Shown piece by piece: positions 1-64,000 of a stretch of 64,000 nucleotides of DNA. The stretch covers positions 558,001 through 622,000 of the forward strand of contig NZ_LMPS01000005.1 in the NCBI RefSeq assembly GCF_001424405.1. The letters are read 5' to 3'. This DNA comes from Dyadobacter sp. Leaf189 (GTDB taxonomy: Bacteria > Bacteroidota > Bacteroidia > Cytophagales > Spirosomataceae). A program made the position numbers and the translations under genes. Numbering within the stretch: the stretch's first letter is position 1; each line of letters starts with the position of its first letter. Below the pieces are notes generated by a model. It saw only the letters and a list, made by a program, of their open reading frames with translations, ran no database searches and had not been told where the DNA came from.

Positions 1-1012
1 GGGGAATTACTTTTTGCAAAATCGTCTGCTCAGTCGCCTCTACGACCGGGATCAGGCACATATAGGCGAACATGCCAATGCTCAGGAGGACAATAGAAGG
101 CTGAATAGGGAAAATGAGCGTGATAACCCACATGAAAATGTTGCAGAGAAACAGCGTCCGAAGCGGCTTTTTACCTAAACCAACTTTGGCAACCGCCAGT
201 CCGCCCGCGATAAAACCCAGGCTGAGCACGCCCCACAATGTACCCCAGGTTTGCACCGACACAAGTGACAATCCGTACGCATCCATAAGCGACATGAATA
301 CCCCGCCCAGAAAGTTGTTGAAAGTATTGAAGAAAATCAGCCCGAAAAGTCCGGGTACCAGACCCACAATGCGGATGGTCCCTTTGATATCCACCTGCTG
401 CGTATGTGGCTCTGCGTGTACAATGCCCGGTTCGTGGATATGAATGGTCAGTAAATGCAGGATCACCATTGTACTGAGACCAATCGCCAGCACAAGCATC
501 CAGGTAATGCCCAGGAAACCGATAACAAGTCCGCTGAAAATGGATGCGATGAGGAAGGAAACGCCATTTGCGGTACCCACCATTCCATTTGCCTTGTCGC
601 GCTCATCTTCGCTGATCAGGATCGTCACTACGGTTGACAATGCGATGGTGCGGATGTTTCCTGTGATGGCGCCGAATAGCGTGAGCGTAACAAATGCCCA
701 AAGCTGCAAGCTATGATCGTTTTTGAAGGTTGACTCGGGTGTGTTGATGTAGATAAGTAATGCAACCACGTACAGGCCCAGCGTAACAATGCCGGACAGC
801 ATCATGGAGGTTTTCTTCTTGTAACGATCCACCAGCGAACCGAGGAAAAAGCCCGAAACTGCGACAGTACCCAGGTATACACCCGCCATCACCGACGTCG
901 CCATCACCGACTTTGTTTCCAGGTAAACCCAGAATGTGACTGCAAACCAGACGAAGTTATTGGTCAGGGAAGCAGCCAGGGAATTTGCTAAAACAGCATA
1001 AAACGTTTTCAT
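1..1012 (-). CDS. MFS transporter, 3' end cut by window edge
   Basis: A reverse-strand frame open from an ATG at 1012 to the window edge gives about 337 residues of a polytopic membrane protein. Translation starts MKTFYAVLANSLAASLTNNF and shows alternating hydrophobic helices. The loop after the second helix, GSLVDRYKKK, matches the major facilitator signature between TM2 and TM3 (G-x-x-x-D-R-x-x-R/K-x). About ten membrane segments are visible before the edge. A cytoplasmic loop carries several His and acidic residues (IHEPGIVHAEPHTQ). The family exports or imports small solutes; the substrate cannot be read from sequence. The C-terminus lies outside the window. Confidence 0.85.
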   Translation of the reverse strand, partial: MKTFYAVLANSLAASLTNNFVWFAVTFWVYLETKSVMATSVMAGVYLGTVAVSGFFLGSLVDRYKKKTSMMLSGIVTLGLYVVALLIYINTPESTFKNDHSLQLWAFVTLTLFGAITGNIRTIALSTVVTILISEDERDKANGMVGTANGVSFLIASIFSGLVIGFLGITWMLVLAIGLSTMVILHLLTIHIHEPGIVHAEPHTQQVDIKGTIRIVGLVPGLFGLIFFNTFNNFLGGVFMSLMDAYGLSLVSVQTWGTLWGVLSLGFIAGGLAVAKVGLGKKPLRTLFLCNIFMWVITLIFPIQPSIVLLSIGMFAYMCLIPVVEATEQTILQKVIP

Positions 1013-1038
1013 AATAGCAATTATGTTCGTTCCTAAGG

Positions 1039-1046
1039 CAAAGATA
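1039..1046 (-). promoter_or_regulatory. Bacteroidota-type -7 element for the MFS gene
   Basis: On the minus strand this reads TATCTTTG, an exact match to TAnnTTTG, and lies 26 bases upstream of the ATG. I see no -33 TTG at the usual distance, so this is a partial match only. Confidence 0.4.
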
Positions 1047-1200
1047 CCGCCGCAAGTCACTCATTCAGGAGGCAGTACAGGACAATGAGCGGGTGAATTT
1101 GTGACAGATTTTGAACAAGAACAATGCGCATTTTGTCGCCTGATTGCCGAATTCTCGTAAATTTATTCAAATTGTTCCTCAGATATTATAATATACCGCT

Positions 1201-2574
1201 ATGATCCGGAATCTTTTGCTTTCCAGTTTGCGGCTACTCCTGCTGACCTCCTGCCAGGACAATGCGGCTGAGGAACGAGCGGATATCGAACTTCCCGTTA
1301 AAATAGAGGAAGGCTTTGGTCCCTTTGAAGCGCGGTACTCGGTCATGTTCGCTGAACATACCGGAAAAGACCCGCGAGCAGCGGGTTGGCTCCCTGTTTA
1401 CCGGCCGGTGAAAGGTATCCCGTCAGATTGGAGTCATGTTGTAAAATCCATGATATTTCTCAACATATATCAGCTGGTATACCAGAATTTTCATGAGGGA
1501 AAGATCGGCAGGGAAATGTACCAGGAAATGCAGGAGTCGTGGGAATGGGTACCGGATGAAATCGCATTGTCCAAAAAGCCGATTAAATGTTTTGTGTATA
1601 CCATCCGCGGCACAGACAAGCACGGAAAAGCTGCCGTGATGATCGATACAAATAACGATCTCGATTTTAGTGACGAAGAAGCTTTTTATCCCGAGAAGCT
1701 TTACGGGCAGGGAAAGGGGATGAGCCTTGACTCCATGCGCTCCGTTAAGAAGCTCTGGCGTGTTGCATTCGAGCGGGTGGAAAATGGGGAAGTTGTGCAG
1801 GATACATTACCCATGCTCGTCAAACATGCCGTGGACCATGAAGAGCGGCTTAGCTTCTGGTATTCCATTCCACGACACGGAAAGGCAACTTTGAACCGGG
1901 CCGGCAAAGCATTTGACATCCTGGTAAATAATGACTTTGACCGCGCCACATTCTACGAATCAGAGCTTTTTACCGACGCGCACCGCGAAAACGGGAAACG
2001 ATTATCGGGCAGGGGCGTGGGACAGGGAGAGATCATTGAGGTTGGAAATTGGCTGAGTAAGTCCAAATACAGGTTTGCGGGTGTAAATATGCGAACAGGC
2101 GCTATCCAGCTTAAATGGGAGGACCCCGATATGGATAGCTATTCAATGCAGAAAGGATACCGCTTCAAACCTTTCGCAGAGCGTGATTTTAAAACGGGCA
2201 ATGCATTAAAGCTGAGCGACTTCAAGGGTAAGTACGTTTTTATTGATTTCTGGGGAACGTGGTGCGGACCTTGCGTGGAAGACCTGCCTGCATTGCGGGA
2301 GATTTATAAAGAGACTGATAAGCAGCGCATTCAGTTTGTTGGTATCGTTGGAGAAGACAGTCGCGAGCGCCTCGACCGCTTTCTAAGAAAAAACCAGCTT
2401 GAATGGCCGCAGATTTTATCCGACAGCGTCAACAAGCTGGTTGAAACTTATAATATTCAAAGCTATCCCACTACTGTTCTGATTGGTCCCGACGGGCGCG
2501 TCGCTGCCCGGGACCTGAGAGGGAATGCATTGAGGGAAAAGCTGCGCGACATCTCAATTATTCCTTCCCCCTGA
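1201..2574 (+). CDS. TlpA-like thioredoxin-fold lipoprotein
   Basis: A 457-residue protein with a short hydrophobic N-terminus ending in a lipobox, LLLTSC, with Cys18 as the likely lipidation site. Residues about 30-330 are an uncharacterised region. The C-terminal 130 residues are an AhpC/TSA-TlpA thioredoxin fold: FWGTWCGPC with the redox Cys pair at 355 and 358, and the cis-Pro segment SYPTT near 421-425. Such Bacteroidota proteins sit on the periplasmic face and reduce disulfides or support cytochrome c maturation; the precise partner is unknown. The ATG at 1201 gives a good lipoprotein signal. The gene is transcribed away from the MFS gene and converges with the next gene, leaving only 3 bases between them. 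Confidence 0.85.
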   Translation: MIRNLLLSSLRLLLLTSCQDNAAEERADIELPVKIEEGFGPFEARYSVMFAEHTGKDPRAAGWLPVYRPVKGIPSDWSHVVKSMIFLNIYQLVYQNFHEGKIGREMYQEMQESWEWVPDEIALSKKPIKCFVYTIRGTDKHGKAAVMIDTNNDLDFSDEEAFYPEKLYGQGKGMSLDSMRSVKKLWRVAFERVENGEVVQDTLPMLVKHAVDHEERLSFWYSIPRHGKATLNRAGKAFDILVNNDFDRATFYESELFTDAHRENGKRLSGRGVGQGEIIEVGNWLSKSKYRFAGVNMRTGAIQLKWEDPDMDSYSMQKGYRFKPFAERDFKTGNALKLSDFKGKYVFIDFWGTWCGPCVEDLPALREIYKETDKQRIQFVGIVGEDSRERLDRFLRKNQLEWPQILSDSVNKLVETYNIQSYPTTVLIGPDGRVAARDLRGNALREKLRDISIIPSP

Positions 2575-2577
2575 TGC

Positions 2578-3207
2578 TCAGGGCTCCATTCTTTTAGGAG
2601 CACCCGCTGCTGGTGCCTGCGTTTGCGGCTGGGTAGAGATTTGATTAGGGGATCTCTGCACGGGCTGGGTATTTCCGGCAGGCGCTGGCTGCGCTACCTG
2701 TCCCGGTTGCGCATTTACCGGCTGTGTTCCAGGTTCAGTGGTCGTTTGTGTGGTTATACTGGTCTGGGTTGTTTGCCCCGGGATAATCTGCTGACCACCC
2801 TGAACCGGCACTACCTGCGTGCCTTGTACCGTCACGGTTTGTTCCACCGGAGTGGTGGTAGTTGACTGATATCTTTCCGGGAAAGTCCGCGGATCCTGAT
2901 TTGAATTTACTTTCGGTACCTGACCTTCGGCTGTAACGTCAGCCTTGGCCGGCTCAAAGCCCAGATTCTGTACCTGGTTGAGGTTGGCAGGGCGCGGCAA
3001 GTTTGCGGGAGACTGGCCTGCTACTGCTGGTGCGATCTGGCCAGTAGGCCGGGGCTGGTATCCCGAGTAAGAGGAGGTACCTTGTTGCTGGCCTGAATAA
3101 GCGCGTGGAACCTGGCCGGTTGGCGCAGGTTTGTTTTGCGAGAAAGATTCGTTGGCAGTGGCTAGCAATGCAATGGAAATGGCCACAACCAGGTGTGTGT
3201 TTTTCAT
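2578..3207 (-). CDS. secreted Gln/Pro/Thr-rich low-complexity protein
   Basis: A 209-residue protein with a clear signal peptide (MKNTHLVVAISIALLATANESFSQ, probable cleavage near residues 23-24). The rest has low sequence complexity, dominated by Gln, Pro, Thr, Ala and Gly, with recurring short units such as TGQ, GQQ, QTTT and QPAP. No domain is recognised. The composition suggests an unstructured exported or surface protein. It is transcribed alone: a strong hairpin separates it from the upstream DinB gene. Function unknown. Confidence 0.7.
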   Translation of the reverse strand: MKNTHLVVAISIALLATANESFSQNKPAPTGQVPRAYSGQQQGTSSYSGYQPRPTGQIAPAVAGQSPANLPRPANLNQVQNLGFEPAKADVTAEGQVPKVNSNQDPRTFPERYQSTTTTPVEQTVTVQGTQVVPVQGGQQIIPGQTTQTSITTQTTTEPGTQPVNAQPGQVAQPAPAGNTQPVQRSPNQISTQPQTQAPAAGAPKRMEP

Positions 3208-3298
3208 TGTTCTGGATTTTAAATAATTGTGTAGAACTTACTGGTACGAAGGTAAGTACTAAAATTATTCCAGAAAAATATGCGATCTCTTATGTTGG

Positions 3299-3357
3299 TT
3301 TTCCAACCGGCAGATCAGGGTTTGCGAGAGGCAAAACCCTGATCTCCGGCTGGAAAA
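3299..3357 (-). terminator. long imperfect hairpin, probable terminator after the DinB gene
   Basis: A 59-base inverted repeat. The left arm contains AGATCAGGGTTT and the right arm AAACCCTGATCT; the outer parts TTTTCCA and TGGAAAA also pair. It lies 18 bases beyond the stop of the DinB gene. The AT-rich outer stem would give a U-run on either strand. Confidence 0.7.
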
Positions 3358-3375
3358 ATTAAAGTGGCTAATAGA

Positions 3376-3897
3376 CTACGATCTGTCCCAGAAGGCAGGT
3401 GGTTCAATACCCAGCGCGCGCAGGTATACAAATCCCTGACCGCGGTGATGGATTTCATTATCGATGATGTACATGAACAGGGAATGCACAGTGCCTTCAT
3501 ACATCCCATAAGCGGTATCAGTTTCCCGGAAGCGAGACGCCGGTATTTGCGGCCAGAGCAGGTTGATATATTCGGTAATATGGTCCCACAATGCAAGTAC
3601 TTCCTGTTTTGTAGCAGGCGGTGGCGTAGAGAAATCCATTTTAGGCTCACCAAAAGTCCAGTCACCCGTTGCTATACCGCGGATACCCGGTGCGGTCAGC
3701 ACGATCATCTCCATGGTCAGTTGCGCGAAAGTGCGCATTCCTCCGATTGAGAAATTGTAGAACTGTTCCTCAGGGAAAGCTTCAATGGCTCTTCTTGTAA
3801 TCCTGCGGTGGCCCTGCCAATGCGCGAGGAGGTCTTCCGGTGTCAAAATGGGAATTTGTGTGTTGACTTCGCCGGTCTGAATGCTGTTGGTTTCCAT
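3376..3897 (-). CDS. DinB family protein
   Basis: A 173-residue soluble protein with the DinB/YfiT four-helix pattern. The segment LLAHWQGHRRITRRAIEAF near residues 24-42 and IDNEIHHRGQGFVYLRALGI near 144-163 resemble the helices that carry the three metal-binding histidines; the HH pair is at about 150-151. The family includes metal-dependent thiol transferases and many uncharacterised proteins, so the reaction is unknown. It ends with a strong hairpin terminator and starts divergently from the NTF2-like gene at 4209. Confidence 0.8.
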   Translation of the reverse strand: METNSIQTGEVNTQIPILTPEDLLAHWQGHRRITRRAIEAFPEEQFYNFSIGGMRTFAQLTMEMIVLTAPGIRGIATGDWTFGEPKMDFSTPPPATKQEVLALWDHITEYINLLWPQIPASRFRETDTAYGMYEGTVHSLFMYIIDNEIHHRGQGFVYLRALGIEPPAFWDRS

Positions 3898-4142
3898 GTT
3901 TAAGGCAGTTTTTGTTTTGGTTTTTTGTTACAGTACAAACTAAATGCAGCGAAGTGACAGCAGTATGTCAGCAGCGTTTGGAGTACTTAAAATATTTGTC
4001 AGATTGTGGGTTTGGAATTGTTTTGCACTGTTTCAATTGACACATCATACACTTCCGGAAGTGGCTCCATTGAGTCACAAATAATAGTAACAAGGTAGAA
4101 TAGCGCAATCCGGTGTAAGAAGTTTTTTAAAGACTTGCGGAT

Positions 4143-4172
4143 TTTGCTGGCAAATAAATTATTGTACATTTG
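4143..4172 (+). promoter_or_regulatory. promoter of the NTF2-like/TetR pair
   Basis: TTTG at 4143-4146 and TACATTTG at 4165-4172 are separated by 18 bases. This is a full match to the Bacteroidota -33/-7 promoter (TTTG and TAnnTTTG). It is followed directly by a palindrome at 4180-4193. The region 3898-4142 upstream shows nothing else I recognise. Confidence 0.7.
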
Positions 4173-4179
4173 TAGCGAC

Positions 4180-4193
4180 TGACTAAACAGTCA
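4180..4193. promoter_or_regulatory. TetR-type operator palindrome
   Basis: TGACTAAACAGTCA has perfect 5-base arms (TGACT/AGTCA) around AAAC. It starts 8 bases after the -7 element, where a bound repressor would block initiation. A TetR gene lies one gene downstream, so autoregulation of the pair is likely but inferred. Confidence 0.65.
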
Positions 4194-4208
4194 CTAAATT
4201 ACAAACGC

Positions 4209-4616
4209 ATGGAAACAAAAGAAATAGCAGAAAAATATTTCAATGCAATGGTGGAAGGGAACTTCGATGAAATGGCCTTATTAAAAACGCCTGATTGTGT
4301 GTATTGGTTGAGTGGTGATGGATCCTGGCCGTTTGGCGGTTACCAATCACTAGAAAACCAGGTAAAATTATGGGGCACGGTAGCAGAACGATTCCCGGAG
4401 GGAATGAAAATGACGCTTCGATCTATCACGGCAGACCAGGAGCGGGCAGCACTTTATGTTCATATTCGGGGAACGCGAAAGGATGGGCGTATTTACGAAA
4501 ACGATGTGATGTTGCTTTTAACCTTTAAGAATGGCTTAATTAGCGGACTTTATGAATATTTGGATACCATTATGGTAAATGAACTATTCTGCGGCCCAAT
4601 GGATGATATAAGGTAA
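4209..4616 (+). CDS. NTF2-like (SnoaL) family protein
   Basis: A 135-residue protein with the NTF2/SnoaL cone fold pattern: an N-terminal helix (ETKEIAEKYFNAMVEGNFDEM), DCVYWLSGDGSWPFGG, and a C-terminal beta strand pair ending in a conserved-looking LYEYLDTIMVNELF. Family members are small-molecule isomerases, cyclases, dehydratases or binding proteins; the substrate is not deducible. It stands directly behind a promoter with a palindromic operator and is followed after 78 bases by a TetR regulator, so it is probably the regulated effector gene of that repressor. Confidence 0.8.
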   Translation: METKEIAEKYFNAMVEGNFDEMALLKTPDCVYWLSGDGSWPFGGYQSLENQVKLWGTVAERFPEGMKMTLRSITADQERAALYVHIRGTRKDGRIYENDVMLLLTFKNGLISGLYEYLDTIMVNELFCGPMDDIR

Positions 4617-4694
4617 AAGTCAGCAATACCAGGAATGCAATTGGGGTATATACGTGTTTTTATACTTCGATTGCATTCAAAATAATCTTAACCT

Positions 4695-5258
4695 ATGGAT
4701 AAAAGGGAAAAACTACTTCAAACCGCATTGGAATTGTTTGTATCACAAGGATTTAATGATACACCGACAAGTAAAATTGCAAAGGAGGCAGGGATAGCAA
4801 CGGGTACTTTGTTTTATTTTTTTCCGACTAAAGATGACTTGATCATTTCACTCTACTTAAAATTAAAAGGATTGGCAGCAGAAAGTATAAATGTTGCATT
4901 AGCAGAAGTTAAATCAACAAAGGAAGCTATCAGGACGTATTACGAAGAATCACTTAAATGGTCGCTCCGTAGTCCCAACGAATTTTTGTTTCTGGCGCAA
5001 TTCTCCAATTCTCCTTATCTGAAAAAAATTAACAACGATGAGATTTCAGCTCAGATAGCTCCTGTATTGCAACTTTTTCGTCTGGCTATCAGGGAACAAC
5101 AGATCGCTGACACAGATGTAAACCTATTGTACATTTTGATCAGTAATCAGGTATTTGGTGTAAATCAATACCTTTCGTCAAATAAATTCACCAGAAAAGA
5201 ACAGCACAAAATCATGGAGGATACATTCTCTATGTTTTGGAAAATGATTGAACGCTGA
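4695..5258 (+). CDS. TetR/AcrR family transcriptional regulator
   Basis: A 187-residue protein with an N-terminal helix-turn-helix near residues 5-50: ALELFVSQGFNDTPTSKIAK, then GIATGTLFYFFPTKDDLI, the classic TetR signature. The C-terminal ligand-binding domain is divergent, as usual. It probably represses its own operon through the palindrome at 4180-4193 and is released by an unknown small molecule. The stop TGA overlaps an ATG that might once have started the decayed dehydrogenase gene following it. Confidence 0.9.
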   Translation: MDKREKLLQTALELFVSQGFNDTPTSKIAKEAGIATGTLFYFFPTKDDLIISLYLKLKGLAAESINVALAEVKSTKEAIRTYYEESLKWSLRSPNEFLFLAQFSNSPYLKKINNDEISAQIAPVLQLFRLAIREQQIADTDVNLLYILISNQVFGVNQYLSSNKFTRKEQHKIMEDTFSMFWKMIER

Positions 5259-5261
5259 TGC

Positions 5262-5378
5262 GTAACGAAAATAACAATAATAGTCACGGGAGCCACAGGA
5301 ATGATTGGTATGCCTGGCTTTGAAAAGAGGCTTTCGAGGCTATTTATCGTTAAAGTTTACAGTCAGATTAATCTATGA
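5262..5378 (+). pseudogene. remnant of an NAD(P)-binding epimerase/reductase gene
   Basis: A frame without its own in-frame ATG encodes KITIIVTGATGMIG, the beta1-loop-alpha1 Rossmann motif (TGxxGxxG) typical at the N-terminus of NAD-dependent epimerase or NmrA-like reductases. The similarity breaks off after about 16 residues and a stop follows at 5376. An ATG overlapping the TetR stop (5258-5260) is one base out of frame. I read this as the 5' stub of a deleted gene that was once co-transcribed with the TetR gene. A real short peptide is unlikely. Confidence 0.55.
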
Positions 5379-5495
5379 AATATCGCCGGCGCACCTGCTG
5401 CGACGCCCAATGCAGCTATGCCAGATAGCTTACTAGGAATGCTGGCTGGGGCACAGTTTTTTAGATCTTTTCGGAACAAACCAAAAACGAAGATC

Positions 5496-5783
5496 ATGGC
5501 TACTAAAAGCACTTCATCGAGCACAACAGATCACAAAGAAATCAAAGCCTGGGTTGAAAAACGCGGCGGAAAACCTGCAACTGTCAAAGGAACAGGAGAT
5601 AAAGACGAACATACCGGCATTCTCCGGATAGATTTTCCGGGATATAGCGGCGAAGGAAAGCTGGAAGAAATTACGTGGGAAGAGTTTTTCGAGAAGTTTG
5701 ACGAAAGCAATCTGCAATTCCTGTATCAGGATAAAACAGCCGACGGGAAGGAAAGCAGGTTCAACAAATTTGTTTCACGCTAA
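5496..5783 (+). CDS. small conserved soluble protein of unknown function
   Basis: A 95-residue protein beginning MATKSTSSSTTDHKEIKAW. The frame is open further upstream to an ATG at 5418, but the MATKS start gives the compact hydrophilic protein I know from this family. It is rich in Lys, Asp and Glu, with the core RGGKPATVKGTGDKDEHTG and the C-terminal FLYQDKTADGKESRFNKFVS. Homologues are sometimes labelled '1,4-alpha-glucan branching enzyme' in databases; nothing in 95 residues supports that, because there is no GH13 barrel. A terminator follows at 5806. Confidence 0.75.
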   Translation: MATKSTSSSTTDHKEIKAWVEKRGGKPATVKGTGDKDEHTGILRIDFPGYSGEGKLEEITWEEFFEKFDESNLQFLYQDKTADGKESRFNKFVSR

Positions 5784-5805
5784 GAAAGCATTTGGTAATG
5801 CAAGG

Positions 5806-5837
5806 AAAAAGCAGGCCCCGCAAAGAGCCTGCTTTTT
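5806..5837. terminator. bidirectional intrinsic terminator
   Basis: The stem AAAAAGCAGGC / GCCTGCTTTTT is a perfect 11-bp pair with a 10-base loop, running into a T-run on both strands. It sits between the convergent genes ending at 5783 and 5844. Confidence 0.9.
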
Positions 5838-5843
5838 TTGTGA

Positions 5844-6788
5844 TCAGGATAATGTCCAGAGGCTGTCGTTGAAGTAATGCTTGCAATCAAGGAAATGCTC
5901 CACTACGGTAAACCCGTTTTCCGTAGCTACCTGCTCGATTTCCGGGATTTTGTATTTCTTGGAAAGCTCAGTCCAGATCAGCTCGTTGCGCTCGAAGGAA
6001 TAGGTGTGATTCGTTTCCTGTACAAAGACCTTTTGCGGCGACAAGCTGACAAGATAACTTCTCACTTCACCATTCAGCGGGTTATAATGGGAGTAAAAGT
6101 CAAACTGCGTGGTATTGAAATTCCCGCCGAGCTCCCGGTTAATGCGGTGCAGGAGGTTAATGTTAAATGCTTTTGTGATCCCCTGCGGATCGTCGTAGGC
6201 GCAGCGGATCGTAGCCGGATTTTTTTGCAGATCAAAGCCGGTGAGCAGCTTGTCACCTGCTTTCATATTGCGGCGGAAGTCCGAAAGTAGTCCCTTTACC
6301 TGTTCCTGCTCATAGTTCCCGATATTTCCGCCCAAAAACAAAAACAAGCTGGGCGTATCCGAGCCGGAAAGCTCTTCCATCATCGAAAAGTAGTTGCCCA
6401 CTTTCGGCGCGATTTTCAGCTCGGGTAAATGCGTGCGCATATTCTCCACCAGCTCGTCAATCGCTTTTTTAGAGATGTCAATGGGTACATAAGAGAAATC
6501 AGCGCCGTTTTCGATCAGCTTTTTCAGCAGCTGCCTTGTTTTCACTCCGTCGCCGGCACCAAACTCCACCACGCTGAAAGCCTTGTCAAAGCCCAGCCTA
6601 TTAAAAATTTGGTCACTTTGCAGCGAAAGGATTTCAAACTCGCAGGGTGTCGGATAGTATTCGGGCATTTTCATGATATCCTGAAAAATCCCGCTGCCTA
6701 TATCGTCGTAAAAATATTTGGAAGAAATGTGCTTTAAAGGGGCTGTCAGGCCAATGTGTATATCTGTTGCAAATGAATTCTCTGACAT
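5844..6788 (-). CDS. egtD: L-histidine N-alpha-methyltransferase (EgtD)
   Basis: A 314-residue SAM-dependent methyltransferase of the EgtD family, which makes hercynine (trimethylhistidine) in ergothioneine synthesis. Visible motifs are the substrate-loop signature EYYPTPCEFEIL, the SAM motif VVEFGAGDGVKTRQLL, VPIDISKKAID and LFLFLGGNIGNYE. The length matches the family (about 320). It is the last gene of a minus-strand operon: egtB starts upstream, with 16 bases between the egtB stop and the EgtD ATG. The assignment is firm because EgtB is adjacent. Confidence 0.93.
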   Translation of the reverse strand: MSENSFATDIHIGLTAPLKHISSKYFYDDIGSGIFQDIMKMPEYYPTPCEFEILSLQSDQIFNRLGFDKAFSVVEFGAGDGVKTRQLLKKLIENGADFSYVPIDISKKAIDELVENMRTHLPELKIAPKVGNYFSMMEELSGSDTPSLFLFLGGNIGNYEQEQVKGLLSDFRRNMKAGDKLLTGFDLQKNPATIRCAYDDPQGITKAFNINLLHRINRELGGNFNTTQFDFYSHYNPLNGEVRSYLVSLSPQKVFVQETNHTYSFERNELIWTELSKKYKIPEIEQVATENGFTVVEHFLDCKHYFNDSLWTLS

Positions 6789-6804
6789 ATCTGGTGTGAA
6801 ACGA

Positions 6805-7962
6805 TTATTTAACCAACCTGATCCCGGTATACTGCCAGCGTTCAGGGGCGTGAAAAAAATTGCGGTAAGTACGTCGGCTATGCTCCGGCGAAGTAGCTAC
6901 GGAAGCACCACGCAATACCATTTGATTGATCATAAACTTACCATTGTACTCGCCGACCGCGCCGGGCGCCTTGGTAAATCCCGGGTAGGGAAGGTAGGCG
7001 CTGTTGGTCCATTCCCAACGCTGACCCCAGTCGAGGTTAACAGAAGCGATTTCCCATTCAAATTCAGTCGGCAAACGCATTTGTTTCCATTGCGCAAATG
7101 CAGAAGCTTCATAAAAGCTCACGTGACTTAAAATCGCGTCAGGATCCACCTTTTGCAGCCCGTCCAATGTGAAGTAATGCCACTCGCCGGACACTTTATG
7201 CCAATACATCGGCGCATTAACCGCATGCTCATTCACCCATGACCAGCCTTCATCCAGCCAGAGGTTAAAATCGGCATACCCCCCCGCATTCATAAATTCG
7301 AGGTATTCTGCATTGGTAACCAGTCCTTTGCTGATCTCAAATTCGTGCAGGTATACCTTGTGTTTCCCTAACTCATTATCGAAGCAAAAACCGTCGCCGG
7401 AGAACCCAATGTCGTAAACGCCCTCAGGCACAGTCAGAAAGCCAGTTTCTGTATTCCCCGAACCGACAAGATTGTGGCCGGCTTTATAAACGGGAAAAAG
7501 CGGATTGTGGCCGAGAATGTACTTGATATCAGTGACCAAAAGTTCCTGGTGCTGCTGCTCATGATGAAGCCCCAGCCTGATCAGCGAAAGGGTATCCTGA
7601 TCAAGGTCGCGTTCCAGTAGCTCGTGCATACATGCATCTACGTGGCGGCGATATGCATACACAGCTTCCGTTGTTGGTCGCGTCATGTTGCCGCGGTCGG
7701 TTCGCATTGTACGTTCCCCGATATTGTTGTAATAGCTGTTGAACAGGAAATTGAAGTCAGGATCGTATTCTTTGTAGCCCGGCTGGAACTGTTTCAGGAT
7801 GAAGGTCTCGAAAAACCAGGTGGAATGCGCCAGGTGCCACTTGGGCGGACTTACGAAAGGAACGGGCTGCGGAACATAGTCTTCATTTGCAAGAGGAGCA
7901 CAAATCTGCTCGCTATACTTTCTGACGGTGTTGAATTCGTCCCTAATGCTGTGGTTGGTCAT
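6805..7962 (-). CDS. egtB: ergothioneine sulfoxide synthase (EgtB)
   Basis: A 385-residue non-heme iron enzyme that joins hercynine and a thiol substrate by oxidative C-S bond formation. The N-terminal DinB-like part carries HLAHSTWFFE (His46) and the HxxxHxE motif HHEQQHQEL (His134, His138), together the expected iron triad. The C-terminal half is an FGE-sulfatase domain ending in RWQYTGIRLVK. No EgtC, EgtA or EgtE homologue is nearby, so the thiol donor and the final C-S lyase must be encoded elsewhere. The start overlaps the upstream transporter gene by 20 bases, implying translational coupling. Confidence 0.93.
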   Translation of the reverse strand: MTNHSIRDEFNTVRKYSEQICAPLANEDYVPQPVPFVSPPKWHLAHSTWFFETFILKQFQPGYKEYDPDFNFLFNSYYNNIGERTMRTDRGNMTRPTTEAVYAYRRHVDACMHELLERDLDQDTLSLIRLGLHHEQQHQELLVTDIKYILGHNPLFPVYKAGHNLVGSGNTETGFLTVPEGVYDIGFSGDGFCFDNELGKHKVYLHEFEISKGLVTNAEYLEFMNAGGYADFNLWLDEGWSWVNEHAVNAPMYWHKVSGEWHYFTLDGLQKVDPDAILSHVSFYEASAFAQWKQMRLPTEFEWEIASVNLDWGQRWEWTNSAYLPYPGFTKAPGAVGEYNGKFMINQMVLRGASVATSPEHSRRTYRNFFHAPERWQYTGIRLVK

Positions 7963-9520
7963 CAGACAGGTACTGTTTTAATGCGGTTATGGAATTGATA
8001 TGCAATGATTGTGCCTGTTGTTTTCGCATCATCAATGCGTAGGCATTGTTGAACCCGATCGGCGTGAGCCACTGCATGTTGTAAAGTCTTCCGAATTCTT
8101 CACTTACGTATTGAAACGTTTCGTCCCGATTGCCACTTACCCTCTTGATAGTCTGCGGGTCGGGTTTGAGGATAACCAGCAAACCGGTTCCGGTGTATTC
8201 GGGGTACATATCTATTTCGTTGTTGGCGAGTGCGTCGAAGCAGATTTTCGTCCCGCCCAGTCCGGTGCGCGTTACGGTTTTCAGCATTGTATTTCCCTCG
8301 ATCAGTATTTTATACATATTGATCAGAATGTACTGTTCCGCGAAGATCTTTGAACCGAGCCGCACAATGCCTTTATTCCCATTCAACGATCTCTTGTACA
8401 ATCCAACGGATTTGAGGAAGTCTGCGGCAACCTGCTCGGGAGCTTGTTTCAGGTAGTCGACGCGGTAATTCAGCTCTGTCATGATCGAGTCGTTAATCTT
8501 GCCAGCAAGCAGGTTCAAGGCAGTTTCCAGCTCAGGGTAGCGTTCCAGTGCATCTTTCCGGATCAGGGGCGAGGCATAATAAGGGGGAAAAATGTGGCGG
8601 TCATCTTCCAGGGTGATCAGGTCAAAAGCTTTCAGGCGACCGTCAGTACTGTACCCGCTGATCACATCGAGCTTCTTTTCAAATGCAGCTTTGTACATAA
8701 CCGCGTCGCTAATTACGACAGTAGAGATATCCAGTCCATATTTTGATTTTAATCCCAGATAGCCATCCTCCCGCCCCATGAATTCGGGTGTAAATCCTGC
8801 CAAAAGCTTCGTTTGGGCAACAGGAAGCAGGTAAAAAGAGGAAAGGGTAACCAGCAGAACGGGAAAGGCAAAAAGGAGCAATCTCATTTTTTGGAAATTT
8901 GCTTTTTGCAAAAGCGATAGCAGGAAGTCGAAAATGATTGCCAGCAATGCGGCTGGAATCGCGCCGGCGAGGATCATATTACTGTTGTTCAATGCAATGC
9001 CGCCGAAGATAAATTCGCCCAGTCCACCTGCTGCAATGTACGCCGCCAGCGTAGCCACGCCAACATTGATGACCGCCGCCGTGCGAATGCCGGCCAGGAT
9101 AACGGGCAATGCAAGCGGAAGCTCCACGCTCAGCAGGATCTCGGAAGCGCGCATTCCCATTGCGCGGGCTGCTTCTGTAACTGCCGGATCCACGTTCCTG
9201 ATACCGGTATAAGTGTTCCTGATCATTGGGAGCAATGCGTAAAGGAATAACGCGGTGATCGCGGGCATTGCGCCAATACCGAGCAGCGGGATCAGAAATC
9301 CGAGCAGCGCGATACTTGGGATTGTTTGTAAAATGCCGGCAATCCCCAGCACAATCCAGGCCGCTTTGTTCTTTCGGGCTATCCAGATGCCGAGGGGCAG
9401 TGCCACTGCTGCCGATAGCAGCAGTGAAATGCAGGTAAGACCAATGTGCGCGACGGTTTGGCTCAGCAGCTTGTCGGACTGCTGGGTCATAAAATCCCAA
9501 AGACCTTGTTGCTGCTCCAT
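7943..9520 (-). CDS. ABC importer permease fused to a circularly permuted binding domain (EgtU/OpuC type)
   Basis: A 525-residue fusion. Residues 1-236 form an OpuC/ProW-like permease with the EAA loop AARAMGMRASEILL near 117-130 and a final membrane helix near 212-234. The rest is an OpuBC-like substrate-binding domain whose two blocks are in reversed order: FTPEFMGREDG...YSTDGR...LEDDRHIFPPYYASP...LNYRVD (about 242-374) precedes LGSKIFAEQ...GLGGTKICFDALANNEIDMY...FNNAYAL (about 388-500). In ordinary OpuC-type proteins the second block comes first. The neighbours egtB and egtD, and the likeness to EgtU, make ergothioneine or hercynine a probable substrate; choline or betaine is the alternative. 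It overlaps egtB by 20 bases. Confidence 0.85.
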   Translation of the reverse strand: MEQQQGLWDFMTQQSDKLLSQTVAHIGLTCISLLLSAAVALPLGIWIARKNKAAWIVLGIAGILQTIPSIALLGFLIPLLGIGAMPAITALFLYALLPMIRNTYTGIRNVDPAVTEAARAMGMRASEILLSVELPLALPVILAGIRTAAVINVGVATLAAYIAAGGLGEFIFGGIALNNSNMILAGAIPAALLAIIFDFLLSLLQKANFQKMRLLLFAFPVLLVTLSSFYLLPVAQTKLLAGFTPEFMGREDGYLGLKSKYGLDISTVVISDAVMYKAAFEKKLDVISGYSTDGRLKAFDLITLEDDRHIFPPYYASPLIRKDALERYPELETALNLLAGKINDSIMTELNYRVDYLKQAPEQVAADFLKSVGLYKRSLNGNKGIVRLGSKIFAEQYILINMYKILIEGNTMLKTVTRTGLGGTKICFDALANNEIDMYPEYTGTGLLVILKPDPQTIKRVSGNRDETFQYVSEEFGRLYNMQWLTPIGFNNAYALMMRKQQAQSLHINSITALKQYLSDDQPQH

Positions 9521-10473
9521 TAATGCACGCTTTTGATTTGATTGAACACCCGGAAAATAGCAGTCTCGTCAGCCCGCTTCTGAATTCCGGCAGAATCAGC
9601 TATAAATAACTCCTGCAAGTTGTGATCTGATAAGTAGCCTAATCCCTCCCAGAGACTTTGACCGGGATCAAACTGTGGTTGTTTGTCTCCATTCGAATCA
9701 GGCAATAAATCCCAGACCTGGCTGAATTTAATAGCACTTAGTTCGAAGAAAAGTCGCTGATGATCAAAGAATGAACTGATAAATACATTGGCAGGCTTGA
9801 ACAGCAGTTCCGACGGGGTACCCGACTGCACAATCTCGCCTTTATCCATGATCGAAACGCGGTCGCCAAGCTCAAATGCTTCCTGGACATCATGCGTAAC
9901 CATCACGATCGTTGTTTTTTTCAATTCAGGTAAGCGCAGGAATTCCTGACGGATACCGGCACGGGTCACAGGATCAAGAGCGCCGAAAGGTTCATCCATT
10001 AACAGAACAGCTGGCTCGACAATCAAGGCGCGAGCGACAGCCACACGCTGTTTCTGCCCTCCGCTGAGCTCATCCGGGTATTTACCGGCAAACTCTCCGA
10101 CAGGAAGTTGCAGCTGATCCAGTAGCTGCTCTGTCCGCTGCCTGGTTTTTTGCTGATCCCATTTCTGCAGTTTTGGTACAATACCAATGTTCTCGCGCAC
10201 AGTAAAATGTGGAAACAAGCCATTGTTCTGGGAAACGTAGCCGATTGTACGTCGGAGCAGTTCAGGACTTTTATCAAAAATACTTTCGCCATTGATCTCA
10301 ATCTGCCCCGAGCTTGCCTCAATGAGCCGATTGATCATTTTAAGCGTAGTAGTCTTCCCGCAACCGCTCGTACCCAGCAAAACCATTGTTTCGCCTTGCT
10401 TTACCTCAAATGAGATGTTCCTGACCGCCTGGATTTCTCCGTAATGTTTACTGATGTTTTTGGCCAGGATCAT
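9520..10473 (-). CDS. ABC transporter ATPase partner of the EgtU-like permease
   Basis: About 317 residues from the ATG at 10473; an in-frame start at 10515 is possible, but MILAKNISKHYGEI is the natural ABC beginning. Walker A is LLGTSGCGKTT, the signature motif LSGGQKQRVAVARAL, Walker B VLLMDEPFGALD, and the switch His lies in MVTHD. This is the glycine-betaine/choline (OpuCA, EgtV) subfamily by overall pattern. The C-terminal 80 residues are not a recognisable CBS pair. The stop and the next gene's ATG share a base (TAATG), so the two import subunits are translated together. It energises uptake of the substrate caught by the fused binding domain. Confidence 0.9.
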   Translation of the reverse strand: MILAKNISKHYGEIQAVRNISFEVKQGETMVLLGTSGCGKTTTLKMINRLIEASSGQIEINGESIFDKSPELLRRTIGYVSQNNGLFPHFTVRENIGIVPKLQKWDQQKTRQRTEQLLDQLQLPVGEFAGKYPDELSGGQKQRVAVARALIVEPAVLLMDEPFGALDPVTRAGIRQEFLRLPELKKTTIVMVTHDVQEAFELGDRVSIMDKGEIVQSGTPSELLFKPANVFISSFFDHQRLFFELSAIKFSQVWDLLPDSNGDKQPQFDPGQSLWEGLGYLSDHNLQELFIADSAGIQKRADETAIFRVFNQIKSVH

Positions 10474-10545
10474 AGATGTGACGTCGCTGCTTGGGTAGCT
10501 GATTGTTAACCGCAATGGGCGGCAATATGTACCTATACAGGCAAA

Positions 10546-11928
10546 TTAGCGAACAGGTTCCGTAAACAGGTTATTCAGCGACTCTGAGTAGGTGGGGTGG
10601 GCGAAGATTCCATCACGCAGCTGGTCAAACGTAAGTCCGCCCATAATCGCCAGCTCAATCGCAGTAACGATCTCGCCGCCTTCTTCTGCCAGCACAGCGG
10701 CACCCAGGATTTTACCAGACCGGGTATCTACCACAGCTTTCATCATCCCGCGTGTGTCACCTGTTTCAATCGCACGCGCCACGCTGTCGTTTTTCATTGC
10801 ATACACCTGAATGTCCAATCCTTTTTCCAGTGCTTCCTTTTCGGTAATCCCGACACGGCCAAGCTGCGGATCAATAAACATACAATAAGGTTGCTGTCTG
10901 CCGGCAATGGAATCTTTCTTCTTATCGATCACAATATTGGATACCACGCGGTAATCATCGTAAGAAATGTGCGTGAACGCAGGTCCGCCTTTTACGTCGC
11001 CAATTGCGTAAATTCCCTTCACATTGGTTTCCAGTTCATCATTTACACTGATAAACCCTTTCTCATCCACCTTAATGCCGGATTTTTCGGGTTCGAGTTG
11101 ATCAGTGTTCGGTTTTCTTCCGGTTGCAACAAGTACGTGTGTGCATTCTATTGTCCGGTTTTCGCCCTTGCTGTCAACCGTTACCAGAATATCCTTTTTA
11201 CTTTTCGTGAATTCTACGGCCTTGGTGTTTGTAAGAATTTCGATATCCTCCTTTTCCAGTATTTCCGTGATTGCTTCGGCAATATCTTCATCTTCATGTT
11301 TCAGGATCCTTTCAGAAGGTTCAAGAATGGTAACTTTCGCACCAAAGCGAGTGAACATCTGACCAAATTCCAGTCCGATGTAGCCGCTCCCCAGAATCAG
11401 CAAATGTTCCGGCACTTCATCAATGTCAAGTATCGTAGTGGAAGTGAGATAATTAATGCCGCTGATCCCCGCCACATCCGGCACTACCGGGCTCAAACCT
11501 GTATTGATAAAGATCAGATCGGCTGTAAGTACTTCCTCGCCTCCGTCATTCAATTGGATACTTACCTCTTTATTCCCACTGAATGCAGCGTTTCCGTAAA
11601 TCACATCCAGGTTTTTGGTATTGGCAAATCCCTTTTCCAGGTTGCCGCGCATTCTTTTCACAATCTCGTCTTTACGCTTTCTCACAGTAGTAAAATCCAC
11701 ATTCACCTGCTGCGTATTCACTCCGAGTTCCGCGCTGTTTTTCGCGACCCAGGCAGCTTTAGCTGACGCGATCATGGCTTTTGTAGGGGAGCAGCCGTCG
11801 TTAACACAAGTTCCTCCGGCGAAGCGTCTTTCTATGAGAGCTGTTTTCATTCCGGACTCTGCCAACTTTCTGGATAGGGGAGTTCCTGCCTGGCCCGAGC
11901 CAATTACAATCGCGTCGTAGTGTTTCAT
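10546..11928 (-). CDS. FAD-dependent pyridine nucleotide-disulfide oxidoreductase (MerA/Lpd-like)
   Basis: A 460-residue flavoprotein with the FAD motif IVIGSGQAGTPLSRKLAE, the redox-active disulfide CVNDGC near residues 41-46, an NAD(P) motif LILGSGYIGLEFGQ and the C-terminal dimer domain with HPTYSE. Proteins like this are often labelled mercuric reductase, but there is no N-terminal HMA domain and no C-terminal Cys pair for Hg(II), so mercury reduction is not supported. It lies upstream of the egt genes on the same strand, 72 bases from the ATPase start (30 if 10515 is used). Co-transcription, and a role in thiol redox chemistry, are possible but inferred. Confidence 0.85.
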   Translation of the reverse strand: MKHYDAIVIGSGQAGTPLSRKLAESGMKTALIERRFAGGTCVNDGCSPTKAMIASAKAAWVAKNSAELGVNTQQVNVDFTTVRKRKDEIVKRMRGNLEKGFANTKNLDVIYGNAAFSGNKEVSIQLNDGGEEVLTADLIFINTGLSPVVPDVAGISGINYLTSTTILDIDEVPEHLLILGSGYIGLEFGQMFTRFGAKVTILEPSERILKHEDEDIAEAITEILEKEDIEILTNTKAVEFTKSKKDILVTVDSKGENRTIECTHVLVATGRKPNTDQLEPEKSGIKVDEKGFISVNDELETNVKGIYAIGDVKGGPAFTHISYDDYRVVSNIVIDKKKDSIAGRQQPYCMFIDPQLGRVGITEKEALEKGLDIQVYAMKNDSVARAIETGDTRGMMKAVVDTRSGKILGAAVLAEEGGEIVTAIELAIMGGLTFDQLRDGIFAHPTYSESLNNLFTEPVR

Positions 11929-11963
11929 GTTTGGAATTGCGTGTTATTTTCTCTTAAAATAAT

Positions 11964-11990
11964 AAAAGCGTGCCGTTAAGACACGCTTTT
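11964..11990 (-). terminator. intrinsic terminator after ribF
   Basis: AAAAGCGTG / CACGCTTTT forms a perfect 9-bp stem with a 9-base loop, followed on the minus strand by a T-rich run. It lies just past the ribF stop and isolates the ftsX-ribF operon from the oxidoreductase gene. Confidence 0.8.
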
Positions 11991-12014
11991 GGTAAGCTAA
12001 GTAAAATCAGTTGC

Positions 12015-12941
12015 TCAGGAGAAGTAGGCGAGGGTGCTCTCTTTGTCGATCTGGATCTGCTTGACGAGCATATCCAAACCCCCGAATTTCTGCTCGAGAC
12101 GCAGGTAATGTAACAATTCCAGTTTCAGGTCTTCTCCGTAAATTTCTTTGTCAAAATCAAAAAGATGCGCTTCAATCGTACGTACGGTTCCGTCAACTGT
12201 CGGGCGCACGCCAATGTTGAGCATTCCATTGTAACTGATATCCTGGTAGGTGGCGCGGATCACGTAAACGCCATTCATCGGCACCAGCTTGTACGATTCA
12301 TGAAGATGTACATTCGCAGTCGGAAAGCCGATTGTGCGGCCCAGTTGTTTGCCTTTCACCACAGTCCCTGAAAGCGTATACGCCCTGCCGAGCAGCTCAT
12401 TGGCTTCGTCAATGTGGCCGGTGATCAATGCTTTGCGGATGCGGGAAGAACTGATCGCCATATTTTCAATGTCAGCGCGCAGGATCTCTTCCACTTCAAA
12501 TCCATATTTTGAACAGTTTTCCTGCAGGAATTCAAAGCTACCCTCCCGATTCCTGCCAAAACGGTGATCGTAACCGATAACCAGCTTTTTGGTGCCGATC
12601 TTGTCAACGAGTATCTGCTGAATAAATTCGTCAGAAGACAGTTCGGAGAATGCGCGGGTGAATGGAACAATGGCCAGGTGATGGATTCCGAGCTGGGCAA
12701 AAAGCTCGATCTTTTCCTCAACGGTCGATAAAAGCTGTAAGGATTGACTGTCTTCGGAAACTACCGTCCGTGGGTGGGGCCAGAAAGTCAGCACCACGGA
12801 CTCTCCGCCAGTTCGCCGGCAGATTTCCAGCAGGCGCGAGAGTATTTTTTGATGTCCCAGGTGAACACCATCGAAAGTGCCACTTGTAACTACGCCGTAT
12901 TCCAGTTTGGAGAAGGAATCGAGGCTATGATAAATTTTCAT
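12015..12941 (-). CDS. ribF: bifunctional riboflavin kinase/FAD synthetase
   Basis: A 308-residue protein. The N-terminal FAD synthetase domain has TSGTFDGVHLGHQKIL, the nucleotidyltransferase GxFDGxHxGH motif, and ISSSRIR near 165-171. The C-terminal kinase domain has GKQLGRTIGFPTANV. It converts riboflavin to FMN and then FAD in the cytoplasm. The length fits the family (about 310). Its start overlaps the truB stop by 4 bases (ATGA), as expected in this conserved Bacteroidota operon. Confidence 0.95.
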   Translation of the reverse strand: MKIYHSLDSFSKLEYGVVTSGTFDGVHLGHQKILSRLLEICRRTGGESVVLTFWPHPRTVVSEDSQSLQLLSTVEEKIELFAQLGIHHLAIVPFTRAFSELSSDEFIQQILVDKIGTKKLVIGYDHRFGRNREGSFEFLQENCSKYGFEVEEILRADIENMAISSSRIRKALITGHIDEANELLGRAYTLSGTVVKGKQLGRTIGFPTANVHLHESYKLVPMNGVYVIRATYQDISYNGMLNIGVRPTVDGTVRTIEAHLFDFDKEIYGEDLKLELLHYLRLEQKFGGLDMLVKQIQIDKESTLAYFS

Positions 12942-13639
12942 TCGTCAACATCTAACTTCAGAGCTACTCGTTTCTGATGAATGAAATCGGTCAGATTCCA
13001 GGCATCTTTTAGTTCGAAGGCGCCTATTCTGGTCCTGCATAATGCACTCAGGTACGCGCCGCTTCCGGCGAACTCACCGAAATCACGAACAATACTGCGA
13101 ATATAAGTACCTTTTGTACAAATGATCCTAAAATCAATCTCCGGAAAGCGCGCAGCATCAATCTCGAAAAGGGAGATCTCCACAGTACGTTTCTTGATTT
13201 CAGCTACTTCGCCGCGCCTTGCTTTTTTGTAAAGCCGCTCGCCATCAACGCGCACGGCAGAGTAAATAGGTGGTACCTGTTCGATCAGTCCTGTCAGCCT
13301 TTTACGTGCGGCTTCGAGCACTTCTGCATTGATATGGTCGGTAGGGTATTCGGCGTCGAATTCAGTTTCGAGATCAACGGAGGGAGTTGTTTTTCCCAGC
13401 ACAAATGTGCCCGTATACTCTTTTTCCTGCGCCTGATAGGTATCGATCTGCTTGGTTTTTTTACCGGTACATAAAATCAATAAACCCGTCGCCAGGGGAT
13501 CAAGTGTACCGGCGTGACCGATTTTTTTGAATTTACAGGCTCTTTTGAGCTTGTTAGCAACATCAAATGAGGTCCAGGTTAAAGGTTTGTCAACTAAAAT
13601 GACTTCTCCTTCATCCGGTGTATTGGTATTACTATTCAA
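12938..13639 (-). CDS. truB: tRNA pseudouridine-55 synthase
   Basis: A 233-residue TruB. Visible are the KP motif DKPLTWTSFDVANKLK, the catalytic Asp in GHAGTLDPLATGLL and the RNA-binding segment CTKGTYIRSIVRD. It isomerises U55 in the T-loop of tRNAs. The protein is shorter than E. coli TruB, lacking most of the C-terminal PUA region, as is common in Bacteroidota. It lies 33 bases downstream of uppP and overlaps ribF. Confidence 0.95.
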   Translation of the reverse strand: MNSNTNTPDEGEVILVDKPLTWTSFDVANKLKRACKFKKIGHAGTLDPLATGLLILCTGKKTKQIDTYQAQEKEYTGTFVLGKTTPSVDLETEFDAEYPTDHINAEVLEAARKRLTGLIEQVPPIYSAVRVDGERLYKKARRGEVAEIKKRTVEISLFEIDAARFPEIDFRIICTKGTYIRSIVRDFGEFAGSGAYLSALCRTRIGAFELKDAWNLTDFIHQKRVALKLDVDE

Positions 13640-13672
13640 TGTAAAATCATTTTGGTGGGCGAAGAGCCTGGC

Positions 13673-14452
13673 TTATACAACATCGAGCTTGTAACCCGAA
13701 GCAAGCAGACCCAGTAAAATCAATCCGAGGATAATGCGGTAGTAACCAAAAACCTTGAAACCGTATTTGGTAAGAAAGCTGATGAAAAATTTGATCGCAA
13801 GCATCGCAACGACAAATGCTACCACATTTCCGATCAGCAACGTCTGAATATCCTCCGCTTTGATCGTATCGTACGTTTTCAACAGCTTATAGCCACCAGC
13901 AGCGGCCATGGTAGGTACGGCAAGGAAGAATGAAAACTCTGCCGCCTGCTTTCTGGATAATCCCTGTAACATTCCGCCGATAATGGTAGAAGCTGAGCGG
14001 GAAACGCCGGGTATCATTGCAATGCACTGGAAAAACCCGATTTTCAATGCAGTAGGCAGGGTAATTTCCTTTTCACTGCTTGTATCGTTTGCAATTCTGT
14101 CGATGAAAATCAGGATGATACCACCCACGAGCAGGGATACTGCCACCACTACCACGTTTTCCAGCAGCGCATCTATGAAATCATTCAGCAGGAAGCCGAT
14201 TACTGCGGCCGGAAGGAATGCAACGAAAAGCTTGATATAGAAATCGGTGGTCTGGAAAAAGCGTTTCCAGTATAAAACCAATACCGACAAGATCGCTCCG
14301 AATTGGATATTCACGGTGAACATTTTTGTGAATTCCAGGTGGCTGATCCCCATGAAGGAGGAAGCGATGATCATGTGCCCGGTGGAAGAAACGGGTAGAA
14401 ATTCTGTTATTCCTTCAACGATTGCCAGGATAATGGCCTGCCAAATACTCAT
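13673..14452 (-). CDS. uppP: undecaprenyl-diphosphatase
   Basis: A 259-residue, multi-helix inner membrane protein of the BacA/UppP family. It carries the two active-site signatures [17 protein letters not shown] and [15 protein letters not shown]. It dephosphorylates undecaprenyl diphosphate to recycle the lipid carrier for peptidoglycan and surface glycans. Its start overlaps the upstream DUF3098 gene by 4 bases, indicating tight coupling. Confidence 0.96.
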
Positions 14453-14664
14453 GAATTTGCCGGTTTACGTAAGATCGCCCAAAACTCGATGACAAAGCCC
14501 ACAACCGTCACAATGGGCCCGAGGGTCAGTCCGAGGAAGCCGAAACCGAATTCCGTTGAATCAAAGCTCATGATCAGGAAACCTGCGAGGATTACTGCAA
14601 TACCTATCAGCATCGTCGTGTAGTTGGACGCCGAGAACGGTAGTTCATTCTTTTTGCTGTTCAT
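14449..14664 (-). CDS. DUF3098 small membrane protein
   Basis: A 71-residue protein from the ATG at 14664 ([17 protein letters not shown]); the longer frame to 14697 would overlap ftsX. It has two membrane helices (about 15-35 and 43-65) separated by [18 protein letters not shown]3098 proteins are found between ftsX and uppP in many Bacteroidota. A role in division or envelope synthesis is inferred from that conserved position only. Confidence 0.85.
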
Positions 14665-14693
14665 ATCTTGTTCTTGTTGAAAGCTTATTCTTA

Positions 14694-15572
14694 TCAATAT
14701 AAATCATCCAGCGTCATGCGCAGGTACCGCGCCAGCGACTGGTATGTACTCGAAACGCCGATCAGGATTCCCAGCACGAGCACTGTTCCGACGAGTATCG
14801 CAATCTTATCGTACTCCTGCAACATTGCAAGTCCCTCCACATTCCGCACTGCAACCTGCTGCAACACGACCAGCAGAACGCCCGCTAAAACGCCACCAAC
14901 CAGTCCCTGAATGGCGCCGCGCACTACATAAGGTCGCTGAATAAAGCCGTTTGTAGCACCTACAAGCTGCATACTCCGGATGAGAAAACGCTGCGAGTAA
15001 ATAGCAAGCTTGATCGTATTGTTTACCAGCAACACAATGATAATCAGCATGATGAATGCAAAGCTGGCGAGTACAATGTAAATTTTTGTAACGTTCCGGT
15101 TGATATTATCCGCAAGGTCTTCCTGATAAACCACTTCGTAAACACCCTTGATCTGTTCCAGGTCTTTCTTGATCTGGGCGAGCTTGGCTTCTTCAAAATA
15201 GTCTTCGTGGATCTTGACACGGTAGCTGTTCCGCAATGGATTTTCGCCGAGGAAAGTAGCGAAATCCTCTTTGGTACCTTCTATGAATTCCTTGGCTGCT
15301 TCTTCTTTGGAGACGAAAGTAATGGCTTTGGCCTCAGCAGAGTTGAGAACGAAAGGCTTCACTTTCACAACATTGAGAATAGAGTCTTCTGCGGCTTTCG
15401 TCAACTGCTTGTCGAGGAAAATACGAACCTCAATATTCTGGCGAATGATCGAAACCAGTTTCTTAGATTGGATCACCAGAAGTCCGCAAAAACCAATGAG
15501 AAACAGGGCGGCCGTAAGGCTCATCACAATCATTGCATTCGGGTAACTTCCAATCTTTTTCTTTTTAGGCAT
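14694..15572 (-). CDS. ftsX: cell division protein FtsX
   Basis: A 292-residue FtsX permease: a cytoplasmic KKKK start, TM1 at about 14-34, a roughly 130-residue extracytoplasmic loop and three further helices, ending in SLARYLRMTLDDLY. FtsX with FtsE controls peptidoglycan hydrolases at the septum. No ftsE is in the window, as is usual for Bacteroidota where the genes are often apart. It heads the operon ftsX-DUF3098-uppP-truB-ribF. Confidence 0.92.
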   Translation of the reverse strand: MPKKKKIGSYPNAMIVMSLTAALFLIGFCGLLVIQSKKLVSIIRQNIEVRIFLDKQLTKAAEDSILNVVKVKPFVLNSAEAKAITFVSKEEAAKEFIEGTKEDFATFLGENPLRNSYRVKIHEDYFEEAKLAQIKKDLEQIKGVYEVVYQEDLADNINRNVTKIYIVLASFAFIMLIIIVLLVNNTIKLAIYSQRFLIRSMQLVGATNGFIQRPYVVRGAIQGLVGGVLAGVLLVVLQQVAVRNVEGLAMLQEYDKIAILVGTVLVLGILIGVSSTYQSLARYLRMTLDDLY

Positions 15573-15625
15573 AGCGGCTCTGAATTTCGCTTTTGTGAAT
15601 GCGGGCTACCACAAAGTGACAGTGG

Positions 15626-15633
15626 CAAAAATA
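15626..15633 (-). promoter_or_regulatory. -7 element upstream of ftsX
   Basis: The minus strand reads TATTTTTG, an exact TAnnTTTG match, 53 bases before the ftsX ATG. No -33 element at standard spacing is obvious. Confidence 0.4.
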
Positions 15634-15650
15634 GGGATTTATAATTCAAA

Positions 15651-15670
15651 AAAGCCGGATAAGCGGCTTT
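15651..15670 (-). terminator. small terminator between the nuclease gene and ftsX
   Basis: AAAGCCG / CGGCTTT is a perfect 7-bp stem with a 6-base loop and a T-run on the minus strand. It lies 38 bases after the bifunctional nuclease stop. Confidence 0.6.
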
Positions 15671-15707
15671 CCTTAACTATTTTTAACTTAAATGAGCAGG
15701 TAACAGA

Positions 15708-16301
15708 TCAGTTCCTTCTTCCCATTTCATCACGGATCTTCGCCGCTTTTTCGTAATCTTCTTTCGAAAGTGCGTCGTCCAGCATGCGCTGTAATTCGTC
15801 CAGTGACAAATCCCGGATCACATCCTTGGAGCCGGAAGGTTTAACGGTTTCCCGCACGGCATCTTCATCCTCATCTTCTTCGTCGGATAATGAACTGGAT
15901 ACGATACCGGCCTCGGATAAAATGGCTTCGTAGGTAAAAATGGGGATATCGAAACGCAAGCCGATCGCGATGGCATCGGAAGGTCTGGCGTCAATCTCAA
16001 CTTCTCTCAGATTATCCGTGCAAACGATTTTTGCATAGAAAATACCTTCTTTGAGGTCCGAAATGACGATTTCCTTCAATGTATAATTCATTCCATCGGC
16101 AAATGACTTGAACAGGTCGTGCGTCATCGGGCGATTGGGGACTATATTTTCTATCTGCACGGCAATAGCCTGGGCTTCGAAAACGCCGATGATAATGGGT
16201 AGGCGACGGTTGCCCAATTCCTCCCCTAGAACAAGAGCGAAAGATCCGGCCTGTGACTGGCTCGGTGAAAGTCCCAGAATTTCTAACTTGATTTTTTTCA
16301 C
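15708..16301 (-). CDS. bifunctional nuclease (BFN, DUF151) domain protein with UVR motif
   Basis: A 197-residue protein. Residues 1-130 form the DUF151/BFN domain (LVLGEELGNRRLPIIIGVFE near 24-43, DARPSDAIAIGLRFDIPIF near 103-121). An acidic linker (DEEDEDED) follows, and the last 30 residues form a UVR motif (LDDALSKEDYEKAAKIRDEM). The BFN family was described as having RNase and DNase activity; the UVR motif mediates protein contacts in UvrB and McsA. The combination is standard in Bacteroidota. The cellular role is not established. Confidence 0.9.
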   Translation of the reverse strand: MKKIKLEILGLSPSQSQAGSFALVLGEELGNRRLPIIIGVFEAQAIAVQIENIVPNRPMTHDLFKSFADGMNYTLKEIVISDLKEGIFYAKIVCTDNLREVEIDARPSDAIAIGLRFDIPIFTYEAILSEAGIVSSSLSDEEDEDEDAVRETVKPSGSKDVIRDLSLDELQRMLDDALSKEDYEKAAKIRDEMGRRN

Positions 16302-16375
16302 GTTAAACTAAATGCGCAAATATGGTTAACAGCTGTGTGAATTGTGCCTGGGCGGAATTTTTGATGCAAAAATAA

Positions 16376-16413
16376 ATAACCCGTGCTGCATAAAAAAATC
16401 GTGCACGGGTTAT
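16376..16413 (-). terminator. terminator after etfA
   Basis: ATAACCCGTGC pairs perfectly with GCACGGGTTAT around a 16-base A-rich loop, and the minus strand continues into a T-rich run. It separates etfBA from the nuclease gene; the rest of the gap 16302-16529 shows no gene. Confidence 0.75.
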
Positions 16414-16529
16414 CATCGGCCTTAAAACCGAATGCTCCCAAATATACCTCGTTAAGGGACTGATTTAGAAGCTATTTTTTATTTCTGTTTTGGCAAATAT
16501 TCATTTAAACGCTGAAAATGCGCGAATTC

Positions 16530-17504
16530 TCATCTGATCGCCTTTGCAGCAGCCGTAAGCCGGGGCAGGATTTCGAATACGTCACCCACAACTCCGTAAT
16601 CTGCCGACTTAAAGAACGGCGCCTCAGGATCTTTGTTGATCACCACAATGCATTTGGATCCGTTCACGCCGGCCAGATGCTGTATCGCACCTGAAATACC
16701 GCAGGCGATATAAAGGTTGGGCGCCACTTTAATGCCGGTTTGGCCGATATGTTCATGATGCGGTCGCCAGTCGAGGTCGGAAACGGGCTTGGAGCATCCG
16801 GTAGCTGCGCCGAGTGCACTTGCCAGGTCGAGCAGCGCCTGCCAGTGTTCCGGACCTTTCATTCCGCGGCCTCCCGATACAATGATCTCGGCCTCAGTCA
16901 ATGACAATTCACCACTTGCTTTTTCTACATCAACTACATTCGCCTGAAAATCGGCATCGCGCAATGCAGGTGAAAACGGCTCTATGGTCGCACCGGCGGT
17001 ATTCAGTCCGGCTTCGTCTATTTCGATTGCATTCTTTCTTACCACCAGGAACTTGATCTCCGACTTGATCTCAGTTGTCGCAAATGCCTTGCCGGTGAAA
17101 ATGCTGCGGGTTACCTTAAATGTACCTTCTGTTTCGGGCAATGCAGTTACACCCGAGACTACACCGGCTTTCAACCTGGCCGCGGCCCTGGCAGCAATGG
17201 CGTCACCTAGTCCGGATTTTGGTAAAACAATGATTTGGCTTTGTTCCTGAGCAGATGCCTGCACCAGCACATCGGCATAGGCCAGACTGTTTTCATGAGC
17301 GAGCTTTTCACCAGCCGCGTGCAGCACTTTTTCAGCGCCATAATGGCCGGCCTTTTCGAGCTCGGCAGAACTTGCATCGCCAATTGCAAGTACAACCGCT
17401 TTTCCGTTTACCTGAGCGGCCACTTTCGCACCATAGGCGACTGTTTCCAGTGAAGTTTTTTTGATTGAACCGTTATCCAGTTCTATAAAGATCAATACGG
17501 ACAT
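16530..17504 (-). CDS. etfA: electron transfer flavoprotein alpha subunit
   Basis: A 324-residue EtfA. The C-terminal FAD domain is clear: VSGGRGMKGPEHWQALLDLA, LDWRPHHEHIGQTG and the signature YIACGISGAIQHLAGVNGSK, then INKDPEAPFFKSADYGVVGD. With EtfB it passes electrons from acyl-CoA dehydrogenases to the quinone pool. It follows etfB after a 29-base gap on the same strand and ends in a terminator. Confidence 0.96.
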   Translation of the reverse strand: MSVLIFIELDNGSIKKTSLETVAYGAKVAAQVNGKAVVLAIGDASSAELEKAGHYGAEKVLHAAGEKLAHENSLAYADVLVQASAQEQSQIIVLPKSGLGDAIAARAAARLKAGVVSGVTALPETEGTFKVTRSIFTGKAFATTEIKSEIKFLVVRKNAIEIDEAGLNTAGATIEPFSPALRDADFQANVVDVEKASGELSLTEAEIIVSGGRGMKGPEHWQALLDLASALGAATGCSKPVSDLDWRPHHEHIGQTGIKVAPNLYIACGISGAIQHLAGVNGSKCIVVINKDPEAPFFKSADYGVVGDVFEILPRLTAAAKAIR

Positions 17505-17533
17505 GATTTCTTGATTTAGATTTTGGATGAAGC

Positions 17534-18271
17534 TTAAAGAACCTTTGCTTCTGTTTGCAGCAGCCGAATCAGTGTCTCAGCCTCTGCTGCCGGGATCATC
17601 TTGCAGGCTCCTTTTGGAGCAGGAAGCGAGTAGGCCACAGGCGCGCTCATTTCCTCCGTTGCCACCGGCTCCACCACTTTGAGAGGCTTTGTTCTGGCTG
17701 TCATAATCCCGCGCATATTCGGAATTTTCCATTCTGCAATCGGTTCCTGGCAGCCGAGTACAAGCGGCAGGTTGGCTTTGAGGATCTCCTTTCCACCATC
17801 AATTTCACGCGTGATCGTGGCTGTGCTGCCTTCCAGTTCCAGTTTCATGACGGGCGAGTAGGAGTTGATCCCCAGCATTTCACCGACCATTCCGTGCACC
17901 ACGCCGCTATTATAATCGATGGATTCCCGGCCCATTAAAATCAGGTCGTAGTTTTCCTCCCGGGCAATCGCCGCGATCTGCACCGCAGTGAAGTAGGAAT
18001 CCAGCGGCTCTGCATTGATACGAATAGCATCATCTGCGCCGATAGCCAGCGCTTTGCGGATCTGCGGCTCTGCATCGGCTTCTCCTACGTGCAGCACCGT
18101 GAGCGTACCGCCTGTTTTTTCCTTCAATTCAACACCCCTTGCAAGTGCATAATCGTCGTAAGGCCCGATAATATATTGCACCCCCGCTTTGTTCAGCCGG
18201 GTATTGTTATCGGTGAAAGTTATTTTGGATGTTGTATCGGGTACATTGGTAATACAAACGAGAATTTTCAT
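17534..18271 (-). CDS. etfB: electron transfer flavoprotein beta subunit
   Basis: A 245-residue EtfB beginning MKILVCITNVPDTTSKI, with YDDYALARGVELKEKTGG, the ETF beta signature region LILMGRESIDYNSGVVHGMVGEML and the usual AMP-binding fold. It forms the cytoplasmic heterodimer with EtfA. It is the first gene of the two-gene etfBA unit and is divergent from the TPR gene at 18364. Confidence 0.96.
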   Translation of the reverse strand: MKILVCITNVPDTTSKITFTDNNTRLNKAGVQYIIGPYDDYALARGVELKEKTGGTLTVLHVGEADAEPQIRKALAIGADDAIRINAEPLDSYFTAVQIAAIAREENYDLILMGRESIDYNSGVVHGMVGEMLGINSYSPVMKLELEGSTATITREIDGGKEILKANLPLVLGCQEPIAEWKIPNMRGIMTARTKPLKVVEPVATEEMSAPVAYSLPAPKGACKMIPAAEAETLIRLLQTEAKVL

Positions 18272-18363
18272 GAGTATTTGGTTACCTGTATTATGTTTGT
18301 GACAAAACCTTTGACGGGCAAATTAAAGGAAATAGAAATAGTATGCAAGCATAATACTTTGCA

Positions 18364-18690
18364 ATGAGCAGCACATTACTGACCAACTTACTGGCATTTT
18401 ACGAGGAGGATCCCAACGATCCATTTAACATTTACGCACTTGCAATCGAGTACATGAAATCGGATGCAGGTCAGGCGGAAGTGTATTTTAACAAACTGCT
18501 GGATGGTCACGCAGATTATCTTCCAACTTACTATCACGCTGGCGCATTTTTTGCAGAAAGTGGCGAGGTTAAAAAAGCTGAGGAAATTTATCAGAAAGGT
18601 GTGGAACTTGCTCGGAGGCAAAACAATGCCAAAGCGTTACGTGAGTTGCAGGGTGCTTACAATAATTTACTCGACGAGCTCGAAGACTGA
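18364..18690 (+). CDS. small tetratricopeptide repeat protein
   Basis: A 108-residue all-helical protein with about two TPR units: DPFNIYALAIEYMKSDAGQAEVYFN, then LPTYYHAGAFFAESGEVKKAEEIYQKGVELARRQN. It has no signal peptide. TPRs mediate protein binding; the partner is unknown. An exact -7 match, TATGTTTG, occurs at 18292-18299 upstream but lacks a -33 element. Confidence 0.85.
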   Translation: MSSTLLTNLLAFYEEDPNDPFNIYALAIEYMKSDAGQAEVYFNKLLDGHADYLPTYYHAGAFFAESGEVKKAEEIYQKGVELARRQNNAKALRELQGAYNNLLDELED

Positions 18691-18857
18691 GTTATTTTGT
18701 GTAAAAATTTGGATAAATGCCCTAAAATGCGCTATATTCGTGTATAGTTCTATATTTTGCCAGCGACTCTCCGGCATTTATAATTCTTCCTCATCAATAT
18801 TTAGCCCGATTTTTTAAAATAGCTTTCCTTGTAGGTCACCGGGAGAGACATTTACTT

Positions 18858-19226
18858 ATGCACAGCATTATGGAAAAAGAACTGTTTATACCACAAGTAG
18901 TAAAGTGGGCCAAAGCCCACGGATTTAAGGACATTCAGGCTAATATAGAAGGCTACGAAACCCCGAAATCCTATGAAAGGGCAGCCGACAATGCTAAGTT
19001 TACTCCTGACGTTACGGGAGTGAATATGTTCAACAGACACTACCTGGAAGTCTCTATCAAGAGCGATCAGATGAGAGGCAATATCTCCAAATGGAAACTG
19101 CTGAGTGAATTGGCAGGAATGAAAGGGGCAAAGCTGTATCTTATGGCGCCACGCGGGCACGTACGTTTCACACGTGAGATCATTGACCAGTACAACATTC
19201 CCGCAGAAGTGGTGAAAATTGACTGA
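18858..19226 (+). CDS. uncharacterised 122-residue protein, possible nuclease-like fold
   Basis: A soluble protein not recognised as a named family. It begins with a helix (FIPQVVKWAKAHGFKDIQAN). The core is FTPDVTGVNMFNRHYLEVSIK, followed by KWKLLSELAGMKGAKLYLMA. The order helix, P-D-x-T-G strand, a strand ending in Lys, helix, strand recalls the PD-(D/E)XK core, but the expected acidic residue two before the Lys is Ser here, so catalysis is doubtful. A second ATG five residues in (MEKEL) may be the true start. A terminator follows. Confidence 0.6.
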   Translation: MHSIMEKELFIPQVVKWAKAHGFKDIQANIEGYETPKSYERAADNAKFTPDVTGVNMFNRHYLEVSIKSDQMRGNISKWKLLSELAGMKGAKLYLMAPRGHVRFTREIIDQYNIPAEVVKID

Positions 19227-19242
19227 CCAAATTGAAATGCAA

Positions 19243-19280
19243 ACAGGTGGCGCTTCTCTAAGGAGCGTCACCTGTTTTTT
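19243..19280 (+). terminator. intrinsic terminator
   Basis: ACAGGTGGCGCT pairs with AGCGTCACCTGT (one G-U pair) and is followed by TTTTTT. It lies 17 bases after the 122-residue protein gene. Confidence 0.9.
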
Positions 19281-19359
19281 GTGCATCCTGGGATTTTGAA
19301 TGGTTTGTTAATAGTCAGGTTTTGTCATTGAAGTGTCATTAAATGACAAAAACAAAACT

Positions 19360-20664
19360 CTACACTTCTGGATACTTCCATTCCCCGCGGTACTCCCGGC
19401 TTAGCAGCTTGTTTGCCTCTGCATCGCCTTCGATCGTTTCTTTTTCTCCGTCCCACACAATACTTCTGCCGAGCTTGTAAGACAGCATTCCCAGCAGCGC
19501 CACGTTTGTCGAACGCTGGCCCACCTCGATCTCGCAGATCGGCGGCTTGTTGGTTTTAATTGAATTCAGGAAATTGGCCCAGAGTTCCTGGATATTCTGA
19601 TCGTCGGGCTTATTCAGCTTCGCATCTTCGTGGATAACGGGCTTTTTCGGGTCAGTCGGATAGAATGTCCATCCGTCTAGCCAGCCCATGTGGAAAGTAC
19701 CTTCCGTTCCGTAGAAATAAACGCCAACAGCTTGCTGAGGGTGGGTTTTCTCCGCATTGTTTGCGGCAAAATTACGATGTTCCCATTCCAGCGTAAAGCC
19801 GTCGAAATCGTAAACAGCTACCTGGTGATCGGGCGCGTCCGTATTATCCTGGCGAATTGCGCGACCTCCGGTGGAGTATATCTTCTTCGGGTACTTCTGC
19901 TCCGACCACCACAAAACCTGATCAAGCCAGTGAATTCCCCAGTCGCCCAGCGTACCGTTGGCAAAGTTGAGGTAATTACGAAACCCTCTTGGTGTGATCG
20001 TCTTATTATAAGGTACCAAAGGCGCAGGTCCGCAGTAAAAGTCCCAGTCAAGACCTTGTGGCGGCTCCTGATCGGGCGTTTTCTGTCCCGGGCCTCCGCC
20101 ATAATGAACAAATGCACGCGCCATTCCAATCTTGCCCGCTTTCCCGGATTTCAGAAACTGCATTCCTGAAACATTATGAGGCGAGACGCGCCTGTGCGTA
20201 CCTACCTGCACAATTCTGCCGTGTTTGCGCGTGGCGTTTACCATTGCACGTCCTTCTTTAATGGTGTGCGAAATGGGTTTTTCCACGTACACGTGCGCAC
20301 CTGACTCTATTGCCGCAATGCAGCAGAGTGCGTGCCAATGGTCCGGCGTGGCAACGATCACGATCTCGGGCTTTTCCTTCGCCAGCATTTCACGATAATC
20401 CCTGTACAGCTTCGGCTTATCTGGTGAGAGCTTGGAAAAAACTTCCGCACACGTTTTCAGCTGGTTCTGATCTACGTCACAAAGCGCCACCAGCTTTGAC
20501 TCGCCTGCCTGCATGGCGCAACGCAGGATATTGGTACCCCACCAGCCCGCACCGATCAATGCAGTTTTGTACGGAGATGCTCTCCTCAGGGCAGTTAATA
20601 ACGGCAGCGAAGAAAACGCCGCTCCCGCCAATGCAGATTTTTCAATAAAACTCCTGCGATCCAT
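19360..20664 (-). CDS. exported Gfo/Idh/MocA family oxidoreductase
   Basis: A 434-residue protein with a Tat-like N-terminus (MDRRSFIEKSALAGAAFSSL), a Rossmann motif ALIGAGWWGTNILR near 34-47, and the EKPISH segment carrying the catalytic Lys of the family. The C-terminal part has GDWGIHWLDQVLWW and the long beta-sheet domain. Such proteins oxidise sugars or act on glycosidic bonds with tightly bound NAD(H). With the esterase gene next door it probably acts on a plant or surface glycan; the substrate is unknown. Confidence 0.88.
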   Translation of the reverse strand: MDRRSFIEKSALAGAAFSSLPLLTALRRASPYKTALIGAGWWGTNILRCAMQAGESKLVALCDVDQNQLKTCAEVFSKLSPDKPKLYRDYREMLAKEKPEIVIVATPDHWHALCCIAAIESGAHVYVEKPISHTIKEGRAMVNATRKHGRIVQVGTHRRVSPHNVSGMQFLKSGKAGKIGMARAFVHYGGGPGQKTPDQEPPQGLDWDFYCGPAPLVPYNKTITPRGFRNYLNFANGTLGDWGIHWLDQVLWWSEQKYPKKIYSTGGRAIRQDNTDAPDHQVAVYDFDGFTLEWEHRNFAANNAEKTHPQQAVGVYFYGTEGTFHMGWLDGWTFYPTDPKKPVIHEDAKLNKPDDQNIQELWANFLNSIKTNKPPICEIEVGQRSTNVALLGMLSYKLGRSIVWDGEKETIEGDAEANKLLSREYRGEWKYPEV

Positions 20665-20719
20665 AATTTTATAATATCGTTTGTTGGGATTGGAAGATGC
20701 TCACTCATTCAATCATTTC

Positions 20720-22021
20720 TCATTGCTTCCCCTTCAACTTCTCCACCAGCCAGTTATTCATAATATCTCTCTCTTCCTGGTAAGTCCAGTGGCCGGTATC
20801 CTGGTACAGTTTCAGTTCTTTGGGCGCGGTGGTTACGTTGTAGGCAGCATACATGGAAGTAGGCGGACAGGTTTCGTCGTTAAAACCCCATATGTACAAT
20901 CCAGGCACTTTTACGCGTCTTGCGAAATTAACCACATCATAGTAGCCCACAGTCGCCACTTTCGCATTCGTATTATTGACACTAACTCCGTTTTTGTCAA
21001 AGTAATGAGGCCAGCCGCCTGCCCGGCCGTGCAGGTAACCCGTTACATCACTCAATGCAGGGTAAAATGCGCCCAGCCATTTTACGCGGGGATCGAGACC
21101 GGCTGTTACGATTGACAATGCGCCACCCTGGCTGCCGCCGGTAACCGCAAGGTTGGTGCCGTCGAACTGCGGCAGACTAACAAGGAAATCGTTGGCACGC
21201 ACGCAACCGAGATATACCTTTTTATAGACGAATTTGTCCCTGTCGTCAAGATTGTAAGCAGGATACCCGTTCAAAGCACCTTGTCCAAGATCAATGTAAA
21301 CCGACGGGTCCATTGTGACCGGAATCCCGTGAATGCCGATTTCGAGTGTGATAATCTCCTTATCAGCAGTGGCGACGTCACCATAATAGCCACGGACTCC
21401 CGCACCAGGTACCCGCAGTAATGCAGGATATTTACCTTCCTTTTTCGGGATACTCAAAATACCGTAAACCCTTACACCTGGTCTGTTATTTTGCAGGTTA
21501 AGGTGATACACATTTGTTTTTTCTGTGCAGCGCTCAGGCAGCAGCGTCATTTTTGCATCCATTGGTACAGCAGCCAGCTCCTTTTTTGCATTGGCCCAGA
21601 ATGTATCGAAGTCTTCCGGGTTTGAAACCGTCGGCTGAATTTTCAGTGGTTCAAATGCGGCAGTAGCCAGACCGCGGAACTCGCCTCCGTCTACATTGGC
21701 CCAAACAATACACCTCAGAAAACCGGGTGCTTTCAATGTGCCGCCGTCAATGGTCAGTTTTCCATCGGCAGCAGTTTTGCTTTCTTTAATAGTCGGGTCC
21801 ATCTTCTCCAACCCAATTTCATATCGCAGCTGCGCATTTTTGACCGGAAATCCATTTCTCAGGACTTGTACGGTGAACTGCACTTTTTCGCCCGTTTTGT
21901 AAGTCCAGTCCTCATGATTGGTACTCACAATTACTTCCACGGGCCGGCGCGCGGGCTGTGCCTGAAGTGTCAGGACGGTTAGCCAAAAGAAAAGCTGGCA
22001 GAGCAGGAGACGATTTTTCAT
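20720..22021 (-). CDS. secreted CE7-type acetyl (xylan) esterase
   Basis: A 433-residue protein with a signal peptide (MKNRLLLCQLFFWLTVLTLQAQ), an Ig-like N-terminal domain (about 25-135) and an alpha/beta hydrolase of the acetylxylan esterase/cephalosporin deacetylase family. The nucleophile elbow is GGSQGGALS; the acid and His appear in WGFNDETCPP and QDTGHW. It removes acetyl groups from oligosaccharides in the periplasm. The gene lies 55 bases upstream of the Gfo/Idh gene, same strand, likely the same transcript. Confidence 0.88.
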   Translation of the reverse strand: MKNRLLLCQLFFWLTVLTLQAQPARRPVEVIVSTNHEDWTYKTGEKVQFTVQVLRNGFPVKNAQLRYEIGLEKMDPTIKESKTAADGKLTIDGGTLKAPGFLRCIVWANVDGGEFRGLATAAFEPLKIQPTVSNPEDFDTFWANAKKELAAVPMDAKMTLLPERCTEKTNVYHLNLQNNRPGVRVYGILSIPKKEGKYPALLRVPGAGVRGYYGDVATADKEIITLEIGIHGIPVTMDPSVYIDLGQGALNGYPAYNLDDRDKFVYKKVYLGCVRANDFLVSLPQFDGTNLAVTGGSQGGALSIVTAGLDPRVKWLGAFYPALSDVTGYLHGRAGGWPHYFDKNGVSVNNTNAKVATVGYYDVVNFARRVKVPGLYIWGFNDETCPPTSMYAAYNVTTAPKELKLYQDTGHWTYQEERDIMNNWLVEKLKGKQ

Positions 22022-22180
22022 AGAATAATAAATGATCTTTCTTATTTGTAAATAGATTTAGAGATGAAGGGTAAAGTTGCAAAACCACGAATTCTTTGTC
22101 TGAACGATGATAATTTTTCAAAATCAACCCAAATTTGCTTTGTCAACCGAAGTTGTTTTTTGATTCAAATCCGCAACAAA

Positions 22181-22927
22181 TTGGAATTAACAAGAATAAA
22201 TAAGTTTATCAGCGAGACAGGTTACTGCTCACGCCGCGAGGCCGACAAGCTGATTGAGCAGGGAAAGGTTACATTAAATGGGAAAGTGGCGGTGCTAGGC
22301 GACAAGGCTTCGGCAGCTGACGATGTACGTGTGAATGGAAAACTCCTGAAAGCGAAAAAGGCAGGAGTGTACATCGCATTCAACAAGCCGGTGGGAATTA
22401 CCTGTACTACGGAGAAAAATGTAAAAGGTAACATCATTGACTATATCCGCCACAAGGAACGCATTTTCCCGATCGGCAGACTGGACAAACCTTCGGAAGG
22501 GCTGATATTCCTGACCAGCGACGGAGATATCGTCAACAAAATCCTGCGCGCCGGCAATAACCACGAGAAAGAATACGTGGTGACGGTCAACAAGCCCATT
22601 ACCGACGGGTTCATCGAAAGAATGGGCGCAGGCGTTCCGGTACTCGGAACGGTCACGCGGAAGTGCGTCGTAGAAAAGGAGGGTAGCTTCGTGTTCAGGG
22701 TCATTCTTACACAGGGACTTAACCGGCAGATACGCAGAATGTGCGAATTCCTGGGGTACCAGGTGACTAAATTGAAAAGAGTGCGTATAATGAATGTGAC
22801 ACTTGACGGTCTGCCGGTAGGTAAGTGGCGCGATCTCACTGAGGAGGAAATGGCGGAAATCAATGCGGCCGTCGAGAGTTCTGTTAAAACACAGGAAGGT
22901 TCGGTGATTGACAACTGGGAAGAATAA
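22181..22927 (+). CDS. rluF: 23S rRNA pseudouridine synthase, RluF type
   Basis: About 248 residues if it starts at the TTG at 22181 ([14 protein letters not shown]), where the S4 domain begins. The frame is open to an ATG at 22064, but that extension (residues with Cys and Phe runs) does not look like part of the family. The S4 domain [20 protein letters not shown] is followed by the pseudouridine synthase core with [18 protein letters not shown] (catalytic Asp) and [18 protein letters not shown]. RluF modifies U2604 in 23S rRNA. The start is uncertain; the function is fairly sure. Confidence 0.88.
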
Positions 22928-23023
22928 GAAAATGTCGGGTTGTAGCCGGCTCGCTGCGTGAAAAGTTTATCGGATTTATTTAAATTTAAACGTAAATATT
23001 CATATAGCCAGTCACTTGCTGCC

Positions 23024-23728
23024 ATGAAGTACCTCCCGCTTTTTCTGTTTACTACATTGCTGGCTGTTTCCGCAAATGCACAATCCGGCAAAAACACTTA
23101 CCAGGTAAAAACAGGAAATGACGCAAATAAGGTGATACCCTACGAAGGCCGGTACCAGTTCCCCGACTTTCGCGACGGGGAGGTATTTTTCAGGAATGGT
23201 AATAGTTCGAGGGCAAAGATGAATTACAACAGGGTGCACGGAGAAGTGATGTTTATCAGTCCGGCGCGTGACACCATGCTTTTCGCCAACGCAGATTACA
23301 TCAATCACATTTTGATTGCAAACGACATTTTCTACTATCAGAAGGGCCACGGACACGTGCGACTCGAACGCGATCTCGGTGATGTGAAGCTGGGCAGAAA
23401 GGAGTTTCTTGCCAAAATGGATCACGAAAAAAATGCTGCTTACGGGCAGTACTCGTCTACGTCCGCGATTTCCAGCTACTCTACTTTTGTAAACTCAACT
23501 GGTGAATACCAGTTTTTGAATGTCAACGAGAGAGTAATGCTCGCCAGGCGCGCAGTCTTTTTCTTTATTGATAAAAACAACATATTATATGTTGCCAACC
23601 GGAACAATCTCCTGAAAGTTTTCCCATCAAAAAAGAGCGCAGTTAACAAATACCTCCGGGAAAACCAGGTGAACTTCGAATCAGCAGGAGACCTGGAAAA
23701 AGCGATTGTTTTTTGCAATGAGCTTTGA
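23024..23728 (+). CDS. secreted protein of unknown function
   Basis: A 234-residue protein with a signal peptide (MKYLPLFLFTTLLAVSANAQ). The ATG at 23024 is preferred over an upstream in-frame GTG at 22958. The mature part is basic and beta-rich, with GRYQFPDFRDGEVFFRNGNS near 41-60, MNYNRVHGEVMFISPARDTM and a basic C-terminus. No domain is recognised. It resembles the many exported Cytophagales proteins with a repeated 'strand-turn' layout; function unknown. Confidence 0.7.
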   Translation: MKYLPLFLFTTLLAVSANAQSGKNTYQVKTGNDANKVIPYEGRYQFPDFRDGEVFFRNGNSSRAKMNYNRVHGEVMFISPARDTMLFANADYINHILIANDIFYYQKGHGHVRLERDLGDVKLGRKEFLAKMDHEKNAAYGQYSSTSAISSYSTFVNSTGEYQFLNVNERVMLARRAVFFFIDKNNILYVANRNNLLKVFPSKKSAVNKYLRENQVNFESAGDLEKAIVFCNEL

Positions 23729-23809
23729 CGTTTAATAGTCATACACAAAAGATGAGACCGAATAATAATTAGAATGAAACCGTTAAATAGTGGGTGGGCC
23801 AACATGTAA

Positions 23810-23839
23810 TTTGTAACATCCGCTTGAACTTTATACTTG
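23810..23839 (+). promoter_or_regulatory. promoter of the lipoprotein gene
   Basis: TTTG at 23810-23813 and TATACTTG at 23832-23839 (one mismatch to TAnnTTTG) are separated by 18 bases, the same spacing as in the promoter at 4143. The ATG follows 28 bases later. Confidence 0.55.
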
Positions 23840-23867
23840 TGCCAAAATCAACCAAAATGGCGCAGTT

Positions 23868-24638
23868 ATGAAAAAAATCTCCCTTCAATTTGCAGCATTA
23901 TTGACGATGCTCTTCCTTTTTAGCTTCTCATGTGAAGACCACGTGGTGCCTCAAACGCCGGAAATAGTGCCGGTTCTCTCGACATTGCCTATGGATATTT
24001 CAGCCGGAGGAAAGCTGAATCTCAGAATGGCATTCCAGAACTTGGGAAATGTCCAAATCACGTCCTATGGTATAGCTTATTCGCCAGCATTCTACGATCT
24101 CAGCTTATCATATTCGGAGATGCCTACGATAGATTATGAAAAGCAAGAGTTTACAGGAAGTCCCGCGCTTGGAAACCTAAGCAATTCCGCGGCAACTGCG
24201 CCTAAGGGCTTTTTTGCATTATACTATCGCGCCTATGCAATGTTAGGCAATGGAAAAACTGTTTACGGAAACGTGATGAAGTATAGCCCGGACCTTGGGG
24301 GAAAGGCGGTAGTAGAAGTGTTCGGAAGCCCTGAACTTAACAAGCCTTATAACACCGGATATATTGTCAAGGACATAGGAAGCAAGGTAATACTGGAATA
24401 TGGACTAGTTTATTCGTACAATGTTGCCGCTAATCAGGCGATAAATCCTGCTCCGACTGTGGCTGATCATAAAAATGCCACAATGGCAAACATACTAGCT
24501 CCAAAAAACGAAATGCTCCTGGGAGTCAAGCTAGCGATTACAGAGCCTGCTCTCAATGAAATGTATATCAGATCTTATGTAATCTACGCAGACCAAACTG
24601 TGGATTATGGTAAGTTCACCCTTCACGTAAAGAAGTAA
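23868..24638 (+). CDS. lipoprotein of unknown function
   Basis: A 256-residue protein with a lipoprotein signal ending FSFSC (Cys22) and an acidic tail behind it (EDHVVPQTPE). Two similar beta-sandwich halves seem likely: one spans NLGNVQITSYGIAYSP and the other DIGSKVILEYGLVYSY. This pattern recalls fibronectin-like modules of the kind found in Bacteroidota surface lipoproteins. No enzyme motif is seen. It is a single-gene unit with its own promoter and terminator. Confidence 0.7.
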   Translation: MKKISLQFAALLTMLFLFSFSCEDHVVPQTPEIVPVLSTLPMDISAGGKLNLRMAFQNLGNVQITSYGIAYSPAFYDLSLSYSEMPTIDYEKQEFTGSPALGNLSNSAATAPKGFFALYYRAYAMLGNGKTVYGNVMKYSPDLGGKAVVEVFGSPELNKPYNTGYIVKDIGSKVILEYGLVYSYNVAANQAINPAPTVADHKNATMANILAPKNEMLLGVKLAITEPALNEMYIRSYVIYADQTVDYGKFTLHVKK

Positions 24639-24663
24639 CAGCAGAGAGAACCTGATCTAAATC

Positions 24664-24708
24664 GAAATCAAAAAGCCATTTCAGGTAATGAAATGGCTTT
24701 TTGATTTC
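24664..24708. terminator. bidirectional terminator with a 20-bp perfect stem
   Basis: Positions 24664-24683 pair perfectly with 24689-24708 around the loop GGTAA. Runs of A and T in the stem give a U-tract on both strands. It sits between convergent genes ending at 24638 and 24722. Confidence 0.92.
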
Positions 24709-24721
24709 TTGGCACAACGAA

Positions 24722-25711
24722 CTACATCAAAATATTATTCACCGCCGTAATAGGCGCGGGAATGGAAGTCTCATTTAGCATTTCACGCAAATCGATCTCG
24801 ATCGTGCGGCAGATTGACGTCATAGGGACATCGTTAATCGCGTTTTCAAAGGGATTTTCGCTTGTATCTCCCACAATTTCCATTGTATGGAAAACCCACG
24901 CGATCAGGACATAACTTGGTATCGCCAGAAAAATCAATCCGTCGCCCAGCTTGGCAAATTCATTGATCAGCCCGAATGGGAGGGCAAGAATGAAAAGCCA
25001 CACGAACACTTTGCTGAAATATGCATACTGGCGGGGAAAAGGAAAGTTCTTGATCCGCTCGGCAGCGCCCTGCTGGTTGTAAAACTCCTGCACCAGGTTC
25101 ATCATATGAAAGTAAAACAGCTCATTGATCCGCCCCGCCCGGAACTCGTCGTCGAGCTGCTTCGCCTGCGCTTTCATAATATGGGTCGCCGGGTTTTTGC
25201 GGGTCTGGTAGAAGGCGGCTTCGTCGGCAGGTAAAAAGCGGTTTAGCATATCCGGCATCGACTGGTCGGCGGGAATGTGCTGTTCTTCCACGACTGCATT
25301 GGCCGTCGCGCCCGGATCGTTCCAAACGCTTTTAGACCGCAACTGAATGCGGACTGCATTAACGTAAGCAATGTGCCGGTGGATCAGTTGCGCCTTCACT
25401 GATCCTTTACCCGTCCCTTCGGATTGAATGTAGGTACAAGTTGTTGCACCGAAAGTGCGGCTCGCATTTACGATCGCGCCCCAGATGCGGCGTGCTTCCC
25501 ACAGCCGGTCGTAAGACGAATTGTTTTTAAAACCCACGTAAAAGGCAACCGCGGTACCGATCAGACCAATCGGGACAAATGAAACGCCGAGCGTGTGGCC
25601 CGACAAATAGCTTATCGCGCAAAGTGCGGAGGCGTAAAGGAAAAAGAACACCAGGGTTTTCCAGGCGAAGGAAAGGACGATTCCCAGCTTGATCTCGCGG
25701 GCAGTATACAT
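24722..25711 (-). CDS. bestrophin family membrane protein
   Basis: A 329-residue protein of the bestrophin (UPF0187) family. Diagnostic is GFKNNSSYDRLWEARRIWGAIVNASR (written here in two overlapping parts: GFKNNSSYDRLWEARR and RRIWGAIVNASR). Several membrane helices are visible: about 15-35, 38-58, 229-250 and 255-275. Bacterial bestrophins form pentameric ion channels. It stands alone between the LytTR operon and a bidirectional terminator. Confidence 0.9.
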   Translation of the reverse strand: MYTAREIKLGIVLSFAWKTLVFFFLYASALCAISYLSGHTLGVSFVPIGLIGTAVAFYVGFKNNSSYDRLWEARRIWGAIVNASRTFGATTCTYIQSEGTGKGSVKAQLIHRHIAYVNAVRIQLRSKSVWNDPGATANAVVEEQHIPADQSMPDMLNRFLPADEAAFYQTRKNPATHIMKAQAKQLDDEFRAGRINELFYFHMMNLVQEFYNQQGAAERIKNFPFPRQYAYFSKVFVWLFILALPFGLINEFAKLGDGLIFLAIPSYVLIAWVFHTMEIVGDTSENPFENAINDVPMTSICRTIEIDLREMLNETSIPAPITAVNNILM

Positions 25712-25849
25712 GGTAGTTTAGTAGAAATTGTAATGCTGCAAATCTTTCCCTTTTTCTCCTAAGCCGAGCCGACTTTCTGGGCGAAGCGGAAATAATGCAA
25801 ATCAAACAGCCAAATTGCAAGTGTAAAACGGGCTTCCTGTATCCTTATA

Positions 25850-26617
25850 TCAGTCTTCAAACCACTTTTTAAACACCGGAACGCGTTCCTTGCTGATCAG
25901 GATCTGGTTCGGCGAAACCGGGTTTGTGCGCAGAAGCAGCCTTCCATTGAAGTATAGCTCAATTTCCTGGATACATTGTCGTGAGATGATAAACTGGCGG
26001 TTTGCACGGAAAAAGTTGGTGGGGTCCAGTTGATTTTCGAGTTCTTCGAGGGATTTGTCTATGACAAAATTACGGTCGTCATGCAGGGTAGCTACTACCA
26101 CGCTGTTACGGATTGTAAGCCACGCAAAATCCACATCGCGCAGCGGGATCAGCTTGTCACGATAGGGGACCAGGAAGCTCTTGCGAGGGTTTCGCCGGTT
26201 CAGGATTTGGGTATGCATTAATTCTTCAAGATACTTCACCTTGTTGATCGCATTCTCCTCATTGAGCTGGTAGTACTTGTCAAGACTGAATTTCAATGCC
26301 TCCTGCCTGATGGGTTTGAGCAGGTAATCGATGCTGTTGAGCTTGAATGCGCGCAATGCATATTCGTCATGTGCGGTAGTAAAAATTACCGGGCAGCCGA
26401 TTGATATTTGTTCAAAAACCTGAAAGCAGGTACCGTCGCCCAGCTGTACATCCAGGAAGATCAGGTCGGGTACAATGTTGTTGCTAAGCCAGTTTACAGC
26501 CGTTTCAACACTTTCCAGGATATCCAGGATTACAGTTTTCGGATCGATCTTTTGGATCAGCTGTGTCAGGTATTGCCCTGCGGGTTGTTCGTCTTCAATG
26601 ATCAGGATTCTTGTCAT
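25850..26617 (-). CDS. LytTR family response regulator
   Basis: A 255-residue regulator. The receiver domain has the acidic pair in IIEDEQPAGQ, the phospho-acceptor Asp in LIFLDVQLGD (about 55) and the Lys in SIDYLLKPI. The C-terminal LytTR DNA-binding domain spans about 145-250 (SFLVPYRDKLIPLRDVDFAW, ANRQFIIS, LISKERVPVFKKW). It overlaps the stop of the sensor kinase gene by 4 bases and so is its cognate partner. Confidence 0.95.
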   Translation of the reverse strand: MTRILIIEDEQPAGQYLTQLIQKIDPKTVILDILESVETAVNWLSNNIVPDLIFLDVQLGDGTCFQVFEQISIGCPVIFTTAHDEYALRAFKLNSIDYLLKPIRQEALKFSLDKYYQLNEENAINKVKYLEELMHTQILNRRNPRKSFLVPYRDKLIPLRDVDFAWLTIRNSVVVATLHDDRNFVIDKSLEELENQLDPTNFFRANRQFIISRQCIQEIELYFNGRLLLRTNPVSPNQILISKERVPVFKKWFED

Positions 26618-27660
26618 GGAGCTTCAATCAGAGGAATTTTTACTGTAAACTGTTGTTCGTCTTCAATCAGGGAGGGTTTCTGGCCGGTCTGTATCTTATA
26701 GCGCTTGTCGAGATTTTGCAATCCGATGCCCGTTCCTCCCGAATTGGCTTTTTTGTTAATCGTATTCATTACAATCACCTGCTTTTCCTGCTCGTTCAGC
26801 CGGATTTCGATAAACAGGACCTGCGTACTTGTAATCACATTGTGCTTGATCGCATTTTCAATCAATATCTGCAGGGACAATGGGACCACATACCATTCCT
26901 TTCCCGTTTCGGTGTCAATGAAGTCGAAAGCCATTTTGTCGCCAAAGCGCGCCTTGTGCAGGTCGAGGTAAGCACGCGCCGCCGCCAGCTCGTCGGTAAG
27001 CAGCACAAGTCCCTGGTTTTGTACTTTCAGATTGTAACGAAGGATATCCGACAAGTCGAGTACAATGCGTTGCGCCAGGTCGGGATTGGTGGCAATGGAG
27101 ATATTCAGGATGTTTAATGCATTGAAAAGGAAATGCGGATTAAGCTGGTTGCGCAATGCTTCGAGCTGCGCTTTAAGCTGCTCCCGTTTGAGCTGCTCAT
27201 TTTCCAGCCCGATCTCATGGTTTGCCTGGGTGGTCAGCAAGAAGTTGCGGTAACCCAGGATCGCGAGCAGCAATAATATATGATAGAGGTAATAAACTAC
27301 CCTGAAAATGATCATATTGGTATTATCCTCGTCCAGCGCGAGTTTGAGCTGAAAGAGAATCTCGTTGATCGCAAAGAATAGTAAGACGAGGAGCCCGGCT
27401 TGTACCCACTTGCTTTGCCGGTTAAACCAGCTCGGCTTCTGATAGGTGTAATGCAGGCAGATGTAAATGAAAATCCAGGCGAACTCGAAGCTGATGATGA
27501 ACTGAATGCAGATGTCGAGAAGACCACTCCCAATCCGCGCAGGATTGAAGAGCGCCGGCCACACGAATATCAGCCGGGGAATTGTGGCAAAAAGACTTAA
27601 AATGAAACAGAGACGCCAGCCCAAAGACATCCCGTTCCGGTAATTCATGTCGGGGGTCAT
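26614..27660 (-). CDS. LytS-type sensor histidine kinase
   Basis: A 348-residue kinase with four membrane helices in the first 150 residues and a short coiled coil. The His_kinase domain has its phospho-acceptor in RNQLNPHFLFNALNILN (about residue 174). The ATPase N-box is LQILIENAIKHNV and the G-box GGTGIGLQNLDKRY. There is no large sensor domain, so the signal is probably membrane-borne or passed by the neighbouring GAF protein. Both ends overlap neighbouring genes by 4 bases. Confidence 0.93.
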   Translation of the reverse strand: MTPDMNYRNGMSLGWRLCFILSLFATIPRLIFVWPALFNPARIGSGLLDICIQFIISFEFAWIFIYICLHYTYQKPSWFNRQSKWVQAGLLVLLFFAINEILFQLKLALDEDNTNMIIFRVVYYLYHILLLLAILGYRNFLLTTQANHEIGLENEQLKREQLKAQLEALRNQLNPHFLFNALNILNISIATNPDLAQRIVLDLSDILRYNLKVQNQGLVLLTDELAAARAYLDLHKARFGDKMAFDFIDTETGKEWYVVPLSLQILIENAIKHNVITSTQVLFIEIRLNEQEKQVIVMNTINKKANSGGTGIGLQNLDKRYKIQTGQKPSLIEDEQQFTVKIPLIEAP

Positions 27661-28616
27661 GCCACGTTGCTAAGTATTGCTGCTGCCGACAAAGTTGATT
27701 TTCTTGATGTAAATAAACTGTTTTGGATCAATGCGGCGAGACGAACGATCAATTCCATCTCGGCTTCTGACCAGATCCTGAGATCAAATGTATCTTCCAC
27801 TGCGATGTAGGCGATCCATTTGCCTTCCAGCGTCAGCGGTACAGCCAGCAGCGATTGAATATCATGGCGGCTCAGCCACTTGCTTTCACTTACTGGCAGT
27901 TCGGATACCAGTTCAGTAACTACGTTACCCGCCTCAAACAGGGGCCGCCACCTGGAAAAGTAGGGGATATCAAGGGGGCTTTGGGAAAGCGAATGTTTGA
28001 GAGAGACGCCCGAACCCGCAGCTTCTGCTTTTTTTACGATATGCAATCCGCCGTCGCCGGCATTTTGCGCCACGCACAGGTACATTCTGCCCAGGCTCAT
28101 TACTTCTGTCACCAGTTCAAATGTGCTGGTAGCAGCTTCGGAGGCAGTCAGCTCCGGACTGTCGAGCAGCTCGGCGCAGCGGGCTAGTACCTTTCTGTAA
28201 AGATCATCGTTGCTCTGTAAATGCTGGCTGATCTTCTGTTCTGCGTTGCTGCGCCATTTGGCCAATGTATTTTCCAAAGCCGGGATCCAGCCGAGCTTAT
28301 CGTAACAGTTCATGTAATAATTGGTGTCAGTTACAGCGAGCGTGAGCTGTGAGGTAACCGGACAATGCGTTTCCGACATCACGAGGCAGGGCAGCTGGCT
28401 GCCAAGCAGGTCGGCCAGGTCGGTGATCTTACCGTCGGGCAGTACGCAATTAGATATAAGCAGGTCGTATTTGGCTTCGTAGAATGCTTTGATCGCCGAT
28501 TGTTTGGAATCTACCTTTTTGATCTGAAACTGGTAACCGGCATAGCTCAGGGAATCTTCCAGGAGATTCAGCCACTCGCGTTGGATGGCAACGATCAGGA
28601 GGTTCAAAGGTTTCAT
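27657..28616 (-). CDS. degenerate receiver-GAF protein
   Basis: A 319-residue protein. Residues 1-125 follow the CheY-like fold (NLLIVAIQREWLNLLEDSL, YDLLISNCVLPDGK), but the position expected for the phospho-acceptor Asp is Asn (ISNCVLPDG) and the acidic pair at the beginning is absent. The rest, about 150-310, is a GAF domain (LLAVPLTLEGKWIAYIAVED). It heads an operon with a LytS kinase and a LytTR regulator. A phosphorylation-independent input module for that pair is the simplest reading, by inference. Confidence 0.75.
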   Translation of the reverse strand: MKPLNLLIVAIQREWLNLLEDSLSYAGYQFQIKKVDSKQSAIKAFYEAKYDLLISNCVLPDGKITDLADLLGSQLPCLVMSETHCPVTSQLTLAVTDTNYYMNCYDKLGWIPALENTLAKWRSNAEQKISQHLQSNDDLYRKVLARCAELLDSPELTASEAATSTFELVTEVMSLGRMYLCVAQNAGDGGLHIVKKAEAAGSGVSLKHSLSQSPLDIPYFSRWRPLFEAGNVVTELVSELPVSESKWLSRHDIQSLLAVPLTLEGKWIAYIAVEDTFDLRIWSEAEMELIVRLAALIQNSLFTSRKSTLSAAAILSNVA

Positions 28617-29153
28617 AACTTAGAGCAAGGTGTATTCTTTAAGATTGTATTGGCAATCGCGCCTGAATCTTCTCAAAATCGTACCGGTCTGAGAATTACC
28701 GGGTTCGCTTGATGAAGGTCTGATTTTTCCCGGTGCGTGTGTTTCAAGTGTGGGGGCTGTCAGTTTACAACGCAGTGCGCAGCAAACTAGTGTTTTGCAA
28801 GTATACTGATAAAGGTAGAAATATTACTATTGTTTTCACGGATAACCACACAAAAAAGCGGCAAAAAGTCAATTCTCCAAAATGCTTCTTTTTTCTTCAA
28901 TGCTTTACTTTTCGGCTTCGCAGACTTTTCAGAAGGTTCAGATATCGATTTAAACGGTTCAGCAAATACCCGGCGGTTTGAGGTCTGGAATCAACCGGTT
29001 CACCGTGGTATTTTTCAGTTTCGATTATTATTTGAATCCTGCTCGCTAACCGTGTCGACATATTTGTACACCGAAAGCACACACGCCGCTACTATTTTAC
29101 TCAACGTTCCTTTTTTGTTTTAATACAACTACCCTTAAAAACACTCATTATCT
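28617..29153. other. 537-bp intergenic region, no gene recognised
   Basis: This divergent gap separates the LytTR operon from the start of the 27-kb plus-strand locus. Short open frames here have no recognisable start context or family. The only promoter-like word near the downstream gene is CATATTTG at 29059-29066, one base from TAnnTTTG. It must contain the promoter of the large locus, but I cannot place it. Confidence 0.4.
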
Positions 29154-29981
29154 ATGTCAAAAAAAATACTTGCCGTCCTGTCAGAATACGGATATTGGGG
29201 TATTGAGTTGGTTGGACCGCTCGAAAAGCTGGAAGAAGCAGGTTACACTGTTGAATTCATCACCCCCAATGGCAAAAAGGCAGAAGCCCTTCCGCCAAGC
29301 TATGACACTACTTATGTAGACCCTCCTCTAGGTGTTTGTGTAACGACACCAATCGCAGCTGAAAAAGTAAAAGCGTTTGAAGCAAGCAACAGACTTGAAA
29401 ACAGGCTTAACCTGTCGGAAGTAATTCCACAACGTCCGTATTTCTCAACTCCCGACTTTCTGAGAGCATTCGAGAAGTACTATGCTGACCTGAAAACCGC
29501 CCAGGAAAATGTAACCGAAGAGTATGCTGCATTGCTGCTCGTAGGCGGCAGCGGGCCGATCATCGATATGGTCAACAACCAGCGCGTACACGACCTGACC
29601 CTTGCTTTTTACAACAAGAAAATGCCTGTGGCAGGAATTTGCTACGGCGTGGCACCACTTGTTTTCGCAAGGGATTTCAACGAAAGAAAATCGATCATCA
29701 ACGGCAAGCACGTAACTGGTCACTGCATTGAATACGATTACCACGACGGTACCGGCTTCCTGCACACAGACCTGAACATGGGGCCCCCACCATATGTCCT
29801 TGAATACATCCTGACAGATGCAGTAGGGCCGAACGGACAGTACCACGGCAATTTCGGTAAGGAAACTTCTGTTATCGTCGACTATCCATTTATTACCGCG
29901 CGCTCGCTGCAATGCTCATTTGAGTTCGGAGAACAGTTTGTAAACGTATTGGATAAAGGGCTCACCCGTTATGGCTGGTAA
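29154..29981 (+). CDS. DJ-1/PfpI-like protein
   Basis: A 275-residue class I glutamine amidotransferase-like protein. The nucleophile elbow is VAGICYGVAPLVFA (Cys about 164), with an acidic residue near the start (SEYGYWGIELVGPLEKLEEAG) as in DJ-1/PfpI and Hsp31-type proteins. Members act on glyoxal-type aldehydes, hydrate isonitriles or serve as chaperones. It is the first gene of the large locus and overlaps the following ThDP-enzyme gene by 11 bases, so the two proteins probably work in one pathway. Confidence 0.85.
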   Translation: MSKKILAVLSEYGYWGIELVGPLEKLEEAGYTVEFITPNGKKAEALPPSYDTTYVDPPLGVCVTTPIAAEKVKAFEASNRLENRLNLSEVIPQRPYFSTPDFLRAFEKYYADLKTAQENVTEEYAALLLVGGSGPIIDMVNNQRVHDLTLAFYNKKMPVAGICYGVAPLVFARDFNERKSIINGKHVTGHCIEYDYHDGTGFLHTDLNMGPPPYVLEYILTDAVGPNGQYHGNFGKETSVIVDYPFITARSLQCSFEFGEQFVNVLDKGLTRYGW

Positions 29982-31677
29982 AACCGGAAATCAGAAGATT
30001 ATTGAACAGTTCCTGGCCGACGGAATGGACTTCATGTTCGGGAACCCGGGTACAGTGGAGCAGGGTTTCCTTGACGCACTGGCCGAATATCCGGACATGA
30101 AGTATATACTTACCCTGCAGGAGACCATCGCAGTAATGATGGGCGACGGATATGCAAGGGCTACACAGAAACCAACCCTGGTGCAGCTGCACAGCTCGCC
30201 CGGGATCGGAAACGCAGTAGGAGCGATTTACCAGGCAAAAAGAGGCCACGCGCCGCTTGTTGTAATCGGGTCTGACGCCGGTGTGCAGTACATGAATATG
30301 GATGCACAAATGGCCAACGATCTGGTGGCAATGATGGCACCTGTGACCAAGTATGCTACCATGGCAACTTCGTCCAAATCACTGCTGAGAACATTACGCA
30401 GGGCGATCAAGATTGCTACTACTGCACCAATGGGGCCTGTTTATGTGTGTTTGCCTATGGACGTGCTGGACGAGCTCAACGATGAGCCGGTATTTCCAAG
30501 CTGCATTCCATCAACCCGCGTTTTACCACATTCAGACCTGATCCGCGAAGCTGCCGAGATATTGCTCAATGCAGAAAAGCCCATGATCTTCGTCGGCGAC
30601 GGCGTAGCTTATTCCGACGCGATTCCTGAGCTTACCAAAGTGGCAGAGCTGCTCGGCGCAGAAGTTTACGGCGTGGAATTCGGCGACGTGGTGATGGATA
30701 ATACGCACCCGCTTTACCAGGGTACCACCGGTCACATGTTCGGATCTTACAGCCACCCGATCACAACGAAAGGTGATGTGAACCTCATCGTAGGTACTTA
30801 TATGGTACCCGAAGTTTTCCCTGAGCTCGGTGACATTTATGCACCCGAAGCGAAAGTGATCCACTTTGACCTGAATGCATACGAGATCGCCAAAAACCAC
30901 CGGGTTGACCTGGGCGTGGTAAGTGATCCCAAGCTCTCGCTGGCGGAACTCGCCGAGGTACTTGAAGCGATGATCTCGACGGACCAAATGGCCGAAGTAA
31001 TTCAGCGTATAGAGGAGATCGGTACCGCGAAGAGTGAAAAGATAGCGAAGGAGAAAGAAGCTGACCAGCAATATTCAGGATCGCCGCTGCGTATGGCGCA
31101 GTTCTCGAAAGTACTTGCAGAGAAGCTGAACCTGGACGAGACCGTTATCTTCGACGAAGCCCTCACCAGCTCGCCCGCTGTAAGCAGATACATTCCTCAA
31201 AAAGCAGCAGGACAGTATTTTACAACCCGCGGAGGATCATTGGGCGTAGGATTTCCGGGCGCTATCGGAGTGAAGCTTGCAAACCCTGAAAAAACGGTGA
31301 TCGGCTTCTCCGGCGACGGCGGCAGTATGTACACGATTCAGACATTATGGTCGGCTGTTCGTCACAATGCCGGTGCCAAATTCGTAGTCTGCAACAACGG
31401 TTCCTACAAGCTTTTACAGCTCAATATCGACCAATACTGGAAGGAGCGCGAAATTGATAAACATCCATTCCCGCTTCCATTCGACCTTTCTTATCCGGCA
31501 ATCCGTTTTGACATTCTCGCGCAGTCAATGGGCGTAGAGGCAGTTCGTGTTGAGAAAGAAGAAGATATTTTACCGGCAATCGAACGCATGCTGGCAGATG
31601 ATAAGCCATTCCTGATTGACCTCGTCCTGGAAGGTGACCACAAATCTGACTGGGTGAAAGTGAACTGTTCACAATAA
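29971..31677 (+). CDS. thiamine diphosphate-dependent enzyme (benzoylformate decarboxylase-like)
   Basis: A 568-residue ThDP enzyme with the three standard domains. The N-terminal PYR domain contains the cofactor-activating Glu in LTLQETIAVMMGDGYA. The middle domain spans about 195-340. The PP domain contains the ThDP motif starting GDGGSMYTIQTLW and ending VVCNNGSYK. It resembles benzoylformate decarboxylase and acetolactate synthase-like enzymes, which decarboxylate 2-oxo acids or make acyloins. Substrate unknown. With the GMC oxidoreductase and two DJ-1 proteins it suggests carbonyl chemistry. Confidence 0.92.
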   Translation: MAGKTGNQKIIEQFLADGMDFMFGNPGTVEQGFLDALAEYPDMKYILTLQETIAVMMGDGYARATQKPTLVQLHSSPGIGNAVGAIYQAKRGHAPLVVIGSDAGVQYMNMDAQMANDLVAMMAPVTKYATMATSSKSLLRTLRRAIKIATTAPMGPVYVCLPMDVLDELNDEPVFPSCIPSTRVLPHSDLIREAAEILLNAEKPMIFVGDGVAYSDAIPELTKVAELLGAEVYGVEFGDVVMDNTHPLYQGTTGHMFGSYSHPITTKGDVNLIVGTYMVPEVFPELGDIYAPEAKVIHFDLNAYEIAKNHRVDLGVVSDPKLSLAELAEVLEAMISTDQMAEVIQRIEEIGTAKSEKIAKEKEADQQYSGSPLRMAQFSKVLAEKLNLDETVIFDEALTSSPAVSRYIPQKAAGQYFTTRGGSLGVGFPGAIGVKLANPEKTVIGFSGDGGSMYTIQTLWSAVRHNAGAKFVVCNNGSYKLLQLNIDQYWKEREIDKHPFPLPFDLSYPAIRFDILAQSMGVEAVRVEKEEDILPAIERMLADDKPFLIDLVLEGDHKSDWVKVNCSQ

Positions 31678-31704
31678 GCGATTACCTAAACCTCCACTTG
31701 TAAA

Positions 31705-33228
31705 ATGTTGAATAATCAAGTTTACGATTACATCATTGTGGGAGCCGGCGCGTCCGGAAGTGTGTTGGCCAACAGGTTAAGTGCCGATCTGGCTAACAGG
31801 GTTTTGTTGATAGAGGCAGGCGGCAGTGATCAAAATCCCGCAATCAAAGAGCCGGCAGGCTTTGTTAGTCTCTGGGGTTCCGAAATGGACTGGAAACTGG
31901 AAACTACGCCGCAGCCTGGTCTGGGTGGTCGCAGTATTACCATCAATCAGGGTAAGGTGCTGGGCGGCAGTACATCGATCAATGCGATGATGTATGTGCG
32001 CGGTAATCCTGCCAACTTCGATCTCTGGGAGCAACTTGGCGCAGAAGGCTGGTCTTACAAGGATGTTTTACCGTTTTTCAAAAAATCGGAAAACTTCGAA
32101 AACGGCGCTTCTGAATACCATTCCACCGGCGGAGAGCTCAGCATCCGTGACTGTCCCGACGAAGTAATGCGCTCCACGCATTTCCTGGAAGGCGCAACGG
32201 AACTCGGCTACGACGGACCCTACTTGGATTACAATGGAGAGCGCCAGGAAAACGGTGCCGGCCTTTTGCAGTTCCATATCGACAAGAACAACCGCCGGGA
32301 CAATGGCGCATCTGCTTTTCTGGATCCCATTCAATCAAGACCTAACCTGACTATCCTTACCAATGCGCTGGTCAGCAAAATTTTGATTGAACAAAAAAAA
32401 GCATTTGGGGTTGAGTTTGAAGCCGGAGCGCTTACCTGGAATGCACTTGCCGAAAAAGAAATCATTATCAGCAGCGGCGCACTAGCATCGCCCAAGCTGC
32501 TGCTGCTCTCGGGCATTGGTCCCGCCGCTGAACTGGAAGCGCTTCAAATCCCGGTGATCGCCGACTTACCTGGTGTAGGAAAGAATTTGCAGGACCATTT
32601 GCAGCTTCCAATGATTTTCCGGTCTAGGATACCAATGCCGAATACAACCTTACTGACGGGCAATGCCATTTTCCTGTGTACAAAAGAGGAGGGAGGGCAG
32701 GTCGATTTGCAAATCAACTTTACACCCAGCCTCCCGCAGCCACTCGCACCTTTGCTACCTGATTTCGGCGGACCAATTTGCATTTTCCTGCCAATCCTTG
32801 TACAAGCTGAGAGCAGGGGAGAAGTGACGCTGCGCTCTTCCAATATCCGGGACGCGGCAGTTGTTAATCCCAATTACCTGAGTGAGCCGGCCGACGTGCA
32901 GGTTCTTATTAAAGCAATTGAAATCGTCAGAAAAATAGCTGGTACCTCCAAGTTTGAACCGCTTAACGGAGGCGAGATGGTGCCCGGCAATGCAGATCCT
33001 GAAAGTTATATCCGCAGCCAGTGCTCCACATTGTGGCACCCGGCCGGTACCTGCAAAATCGGAAACGATGCAATGGCAGTGGTAGATCCGCAGCTGCGGG
33101 TACACGGGATACAGAACCTGCGCGTGGCAGATGCGTCGGTTATGCCCACAGTTACCAGCGGAAATACAGTAGCAGCATGCTTTATGATCGGTGAAAAAGC
33201 AGCCGAAATGATCCTCGCAGAACGCTGA
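31705..33228 (+). CDS. GMC family FAD oxidoreductase
   Basis: A 507-residue glucose-methanol-choline oxidoreductase. The FAD motif is YIIVGAGASGSVLANRL, GMC signature 1 is GGSTSINAMMYVRGNP, signature 2 is SSGALASPKLLLLSGIGP, and the catalytic pair is in LWHPAGTCKIG (His) and VTSGNTVAA (Asn). It oxidises a primary or secondary alcohol to a carbonyl; choline is not specifically supported. It has no signal peptide, so it is cytoplasmic. It lies 27 bases after the ThDP gene. Confidence 0.93.
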   Translation: MLNNQVYDYIIVGAGASGSVLANRLSADLANRVLLIEAGGSDQNPAIKEPAGFVSLWGSEMDWKLETTPQPGLGGRSITINQGKVLGGSTSINAMMYVRGNPANFDLWEQLGAEGWSYKDVLPFFKKSENFENGASEYHSTGGELSIRDCPDEVMRSTHFLEGATELGYDGPYLDYNGERQENGAGLLQFHIDKNNRRDNGASAFLDPIQSRPNLTILTNALVSKILIEQKKAFGVEFEAGALTWNALAEKEIIISSGALASPKLLLLSGIGPAAELEALQIPVIADLPGVGKNLQDHLQLPMIFRSRIPMPNTTLLTGNAIFLCTKEEGGQVDLQINFTPSLPQPLAPLLPDFGGPICIFLPILVQAESRGEVTLRSSNIRDAAVVNPNYLSEPADVQVLIKAIEIVRKIAGTSKFEPLNGGEMVPGNADPESYIRSQCSTLWHPAGTCKIGNDAMAVVDPQLRVHGIQNLRVADASVMPTVTSGNTVAACFMIGEKAAEMILAER

Positions 33229-33287
33229 ACTACTCGAAAGGCAGCGCATTGATTTACAAAAAGACCCATAACCTCAATTCAAATACA

Positions 33288-33713
33288 ATGTTGACACAAG
33301 AAGCGATTAAAGAACTGGCTATCGACTGGTACAAGAAACTGGACGTCCATGTTCCTATGGTGGAAGTATTGCCCCTGCTTGCAGATGCAGAGCTGGAAAT
33401 GGTTTTTCCCGAAGCGACCGTGTACGGATATGCCGGCTTTGAAGGTTGGTTCCAGCGCGTAATCCGCATTTTCTTCGATGAAGTACATACTGTGAAAAGT
33501 GTCGAGTCGGAGATTTCGGGTGATAAGGCTACCGTGAAAGTAGTAGTGCAGTGGGAGGCAAGTGTATGGAATGCACCTGAGCCTTTCAGCAAACGCATTA
33601 AGTGCGATGCTTTCCAGACCTGGGAAGTGAAACTGAATGATGCAGGCAAAGTCATCATCAGCAAATACATCGTAGACGGACTCGAATACCACGAAGGTTC
33701 GGCTACACTTTAA
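33288..33713 (+). CDS. NTF2-like (SnoaL) protein 1 of 3
   Basis: A 141-residue protein from the ATG at 33288 (MLTQEAIKELAIDWYKKLDV). An earlier in-frame start at 33249 is less likely. It has the cone-fold pattern with VHVPMVEVLPLLADAELEMV, FDEVHTVKSVESEISGDKAT and paired strands near the end. Possible roles are hydratase, isomerase or ligand carrier. It is the first of three consecutive NTF2-like genes and lies 59 bases after the GMC gene. Confidence 0.8.
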   Translation: MLTQEAIKELAIDWYKKLDVHVPMVEVLPLLADAELEMVFPEATVYGYAGFEGWFQRVIRIFFDEVHTVKSVESEISGDKATVKVVVQWEASVWNAPEPFSKRIKCDAFQTWEVKLNDAGKVIISKYIVDGLEYHEGSATL

Positions 33714-33746
33714 AACGATCATTTATACCCTTATCCTTTTCACCTC

Positions 33747-34139
33747 ATGAAGAACGTACCTGATACCAAGCTGGGTAAAATGTACAGAGCGCACATCCAG
33801 CACATTCTGGACAAGAATATCGATGCGCTTTTGGATCAATATACAGACGACGCGACGCTGATCAGCAGCTTCTCCAAATCACCGGTTATTTACAAAGGCC
33901 GCGATCAGGTGAACGAGCATATGCAGGGCATTCTGGGGATTGACGGTCTGGAAACTGAAATTGTTTTCTGGGCTGAGACCGAGAATCCTGAAACGCTGAT
34001 GATCACCGAGCAGATCACCATGACAGTGGGCGGCGAAAAGAGCGAAATGCGTTTCGCAGATAGCTGGGTACTTGAAAATGGCAAGATAGCGATCCACTTC
34101 GCAGGAATGGTACAGCATCCGGACGGAACACTGGCCTGA
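33747..34139 (+). CDS. NTF2-like (SnoaL) protein 2 of 3
   Basis: A 130-residue protein with an N-terminal helix (GKMYRAHIQHILDKNIDALL), DDATLISSF, YKGRDQVNEHMQGIL and a C-terminal strand GKIAIHFAGMVQHPDG. It differs clearly from its neighbours, so this is not a recent duplication. The SnoaL fold is inferred from the pattern; the substrate is unknown. Confidence 0.78.
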   Translation: MKNVPDTKLGKMYRAHIQHILDKNIDALLDQYTDDATLISSFSKSPVIYKGRDQVNEHMQGILGIDGLETEIVFWAETENPETLMITEQITMTVGGEKSEMRFADSWVLENGKIAIHFAGMVQHPDGTLA

Positions 34140-34185
34140 AAAACCGATTGATTCAGAACATTATTCTCAACTATATCCTAAAACT

Positions 34186-34518
34186 ATGAAAGCGTTTTAT
34201 GACGAACAGGTAGCATTGCTGGCAGATCGCAATGCAGAAGTACTGGTTGACAAGCACTATGCAGCAGATGCAGAAATGGTGGTGCTCAGCGGACCAGAGC
34301 CCATTGTTGCCAAAGGAGCGGAAGCGATCAAGAACCTCTTCTCAGGTTATCTTGAATATGTGTACCGCGGCTTTATTTCAACCGAAAAATTTGCGACGAC
34401 CGACGACAGTATCATGTTTGAAGCAACCATTGACACAGTCAACGGGCCAACCAGGATCTATGACGCGATGTTGCTGAAAGACGGAAAGATCATCAGACAT
34501 TATTCGGGTCTTAAATAG
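34186..34518 (+). CDS. NTF2-like (SnoaL) protein 3 of 3
   Basis: A 110-residue protein similar in layout to the preceding one: FYDEQVALLADRNAEVLVDK, YAADAEMVVLSG, AKGAEAIKNLFSGYL and KDGKIIRHYSGL. It is the shortest of the three. With the other two it could form a hetero-oligomer, since NTF2-like proteins commonly dimerise; this is inference. Confidence 0.78.
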   Translation: MKAFYDEQVALLADRNAEVLVDKHYAADAEMVVLSGPEPIVAKGAEAIKNLFSGYLEYVYRGFISTEKFATTDDSIMFEATIDTVNGPTRIYDAMLLKDGKIIRHYSGLK

Positions 34519-34580
34519 CCTGGCGGATCTGGATTTTTCCAAATCTAAATTTTACGTAACTCCTCTAAACGTGTTTCTCT

Positions 34581-35150
34581 ATGAAACTTGCCGGAAAAAA
34601 GATCGGTATTCTGTTCGAAGCCGACTTCTTTGAGAACGAAATCTTCTACTACAAGTTCAGGTTCCCCGAGGAAGGTGCAGAAGTGCATTTCCTTTCCAGG
34701 CTCTGGGGCCAGGACAAACTGACATTCCTGGGCCACGAGTACCGTGCTCCGGTGGATTGCTGGGAGACTTTCGAGAACATGAGCGATGAAGAGCTCAGGA
34801 CTTATGATGCCATTATCGTTCCCTCGGGAATGGTTTCCGACAGACTGCGTTACACGGAGGATGTGGAGAAAATCCCGCCTGCTACTGAATTTCTGAAACG
34901 CGTATTCGCTGAGCCGGGTATCCTGAAAGGCATTATTTGCCACGGTCTCTGGCTGGTAGCTCCTGCTACCGAGCTCGTGAGAGGCAGAAAGCTGGTTTGC
35001 CACAACAACCTGATCGGCGACGCCAAAGCCTACGGCGCCATTTACACGAATGAAGACGTAGTCGTGGATGGTGACCTGATTACGGGACGGTCGGGCGGAC
35101 ATGCCCATTTATTTGCCAAAAAGATCATCGAAACCCTTTCTGCAAACTGA
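34581..35150 (+). CDS. DJ-1/PfpI family protein
   Basis: A 189-residue PfpI/DJ-1 domain protein. It begins KLAGKKIGILFEADFFENE, with the nucleophile Cys in GIICHGLWLVAPA (about residue 118). The segment PSGMVSDRLRYTED is where the oxyanion loop is expected. Unlike the first DJ-1 gene of the locus it is a minimal single-domain form. It lies 62 bases behind the NTF2-like genes and only 7 bases before the VOC gene. Confidence 0.88.
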   Translation: MKLAGKKIGILFEADFFENEIFYYKFRFPEEGAEVHFLSRLWGQDKLTFLGHEYRAPVDCWETFENMSDEELRTYDAIIVPSGMVSDRLRYTEDVEKIPPATEFLKRVFAEPGILKGIICHGLWLVAPATELVRGRKLVCHNNLIGDAKAYGAIYTNEDVVVDGDLITGRSGGHAHLFAKKIIETLSAN

Positions 35151-35157
35151 TATCAGT

Positions 35158-35583
35158 ATGGACACAACTTTTTTCCATTTGGCATTGACCGTCAAAAACC
35201 TGGCAAAGTTTGAAGCGTTCTACGCAAAGCATTTCGGTTTCAAACGTGCCAGAACGATCAGTCTGGGCGATGATGCTGAACTTGTTTTCCTGAAGAACGA
35301 CAAGAACGTGTACCTCGAAATATTCCCGCCGGAAGAAGAGCGGCCGGTCGCTATGTCAGAAGCAGACGGTCCGCACTATCCGGGCCTGCGCCACATTGCA
35401 TTCTCTGTGGAGGACATCGACGAAAAACTCAGGTTAATGGGTGATGATGCAGTAATCACACTCGGCCCGCTTCATTTTGACGAGGTAATCGAAGGCTGGA
35501 AGACAGTCTGGCTGAAAGATCCGGAAGGAAACATTATTGAGATTACCCAAGGGTACCGCGATCAAGAAGGCGTGGGCGCCTGA
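35158..35583 (+). CDS. VOC (glyoxalase/dioxygenase fold) protein
   Basis: A 141-residue protein from the ATG at 35158. It has two beta-alpha-beta-beta-beta units: MDTTFFHLALTVKNLAKFEA with YAKHFGFKRAR, then GLRHIAFSVEDIDEKL and VWLKDPEGNIIEITQGY. Likely metal ligands are His7, the His of GLRHIAF and the Glu of IIEIT. Members include glyoxalase I, epimerases and ring-cleaving dioxygenases. In this locus a lyase or epimerase role is plausible. Confidence 0.87.
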   Translation: MDTTFFHLALTVKNLAKFEAFYAKHFGFKRARTISLGDDAELVFLKNDKNVYLEIFPPEEERPVAMSEADGPHYPGLRHIAFSVEDIDEKLRLMGDDAVITLGPLHFDEVIEGWKTVWLKDPEGNIIEITQGYRDQEGVGA

Positions 35584-35656
35584 CCCTTCGACCGCCCGGC
35601 GGCCCGGTGCGCTCAGGGTGACAAAACGCCTTGTCACCCTGAGCGGAGTCGAAGGG
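35584..35656. repeat. palindromic intergenic repeat, type A
   Basis: An inverted pair: CCCTTCGACC...GCTCAGGGTGACAA and TTGTCACCCTGAGCGGAGTCGAAGGG, here listed by their conserved ends CCCTTCGAC and GTCACCCTGAGCG. The left arm carries an extra GC-rich insert (CGCCCGGCGGCCCGGT). Related copies occur at 40122-40317. It sits between the VOC and AGE genes and can fold into a long hairpin. Confidence 0.85.
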
Positions 35657-35710
35657 ACGAGCGACCCGCATTTTACAAAGTTATCATAAGAACACCTTAA
35701 CTATTTGAGC

Positions 35711-37534
35711 ATGAATATAGATTTCACTTTTTCAGATACCATTGCAGGTTATATCACGGGATATAATGCAGAGGAACGGTGGTTCACGTTGGAAACTTCT
35801 GACAAAAGACCATTCAAGTTAAATCTGATCCCCTCCACTTATGCGCGCAGTGTTCAGAACCTGACAGAAGGCTGGCAGGATCCGGGCGACATTACTGCAT
35901 TTCTTTCAACAAACGGACAGTATGTATTCGCTTACGGAACATTCTATCCGAATGCAGGTGAAAACGAAGCTGCATTTGAAGCACAGCAGCTGATCTTCCC
36001 TGGAAAAGAACCTAAGGTTTACCGCCACGAAGAGCAGAACTGGTGGATCACCCAGATCAGCTCCATTGCTTCCAGCTATCTGAAATGGCAGTTCGACTAC
36101 CCTAAGGAGGAGATCAACTACAAGAACTACCGCACCATGCTGCATTTGGGAGGTTCTAAAAAAGGAGATTACCTGCAGGAGACCGATACGATTTCACGGA
36201 TGGTGTACGGATTCGCATCAGCTTACCTTCTGACAGGAAAAGACGAATTCCTCGAAGGTGCAGAGCTGGGTACCGAATACCTGCGTGACCACATGCGCTT
36301 CTTCGATCAGGACGATGATCTCGTATACTGGTACCACGGCTTGAAAGTGGAAGGTCAGAAGGAGACGAAATTGCTTACTTCCGAGTTCGGTGACGATCTG
36401 GACGCGCTTCCAATGTACGAGCAGATCTACGCATTGGCAGGACCAACACAAACTTACCGCATTACGGGTGACCAGCGCATCCGCGATGATATCGACAAGA
36501 CCATTGATCTTTTCGAAAAATACTTCAAAGACCACAATGGGGAAGGTTATTTCTCTCACTTGCACCCGATCACACTGGATGCGCATGAAGAATCGCTCGC
36601 GCACAACCGGGCGCGCAAAAACTGGAACTCGGTAGGAGACCACGCGCCTGCGTACCTGATCAACCTGTACCTGGCAACAGGCGAGAAAAAGCATGCAGAC
36701 TTTCTGGAATATACTTTTGATACTATTACAAAGTATTTCCCGGATTACGAGAATAGCCCGTTCGTTCAGGAGAAGTTCTTCGAAGACTGGAGTAAAGACC
36801 AGACCTGGGGATGGCAGCAAAACCGTGCGGTAGTAGGTCACAACCTCAAAATTGCATGGAACCTGATGCGTCAGCAGTCTTTGACACCAAAAGATGAGTA
36901 CGTAGACTTCGCCAAGAAGATCGCTTCCCTGATGCCGGAAGCAGGATCAGATCAGCAGCGCGGCGGCTGGTACGATGTGGTGGAAAGAGTGAAAAAAACC
37001 GGCGGAAAGCACCAGTTTGTGTGGCACGACCGTAAAGCGTGGTGGCAGCAGGAGCAGGCGATCCTTGCTTACCTGATCATGTACGGGGTTCTGGGAGACG
37101 AAGAATATGAAAAACAAGCACGCGAAGCAGCTGCATTCTACAATGCATTCTTCCTTGATAATGACGATGGCGGTGTTTACTTCAACGTGCTTTCGAATGG
37201 AATGCCTTACCTGCTGGGTACAGAGCGTTTCAAGGGAAGCCACTCAATGAGCGCTTACCACAGTACGGAACTATGCTATCTGTCAGCGGTTTACATTAAC
37301 CTGTTGATCACAAAACAGCCTACGTACTTCTACTTCAAGCCTTATCCAAACGGCTGGCCGGACAATATCCTCCGCGTTTCACCGGATATCCTTCCTGAGG
37401 GCAGCATTTACATCAGCGAAGTGTTTATCAATGATCAGCCTTACGATAACTTCGATGCACAGGCATTGACGGTGACACTTCCGGAAACAGAGGAGCGTCT
37501 GCGGGTGAAAGTACAAATCAGTCCTAGTAAGTAA
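35711..37534 (+). CDS. AGE-family (N-acylglucosamine 2-epimerase-like) alpha/alpha barrel protein
   Basis: A 607-residue protein from the ATG at 35711, longer than classic AGE enzymes (about 400). Residues about 1-100 form a beta-rich N-terminal domain (DTIAGYITGYNAEERWFTLE). The barrel has WWITQISSIASSYLKWQFDY, TWGWQQNRAVVGHNLKIAWNL (His of the active-site group) and YHSTELCYLSAVYINLL near the end, with a final beta domain. Related enzymes epimerise or isomerise free sugars such as mannose/glucose or cellobiose. It has no signal peptide. A repeat element precedes and another follows it. Confidence 0.85.
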   Translation: MNIDFTFSDTIAGYITGYNAEERWFTLETSDKRPFKLNLIPSTYARSVQNLTEGWQDPGDITAFLSTNGQYVFAYGTFYPNAGENEAAFEAQQLIFPGKEPKVYRHEEQNWWITQISSIASSYLKWQFDYPKEEINYKNYRTMLHLGGSKKGDYLQETDTISRMVYGFASAYLLTGKDEFLEGAELGTEYLRDHMRFFDQDDDLVYWYHGLKVEGQKETKLLTSEFGDDLDALPMYEQIYALAGPTQTYRITGDQRIRDDIDKTIDLFEKYFKDHNGEGYFSHLHPITLDAHEESLAHNRARKNWNSVGDHAPAYLINLYLATGEKKHADFLEYTFDTITKYFPDYENSPFVQEKFFEDWSKDQTWGWQQNRAVVGHNLKIAWNLMRQQSLTPKDEYVDFAKKIASLMPEAGSDQQRGGWYDVVERVKKTGGKHQFVWHDRKAWWQQEQAILAYLIMYGVLGDEEYEKQAREAAAFYNAFFLDNDDGGVYFNVLSNGMPYLLGTERFKGSHSMSAYHSTELCYLSAVYINLLITKQPTYFYFKPYPNGWPDNILRVSPDILPEGSIYISEVFINDQPYDNFDAQALTVTLPETEERLRVKVQISPSK

Positions 37535-37540
37535 ATGGGT

Positions 37541-37632
37541 ATCGGCTTTCGGCTATCGGCTTTCAGACATCGGCTTTTTTGAGAATAAAAGACTTTGATT
37601 ACTGATTAACGACTGCCGAAAGCCGACAGCCA
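37541..37632. repeat. intergenic repeat, type B (TCGGCTTTCGGCTATCGGC family)
   Basis: Direct units ATCGGCTTTCGGC, TATCGGCTTTCAG and CATCGGCTTTTTT at 37541-37580 face an inverted copy, GCCGAAAGCCGACAGCC, at 37615-37631. The arms can fold into a hairpin around about 35 AT-rich bases. It lies between the AGE gene and the first STAS gene. Confidence 0.75.
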
Positions 37633-37651
37633 AAACTAACCGCTGCAAACT

Positions 37652-37990
37652 ATGAAAGTAACTATTACCGAACAGGACGATATTACGGTACTACAGGTAA
37701 CGGGTGATATTGACAGCAAGACCGCTCCCGAGTTTGAGAGAAACGCACGTGCGGCGACTGATTCAAGTAAAAAGATCGCCATTGACCTGACGGAAGTCGG
37801 ATTTATGTCGAGTGCAGGGCTGCGTGTGCTGCTGATGGTGTACAGAAACATCCGCGCCCAGAACGGGAATGTGGTACTGGTCGGTGTTTCCGAGGATATC
37901 CAGGACGTGATGTCGACTACCGGTTTTATCAACTTTTTCACGATCGTTGAAACGGTGGACGAAGCGCTTGTCATTCTTAAACAAGACTAA
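37652..37990 (+). CDS. STAS-domain anti-sigma factor antagonist
   Basis: A 112-residue STAS protein of the RsbV/SpoIIAA type. The conserved loop DLTEVGFMSSAGLRVLLMV carries the Ser pair (about residues 55-56) where the cognate kinase phosphorylates. The N-terminus EQDDITVLQVTGDIDSKTA is typical. Dephosphorylated STAS binds an anti-sigma-type ATPase. It lies 3 bases before glgX, so the regulator and the glucan enzyme share a transcript. Confidence 0.92.
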   Translation: MKVTITEQDDITVLQVTGDIDSKTAPEFERNARAATDSSKKIAIDLTEVGFMSSAGLRVLLMVYRNIRAQNGNVVLVGVSEDIQDVMSTTGFINFFTIVETVDEALVILKQD

Positions 37991-37993
37991 GCT

Positions 37994-40114
37994 ATGGCAA
38001 CAGATATCAGGATCGACTATTACCCGACCCATGAGCAGCAGGGCATTAAATTCCGGAGGGGACACGTGCTTCCTTTCGGAGCTACCATGGTGCCCAACGG
38101 GATCAATTTCAGCATCTATTCCAGTGAAGCAATCGATTGTACACTGGTTTTGTTTGAAAGAGGTGAAGCGCAGCCTTTCGCGGAGATCCGTTTTCCGGAA
38201 GAGTTCCGCACAGGTAACGTGTATTCCATGATCGTTTTTGATCTGGATTACGAGCGGCTTGAATACGGTTACAGAATGGACGGTCCGTTCAAACCCGAGG
38301 AAGGTCACCGTTTTGACAAAAACATTATACTCAGCGATCCTTACGCGAAAGCGATCGCGGGTCGTGATACCTGGCTGGCTACACCCAATTGGGACAACAT
38401 TTATCCGTATCGTTCCAGGCTTGTTTTTGAGGATTTCGACTGGGAAAATGACCACCCGCTCGAAACGCCCATTGAGGACCTGGTAATTTATGAAATGCAC
38501 GTGCGCGGGTTTACCCAGCACCCTTCATCAAATGTCAAAAATCCGGGAACATTCGCCGCGATCCGCAGTAAAATAGCCTATCTCAAAGAGTTGGGTATCA
38601 ACTGTGTGGAGCTGATGCCGATTTATGAGTTTGACGAATGGGAAAACAGCCGTGAGAACCCGGCAACCGGCGGTTTGATCGTCAATTTCTGGGGTTATAG
38701 TACTGTCAACTTCTTTTCTCCCAAAGCAGGTTATGCTGCTACCGGGAAGTTTGGAATGCAGGTGGATGAGCTGAAAACGCTGGTCAAAGAGCTGCACAAG
38801 AACGGTATCGAGGTCATGCTCGACGTGGTTTTTAACCACACAGCTGAAGGCGATCACCGGGGACACACGATTTCGTTCCGAGGAATCGACAACAAAACGT
38901 ACTACATGCTTACCCCGGAAGGTTATTACTTCAACTTCTCCGGAACCGGGAATACATTGAACTGTAACAATCCCGTGGTGCGCAACATGGTACTCGACTG
39001 TTTGCGCTACTGGGCTGCTGACTACCACATTGACGGCTTCCGTTTTGACCTCGCCGCCATTCTCGGCCGCGACCAAAACGGCGCGCCGCTAAGCAACCCG
39101 CCATTGCTCGAATCACTCGCTTACGATCCGATCCTTGCCAAATGCAAGCTCGTGGCCGAAGCCTGGGATGCAGGCGGTTTGTACCAGGTAGGGTCATTCC
39201 CGGCATACGGTCGCTGGGCTGAATGGAATGGTAAATACCGCGACGGCGTACGCAAATTCCTCAAAGGGGATGAAGGTATGATCGGCGATATTGCCCAGAG
39301 CATTCAGGGCTGGCCGGACCTGTACTACTACCGCGGCCCAACAGCAAGTATCAATTTCATCGCCTGCCACGACGGCTTCACGCTTTACGATCTTTTCGCC
39401 TATAACGAAAAGCACAACGAAGCCAATGGAGAAAATAACAACGACGGCGGCAACGACAACCATTCATGGAATTGCGGCGTAGAAGGTGAAACGGATGATC
39501 CGAACATCAATCAGCTCCGCCACAAACAGATCAAGAATGCATTATCGATCCTGATGGTAAGTCAGGGCGTACCGATGATTTTGTCAGGCGACGAAATGGG
39601 CGTTACCAAAAACGGGAACAACAATACCTACTGTCACGACAACGAACTGAACTGGGTAGACTGGGGCTTGTTGGAAAAGAATGCGGATTTGTTTAATTTT
39701 TCAAAACACATCATGCACTTCCGGAGAGCGCACCCTGTACTACGCAGCCGGACGCACTTCCAGCACCGCGACTACGTAGGAAGCGGCTATCCTGATATCA
39801 GTTTCCACGGTACACAAGCCTGGCATGCAGACTTCTCTGCATCAAGCCGCTGCCTTGCATTCATGCTCGACGGCGCGCACGCCAAAGGTGGTACTATCGT
39901 AGACGATACCATTTACGTTGCACTTAATTCCTATTGGGACGCGCTTTATTACGAGCTCCCGCAACTGCCAAACGGCCGCAGCTGGTACCTCTCCGTAAAC
40001 ACCGACATGCCCTCAGGCCAGGACATTTACGAAATAGGCAAAGAGCCAAAGCTAGACGATCAGGGAAGATTCCTGGTAGGTGGCAGGGCGACGGTGATTT
40101 TGGTTGGGAAGTGA
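37994..40114 (+). CDS. glgX: glycogen debranching enzyme (isoamylase type)
   Basis: A 706-residue GlgX/TreX enzyme. It has an N-terminal CBM48-like domain (about 20-120), then the GH13 barrel: DVVFNHTAEGD (region II-like), IDGFRFDLAAILGRD with the nucleophile Asp near 349, VAEAWDAGG with the acid Glu near 387, and FIACHDGFTLYDL. The C-terminal beta domain ends in VGGRATVILVGK. It cleaves alpha-1,6 branches in glycogen. The gene is flanked by two STAS genes, an unusual setting for a glycogen enzyme. Confidence 0.93.
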   Translation: MATDIRIDYYPTHEQQGIKFRRGHVLPFGATMVPNGINFSIYSSEAIDCTLVLFERGEAQPFAEIRFPEEFRTGNVYSMIVFDLDYERLEYGYRMDGPFKPEEGHRFDKNIILSDPYAKAIAGRDTWLATPNWDNIYPYRSRLVFEDFDWENDHPLETPIEDLVIYEMHVRGFTQHPSSNVKNPGTFAAIRSKIAYLKELGINCVELMPIYEFDEWENSRENPATGGLIVNFWGYSTVNFFSPKAGYAATGKFGMQVDELKTLVKELHKNGIEVMLDVVFNHTAEGDHRGHTISFRGIDNKTYYMLTPEGYYFNFSGTGNTLNCNNPVVRNMVLDCLRYWAADYHIDGFRFDLAAILGRDQNGAPLSNPPLLESLAYDPILAKCKLVAEAWDAGGLYQVGSFPAYGRWAEWNGKYRDGVRKFLKGDEGMIGDIAQSIQGWPDLYYYRGPTASINFIACHDGFTLYDLFAYNEKHNEANGENNNDGGNDNHSWNCGVEGETDDPNINQLRHKQIKNALSILMVSQGVPMILSGDEMGVTKNGNNNTYCHDNELNWVDWGLLEKNADLFNFSKHIMHFRRAHPVLRSRTHFQHRDYVGSGYPDISFHGTQAWHADFSASSRCLAFMLDGAHAKGGTIVDDTIYVALNSYWDALYYELPQLPNGRSWYLSVNTDMPSGQDIYEIGKEPKLDDQGRFLVGGRATVILVGK

Positions 40115-40121
40115 TAACATT

Positions 40122-40317
40122 TTGTCACCATGAGCGAAGTCCCTTTTGTCACCCTGAGCGGACCGGGCCGCCGGGCGGTCGAAGGGAAGAGCGGGTCCAT
40201 TACAACACCAGCGTCCCCACCCTTGTCACCCTGAGCGTACCGGGCCGCCGGGCAGTCAAAGGGAGGAGCGACAATGCCTTCCGGTAGTGCCCTTCGACTG
40301 CGCTCAGGGTGACAAAG
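40122..40317. repeat. cluster of type A intergenic repeats
   Basis: Four copies of the TGTCACCCTGAGCG...GTCGAAGGG unit lie between glgX and the second STAS gene: a degenerate copy at 40123-40144, full copies at 40147-40186 and 40223-40263 with the GC-rich middle (GGGCCGCCGGGC), and an inverted copy at 40290-40317 (CCCTTCGACTGCGCTCAGGG). They fill most of the 259-base gap. No gene is present there. Confidence 0.85.
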
Positions 40318-40373
40318 TCCGGAACATTACACGACATTCACATAGTTTAACAAAATTTTAAAACATCAAAAAA

Positions 40374-40694
40374 ATGGCATTTCAAATAGAATCAGTTATT
40401 GAAGATCAGGTTGCGAGGTTGACTTTGCATGGCGAGCTGGATTCGCTTTCGGCGCGTGTATTTCAAACTGAAATAGAGAAAATTGCTAACCAGCCTATTG
40501 ATTCACTCGTGCTCGATATGGAAGAGCTCGACTTTATGTCGTCTGCGGGCTTGCGCGTGTTGATTTACTCCAAACAAAAGATCGGTCCGAAACTGGCTAT
40601 CTACATCGTCAAACCACAGGAGCTGATTGTAGATACCCTGACAAAAACAGGTCTGCAGCACAGCGTGACAATTGTTGATCAATATCCAGTTTAA
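40374..40694 (+). CDS. STAS-domain anti-sigma factor antagonist
   Basis: A 106-residue STAS protein, a paralogue of the one at 37652. It keeps the phosphorylation loop DMEELDFMSSAGLRVLIYSK, starts with QIESVIEDQVARLTLHGELD, and ends with KTGLQHSVTIVDQ. It lies 11 bases before the anti-sigma-type ATPase gene, its probable kinase and binding partner. The two STAS proteins could compete for one kinase. Confidence 0.92.
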   Translation: MAFQIESVIEDQVARLTLHGELDSLSARVFQTEIEKIANQPIDSLVLDMEELDFMSSAGLRVLIYSKQKIGPKLAIYIVKPQELIVDTLTKTGLQHSVTIVDQYPV

Positions 40695-40705
40695 CAACCG
40701 AAAAA

Positions 40706-41134
40706 ATGGAGTCGAAAAGTTTTCCCGGCAATGTGGATTCGCTGGATTCATTACGGGGATATGTAGGTGAGCTTGCGGAAAAAGCGGGGCTGGCTAAAAA
40801 GCCGACTTACGCCCTCAAACTGGCAATCGATGAAATCGCGACCAACATCATCCTGTATGGATACCAGAATGCAGGGTTGGAAGCAGACTTTGATGTGCTG
40901 AGCGAGATAACCGAAAGTAAGCTGATCGTGATCCTCGAAGATATTGCCGCGCCTTTCGATCCGCTGGCCAAAGAGCTGCCCGGTTCCGACGATCTTACCA
41001 AATCCTTGGAGGAGCGCGAAATCGGCGGCCTGGGTATTTTCCTCACAATCAATGGAGTGGATGATTTTTCCTATGAGTATGTGAATGGAAAGAACCGAAA
41101 TAAGTTTGTTATGAATATAGGTGCAACCGAGTAA
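40706..41134 (+). CDS. anti-sigma-type serine kinase (HATPase, RsbW-like)
   Basis: A 142-residue GHKL ATPase of the RsbW/SpoIIAB group. The N-box is KLAIDEIATNIILYGY, the G1-like box EDIAAPFDPLA and the G2 box REIGGLGIFL. In the usual scheme it phosphorylates STAS proteins on Ser and sequesters a target, normally a sigma factor. No sigma gene is present in the window. It is tightly packed between STAS 2 (11 bases) and the nSTAND gene (2 bases). Confidence 0.92.
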   Translation: MESKSFPGNVDSLDSLRGYVGELAEKAGLAKKPTYALKLAIDEIATNIILYGYQNAGLEADFDVLSEITESKLIVILEDIAAPFDPLAKELPGSDDLTKSLEEREIGGLGIFLTINGVDDFSYEYVNGKNRNKFVMNIGATE

Positions 41135-41136
41135 GT

Positions 41137-44100
41137 ATGGTTGATAAGTCTACGCTCACGAATCCATTTCCCGGTTTAAGAAGTTACGACTATGAAGATC
41201 ACGCGCTGTTCTTCGGAAGGGATTCGCATATCCGTGAGCTGACAGGTAAATTGCTGGATGGGCGGTTTCTTGCATTAATCGGTTCATCGGGCAGCGGTAA
41301 GTCTTCGCTGATCAAGGCGGGCCTTATTCCCTCCCTGGAAGGTCAGGCGGGTGGCTCGCTTTGGAAAGTTGTAATTTTCAGACCGGGCGGTAATCCGGTC
41401 AGGAGCTTTGCGCTTGCTTTGAAAGCTGCCATGCGCACCGAAGATCCTGAATGGGACGAACGGGACCCTGCGCAGCTTGAAAAAGAGTTTTCCAAAAATC
41501 CGCAATCAGCACTTAACCTGCTTTCGACCATTCGCGATCGCAGGATTTTGCTGGTTATAGACCAGTTTGAGGAGCTTTTCAGGTACGAGCTTGCCGATGA
41601 GGACACCGGCAAAAGCAGTACTGCCGCATTTGTTCAATTGCTGCTGGCTTTGATAAACCAGCGGCAATTGCCTATTCACGCCGTGATCACCATGCGTTCG
41701 GACTACCTCGATCACTGCACGGAGTTTAACGGGTTGACAGAAGTAATCAACAGGGGCTATTACCTGTTGCCGAAAATGAACCCTGCCGAGTTGCAGCAGG
41801 TGATTGAAGGTCCGGTGAGTGCTTTTGGCGCAACCATCGAGCCCGAACTAGTAGCCACTCTGCTGCGGGAACTTGCCGAAAATCCCGACTACCTGCCCAT
41901 TCTGCAGCATGCGCTGATGCGCACCTGGGAGCGCTGGCGTAGTACCAAAGCCAATGCAGTACCCGTGTCGCGCTCGGATTATGAGGCGATCGGGACGATG
42001 CAGCAGTCCATTACCATGCACGCGGAAGAAATTTTCACCCAGCAACTGGATGAAAAACGACGGATCGCGGCAGCAAAACTTTTCAAATCGCTGATCGTGC
42101 TCGGGCCGAGTGACACTTCGTCCCTGCACCCGACCGCGTTAAAAGAAATTATCCAGATCACCGGGATACCCGACTACCTGCTCATTGATGTGATCATGGT
42201 TTTTAGGAAAAACGGCGTCTCGTTCCTGACCCCGAAACCGGGTGTTAAAATTGATCACGATTCCATTATCGACGTTTCCGTAGAGAAGATCCTGACCTTC
42301 TGGGACAGGTGCCGGAAGTGGATTGAGGAGGAACTGGAATCTGCCAAACTATACAAACAACTGAGTTATTCAGCCCTTCTCTACCAGGAAGGGCGTACTG
42401 GGTTATGGGTGAACCCGGAGCTGGCAATGGGATTGAAATGGCTGAAAGAAAGCGAGCCTACACTGGAATGGGCGCAGCGGTATGATCCGTTTTTTGAGCG
42501 CGCCATTAATTTTCTCGATTATAGTAAAAAGCAATATGAGCTTGAAGTAAGGCTCAAAGAAGACCGTCAGAAAAGGGAACTGCGGAAGGCGCGGGTATTT
42601 GCCTCGGTACTGGGGATCAGCTCGCTGGTTTCCCTGTTGTTCCTGATCGTGGCATTGGTACTCCGGACGCAGGCGCAGCAAAGTGAGAAAACGGCACTGG
42701 AAAAGGAAAGTCTGGCACTGGAAGAAAGAAAAAGAGCCGAAGACCAAACTCGCGAAGCCATTTCCCAAAAGAAAATCGCAGAGCAGCAAGGTACATTTGC
42801 CGAACTTCAGAAAGCATTGACAGAGGAGCAAAAGTCGATTGCAGTAAGAGAGCAGGAGAAGGCAGTAAAGGAAAGTATTGCAGCCAAAGCAGCCCGCCAA
42901 GTGGCTGAGGAACAGAAGGTACAGGCGGATAATGCGCGACGTGCGGCAGTTCAGTCACAAAAAGAAACCGAAGTACAAAAGGAATATGCAGTAACTGCAC
43001 AACAAGAATCGGAGCGCCAGAAAGTACTGGCGCAGCGCGCGCAAAAGGAAGCTGAAACTTCACGTAACGACGCATTGAAACAGCGCTCGAAAGCAGTTGC
43101 GCGGTTTATTGCCATTCAGTCTTTCCAAATGCCGGCCGGCGACGATCTGGCTGCATTGCTGGCATTGAAAGCTTATGATTTTAATTTGAAAAATGGCGGT
43201 GAACGTGAAAACCCGGACATTTTTAATGCATTGTCCAAAGCAGCGGGAGCGAAGGCTACGCTGATCGGGCACAATGATATTGTGCGGGTAGTGGCCGAGT
43301 CGCGGCCCGGAAACCCGACTTTTGCAAGTGCGGGCGACGATGGCGTTGTCAATCTCTGGAACTACCTCGTACCTGCCACCAGGCCCGTCACATTCCGGAA
43401 CCCGCGGCAGACTTTCAAGAGTATCCGCTCTCTCTATCTCACTCCCGACGGTAAAGCCGCATTTACAGGTTCATCAAACGGGCAGCTTGTCCGATGGGAT
43501 AATTTTGCACCCGGCAGCGCACCTACAAAAACACTGGTGGCGCACGACGGGATCATTCTTTCATTGATAAACAGGGAAGTGAACAGCAAGCCCCGCCTGA
43601 TTTCTACCAGCTCCTCGGGACAGGTGAGAATATGGGATATCAGTGACAAAAAGCTGGATATCATCAAAAACATCAGTCTGGGTGCGGAGATTTCCTGCGT
43701 GGCTGCATTGCCAGGCAGTCCGTACCTGTTTTTCGGTACGGGAACCGGTAAGATCATGCGACTGGACCTGGATAAGGCCGATGCAAAACCCACGGAATAC
43801 AATACCGGCAATATGCGCGGCAGGCTGATTTCAATGGCACTGTCGCCCGACGGTAAGCAGCTGTATTTCGGGACAAGTACGGGAATGCTTTATAATGCAA
43901 GAATGCAGGGAGACGAACCTGTGCCCAATTCGATTTCGGGAACGCAGGGAACGCACACTTCCGGGATCACCAAAATTGCATTTACCCCTGACGGAAGCCG
44001 CATTGCAACGGCCTGCTATGACTGGAAGATCCGGATCTGGAGCACGAGGGAAGATCTTTCGAAGCAGCAACCGGTGGTACTGAACGATTTCGATTACTGG

Positions 44101-44304
44101 GTGATGGATATCCGATTTACCGGCGACGGGAATAAGTTACTGGCAACCGGTGCTGACAAAACGGTCCGGGTATGGGATATCAATTCCGCGGACCTGTTTG
44201 CCGAGGTTTCCAGGAAAGTGAAAAGGGATTTGACAGAAGAAGAATGGGACCAATACATCGGCAAGGATATTCCTTACGAAAAGCTTTCCCGAAATATCAG
44301 ATAG
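41137..44304 (+). CDS. nSTAND-type NTPase with transmembrane helix, coiled coil and WD40 propeller
   Basis: A 1055-residue protein. The N-terminus NPFPGLRSYDYEDHALFFGR and Walker A GSSGSGKSSLIKAG (Lys about 55) mark the novel STAND 1 group; Walker B is LLVIDQFEELF near 135. A winged-helix-like region follows to about 420. One membrane helix lies at about 487-511 (GISSLVSLLFLIVALVL). Next comes a long Gln/Glu/Lys coiled coil (about 515-660), then a WD40 propeller (about 700-1030) with repeats ending in motifs such as KIRIWS and TVRVWD. STAND proteins act as signal-triggered switches that oligomerise. It lies 2 bases behind the RsbW-like kinase gene. Confidence 0.88.
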   Translation: MVDKSTLTNPFPGLRSYDYEDHALFFGRDSHIRELTGKLLDGRFLALIGSSGSGKSSLIKAGLIPSLEGQAGGSLWKVVIFRPGGNPVRSFALALKAAMRTEDPEWDERDPAQLEKEFSKNPQSALNLLSTIRDRRILLVIDQFEELFRYELADEDTGKSSTAAFVQLLLALINQRQLPIHAVITMRSDYLDHCTEFNGLTEVINRGYYLLPKMNPAELQQVIEGPVSAFGATIEPELVATLLRELAENPDYLPILQHALMRTWERWRSTKANAVPVSRSDYEAIGTMQQSITMHAEEIFTQQLDEKRRIAAAKLFKSLIVLGPSDTSSLHPTALKEIIQITGIPDYLLIDVIMVFRKNGVSFLTPKPGVKIDHDSIIDVSVEKILTFWDRCRKWIEEELESAKLYKQLSYSALLYQEGRTGLWVNPELAMGLKWLKESEPTLEWAQRYDPFFERAINFLDYSKKQYELEVRLKEDRQKRELRKARVFASVLGISSLVSLLFLIVALVLRTQAQQSEKTALEKESLALEERKRAEDQTREAISQKKIAEQQGTFAELQKALTEEQKSIAVREQEKAVKESIAAKAARQVAEEQKVQADNARRAAVQSQKETEVQKEYAVTAQQESERQKVLAQRAQKEAETSRNDALKQRSKAVARFIAIQSFQMPAGDDLAALLALKAYDFNLKNGGERENPDIFNALSKAAGAKATLIGHNDIVRVVAESRPGNPTFASAGDDGVVNLWNYLVPATRPVTFRNPRQTFKSIRSLYLTPDGKAAFTGSSNGQLVRWDNFAPGSAPTKTLVAHDGIILSLINREVNSKPRLISTSSSGQVRIWDISDKKLDIIKNISLGAEISCVAALPGSPYLFFGTGTGKIMRLDLDKADAKPTEYNTGNMRGRLISMALSPDGKQLYFGTSTGMLYNARMQGDEPVPNSISGTQGTHTSGITKIAFTPDGSRIATACYDWKIRIWSTREDLSKQQPVVLNDFDYWVMDIRFTGDGNKLLATGADKTVRVWDINSADLFAEVSRKVKRDLTEEEWDQYIGKDIPYEKLSRNIR

Positions 44305-44311
44305 GCACGCG

Positions 44312-46936
44312 ATGAAGCAATTTTTACTACTCATTTTTACCGGCTTACTGGCACTTACCCAAAGTGCATTCGCGCAAGGGGACTGCGACGCTTCGGTGAT
44401 CGTTCCGGAGGCCGACAGGAAGTACAGGACCGGCAATTTCGATGAGGTATTTCAGATATTGAACCCTTGTCTTAAAACAAAGTTCTCGCCCAATGCGCAG
44501 GTGCAGGGCTACAAGATCATTGCATTGACTTACCTGGCGCTCGACTCGCTTCCCCAGGCGGCACAGGCTGTACGCAACCTGCTGATCGCCAATCAGAACT
44601 ATGAACCTGAGTTCTCGGCCTTGCCACAGTTCAAAGACCTGGTGGCGCAGCAGAAAGACCTGATGGACCGCATTATCCAGATTACGTCGGTTTCCAAAAA
44701 AGCGGAAAACCTGTTGCAGGTACCTGCAACCGTAACAGTTTTGACGCAGTCTGACATTATCAAAAGAGGTTACAAGGACCTGACCCAGATGCTGAGCGAC
44801 ATTCCGGGCTTTGATGTGATACGGGGCAATGGGCCTTCTTATGTCACATTTTATCAGCGCGGGTACCGCTCCACTTCCAACGACCGCACGATTTTGCTGG
44901 TGGACGGCGTAGAAGAAAACGACCTGAATTCAGACAATATCCCCATTTCACGTCAGTATGCATTGTCGGATATTGAGCGGGTGGAAGTCATTTACGGACC
45001 GGCTTCGACCATGTACGGTGCCAATGCATTTATGGGGGTAATAAACCTAATCACAAAGCGGTATCTGGACAGGGAAATGCCGGAAGGCAAGAAAGTGGAC
45101 GTTTCGGTCACCGGCCAGTTGCGGTACGGGTCTTTAAACACAAAGCTTGTAGATGGTGTGGTGACCATGCGCACCAAGGACGTGGCAGTTTCTGTTACGT
45201 CGCGTTATTTTTCTTCCAATGAGCTGGATTACAGTAAGTACCGTGAATGGGATTATTCGCCGAGGACAGTGGACAGTTATCCCGGTCAGCAAAATTTATC
45301 AGGCGCTGCCGCGCAGATCTACTATAATAATAACAAGCTATCGACCCTTTTCCCGAACAGCGACTTGTACCAGGTGGGAACCGATGCAGCTGGCGCGGTG
45401 AACGCATTGAGCCTGACGTCGGCTGGTAAGGCAAAAGCGGCTGCACTGGACAATCAGTATCTTTTTCAAGCCAATGTGAATGGGAATCCGGTTGAGTTCA
45501 ATGATGATTCTCGTAATTTCTACCTGCGGGCAAAGATCGAGTTCAAGGATTTCATGCTGTCGCTTTTGACGTGGAAAACAGACGAAGGTGCTACTCCCTG
45601 GTACACCAACCGCTCCCGTATTGTTACCAAAGACCTTTCAAGGTGGGTAGCTAACAACAAGGCATTTTCATTGACTTATAACAAATACCTGTCTGACAAA
45701 GTCCAGATCCTGAACCTGACTTCCTACCGTCTTCATGAACTGAATGGCGCGACGAACCTGCCGACTTACCGCGGGTATTTCAATGGAAGCTATGGGATTA
45801 TTGACCTTTTGAACGAAAGAAAACCTACTTACGCGACGCCATACTGGTACCGTGTTTCCAACCAGCTCAGGAACGAGTTCCGTGTGCTTTGGACACCGCT
45901 GCCTAAGTTGGATATCAACAGCGGTATTGAAATCAGGAACAGCATTATTCAGGCCAACTACATTACCTCGCAGGTGGAGGGTGCCGACGAATTTGGCAGG
46001 CCCGATTCGACACTGGCCGGCGGCGATAATTTCCGAGTGTTTGATATGGGCGTATTCAGTCAGGGGACTTATAACTGGTCCGATCACCTGAAAATGGTAC
46101 TTGCCGGCAGGCTGGATTATAACCAGATCCGATCGAATGGCGGTTACGGTTTTGTATTCAATCCGCGGCTGAGCCTTATCTATTCGCGGGGCATGTTTGT
46201 GTTCAAAGGGATTTATGCAGAAGCATTTAAAGACGCGTCTTATCTTCAAAAATACGCAACAAGCCGCGAGCGCTTGCTCAACAACCCGACGCTGCAGCCC
46301 GAGCGCGTGAAGAATGTGGAAGGTAGTGTGGCAGTCCGGTTCAGCAAAGCGCTTTCAGCAAACATCGCAGGTTACATTGCCAATTACAGCAATGCGGTGG
46401 GGTTAGCAACTGCTCAGGCGCCTGGCGGAGGAAGTACTACCCAGTTCCAGGCATTAGGCAAGCAGCGCATTATCGGCCTGCAATCGGAGGCGCGTTATGA
46501 TGTAAAAAGCCTGAATATCTGGGGCAATTTCACATACAGCAACCCGCGCGATCTCAGCAAGGTGGAAGGTCAGAAAATCCCGGTCAGCGATGTGGCGCCC
46601 TGGTCGGCCAACCTTGGCGCAGTGTACGAGCCCGTTAAAAACCTGAGCATCAGCATTACCAACAATTACATCAGCGCGCGGAAATCAGGCGCGGGTACTT
46701 CGGGCAGCAGCAACCCGATCACCCGTTTTCCGGCGATATACCTGCTCAATTCCGCAATTACTTACCAGAATATCCTGAACCATCTCAGCTTGCAGGTACA
46801 GATATCCAATGTGTTGAACACCGAATATTTTGTGCCTGGCATTCGTGCGGCGGAAGGGGTAACCTCTGCGTCGCGGTATCCCCAGGAACGCAGGACTTTT
46901 TCTATTGGCTTGCTGATCGATACAAACCGAAAATGA
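44312..46936 (+). CDS. TonB-dependent outer membrane receptor
   Basis: An 874-residue protein with a signal peptide (MKQFLLLIFTGLLALTQSAFAQ). A TPR-like segment follows at about 30-125 in place of the usual carboxypeptidase-D-like domain. The plug is at about 135-250 (VPATVTVLTQSDIIKRGYKD, DRTILLVDGVEENDL, RVEVIYGPASTMYGANAFMG) and a beta barrel ends in FSIGLLIDTN. It is not a SusC: there is no CarboxypepD_reg domain and no SusD gene. Location inside a signalling operon, 7 bases after the nSTAND gene, is unusual. The ligand is unknown. Confidence 0.9.
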   Translation: MKQFLLLIFTGLLALTQSAFAQGDCDASVIVPEADRKYRTGNFDEVFQILNPCLKTKFSPNAQVQGYKIIALTYLALDSLPQAAQAVRNLLIANQNYEPEFSALPQFKDLVAQQKDLMDRIIQITSVSKKAENLLQVPATVTVLTQSDIIKRGYKDLTQMLSDIPGFDVIRGNGPSYVTFYQRGYRSTSNDRTILLVDGVEENDLNSDNIPISRQYALSDIERVEVIYGPASTMYGANAFMGVINLITKRYLDREMPEGKKVDVSVTGQLRYGSLNTKLVDGVVTMRTKDVAVSVTSRYFSSNELDYSKYREWDYSPRTVDSYPGQQNLSGAAAQIYYNNNKLSTLFPNSDLYQVGTDAAGAVNALSLTSAGKAKAAALDNQYLFQANVNGNPVEFNDDSRNFYLRAKIEFKDFMLSLLTWKTDEGATPWYTNRSRIVTKDLSRWVANNKAFSLTYNKYLSDKVQILNLTSYRLHELNGATNLPTYRGYFNGSYGIIDLLNERKPTYATPYWYRVSNQLRNEFRVLWTPLPKLDINSGIEIRNSIIQANYITSQVEGADEFGRPDSTLAGGDNFRVFDMGVFSQGTYNWSDHLKMVLAGRLDYNQIRSNGGYGFVFNPRLSLIYSRGMFVFKGIYAEAFKDASYLQKYATSRERLLNNPTLQPERVKNVEGSVAVRFSKALSANIAGYIANYSNAVGLATAQAPGGGSTTQFQALGKQRIIGLQSEARYDVKSLNIWGNFTYSNPRDLSKVEGQKIPVSDVAPWSANLGAVYEPVKNLSISITNNYISARKSGAGTSGSSNPITRFPAIYLLNSAITYQNILNHLSLQVQISNVLNTEYFVPGIRAAEGVTSASRYPQERRTFSIGLLIDTNRK

Positions 46937-46946
46937 TACTCAACAA

Positions 46947-47528
46947 ATGAATGCAATAGTAAACGCTCCTCTTTTAATGAATACAAGGTTTGAAATCAAA
47001 AACTCAGAATTCCTGCTCACGAAGCTGGACTACCCTGAGCGGCTGGATGAAATGGGCGCATTGCGCGTGCTCGCCTGGAAAGATGAAAAAGGGATCAGTC
47101 AGGATTTTTTCTCGCATAAAGCCTGGCTTGATGACGACGACCTGCGTGCACACCATTGGATTATTACGCACGAAAAAACAATCGTTGCGGCCGCCCGGTT
47201 GAGTTTTCACAAAGATTATAGTTCGGTACCCCATGCAAATCTGTTCGATGAAGCGCTGCTCGGCGATTATGCGCAGGGTCCATTTGCTTCGCTGAACAGG
47301 CTGGTAGTTGCGCCGGGATACCGTGGCAATGGGTTTTCTTCCATTCTCGATGAAACGCGGATTGAATTTGCCAGGGCGCAAGGCGCGCGGGCGATCATTG
47401 CACAACCCGTCGAGTCGCGCATTAAACCGCTGGAAGATCTTGGATTTATATACCTGGGCAAAATCAAGCCCCTTTTTCAGATGCCGGAGCGGCAGATTTA
47501 TTTCATGATCAAAGAACTGGTTCATTAA
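46947..47528 (+). CDS. GNAT family N-acetyltransferase
   Basis: A 193-residue acyltransferase. The acetyl-CoA-binding motif A reads LNRLVVAPGYRGNGFSSIL; motif D/B regions include GARAIIAQPVESRIKPLEDLGF. A second in-frame ATG 10 residues in is a possible start. It might modify a small amine or the locus product. It lies 10 bases behind the TonB receptor, and its stop is one base from the next gene. Confidence 0.85.
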   Translation: MNAIVNAPLLMNTRFEIKNSEFLLTKLDYPERLDEMGALRVLAWKDEKGISQDFFSHKAWLDDDDLRAHHWIITHEKTIVAAARLSFHKDYSSVPHANLFDEALLGDYAQGPFASLNRLVVAPGYRGNGFSSILDETRIEFARAQGARAIIAQPVESRIKPLEDLGFIYLGKIKPLFQMPERQIYFMIKELVH

Positions 47529-47529
47529 T

Positions 47530-50373
47530 TTGAAAAGACTGGCGGACATATCGCTGATGCTCAACGTCAGAAAAGGGGAGGGCAACCTGGTCACCTTACT
47601 GATGGCTTACTCTTTCTTCATGGGAGGGGCTACTGCCTTGTTTTACACGGTAGTAGCCTCCTCATTCCTGATCAGCTTCGACCGGCTCATGCTGCCGCAG
47701 GTGTACATTGTCGGCGGCGTCTTTACTTACCTGCTCGGTCTGGGTGTGACGCGGCTACAAAAGTTAATGGCATTTGACAAGCTGGCCGAGAGAATGCTGT
47801 TTTTCCTGATCAGTTCGATTGTCGTTTTTCTGGTTACATACCATTTAACCGGCAGCAGGTGGGTTTTCTTTGTACTCTTCATCTGGAACCGCGTTTTTGT
47901 ACTTGTGAATGGGGTTACTTTCTGGGCGGTTGTTGTGAAGCTGTTTAATTTGCAACAGTCCAAAAGACTTTCGTCGCTGATTAACACAGGCGATGTATTT
48001 TCCTCAGTGATCATGTACCTGGCGGTGCCTGGCCTGGTTAAGATCATTCCTACGGACTCACTGCTCGTCGTAGCCGTCGCATTCCTGATCGTTTGCAGTT
48101 TTTTACTCAGGAAAATCCATCAGAAATACGTAACCAATGCAAGCACAAAACCTGCCGAGACAAGTACCGTCGAAAAGGCGGGCGAGGCGGCGGTAGACCC
48201 GTCTTATTACCGCAATATCTTCCTGCTTGCATTGCTGCCAGTCTTTGCGCTGTTCTATGTGGAGTACATCTTTTTCACAGAATCCCGGGCAATTTTCACG
48301 GATAAAGGTTCACTTGCCAGCTTTCTCGGGGTGTTTTTCGGTATATCTTCTATTCTCGAATTTTTTATAAAAACCTTCCTTTATAACCGCCTGATCAGCA
48401 AGTTCGGTTTGAAGCTGGGTATTTTGATATTGCCCGCGAGCCTGGTTTTCAGCTTTGCCGTTTCCGTGATCTACGGTCTCGGCTACGATACTGCCGGGAT
48501 ATTTTTCGCCTGTGTGGCTTTGTCAAGATTTTTCATGAGCGCCATTCGGAAAGCGATCAGCGAGCCGGCTTACCAGTCATTGTACCAGCCCATTCCTGCC
48601 AAATTCAGGCTCAATATCCAGGGCAGGATCGAAGGAAGGGCCAAGGCAATCGGCGGACTGGCGGCGGGGATATTGCTGCTGATACTGGTCAATTTCGCCA
48701 ATCTGAGTGCGTTGCAGCTTTCCATAATATTCCTGATCGTCGCAATCGGTTGGGCAGTGGCTTCATTCACGGGCCAGAATGCTTACAAGAAAGCAGTGCG
48801 TGACAAAGCTTTCGTATTCCCGACGCGTTCAAAGCGCACAGCCGAATACAAACCTGAGCTACAGGAAGTGGAAAAGCCATTTGATCTGCTGATCAGGCAA
48901 GTTTTTTCCAGAGATGAAAAGGAGCGGATTGAAGCGGCTGTCGGGTTCGGCGGGTCTAATCGTTTTTTGTCTTATAAATACCTGATCCCACTGTTGGAGG
49001 ACCCAAGTCCTGCTGTTCGCAAGGCGGCTATTTACACGGCGGGCGAGTTACGCAGGCCTGAGTTGTGGCCCTATCTGATGGAGCAAATGGAGATAGACAG
49101 GTACTATTCCGTTGCATTCACGGCACTGGCCAAATCGGGCACGCCGCTTTTGAAATACATTGAAAAGACTTTTCTGAGCAATAACGACAACCGGTACCGG
49201 CAGCTTCACCTGATCAAGCTGGTGGAAGAATTTGGCAATGCCGAGGCTTTGCGGTTTTTGAGGAGAAATCTTGAAAGTCCTAACCGGTTTGTGAAAGATA
49301 AGGTACTCGACTCGCTCCGCAACCTGCATTATGTATGTAATACCACCGAGCGGACATACCTGCTGAACGAGCTCGATGAGCATTTGAAAACATTCACCTG
49401 GCTGCTCGCCGCGCAAACTGATCTTGACCAGGATTATGACGCGTCTTCGCAAATGATGCACAACCTGGAACGTGAGAAGCAGCGCATTATTTTCAAGGCA
49501 TTTACGGTGCTGGAAGTGGTATTTGGTTCAAGATTTCACGCCATTACTTTGCTGAGAGGCGAGCAGGCTACCGACGCCCGAGACTATCTCACGGAGATTT
49601 CCGATTTAATGCTGCCGGAGAATGTAAAGAACAAGGTGCTGCCTTATCTGGACAGCGACTCTCGCGAAGAGATGTTCCGCAGGTATAACGAGATTTTCCC
49701 GCAGGCGCAGCTCACCGTCGAAGAGCGTTTGAAGGACGTGATCAACAAGGATTATACACGCATTTCAAGGTGGACAAAGGCGGTTGCGATTAAAGAACTG
49801 AAACATTTTCCTGCCGGAAATGTGACGGATATACTGGTCTCCAATGCGGTTTCACATTCCAAGGTAATCTCTGAAACTGCTTTCTACGTGCTCAGGATCG
49901 TTAATCCGCCCCGGTTTCGCTCGGTGATGCATGTGATGACACGGGACAATGACCAGTTTCATTTACAGATTATGAAGCCGCTTGAATGGCTGGCTACGGA
50001 AGAAGATCTGCTGATCTGCAAGCTGCGCCGCTTGCGGGATACGCCGGGCCTGGAAAAGCTTCTCAATGGAGAATTGCAGAAGATACTGCTCAATTCGGAG
50101 TATTTTAAAGAAGATGAAGGGGAGGTGATCGATTTACGGAAACATACCAGTCGGCCGGACTTGTCGGTGCTGGTTACTTACGGAAAGCTGCTCTTCTCGA
50201 AAGCCGGGGTGATCGGTGCAGGTGAGATCAGGAGCGTGGACGAGCTGAAAGCACTGGGCGTGGCAATGATCCCTAATGTGTTGGAGGAGACGGAGTTTTA
50301 CATTGTGGAAGATTATCTGTTAAAAGATTTGAACATTAGACATCACGTGGCACCGGAAACAGTAACAGCATAA
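47530..50373 (+). CDS. ATP/ADP carrier- or MFS-like transporter fused to HEAT repeats
   Basis: A 947-residue protein; TTG at 47530 is the first usable start (an ATG nine codons in is the alternative). Residues about 15-430 contain 11-12 membrane helices resembling the plastid/bacterial nucleotide translocase (TLC) or MFS fold. From about 450 to 650 lie HEAT-like helical repeats (AVGFGGSNRFLSYKYLIPLL, AVRKAAIYTAGELRRPELWP), with a further helical region to the end. In related proteins a regulatory domain follows; here none is clear. It may move nucleotides or act as a membrane signalling scaffold. Confidence 0.8.
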   Translation: MKRLADISLMLNVRKGEGNLVTLLMAYSFFMGGATALFYTVVASSFLISFDRLMLPQVYIVGGVFTYLLGLGVTRLQKLMAFDKLAERMLFFLISSIVVFLVTYHLTGSRWVFFVLFIWNRVFVLVNGVTFWAVVVKLFNLQQSKRLSSLINTGDVFSSVIMYLAVPGLVKIIPTDSLLVVAVAFLIVCSFLLRKIHQKYVTNASTKPAETSTVEKAGEAAVDPSYYRNIFLLALLPVFALFYVEYIFFTESRAIFTDKGSLASFLGVFFGISSILEFFIKTFLYNRLISKFGLKLGILILPASLVFSFAVSVIYGLGYDTAGIFFACVALSRFFMSAIRKAISEPAYQSLYQPIPAKFRLNIQGRIEGRAKAIGGLAAGILLLILVNFANLSALQLSIIFLIVAIGWAVASFTGQNAYKKAVRDKAFVFPTRSKRTAEYKPELQEVEKPFDLLIRQVFSRDEKERIEAAVGFGGSNRFLSYKYLIPLLEDPSPAVRKAAIYTAGELRRPELWPYLMEQMEIDRYYSVAFTALAKSGTPLLKYIEKTFLSNNDNRYRQLHLIKLVEEFGNAEALRFLRRNLESPNRFVKDKVLDSLRNLHYVCNTTERTYLLNELDEHLKTFTWLLAAQTDLDQDYDASSQMMHNLEREKQRIIFKAFTVLEVVFGSRFHAITLLRGEQATDARDYLTEISDLMLPENVKNKVLPYLDSDSREEMFRRYNEIFPQAQLTVEERLKDVINKDYTRISRWTKAVAIKELKHFPAGNVTDILVSNAVSHSKVISETAFYVLRIVNPPRFRSVMHVMTRDNDQFHLQIMKPLEWLATEEDLLICKLRRLRDTPGLEKLLNGELQKILLNSEYFKEDEGEVIDLRKHTSRPDLSVLVTYGKLLFSKAGVIGAGEIRSVDELKALGVAMIPNVLEETEFYIVEDYLLKDLNIRHHVAPETVTA

Positions 50374-50403
50374 CGGAGGCAACGGATTAGCATTAATAAG
50401 TAC

Positions 50404-53400
50404 ATGGACCGAAGGTTTGATCAGATGAAGAATTTATGGCTTGGATTTTGGCTGGTTTGCCTGAGTGCTGTGTCAGTGCTGGCGCAGGGCGGAAGCGCGG
50501 CTATGCGGGAGACAGGCCGGCCGATGTTCGGCTTTTACCAATCTTCCGAATACCACGCACACGACCAGAACTTCGGCATTACGCAGGATAGTACCGGGAT
50601 GATGTATTTTGCCAATTTCGCCGGCGTGCTGGAATTTGACGGCGTTTCCTGGAACACCATTCAAACTGAAAATGTGACGCGGGTATCTGCCCTGAAAACC
50701 GACAGAAGGGGCCGCGTGCTCGTGGGTGCCAATGGAGAATTCGGGTACCTCGCTTATGACAGTCTGGGTGTGCACCGCTTTGTGAGCCTTTCTGCGAAAC
50801 TGAAAGATAAGCCCGGCCAGATCATACAGATACTGCCTGCAAAAGCCGGCGCCTGGTTCATTTCCGATCAGACCAACTTTTTTTGGGACGGCAGGAATGT
50901 GAAAGCTTATAAACACGGGCTGTCCATTCAATCCGCATTTGCGTTTGGAGAGGGTGCCGTGATTTACGCCAAAAACAAGGGTTTTCTGTTATTGAATGAA
51001 GGTAAAGTTTCAGGGGTGACGATCGCGCCCGACGTACCTGCATTGCTGGATCTGGTTGCGGTTGTCCCGCTTACCGCAAATTCGGCGATGCTGCTCACCA
51101 CCAGTCAGGGCGCCTATCTTCTGGAAGGTAACCGCATTGAAAACATCGCCGGAAACGCCAACCCGGTTTTGATCAGCAACAAAGCCACCACCGCGGTGAA
51201 GATGGAAGACGGCAAGATCGCGATCAGTATGGCGGCAAACGGAATGCTGATCGTTAACCCGGACGGGACAATCGCATATCCGGTTTATGCTTACGGAGAT
51301 ATCGAAGACAGTCAGGTTACTGCTATGTTCAGCGACCGCGAGCACAATCTCTGGCTTGCATTGAACAACGGAATTGCACGTTTCGATCTGCCTTCTCCCA
51401 TATCTGTTTTCGACGGTAACTCAGGATTAAAAGGCTCCGTGACTGCGGTAACGCGCTTTGATAACAAGCTGATCGTAGGAACATTGAATGGGCTCCACAC
51501 CATTGAAAATAACAGGGTTACACATTTTACTCCATTTCCGGGAAGCTGCCTGGGGTTCAGTGAGGCGGGCGGGTATTTGTACATTGCCTCAAATAAAGGG
51601 TTGTTTCAGCTGAGTAAAACCGGCGCGCTGACGACGTTATCCAATGATTTTTCGCTGACTATAACTGCTTCCCAGGATGGTACCAGACTTTTTGTAGGCT
51701 TGCAGGATGGACTGGCTGTTTACAAAAAGTCGGGCAGCGGCTGGCAAAAGGAAAGGATCAAGTCGGTTGCTGAACAGATTACCGGCATTACTGAATTTCC
51801 GGCCGGTACATTCTGGCTAGAAACGCTTTCGAACGGGATCTTCAAATTTGACTACGCGACGGGCTCGGCACGTAAGTTCTCCGCCACGCAGGGTATCAGC
51901 AGCCCGCTTTACAATAAGCTGGCCGTTTTTGGAGACCGGCTGATTGTTACCAACAAGGATGGGCTTTTTGAATACCAGTCCAATGCAGACCGCTTTGTGC
52001 GCGCCGGCTGGCTCTCCGAAAAAGCCTGGTTTGATCGGGTGCAGGGCGACGGTGCAGGCAATATCTGGACCACGCGCGGAGACAAGAAGTCAGTAACTTT
52101 TTTCAGGAAAAAGGGACAAAGCAATGCATTTGAGCTGATCGAAAAACCTTTTCTGCCCATTGCCGCTATCCCGTTCCAGGTGATTTATCCCGATAACAAT
52201 GGGGTAGCCTGGCTGGGTGGTGACCAGGGATTGTACCGGCTCGATATGCGCCTGAGTGAACAGCATCTTCTCAACTATCCCGTGCTGATCAGAAATGTAA
52301 GTACGCCAGACGGCGACCTGCCCATTGCCCGCGACGCGGATCGGGACAGGCTAAGCCTCGACCACAAGCAGAACAGCCTCATTTTTGAATTTGCATTGCC
52401 CAGCTTCCAGAGTAACCAGGAAGTATCTTACCAGTACCTGCTCGAAAACTATGACAAAGGCTGGTCAGAATGGAGCACCATTGCGCGGAAGGAATACAGC
52501 GGGCTGCCTTCGGGAAGCTACGTTTTCAAGGTACGGGCGCGGGATATTTATGGTAACATCTCCAAAGAGGCTGCATTTCCCTTATTTATACAAACACCCT
52601 GGTTCAGGCAATGGTACATGATCGCGCTTTACGCCATCGTATTTGCGGTCATGATTTACTATGTCGTGCGCTGGCGCCTGCGGGCCATAATCCGTGAAAA
52701 GCAGGAACTGGAAAACCTGATCCGCGAACGCACGGAGGAAGTGGTGAGCCAGAAAGAAGAACTCGAACACCAGTCCGAGGAACTGTCTGCGACGAATGAT
52801 CAGCTGGAAAGGATTGATGAATTTGTGAAGTCGATCAATGGAGAAGTAAATACCGGAAAGTTATTCCAGCTGGTACTCGACAGACTTTGTGAGTTCCAGA
52901 ATGTGGACGGCGCTTCTGCATTGATATACAATAAAGCCACTGACTGTTACCAGTTTATCGCATTGGCCGGCGTGATTGAGCGTGCCGATGTGGAAGATGT
53001 ACAGCTTTCCGCAGCCGAGGCAGAACAACGCTACGTAGCCGGTGCAGACGAGGTTTACGAGGATATATTTTTGAAAAACAATTTCAGGCACCAGAATACA
53101 AACCGGTCGGTGAGTGAGGTATTCTCACCCAAATCACTGATCAGTATCCTGATCCGGGTGGATGGGGATGTTAAAAGTTACATTACCCTCGAAAATATGG
53201 ATCGCGAAAACGCATTCGGCGAGCGCGACTTTAATATGGTCAAGAACCTGAAAGAGCATTTGATCGGGGCTTATATCAAAACCAACATTCTTGAAGATCT
53301 CGAAAACACACTTTCAAACCTGAAATCCACACAGGAAGAGTTGATCCGGCAGGAGCGCCTGGCTTCTGTGGGTAGTCTTACAAAGGGTATTGTGGACCGA

Positions 53401-54123
53401 ATTCTCAATCCATTGAATTACATCAACAACTTCTCGCAGTCGTCGGGCAAGCTGTTGAAAGAAATTACGGAAGTGACTGATAAACATCAGGATACTTTAT
53501 CGGAAGATGAAAAAGATGACCTGGAAAGCGGCTTTGAAATGCTGCAAAAAAACCTGGAAAAGATATACGAGCACGGAAACAGTACCACGCGCATTGTGAA
53601 GGATATGCAGAAGCTGCTCAAAGGGAAATCAACGGAGTTCTTTGAAACAGATCTTAATCCTTTTCTGGAATCGAAGTCGAAATCAGCGATCCAGGAAGTG
53701 CTGGCGGAATATAAGGACGCGAAGATCAAGCTGGTTTTTGCATTGGATGCGGAGCCGGTGCGCGTCAGTCTGCTGCCTTACGAATTTGCACAGGTACTCA
53801 CCAACCTGATCAGCAATGCGTGTTATGCGGTCATTGAAAAGACAAAGTTCGACAAGGTATTTGAACCCGAAATCCGCATTTCGACAAGGCGCGCAGACGG
53901 AGCTATTTCGATTTTCGTGAGGGATAATGGAAAGGGTATCCCTTTGAAAGAAACAGAACAGCTTTTTAATCCATTCTTCACCACCAAACCTACTTCAAAA
54001 GGCACCGGGCTCGGACTTTACATGAGCAAGGATATCATAGAATTTCACAAGGGCAGAATGTCGGTAACTTCAAAGGAAGGGGATTTTACTGAGATTGAAA
54101 TTTCTCTTCCCATTGTCAAATAA
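50404..54123 (+). CDS. periplasmic-propeller hybrid sensor with degenerate histidine kinase domain
   Basis: A 1239-residue protein; the signal peptide starts at the internal Met8 (MKNLWLGFWLVCLSAVSVLA). Residues about 30-640 are propeller repeats of the Reg_prop type. A Y_Y_Y domain follows (about 655-740, YQYLLENYDKGWSEW). Then come a membrane helix near 745-765, a coiled coil, a GAF domain (about 805-960) and a kinase core. The H-box reads GSLTKGIVDRILNPLNYINN: the expected His is Asp998. The ATPase domain seems intact (LTNLISNACYAV, DNGKGI, GTGLGLYM). It may bind ATP without autophosphorylating and signal through the next kinase. Confidence 0.9.
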   Translation: MDRRFDQMKNLWLGFWLVCLSAVSVLAQGGSAAMRETGRPMFGFYQSSEYHAHDQNFGITQDSTGMMYFANFAGVLEFDGVSWNTIQTENVTRVSALKTDRRGRVLVGANGEFGYLAYDSLGVHRFVSLSAKLKDKPGQIIQILPAKAGAWFISDQTNFFWDGRNVKAYKHGLSIQSAFAFGEGAVIYAKNKGFLLLNEGKVSGVTIAPDVPALLDLVAVVPLTANSAMLLTTSQGAYLLEGNRIENIAGNANPVLISNKATTAVKMEDGKIAISMAANGMLIVNPDGTIAYPVYAYGDIEDSQVTAMFSDREHNLWLALNNGIARFDLPSPISVFDGNSGLKGSVTAVTRFDNKLIVGTLNGLHTIENNRVTHFTPFPGSCLGFSEAGGYLYIASNKGLFQLSKTGALTTLSNDFSLTITASQDGTRLFVGLQDGLAVYKKSGSGWQKERIKSVAEQITGITEFPAGTFWLETLSNGIFKFDYATGSARKFSATQGISSPLYNKLAVFGDRLIVTNKDGLFEYQSNADRFVRAGWLSEKAWFDRVQGDGAGNIWTTRGDKKSVTFFRKKGQSNAFELIEKPFLPIAAIPFQVIYPDNNGVAWLGGDQGLYRLDMRLSEQHLLNYPVLIRNVSTPDGDLPIARDADRDRLSLDHKQNSLIFEFALPSFQSNQEVSYQYLLENYDKGWSEWSTIARKEYSGLPSGSYVFKVRARDIYGNISKEAAFPLFIQTPWFRQWYMIALYAIVFAVMIYYVVRWRLRAIIREKQELENLIRERTEEVVSQKEELEHQSEELSATNDQLERIDEFVKSINGEVNTGKLFQLVLDRLCEFQNVDGASALIYNKATDCYQFIALAGVIERADVEDVQLSAAEAEQRYVAGADEVYEDIFLKNNFRHQNTNRSVSEVFSPKSLISILIRVDGDVKSYITLENMDRENAFGERDFNMVKNLKEHLIGAYIKTNILEDLENTLSNLKSTQEELIRQERLASVGSLTKGIVDRILNPLNYINNFSQSSGKLLKEITEVTDKHQDTLSEDEKDDLESGFEMLQKNLEKIYEHGNSTTRIVKDMQKLLKGKSTEFFETDLNPFLESKSKSAIQEVLAEYKDAKIKLVFALDAEPVRVSLLPYEFAQVLTNLISNACYAVIEKTKFDKVFEPEIRISTRRADGAISIFVRDNGKGIPLKETEQLFNPFFTTKPTSKGTGLGLYMSKDIIEFHKGRMSVTSKEGDFTEIEISLPIVK

Positions 54124-54161
54124 CCCGCAGACAGTTACCCGTACTACTAATAGACACGAAT

Positions 54162-54992
54162 ATGGAGCCCGCAATTACTGATAAGGACATCGCGATTTAT
54201 CAGCAGAAAATAATCGAACTCAACCGGCTAGCCGAGATCGGACAGCTGAGTGCAGGTATTTTACATGAGATCAAGAATCCCGTAAGCTTCGTAAACAATT
54301 TCTCGCGCCTGTCCAACGGGCTGATCGACGAAATGCGTGAGCTGGTAGGCAAGCCGCTGAACGAGCTGAGTGAGGACGATGTGGCGGACGAGCGGGAGTT
54401 GTTGGAAACTTTATCTAAAAACCTGGTGAAGATCAACGAGAACGGGAAGCGAATTGAGCGGATTATCCAGGGTATGCTCGCACAGGCGCGTTCCGAGGGT
54501 GCTGTTTTCGAAAAGACCGACCTGAACCAGCTGCTCGAAGAGTATAGCAAGCTGGCTTATCAGAGCGTGCGTGCAGAGGACAGGGAATTTAATGTGACAC
54601 TGAACTATGTGCTTGATCCTGCGGTAGGGAATGTCAGCATCTCGCGTGGGGAGTTCGGGCGCGTGATCGTGAACCTGGTCAATAATGCCTGCTACGCCAT
54701 TAATGAAAAGCGTAAACAACAGGTGGCGGGGTTTGATCCTGTGATTTCCATTTCCACGCGGCGGATTGACAATGAAGTAGAGATACTGCTGTGCGACAAC
54801 GGGATAGGTATTCCCGAGGAAATTGTAGCCAAACTCTTTCAGCCTTTTTTTACTACAAAGCCGCAGGGAAAAGGGACGGGACTGGGATTATCGCTTACTT
54901 ACACCAGCATTGTGGATACGCATAAAGGGACGATCAGTGTGACTTCGGTTCCGGGAGAAAAAACAGAATTCAAAATACTCATTCCTGCCTAA
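54162..54992 (+). CDS. soluble histidine kinase
   Basis: A 276-residue kinase without membrane or sensor domain. The H-box is intact: AEIGQLSAGILHEIKNPVSF (His about 41). The N-box is VNLVNNACYAINEK, the G1 box DNGIGIPEEI and the G2 box GKGTGLGLSLTYT. It closely resembles the last part of the upstream propeller sensor but keeps the His that the sensor has lost. A natural idea is that the two form a heterodimer in which this subunit is phosphorylated. Confidence 0.92.
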   Translation: MEPAITDKDIAIYQQKIIELNRLAEIGQLSAGILHEIKNPVSFVNNFSRLSNGLIDEMRELVGKPLNELSEDDVADERELLETLSKNLVKINENGKRIERIIQGMLAQARSEGAVFEKTDLNQLLEEYSKLAYQSVRAEDREFNVTLNYVLDPAVGNVSISRGEFGRVIVNLVNNACYAINEKRKQQVAGFDPVISISTRRIDNEVEILLCDNGIGIPEEIVAKLFQPFFTTKPQGKGTGLGLSLTYTSIVDTHKGTISVTSVPGEKTEFKILIPA

Positions 54993-55023
54993 ACGGGATT
55001 TTTACCAAAACAAACATTAAAAA

Positions 55024-56205
55024 ATGGCCATCAGGATATTAAGTGTGGACGACGAGCAAGACATGGAAATGCTCATTCTTCAACTGTTCAGAAAGCAGAT
55101 CAGAGACAAGAAATATGAATTCGTATTTGCAAACAACGGGATTGAGGCACTTCAAAAACTTGAAGAAACAGAGGATATTACCCTGATCCTGTCCGATATC
55201 AACATGCCGGGAATGGACGGGCTGACCTTTCTTTCCAAAATCAATGAAAAGCAGAACCCGCTTTTAAAGGCGATTATGGTGTCGGCTTACGGGGATATGG
55301 ACAACATCCGCACGGCGATGAACCGCGGCGCATTTGATTTCGTAACCAAGCCGGTGAATTTTGAGGATCTTGAAATTACCATTTCAAAAACTGTAGAGCA
55401 CATTGAAATGCTGGCCAATTTCGAGAAAGGCCGCGAACAGCTGATTGCGATCCAGAATGACCTGAGTGTGGCGCGTGAGATACAGCTGTCGATGCTTCCC
55501 AAAACGGTACCTGCCAACATCGGCAAGGCGGGCGTGGACCTGCATGCATTTATCCACCCGGCGAAAGCGGTGGGCGGCGATTTGTATGATTATTTCATGA
55601 TGGACTCCGAGCACCTGTTCTTTATGATCGGTGACGTTTCGGATAAGGGAGTGCCGGCTGCGTTGTTTATGGCGATCTGTAAAGCGATCTTCAAAAGCCA
55701 GTTTTCAAACAGGAACGACGACAGTATTTGTGAAAAGGTGAAGATCGTAAACCAGTTTCTAAGTGAAGATAACTCGACTTATATGTTCGTTACTGCATTT
55801 GTGTGCATTATGAATGTAAAAACGGGAGTTGTTGAATATGTGGACGCCGGCCACGAGCCTCCGATCATCATCCGGGCAGACGGTACTACCGAGCTCGTTC
55901 CCAAACTGGGTGGAATGGCGCTCTGCTTTGATCCGTCGTTTGAGTACGAATCGCATTCATTCACACTGAACAAGGGAGATAAGTTTGTACTTTATACAGA
56001 TGGAGTAACCGACGCCAACAACCTCGCAGGCGCGCGTTACGGTATGCATTACCTGCAGGATTTCTTTACGACGGGCGAAGGTTCGACCAAAACTTCGGCG
56101 CGGGAGATGAACGAGGCTACATTGGAAAGCCTGGTCGAATTTATCGGCGCGGCCAATCAGTTCGATGATATCACCATGCTGTCGCTCAGGTACCTGACCA
56201 ACTGA
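55024..56205 (+). CDS. response regulator with PP2C-type (SpoIIE/RsbU) phosphatase output
   Basis: A 393-residue protein. The receiver (about 1-125) has the acidic pair in ILSVDDEQDME, the phospho-Asp in TLILSDINMPGMDG (about 58) and the Lys in FDFVTKPVN. A short coiled coil (about 130-155) leads to a SpoIIE-type PP2C domain with VGGDLYDYF, IGDVSDKGVPAALFM, YVDAGHEPP, YTDGVTDANN and FDDITML, which keeps the metal-binding Asp residues. It would dephosphorylate STAS proteins when its receiver is phosphorylated, linking the two kinases to the STAS/RsbW-like set 15 kb upstream. Confidence 0.94.
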   Translation: MAIRILSVDDEQDMEMLILQLFRKQIRDKKYEFVFANNGIEALQKLEETEDITLILSDINMPGMDGLTFLSKINEKQNPLLKAIMVSAYGDMDNIRTAMNRGAFDFVTKPVNFEDLEITISKTVEHIEMLANFEKGREQLIAIQNDLSVAREIQLSMLPKTVPANIGKAGVDLHAFIHPAKAVGGDLYDYFMMDSEHLFFMIGDVSDKGVPAALFMAICKAIFKSQFSNRNDDSICEKVKIVNQFLSEDNSTYMFVTAFVCIMNVKTGVVEYVDAGHEPPIIIRADGTTELVPKLGGMALCFDPSFEYESHSFTLNKGDKFVLYTDGVTDANNLAGARYGMHYLQDFFTTGEGSTKTSAREMNEATLESLVEFIGAANQFDDITMLSLRYLTN

Positions 56206-56217
56206 TCGCATTGATTA

Positions 56218-58032
56218 TCAATATAAATCCCCTGCCGGCTGGTGACGCATGAGCGCCAGCCGGTACACATCGCGGTAGTAGCGCATCAGCTCTGTCCAGC
56301 AAACGGTATCTACCACCGTTTTCGGCAGGGTAACCCTCGGCACATAATGTTCCCGCTCAAACGTGTCGGCAAAATCCAGTAACATATTCGCGAGTGTTTC
56401 CACTGCTTCATCGTCGGAATGATAGCGGCGGTACAGCATTTTGATCCCGTCTTCGCTCTCAGGCGGTATGACAGTTTGAATGTACCTGCCAAAGCCAGAC
56501 AGATCGCTGGTAATCACCGGTGTACCTTGCAATGCAGCCTCCATCGCGGTATATCCCCAGGGTTCGTACAGCGACGGGAAAATCCCCAAATGGCAGCCTC
56601 TCACAAATTCCTGGTAATCCATTGAAAATACCGAGGTGGCGCGCTCGATGTAATCAGGGTGATAAAATACTTTCACTTTATTCTCCTCGCGGTTGTCCAG
56701 CTGGTGGGCAGAGAGGAAATTGGAAATTTCGTCAGGCTCGTTGAGCAAGTGTGTAACGACAGGAGGTAAGCCGTCGCGCCTGAACTGCGCCTTAGCCTCA
56801 CGCCACGTGACGTGCAGATCTTCGTCGATCAGCGTGTTCAGGTTTGGCAACGCGGCATTTTGCTTGTTGATGACATTGGAGTACAAGTCAGGGCCAAGCT
56901 GCTTACTGATCCTTTTGCATATTTTCTGTAAGTCCTGAAAACGCTGACGCGATTCGAGTATGTCAGGTCTGATGTTTGAAAAAGGCTGTTTTGAAATAAC
57001 AAAAAACACAATGGAGATATCGGTATCCTGGCTTGCCAGCATTTCGTTTAGTCTGGCAATTGCCCGTAATGTGATGTCAAAACCTTTGTTATAAAATTCA
57101 TATCTGCCTGACGTAAAGAAGTAGAGCGTGTTATCTGTTTTGAATGGGTAACTCGGCGTGATCAGCGCTTTGACAGTGGAGTCAATTTTCTGTCTGTTTT
57201 GGAGATGCAGCTCAAATACCTCGTGGCCACCCTCCGGTTTCCTGTGAATTCCGTTCCTGATAATGTACTCAGGCTTTCTTGATAAAAACAGCTCGCATTC
57301 CCATGCGGTAACTTCGCTGTTTGTAACCAGCACGTGAGCGGATTGTGCTGCGCAGCGTTCCAGTGCTACGCGCGGCAGGATCCCGTACTCTCTTGACTTT
57401 TGCTGCCAGTCGTAGTACGGCATGTGATGAAAATACGGCTCTTCGTTGGCAGCGAGGTACCTGCCCAGCAATGTAGCATGCGCATTGAAAACAGTTGCAA
57501 TCCTGATTTTTTCGTAGTCGAAGTCGGCGAGGCAGGATGCTGACATCCATTCGTGAAAATGGGCGATCACGTCCTGGTCCGCGTCGAGCTTTTCTACCAG
57601 CTTTTTCAATAGTATCCTGGCTACTTCGCCGAAGCCAAGTACCAGATCGCGCAGTTCGTCAGTTTCGAGAGAAGATATTTCAAATCGCTGCCAGAAACGT
57701 CCTTTAACCTCATTTAAAACATTCCTGCTGACGACCGGATTAATCAGCAGCACTTTGGGACGGGCTTCGTCGAGCAGCCAGTAACCGTAGTGGACTTCAA
57801 ACCCAAGCGAGCGCACAAATGCAACTGCTTCCGCCAGGGCAGGCTGGTCGATTTCCTGCAAAGGCCGGAAGTGGCTTTCGGCCATTTCCGCAAAATACGG
57901 TCCGATCAGCATATAACGATCGTCGTAAGTATCGACCATCGTCGGGATTTTCGACTTGATATAGGTGAAAATACCGCCTGCCTGATTGCAGACTTCCCAT
58001 GAAATTTCAAACAGAAATGTTTCCGGTCTCAA
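56218..58032 (-). CDS. glycogen synthase, GT3 (eukaryotic-like) family
   Basis: A 604-residue glycosyltransferase of the GT3 type rather than GlgA (GT5). It begins FLFEISWEVCNQAGGIFTYI and contains IATVFNAHATLLGRYLA, FTSGRYEFYNKGFDITLRAI and the C-terminal donor-binding region GIFPSLYEPWGYTAMEAALQ followed by GTPVITSDLSGFGRYI. The two catalytic Glu of retaining GT-B enzymes lie in YEPWGYTAMEA. It extends alpha-1,4-glucan, probably from UDP-glucose. It converges with the PP2C regulator gene, with 12 bases between stops, and so lies next to the locus that carries glgX. Confidence 0.9.
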   Translation of the reverse strand: MRPETFLFEISWEVCNQAGGIFTYIKSKIPTMVDTYDDRYMLIGPYFAEMAESHFRPLQEIDQPALAEAVAFVRSLGFEVHYGYWLLDEARPKVLLINPVVSRNVLNEVKGRFWQRFEISSLETDELRDLVLGFGEVARILLKKLVEKLDADQDVIAHFHEWMSASCLADFDYEKIRIATVFNAHATLLGRYLAANEEPYFHHMPYYDWQQKSREYGILPRVALERCAAQSAHVLVTNSEVTAWECELFLSRKPEYIIRNGIHRKPEGGHEVFELHLQNRQKIDSTVKALITPSYPFKTDNTLYFFTSGRYEFYNKGFDITLRAIARLNEMLASQDTDISIVFFVISKQPFSNIRPDILESRQRFQDLQKICKRISKQLGPDLYSNVINKQNAALPNLNTLIDEDLHVTWREAKAQFRRDGLPPVVTHLLNEPDEISNFLSAHQLDNREENKVKVFYHPDYIERATSVFSMDYQEFVRGCHLGIFPSLYEPWGYTAMEAALQGTPVITSDLSGFGRYIQTVIPPESEDGIKMLYRRYHSDDEAVETLANMLLDFADTFEREHYVPRVTLPKTVVDTVCWTELMRYYRDVYRLALMRHQPAGDLY

Positions 58033-58252
58033 AGCTGAAGGAGAGTTTTCGTTGAGGAATCACCTGCCTGCGCAGGATAATTCGAATAAAAATAATTACT
58101 CAGCAAAGTCAATGCCAGACTGATTGTGCTAACCGGAAAAAATGAGGGGCCAAACCGAAAAAAGTGCCTCTGAGGCGATTATCGGCGTGAAATGCACTGT
58201 ATTTGTTCAAATTCGTGATATATTCGGAATCCTAACCCCTGCCTGTTACACG

Positions 58253-59446
58253 ATGACTACGAGCCCAGCCACCGCACGTGTGGATTCCATTGACATTTTC
58301 AGAGCGCTGACGATGTTCCTGATGATTTTTGTAAACGATTTCTGGACGCTGAAAGGCGTACCGCAATGGATGGAGCACAGCAAAGGTAGCGAAGATGCCA
58401 TGGGGCTTTCTGATGTCGTTTTTCCGTGTTTTCTTTTTATAGTCGGCCTCTCCATTCCCTTCGCAATTTCTAACCGCAGGAAAAAAGGTGACAGTAACGG
58501 GATCATCCTGTTTCACATTGCCGAGCGAACCTTCGCATTGTTATTAATGGGCATTTACCTGGTCAACCTGGAAAGTGCTCTCAGCAGTGCAATGCCGGTG
58601 AGCAAGCACGTGTGGAGTATCGCCATGGTGATCGCATTCTTCCTGATCTGGAATGTGTACGGTAAGAATGATGTGCGTACTACCAGCTACAAAATACTCG
58701 GCTACATTATTCTTGCCGCCCTGGCTGTGGTATACAAAGGAGGCGACCTGGAAAATCCTTCGTGGATGGGCACACACTGGTACGGGATACTGGGGCTGAT
58801 CGGCTGGTCGTACCTGATCTGCGCGGTGCTTTATTTTTTGATGAAAGACAATTTGCCGCTGATCGTGGCGGGATGGTTGTTTCTGGTCTTGTTTAATCTG
58901 GCCGCGTTCGCGGGAATGCTGGATTTTCTTGATCCGGTGCGAAAGTACGTCTGGATTGTCGGCAGCGGCTCAATGCCGGCTTTTGTGATGGCGGGCGTGA
59001 CTGCTTCTGTTATTTACCGGGGGCTGGGTGCGCGCGGCGGGCTTGGCCAAACTTACATATGGATTCTGATAGCGCTCGGTATTGCGGCGCTGATTTACGG
59101 ATTTGGTACGCGTCCATTCTGGGGAATATCCAAGATCCGCGCCACTCCGGCCTGGGTCGGGATTTGCAGCGGCATCAGCTTTCTTGCTTTTGCATTCATG
59201 TTCTGGCTTGTAGACCTGAAAAAGGTCAGGAGCTGGGCCAACATCCTGAAACCAGCCGGAACAGCCACATTGACCTGCTACCTGATACCTTATATCTGGT
59301 ACGCGGTGCTCGCCCTGCTGAGTTTTAGCCTGCCTTTGTTCCTGCGTACAGGGATCGTCGGACTGGTCAAATCGCTATGCTTTTCACTGCTCGTTATCAT
59401 CATTACCGGACTGATCAACCGCATCGGGATCAGACTGAAAATATAA
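58253..59446 (+). CDS. DUF5009/HGSNAT-like membrane acyltransferase
   Basis: A 397-residue protein from the ATG at 58253 (MTTSPATARVDSIDIFRALT); an upstream in-frame ATG at 58142 would add a non-hydrophobic stretch that looks untranslated. It has about ten membrane helices. The signature RVDSIDIFRALTMFLMIFVN and the loop FPCFLFIVGLSIPFAI match the NagX/heparan-alpha-glucosaminide acetyltransferase group (YeiB-like). It probably acylates a sugar across the inner membrane; the substrate is unknown. Confidence 0.85.
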   Translation: MTTSPATARVDSIDIFRALTMFLMIFVNDFWTLKGVPQWMEHSKGSEDAMGLSDVVFPCFLFIVGLSIPFAISNRRKKGDSNGIILFHIAERTFALLLMGIYLVNLESALSSAMPVSKHVWSIAMVIAFFLIWNVYGKNDVRTTSYKILGYIILAALAVVYKGGDLENPSWMGTHWYGILGLIGWSYLICAVLYFLMKDNLPLIVAGWLFLVLFNLAAFAGMLDFLDPVRKYVWIVGSGSMPAFVMAGVTASVIYRGLGARGGLGQTYIWILIALGIAALIYGFGTRPFWGISKIRATPAWVGICSGISFLAFAFMFWLVDLKKVRSWANILKPAGTATLTCYLIPYIWYAVLALLSFSLPLFLRTGIVGLVKSLCFSLLVIIITGLINRIGIRLKI

Positions 59447-59510
59447 AGTGGGTGGTAAAACCGCAGTACCTCGTCTTTATAGATGTAGAGCTAATCAAAA
59501 TTTCAGATAA

Positions 59511-60350
59511 ATGAATTCAAGAAGAAGATTTGTACAAAAAGGAATAGCCGGCCTTGTTGCCGGAAGCTTGCTTTCAGTTACCCGCGAGAGCCAGGCAGCC
59601 AGTGTTCTGGATAGAAAAGAAGATACGTTCAAGCTGGGTATAGCCGGTTTCAGCTTTGTAAACTTCAAGCTGGACGAGGCGCTGTCTATGATGAAGCGGA
59701 CTGACGTGCATTATTTGTGTATCAAGGATTTCCATCTTCCTTATAACAGCACAGCCGAGCAGATCACCGCATTTCACGAGAAGTTGAAAGAGTCGGGTGT
59801 GACGGGTTATGCTGTCGGGCCGATTTACACAAAAACTCCGAAGGACATTGACAATGCATTCGACTATGCCAAAAGAGTGGGTGTGAAGCTGATTATCGGT
59901 ATTCCTAATCATGAAGACCTGAAATACGTGGAACAAAAAGTGAAGGAGTACGATATCAAATACGCAATCCACAACCACGGGCCGGAAGATAAGCTGTACC
60001 CGAATGCGGCTTCGATTAATAACCTGATCAAGGACCTGGACCCACGCGTTGGTATCTGCTTTGATATGGGGCATAACCGCCGGGACAACCAGGATTCCAT
60101 TGCCGACCTTAACAAATACTCCAAACGCATTTTCGACCTGCACCTTAAAAACGTAACTGCTGCTACAAAAGATGGAAAAGCAGCGGAGCTGGGCCGGGGT
60201 GTGATCGATATTCCTGCATTCGTCAAGATGCTGCGCAAGGTGAAATACTCGGGTGTGTGCGCGCTTGAATATGAGAAAGATATGAAAGATCCGCTTGCCG
60301 GAATAGCCGAGTCCGTCGGGTACTTCAAAGGGGTTTGTGATGCAGTATAA
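59511..60350 (+). CDS. Tat-exported sugar phosphate isomerase/epimerase-like TIM barrel protein
   Basis: A 279-residue protein with a twin-arginine signal (NSRRRFVQKGIAGLVAGSLL). The TIM barrel of the xylose isomerase/endonuclease IV family carries candidate metal and substrate residues in CIKDFHLPYN, IHNHGPEDK, GICFDMGHNRRDN, FDLHLKNV and ALEYEKDM. It is exported, so a periplasmic 3-keto-sugar or related isomerase/hydratase is a plausible role. It follows the HGSNAT-like gene after 64 bases on the same strand. Confidence 0.87.
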   Translation: MNSRRRFVQKGIAGLVAGSLLSVTRESQAASVLDRKEDTFKLGIAGFSFVNFKLDEALSMMKRTDVHYLCIKDFHLPYNSTAEQITAFHEKLKESGVTGYAVGPIYTKTPKDIDNAFDYAKRVGVKLIIGIPNHEDLKYVEQKVKEYDIKYAIHNHGPEDKLYPNAASINNLIKDLDPRVGICFDMGHNRRDNQDSIADLNKYSKRIFDLHLKNVTAATKDGKAAELGRGVIDIPAFVKMLRKVKYSGVCALEYEKDMKDPLAGIAESVGYFKGVCDAV

Positions 60351-60383
60351 TGCGTTTGAATGGTTTTAAGTGTCACAAAATCC

Positions 60384-60391
60384 TATTTTTG
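60384..60391 (+). promoter_or_regulatory. -7 element upstream of pgi
   Basis: TATTTTTG matches TAnnTTTG exactly and ends 41 bases before the pgi ATG. A TTTG at 60355-60358 is 25 bases upstream, a longer spacer than usual. Confidence 0.45.
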
Positions 60392-60426
60392 CAGCTCAGA
60401 ATTGATTTGAATCTTACCTAATCTGA

Positions 60427-62429
<2,003 letters not shown>

Positions 62430-62456
62430 ACTTTCAGGCAACAATTAAAAGATGCC

Positions 62457-62464
62457 CAAATTTA
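62457..62464 (-). promoter_or_regulatory. -7 element upstream of the VanZ gene
   Basis: The minus strand reads TAAATTTG, an exact TAnnTTTG match, 27 bases before the ATG. No -33 element at standard spacing is visible. Confidence 0.4.
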
Positions 62465-62538
62465 GCCTTGTTTCACCGTTATTCCAGTTGTTTCAATGCA
62501 GCTGTCTGGTAAATTGTTTGTACTGCATTCACTACCTT

Positions 62539-63000
62539 CTACCGGACTTGCTTATAGTAAAACTTAACCGAGTCAGCTGCTCCACCGAGTTCCGGCAAGT
62601 AGTCGGTGGCTTCCAATCTCGTTAGCTCGCCTACTTTTTCGATGATCTTGTATAGGCGTTTTAGCCCACTCCCACGGTAGGTAATTGAGACAGTCATAGT
62701 TTTTACTTTGGAAATGGTGCCGGGAACTCTCGTCCAGATATGCTTGGCATGGAGTGTATCATTTCGAAAGACTCGTTCTACCTCGTCATCCACTTCATGG
62801 TAGCTTTTAAGCACTTCTGAATAGCCTATCTGTGATCCGCTCAGTGAGCGTGTAGGTGTCTCTATTCTTTCTAAATTCCACGTTCCTTTGAGCCTTGTTG
62901 AAATGGGTTCACCGCCAATTTTGCCATTATCCCGCTCGCATGCGCAGATTAGTAAAAACATGAAAATCAAAATTCCCGAGAATGTGGTTGCATTTTTCAT
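62539..63000 (-). CDS. lipoprotein, paralogue 2 of a tandem pair
   Basis: A 153-residue protein from the ATG at 63000 with a lipoprotein signal ending LLICAC and then ERDNGKIG. It shares with the upstream gene the segments LSGSQIGYSEV, a variant of FRNDTLHAKHIWTR, and the C-terminal LEATDYLPELGG...VKFYYKQV. No enzyme motif is seen. The two genes clearly arose by tandem duplication. Its role may be tied to the C10 peptidase encoded upstream. Confidence 0.8.
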   Translation of the reverse strand: MKNATTFSGILIFMFLLICACERDNGKIGGEPISTRLKGTWNLERIETPTRSLSGSQIGYSEVLKSYHEVDDEVERVFRNDTLHAKHIWTRVPGTISKVKTMTVSITYRGSGLKRLYKIIEKVGELTRLEATDYLPELGGAADSVKFYYKQVR

Positions 63001-63026
63001 AGCTTTTGAAGTTTTGCATAACTGTA

Positions 63027-63485
63027 CTACCAAACTTGCTTGTAGTAGAACTTGACCGTGTCAGCATCGCCACCGAGTTCCGGCAAGTAGTCGGTTGCTT
63101 CCAGAGTTGACGGCTGCCCGACTGTGCTATAAAGTTTGTAAAAGCGTTTCAAGCCATAACGGTACGTTATCAATACGGTTTGTTGCTTTGTTTTCGCAAT
63201 TGGGGGTGGATCTCTTCTCCAAAAATATGTAGTGAAAAGTGTGTCATTTCTGAAAATTTCTTCGATGTTATAGCCATCTTTGTTGGTAATGTTCATTATT
63301 TCCGTGAATCCAATTTGAGTACCTGACAGAACGCGGGTTGGCATAACTACTTTTTCTAATTTCCAGTTAACGAATAAACGAGATTCAAAAGGCACACCCG
63401 CATCCCAACCATCGTCACGGTCACAAGCACAGATCAAACAGAGAATCAAAGTGAAACCCACAGAAGTTGTTTTGGAGCTTTTCAT
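63027..63485 (-). CDS. lipoprotein, paralogue 1 of a tandem pair
   Basis: A 152-residue protein with the signal MKSSKTTSVGFTLILCLICA and Cys21 as lipidation site (LICAC-like box), then a short acidic linker and a beta-rich domain with VLSGTQIGFTEI, FRNDTLFTTYFWRRDP and LEATDYLPELGGDADTVKF. It begins 6 bases after the stop of the peptidase gene, so it is almost surely co-transcribed with it. Function unknown. Confidence 0.8.
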   Translation of the reverse strand: MKSSKTTSVGFTLILCLICACDRDDGWDAGVPFESRLFVNWKLEKVVMPTRVLSGTQIGFTEIMNITNKDGYNIEEIFRNDTLFTTYFWRRDPPPIAKTKQQTVLITYRYGLKRFYKLYSTVGQPSTLEATDYLPELGGDADTVKFYYKQVW

Positions 63486-63491
63486 ATTTAT

Positions 63492-64000
63492 TTAAGGTCT
63501 GATTCCAGTTATCACATGCATATTGCCGTTATAATCTTCGCCTTTTGGATTATATTGACCAAAAGCGTAGTAGTCATTCCAGTCTCCATCCCAACCCCAG
63601 TTCATTCTTAAATATGTAAATGACCATTCCTTGCACTGCTTAGTGGAGCAGTCGAATTCACTGTAATCGTTGACTTGATATCCTTCGCAGAGCCAAATGT
63701 GATAATTGTCAAAACAGGTTAAGCAGGTTGACCCCCAAAAGATTACAGGATGGTTTGTCTTTAGTTCGGTTTTGATTAGAGTGACATTATAAGCTTCATT
63801 TCCCGACCCTCCGCTAGAAAACCCGAAGCTTTGCAATCCGCTTTTCACATCTCCCGGCCAGGTAAATGTATTGCAGGATCCCATATAGTTGTAGCTCGCT
63901 TTGGCCTTGTCACCCATAGTTTTCATTAACGAACCAAGGCTATGTTCACCGGCAGTGGAGGCAGTACAAGTAACGTCCGACTCTCTTGGGCGAGCCAGGT
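63492..64000 (-). CDS. C10 (streptopain-like) cysteine peptidase, 5' end outside the window
   Basis: An open frame of 168 residues continues to the window edge. The visible part is the C-terminal region of a peptidase of family C10 (SpeB-like): FWGSTCLTCFDNYHIWLCEG with the probable catalytic His in YHIWLCEGY, and the conserved Trp region YLRMNWGWDGDWNDYYAFG. The nucleophile Cys and the propeptide must lie upstream, beyond the edge. LMKTMGDKAKASYNY fits the region between Cys and His. C10 enzymes are secreted proteases. Confidence 0.8.
   Translation of the reverse strand, partial: LARPRESDVTCTASTAGEHSLGSLMKTMGDKAKASYNYMGSCNTFTWPGDVKSGLQSFGFSSGGSGNEAYNVTLIKTELKTNHPVIFWGSTCLTCFDNYHIWLCEGYQVNDYSEFDCSTKQCKEWSFTYLRMNWGWDGDWNDYYAFGQYNPKGEDYNGNMHVITGIRP

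Follow-up and report, generated by a model that had tools for sequence, protein, structure and literature searches.

A partner-switch locus of Dyadobacter with an icfG-type core and a putatively rewired phosphatase input

The icfG cluster of Synechocystis PCC 6803 (slr1852-slr1862) is tied to carbon and glucose metabolism in the sections of two articles that describe it (PMC8670252, PMC12329169), according to which it includes genes for an AGE protein (Slr1855), two STAS proteins (Slr1856 and Slr1859), GlgX (Slr1857), the PP2C phosphatase IcfG (Slr1860) and an RsbW-like protein (Slr1861), the last one being described as an anti-SigC factor (PMC12329169). In the literature passages retrieved, this cluster appears as a system of Synechocystis, and a search of open-licence PMC papers found no Bacteroidota version of it in those passages. 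NTT-HEAT(-cNBD) fusion proteins are described in part of another article (PMC5381601). Here, a run of 20 co-directional genes from a Dyadobacter-type genome has been analysed. Its sequence points, on balance, to an icfG-type partner switch located inside a carbon/carbonyl cluster, the phosphatase input having been rewired in Bacteroidota.

Gene run and conserved core

The window is the whole stretch of DNA analysed, 64,000 nucleotides in length, and the gene run covers positions 29154 to 56205 on its plus strand. Coordinates and strand had been given correctly in a preliminary description of this DNA, but the count of 18 genes had to be raised to 20, the number named in its own list. Many gaps of 1-11 bases or overlaps had also been claimed; such gaps occur at 6 of the 19 junctions and overlaps at 2. 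The widest junction (259 bp) separates GlgX from STAS2, gaps of 117-259 bp are found at junctions flanking AGE, STAS1 and STAS2, and only 2 bp lie between the RsbW and nSTAND genes. The 50-bp overlap of DJ1b and VOC may be a start-codon artefact, an in-frame Met in the translation suggesting that the VOC protein may truly start 57 bp further in. Pfam backed the domain calls of the preliminary description, with limits for the transporter and HK1 (see below) and for two of the three NTF2-like proteins, one without any match and the other below the cut-off. The genes are the following:

29154-29981, plus strand: DJ-1/PfpI protein, ThiJ-like (DJ1a; PF17124, 63.6 bits, and PF01965)
29971-31677, plus strand: ThDP enzyme (PF02775/PF00205/PF02776; PDB 6a50, E=4.9e-55)
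31705-33228, plus strand: GMC oxidoreductase (PF00732, PF05199; under the NCBIfam cut-offs)
33249-33713, plus strand: NTF2-like protein according to the preliminary description (NTF2a; no Pfam match)
33747-34139, plus strand: SnoaL-like protein (NTF2b; PF12680)
34186-34518, plus strand: weakly SnoaL-like protein (NTF2c; PF12680 below cut-off, E=0.0022)
34581-35150, plus strand: DJ-1/PfpI protein (DJ1b; PF01965, 64.6 bits)
35101-35583, plus strand: VOC/glyoxalase-like protein (PF00903, 43.9 bits)
35705-37534, plus strand: sugar epimerase of the AGE superfamily, extended at both termini (PF07221, residues 162-494)
37652-37990, plus strand: STAS1, RsbV-like substrate with Ser53-Ser54 (PF01740; TIGR00377 above cut-off)
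37994-40114, plus strand: GlgX glycogen debranching enzyme (equivalog TIGR02100 passed, 680.7 bits against a cut-off of 640.9)
40374-40694, plus strand: STAS2, RsbV-like substrate with Ser57 (PF01740)
40706-41134, plus strand: RsbW-like Ser kinase (PF13581, 56.5 bits; under the NCBIfam RsbW cut-offs)
41137-44304, plus strand: nSTAND1 ATPase, hydrophobic segment/coiled coil and WD40 (PF20703, 287.2 bits; PF00400)
44312-46936, plus strand: TonB-dependent receptor (PF00593, PF07715; N-terminal 129 aa without Pfam match)
46947-47528, plus strand: GNAT acyltransferase (PF00583, 33.8 bits; other ORFs occupy this slot in some relatives)
47530-50373, plus strand: NTT/TLC-like membrane domain with HEAT repeats (PF13646; AlphaFold model)
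50404-54123, plus strand: HK1, propeller, Y_Y_Y, TM and kinase-like ATPase (PF07495, PF02518, sub-threshold PF07494)
54162-54992, plus strand: HK2, soluble histidine kinase with phosphoacceptor His, GILHEIKNP (PF00512, PF02518)
55024-56205, plus strand: REC-PP2C, SpoIIE-type phosphatase (PF00072, PF07228)
56218-58032, minus strand: glycogen synthase (GT3), transcribed towards the run and not part of the conserved unit (PF05693)

The glycogen synthase gene adjoins only 8 of the 22 extended loci (L102-L109), and hence it was excluded from the unit. Neither promoter nor terminator scans exceeded chance: a Bacteroidota-type promoter pattern matched once in the window (1.65 matches expected) and not at all within the locus, sigma-70-type sites were rarer than in shuffles, and terminators were about as many as in shuffles. 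An anti-phage defence system was considered and rejected, since the PADLOC models, run against 7 of the 20 proteins, matched nothing meaningful (a 20-residue mad3 stretch in nSTAND, E=0.00015, and none in the other six scanned).

The order AGE-STAS-GlgX-STAS-RsbW was found in 57 of the 66 loci with AGE and at least 6 kb downstream, other genes in between being allowed in this count. These loci belong to Bacteroidota, Cyanobacteriota, Thermodesulfobacteriota, Chloroflexota and Pseudomonadota, and since the core is present in several non-photosynthetic groups, its basic function is not necessarily linked to photosynthesis. In 18 cyanobacterial loci AGE is 66-70% and GlgX 69-72% identical to the window proteins, and one Nostoc locus (L071) carries DJ-1, AGE, STAS, GlgX, STAS, PP2C and RsbW, matching the icfG operon as far as it is described in the published passages (PMC12329169, PMC8670252). 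On this sequence comparison the Dyadobacter core is almost certainly of icfG type, and the remark in the preliminary description that no described system of this composition was known to its author is not supported, the core being that of the published cluster as these articles outline it. In other clusters the same core is joined to GAF, dCache-HAMP, REC-GAF or HAMP phosphatases.

The nearest fold to AGE is the glucose-2-epimerase of Runella (8h1l); the fold gives only the AGE superfamily, and no substrate is claimed. AGE identity ranges from 66 to 98% across 80 loci. In the AGE tree the window-type loci split between a Cytophagales set of 28 rows and another set of 6 rows (SH-aLRT 83), a pattern that does not discriminate between a single gain followed by losses, two gains and transfer. 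The acidic motif columns of GlgX are invariant (74/74 rows).

The partner-switch make-up proposed in the preliminary description was borne out at the level of residues, those of kinase, substrate and phosphatase being intact. In alignments of the STAS, RsbW and REC-PP2C proteins cut at 60 bits, weaker rows being outside the counts, invariance was found for SSAG of STAS1 (80/80 rows), Ser57 of STAS2 (69/69), E43, N47, D79, G107, G108 and G110 in the N and G boxes of the RsbW-like kinase (68/68), and Asp58, Asp186, Asp204, Asp381 and Asp382 of REC-PP2C (24/24). The conserved STAS serines are taken here to be the known phosphoserine position of RsbV/SpoIIAA, and the roles of the five aspartates were presumed from their motifs. 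A PDB search with the RsbW-like protein alone gave nothing at E<=0.01. The SpoIIE-type PP2C of the same run (PF07228, 145.6 bits) lies at its end, six genes from RsbW. The cluster has no sigma factor gene, and a Sigma70_r3 search, which covered region-3 sigma factors, found one protein in the genome and no alternative sigma factor of the SigC/SigB kind.

Among the upstream genes, DJ1b has a match in 64 of the 69 loci that extend 6 kb or more beyond AGE on the upstream side, its cyanobacterial identity being as low as 32%, and NTF2a accompanies the cluster in several phyla. ThDP and DJ1a were not found upstream in any of 16 cyanobacterial loci. The nearest solved kin of the ThDP enzyme in the PDB search are benzoylformate decarboxylases, and one Glu and one His column, presumably the cofactor Glu and the active-site His, show no variation across 37 of 38 rows, with one gap.

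Signalling arm of the Bacteroidota loci

A search of gene neighbourhoods in other genomes, proposed in the preliminary description, revealed that the locus order recurs among the relatives having it. The order nSTAND-WD40, TonB receptor, NTT-like/HEAT, HK1, HK2 and REC-PP2C is kept in 22/22 extended Bacteroidota loci (for L116, HK2 was taken from the HK2 row set), and the run goes beyond chance because gene order is kept in relatives. The claim of one single locus stands for these relatives, but the arm and the AGE core can each be found without the other. In draws of 395 genomes from the phylum, 13 yielded AGE, 20 yielded NTT-HEAT (distant paralogues included) and only 2 yielded both. In 7 of the 37 loci from Bacteroidota, RsbW is followed by a PP2C gene and nSTAND is missing.

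The P-loop Lys of nSTAND is present in 26 of 30 rows, the remaining four being gaps; the best 60 of 420 PDB matches were WD40-type proteins, uninformative on the ATPase. The slot between the TonB receptor and NTT-HEAT was rejected as a single family, since the nine occupants not scored as GNAT were unlike the GNAT set (mixed alignment, probability 0.09%); by eye, some occupants are GNAT-like and some methyltransferase-like. The transporter call was backed by Pfam for the HEAT repeats, but no TLC/NTT Pfam match was obtained. Using Foldseek, the best PDB folds for the predicted model were ATP/ADP translocases (9j3j, 9j3m, 9j3l, 9j3n; target-normalised TM up to 0.69, 13-16% identity), so that an NTT fold was found at the level of the model. 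A cNMP-binding domain was sub-threshold in two relatives only, with no match in the window protein.

Two sensor kinases had been called, which holds for HK2; HK1 has the ATPase domain but neither a HisKA match (PF00512, E<=0.01) nor a phosphoacceptor His, a loss overlooked in the preliminary description. The His is replaced by Asp (GIVDRILNPL). Among the 28 HK1 proteins longer than 1000 aa (fragments L118 short copy, L124, L185 and L187 being left out), 25 carry Asp at this position, and 24 of these adjoin HK2. The other three (L170, L181 and L183) bear His and are directly followed by REC-PP2C, with no HK2; two of them come from one genus and one from another. The Asp may reflect one ancient event, so that 25 copies are not 25 events. 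In L190, HK1-Asp adjoins neither HK2 nor REC-PP2C, the next gene being another His-bearing kinase, and in L172 a direct fusion joins the propeller to PP2C, between the STAS and RsbW genes. In alignments cut at 100 bits, weaker rows being outside the counts, HK2 keeps its His in 24/24 rows (one of these, L124, not being an orthologue).

HK2 is the closest kin of HK1 within its own genome (45%). Identity matrices correlate for HK1 and HK2 (rho 0.80) no better than for HK1 and nSTAND (0.90) or HK1 and PP2C (0.86), which therefore indicates joint inheritance and not specific contact.

Proposed switch and alternative explanations

The following course would fit the preferred reading of a rewired icfG-type switch. 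The periplasmic propeller of HK1 would sense an outside state. Because its His is Asp, HK1 would be unable to self-phosphorylate and may act on HK2, either trans-phosphorylating the HK2 His or controlling HK2 in a mixed complex. HK2 would then phosphorylate Asp58 of REC-PP2C, a wiring HK1-HK2-REC-PP2C that is quite likely. The phosphatase would act on the conserved Ser54 of STAS1 and/or Ser57 of STAS2, and bare STAS would capture the RsbW-like kinase, freeing its client. The output may tune the carbonyl-handling pathway and glycogen/sugar handling through GlgX and AGE, the glycogen/sugar output being somewhat favoured. As client of RsbW, nSTAND or another non-sigma protein is the tentative first choice, the primary sigma factor is possible and ranks just below, and something else is less likely than either; with a single region-3 sigma factor, the partner of RsbW becomes a directly testable question.

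A plain icfG/SigB-type switch, with RsbW as anti-sigma factor for the primary sigma and the genes from nSTAND to HK2 merely co-located, is rather unlikely. Sigma-66 is the primary sigma factor of chlamydiae. In favour of this switch, the chlamydial RsbW has been modelled to hold sigma-66, as stated in part of one article (PMC11619594), Slr1861 is described as an anti-SigC factor (PMC12329169), and a single Sigma70_r3 protein was found in the genome. However, co-location fits poorly with an arm placed between RsbW and the phosphatase in all 22 extended loci, and with the fetched stretch of L172, where the arm is flanked by STAS and RsbW and neither AGE nor GlgX is present.

It is improbable that two units, a metabolic/icfG one (29154-41134) and a membrane signalling one (41137-56205), share the place and serve separate pathways. 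Each does occur without the other, and the gaps around AGE, STAS1 and STAS2 could hold promoters; against this, the icfG unit in the window lacks its own PP2C, the sole one of the locus lying at the arm end, RsbW nearly touches nSTAND, and the genome search gave just one other SpoIIE-type PP2C. That HK1 is a decaying pseudokinase with a functionless Asp is very improbable: an essential residue is lost and HK2 alone could do the phosphotransfer, but 22 of 23 HK1 rows have exactly the letters GIVDRILNP, a stronger conservation than in the same HK2 stretch, and all 23 retain DNG, GTGLGL and the Asn of the N box.

A broader joint reading for Bacteroidota, doubtful at present, would combine one membrane receptor with three swappable outputs (its own kinase, a fused PP2C, or a His-less kinase acting via a separate kinase), a switch that acts not on an alternative sigma factor but on nSTAND ATPase, outer-membrane receptor and NTT-HEAT assembled at the membrane, and icfG-type glycogen/sugar metabolism as plug-in cargo. 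That one propeller receptor occurs in nature with three wirings, and that the His is lost beside a partner kinase, offers a clean test of His-less signalling.

Comparison with known systems

As in the RsbU/RsbV/RsbW and SpoIIE/SpoIIAA/SpoIIAB systems, a Ser kinase, a STAS substrate and a SpoIIE-type phosphatase are present with intact residues; unlike them, the Dyadobacter locus has two STAS proteins and no sigma factor in the cluster, with one Sigma70_r3 protein genome-wide. DivL of Caulobacter is a histidine kinase without phosphoacceptor His. HK1 likewise keeps the kinase architecture with the His replaced, but by Asp and not Tyr, and it has a periplasmic propeller sensor, while the adjacent gene encodes a soluble kinase that bears the His. 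With the Reg_prop/Y_Y_Y sensor kinases it shares propeller, Y_Y_Y and kinase ATPase, whereas it has no HisKA match and the adjoining response regulator is a PP2C phosphatase. The NTT-HEAT protein resembles the fusions outlined in PMC5381601 in that an NTT-like membrane domain precedes HEAT repeats, but it sits in a partner-switch run.

The closest likeness is with icfG, PCC 6803 being likened by its published description: AGE, STAS, GlgX, STAS, RsbW-like kinase and PP2C are common to both. In contrast to icfG, the Dyadobacter genome gave no SigC-type sigma factor in the Sigma70_r3 search, ThDP, GMC and NTF2 genes lie upstream, and the PP2C is a REC-PP2C that follows six extra genes, with two kinase genes directly before it. 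As judged from gene content, what is new relative to icfG is the Bacteroidota input side.

Gene content of the locus

The window (G000:C5:558001-622000, in a 6.07-Mb genome) carries the following features, the first of which had been noticed in the preliminary description as an uninterrupted gene run, an observation that stands.

29154-56205 (+): 20 genes with 19 junctions
44312-44700 (+): N-terminal region (about 100 aa) of the TonB receptor, without Pfam match
56218-58032 (-): glycogen synthase (GT3)

Six junctions of the run are gaps of 1-11 bp and two are overlaps, with wider gaps on both sides of AGE (121 and 117 bp) and ahead of STAS2 (259 bp). Pfam or NCBIfam matches support, in gene order, DJ-1 (DJ1a), ThDP enzyme, GMC, SnoaL-like, DJ-1 (DJ1b) and VOC proteins, then the core (the sugar epimerase AGE, STAS1, GlgX, STAS2 and an RsbW-like serine kinase) and finally the arm (nSTAND1-WD40, TonB receptor, GNAT, HEAT protein, propeller kinase HK1, histidine kinase HK2 and the receiver-phosphatase REC-PP2C). 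The gene at 33249 was without match in the Pfam search and that at 34186 had a single match, under the cut-off. The start of the TonB receptor is similar by eye to that of a barrel protein in L174 (16997-18067). The glycogen synthase gene, convergent with REC-PP2C, was found in this position in L102-L109, which are 8 of the 22 extended loci, beside the GlgX-bearing cluster.

The predicted AGE fold (mean pLDDT 80.7, pTM 0.88) has as best PDB neighbours the Runella slithyformis glucose-2-epimerase and cellobiose 2-epimerases, at 13-21% identity; His379 and His519, presumably catalytic by comparison with AGE motifs, are invariant (35/35). The HEAT protein was modelled with a mean pLDDT of 82.3 but a pTM of 0.64, and ATP/ADP translocases were the best fold match of its membrane half, with other MFS folds close behind. 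Fusions of the NTT-HEAT and NTT-HEAT-cNBD types are, in excerpts of PMC5381601, a known family, functionally uncharacterised.

Spread of the core and its switch residues

A search of genome contigs with AGE gave at least 580 coding stretches, and the best 80 loci, chosen by AGE similarity, were retained for all core counts. In the 66 of these 80 with at least 6 kb downstream, STAS1 was the first window-type gene after AGE in 65, STAS1 and then GlgX followed in 64, and the relative order STAS1-GlgX-STAS2-RsbW was present in 57 (Bacteroidota 37/37, Cyanobacteriota 12/17, Thermodesulfobacteriota 4/5, Chloroflexota 2/3, Pseudomonadota 2/2, Nitrospirota 0/1, Planctomycetota 0/1). The nine misses comprise RsbW not seen after STAS2 (L068), a doubled STAS1 (L072), STAS2 and RsbW not seen (L077, L095, L096) or on the other strand (L090, L099), and STAS absent or missed at the score cut (L084, L085). 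Identity to the window proteins across phyla was 66-98% for AGE and 67-99% for GlgX; the AGE of Dyadobacter crusticola (L022) reaches 98%, which suggests that the window is from a Dyadobacter. Within the order AGE is patchy: 16 of 194 genomes have a match at E<=1e-10, 11 at 39% identity or more.

The upstream genes are likewise shared: among the 69 loci whose upstream sequence extends to 6 kb or more, DJ1b was matched in 64 (cyanobacterial ones at as low as 32% identity), the ThDP enzyme in 47 and DJ1a in 44, the last two counts taking in distant kin of about 23-33%. Neither of these two was found upstream in the 16 cyanobacterial loci; a close form of each (at least 51%) was seen in Bacteroidota, Nitrospirota, Thermodesulfobacteriota, Chloroflexota, Planctomycetota and Pseudomonadota, sometimes lying on the opposite strand or downstream of the core. 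In relatives, the upstream part can hold a xanthine dehydrogenase-like molybdenum hydroxylase or, alternatively, an LtrA protein (L044:3042-5921 and L048:8763-9980).

In rows above a 60-bit cut, window included, the STAS1 motif SSAG was retained in 80/80, STAS2 Ser57 in 69/69, the RsbW ATP-site residues in 68/68, and REC Asp58 with PP2C Asp186, 204, 381 and 382 in 24/24. By motif, Ser54 and Ser57 are presumably equivalent to the SpoIIAA/RsbV phosphoserine, and the roles of the REC-PP2C aspartates are assumed in the same way. The own genome has 14 PF13581 matches, only one of them a stand-alone protein of RsbW size (open frame 151 aa; next smallest 294 aa), and two SpoIIE-type phosphatases. A single Sigma70_r3 protein was found in it, so that this search, which covered factors with the Sigma70_r3 domain, gave no SigB/SigF-type client. 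The locus function, its signal and the RsbW client are what we infer. An RsbW acting on sigma-66 has a precedent in Chlamydia (excerpts of PMC11619594).

The putative Bacteroidota input arm and its kinase pair

Of the 37 Bacteroidota loci that are long enough, 30 have nSTAND after RsbW, and PP2C takes its place in the remaining 7. Extension downstream of 22 of the 30 and of one locus lacking nSTAND (23 regions, drawn from 29 genomes) revealed that the relative order nSTAND-TonB-NTT-HEAT-HK1-HK2-REC-PP2C was preserved in 22/22 nSTAND loci (L102-L123), HK2 of L116, which an over-long REC-PP2C frame masks in the layout, being taken from the kinase alignment. An additional ORF lies ahead of REC-PP2C in L120 and L121, and a short HK1-type copy (L118:6543-7466, 307 aa, GIVDRIFNPL) between HK1 and HK2 in L118; L124, the only extended locus without nSTAND after RsbW, did not show the arm order. 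Between TonB and NTT-HEAT lies GNAT or another ORF (opposite strand in L111 and L115); a Pfam search gave no match for three occupants of this slot that the score did not place with GNAT, and by eye some occupants carry GNAT-like motifs and some (L106, L122, L123) are methyltransferase-like.

Outside the arm, the six PP2C inputs scanned were GAF (L071), dCache-HAMP (L092, L053), REC-GAF (L078), HAMP (L066, PP2C upstream of AGE) and HAMP under the cut-off (L048), a variety which argues that the core is a unit with exchangeable sensors. In draws of 395 genomes of the phylum, AGE (E<=1e-60) was present in 13 and NTT-HEAT in 20 (E<=1e-20, a count that takes in distant paralogues), with 2 genomes having both, and this rare co-occurrence argues that arm and core are separate modules, joined in some Bacteroidota. 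When the identity matrices of five arm genes were compared two by two across the 23 window-type loci, every comparison showed a correlation (rho 0.54-0.90, each on 253 pairs; HK1-HK2 0.80), which supports joint inheritance, not specific binding.

The phosphoacceptor stretch reads GIVDRILNPL in HK1 versus GILHEIKNPV in HK2. The HK1 Asp was found in 23/23 rows (window and 22 loci), GIVDRILNP being letter-identical in 22, and the N-box Asn, DNG and GTGLGL were retained in all 23; the HK2 His was present in 24/24 rows, one of them (L124, 700 aa) a non-orthologue. Two further loci carry HK1-Asp: L189 with HK2, and L190 (14263-19523), an exception to the pairing, where the next gene is a His-bearing kinase whose N-terminal region resembles by eye a cyclic-nucleotide-binding domain, and where the following 15 kb showed neither HK2 nor REC-PP2C. 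Three loci, L170 and L181 (one genus) and L183 (another family), have an HK1 with GIAHEI; at locus level, AGE is absent from the stretch fetched and HK2 is absent before REC-PP2C. A Pfam HisKA match was obtained for the L170 HK1 and, at E<=0.01, none for that of the window. In L172 the order is STAS-nSTAND-TonB-ORF-NTT-HEAT-propeller-Y_Y_Y-PP2C-RsbW. Thus one receptor type would have three ties to the phosphatase: HK1-Asp with HK2, HK1-His without it, and a propeller-PP2C fusion.

A kinase-end tree (quick method, midpoint root) placed HK1-Asp, with the short L118 copy, on one side and HK1-His on the opposite one, where HK2 and further kinases also lie; the deep splits of HK1-Asp match those of HK2. 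This pattern fits a single ancient loss of the His and joint inheritance from then on, so that the 25 HK1-Asp copies would not be independent.

Related layouts were also observed. The L172 run (1933-16347) lies directly after a T6SS_VasE gene (PF05936; 532-1875, +), with no AGE nearby; the partner switch may have cargoes other than sugar metabolism. In L174-L176, from a family of the same order, nSTAND and NTT-HEAT are close together in another layout, with a 479-aa protein (DUF4062 and TIR matches under the cut-off) between NTT-HEAT and nSTAND in L174, followed there by a small outer-membrane barrel protein. Elsewhere in the own genome (L169:8052-14760, G000:C5 about 744050-750760) lies a second set, made up of a kinase resembling HK2, two receiver proteins that share 45% and 57% identity with the REC part of REC-PP2C, and, on the other strand, a distant NTT-HEAT protein; cross-talk with the locus is possible.

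Comparison with the icfG cluster

The composition of the run had been proposed to be undescribed, which fails because the core is of icfG type. The Synechocystis operon slr1852-1862 includes Slr1855 (AGE), Slr1856 (STAS), GlgX1 and IcfG (excerpts of PMC8670252). According to PMC12329169 (2025, New Phytologist), slr1856 and slr1859 are putative antagonists, slr1857 an isoamylase, slr1860 (icfG) a phosphatase and slr1861 a kinase and anti-SigC factor, and mutants have low-carbon and glucose phenotypes. The Nostoc loci L071 and L076 show the order DJ-1, AGE, STAS, GlgX, STAS, PP2C, RsbW; set beside this order and the published operon content, the window core therefore belongs to a described kind. 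As far as the open-licence PMC literature searched shows, three points are new: this icfG-type core extends across several phyla, Bacteroidota have an input arm of their own, and in that arm a propeller kinase lacking the His is paired with a kinase that has it.
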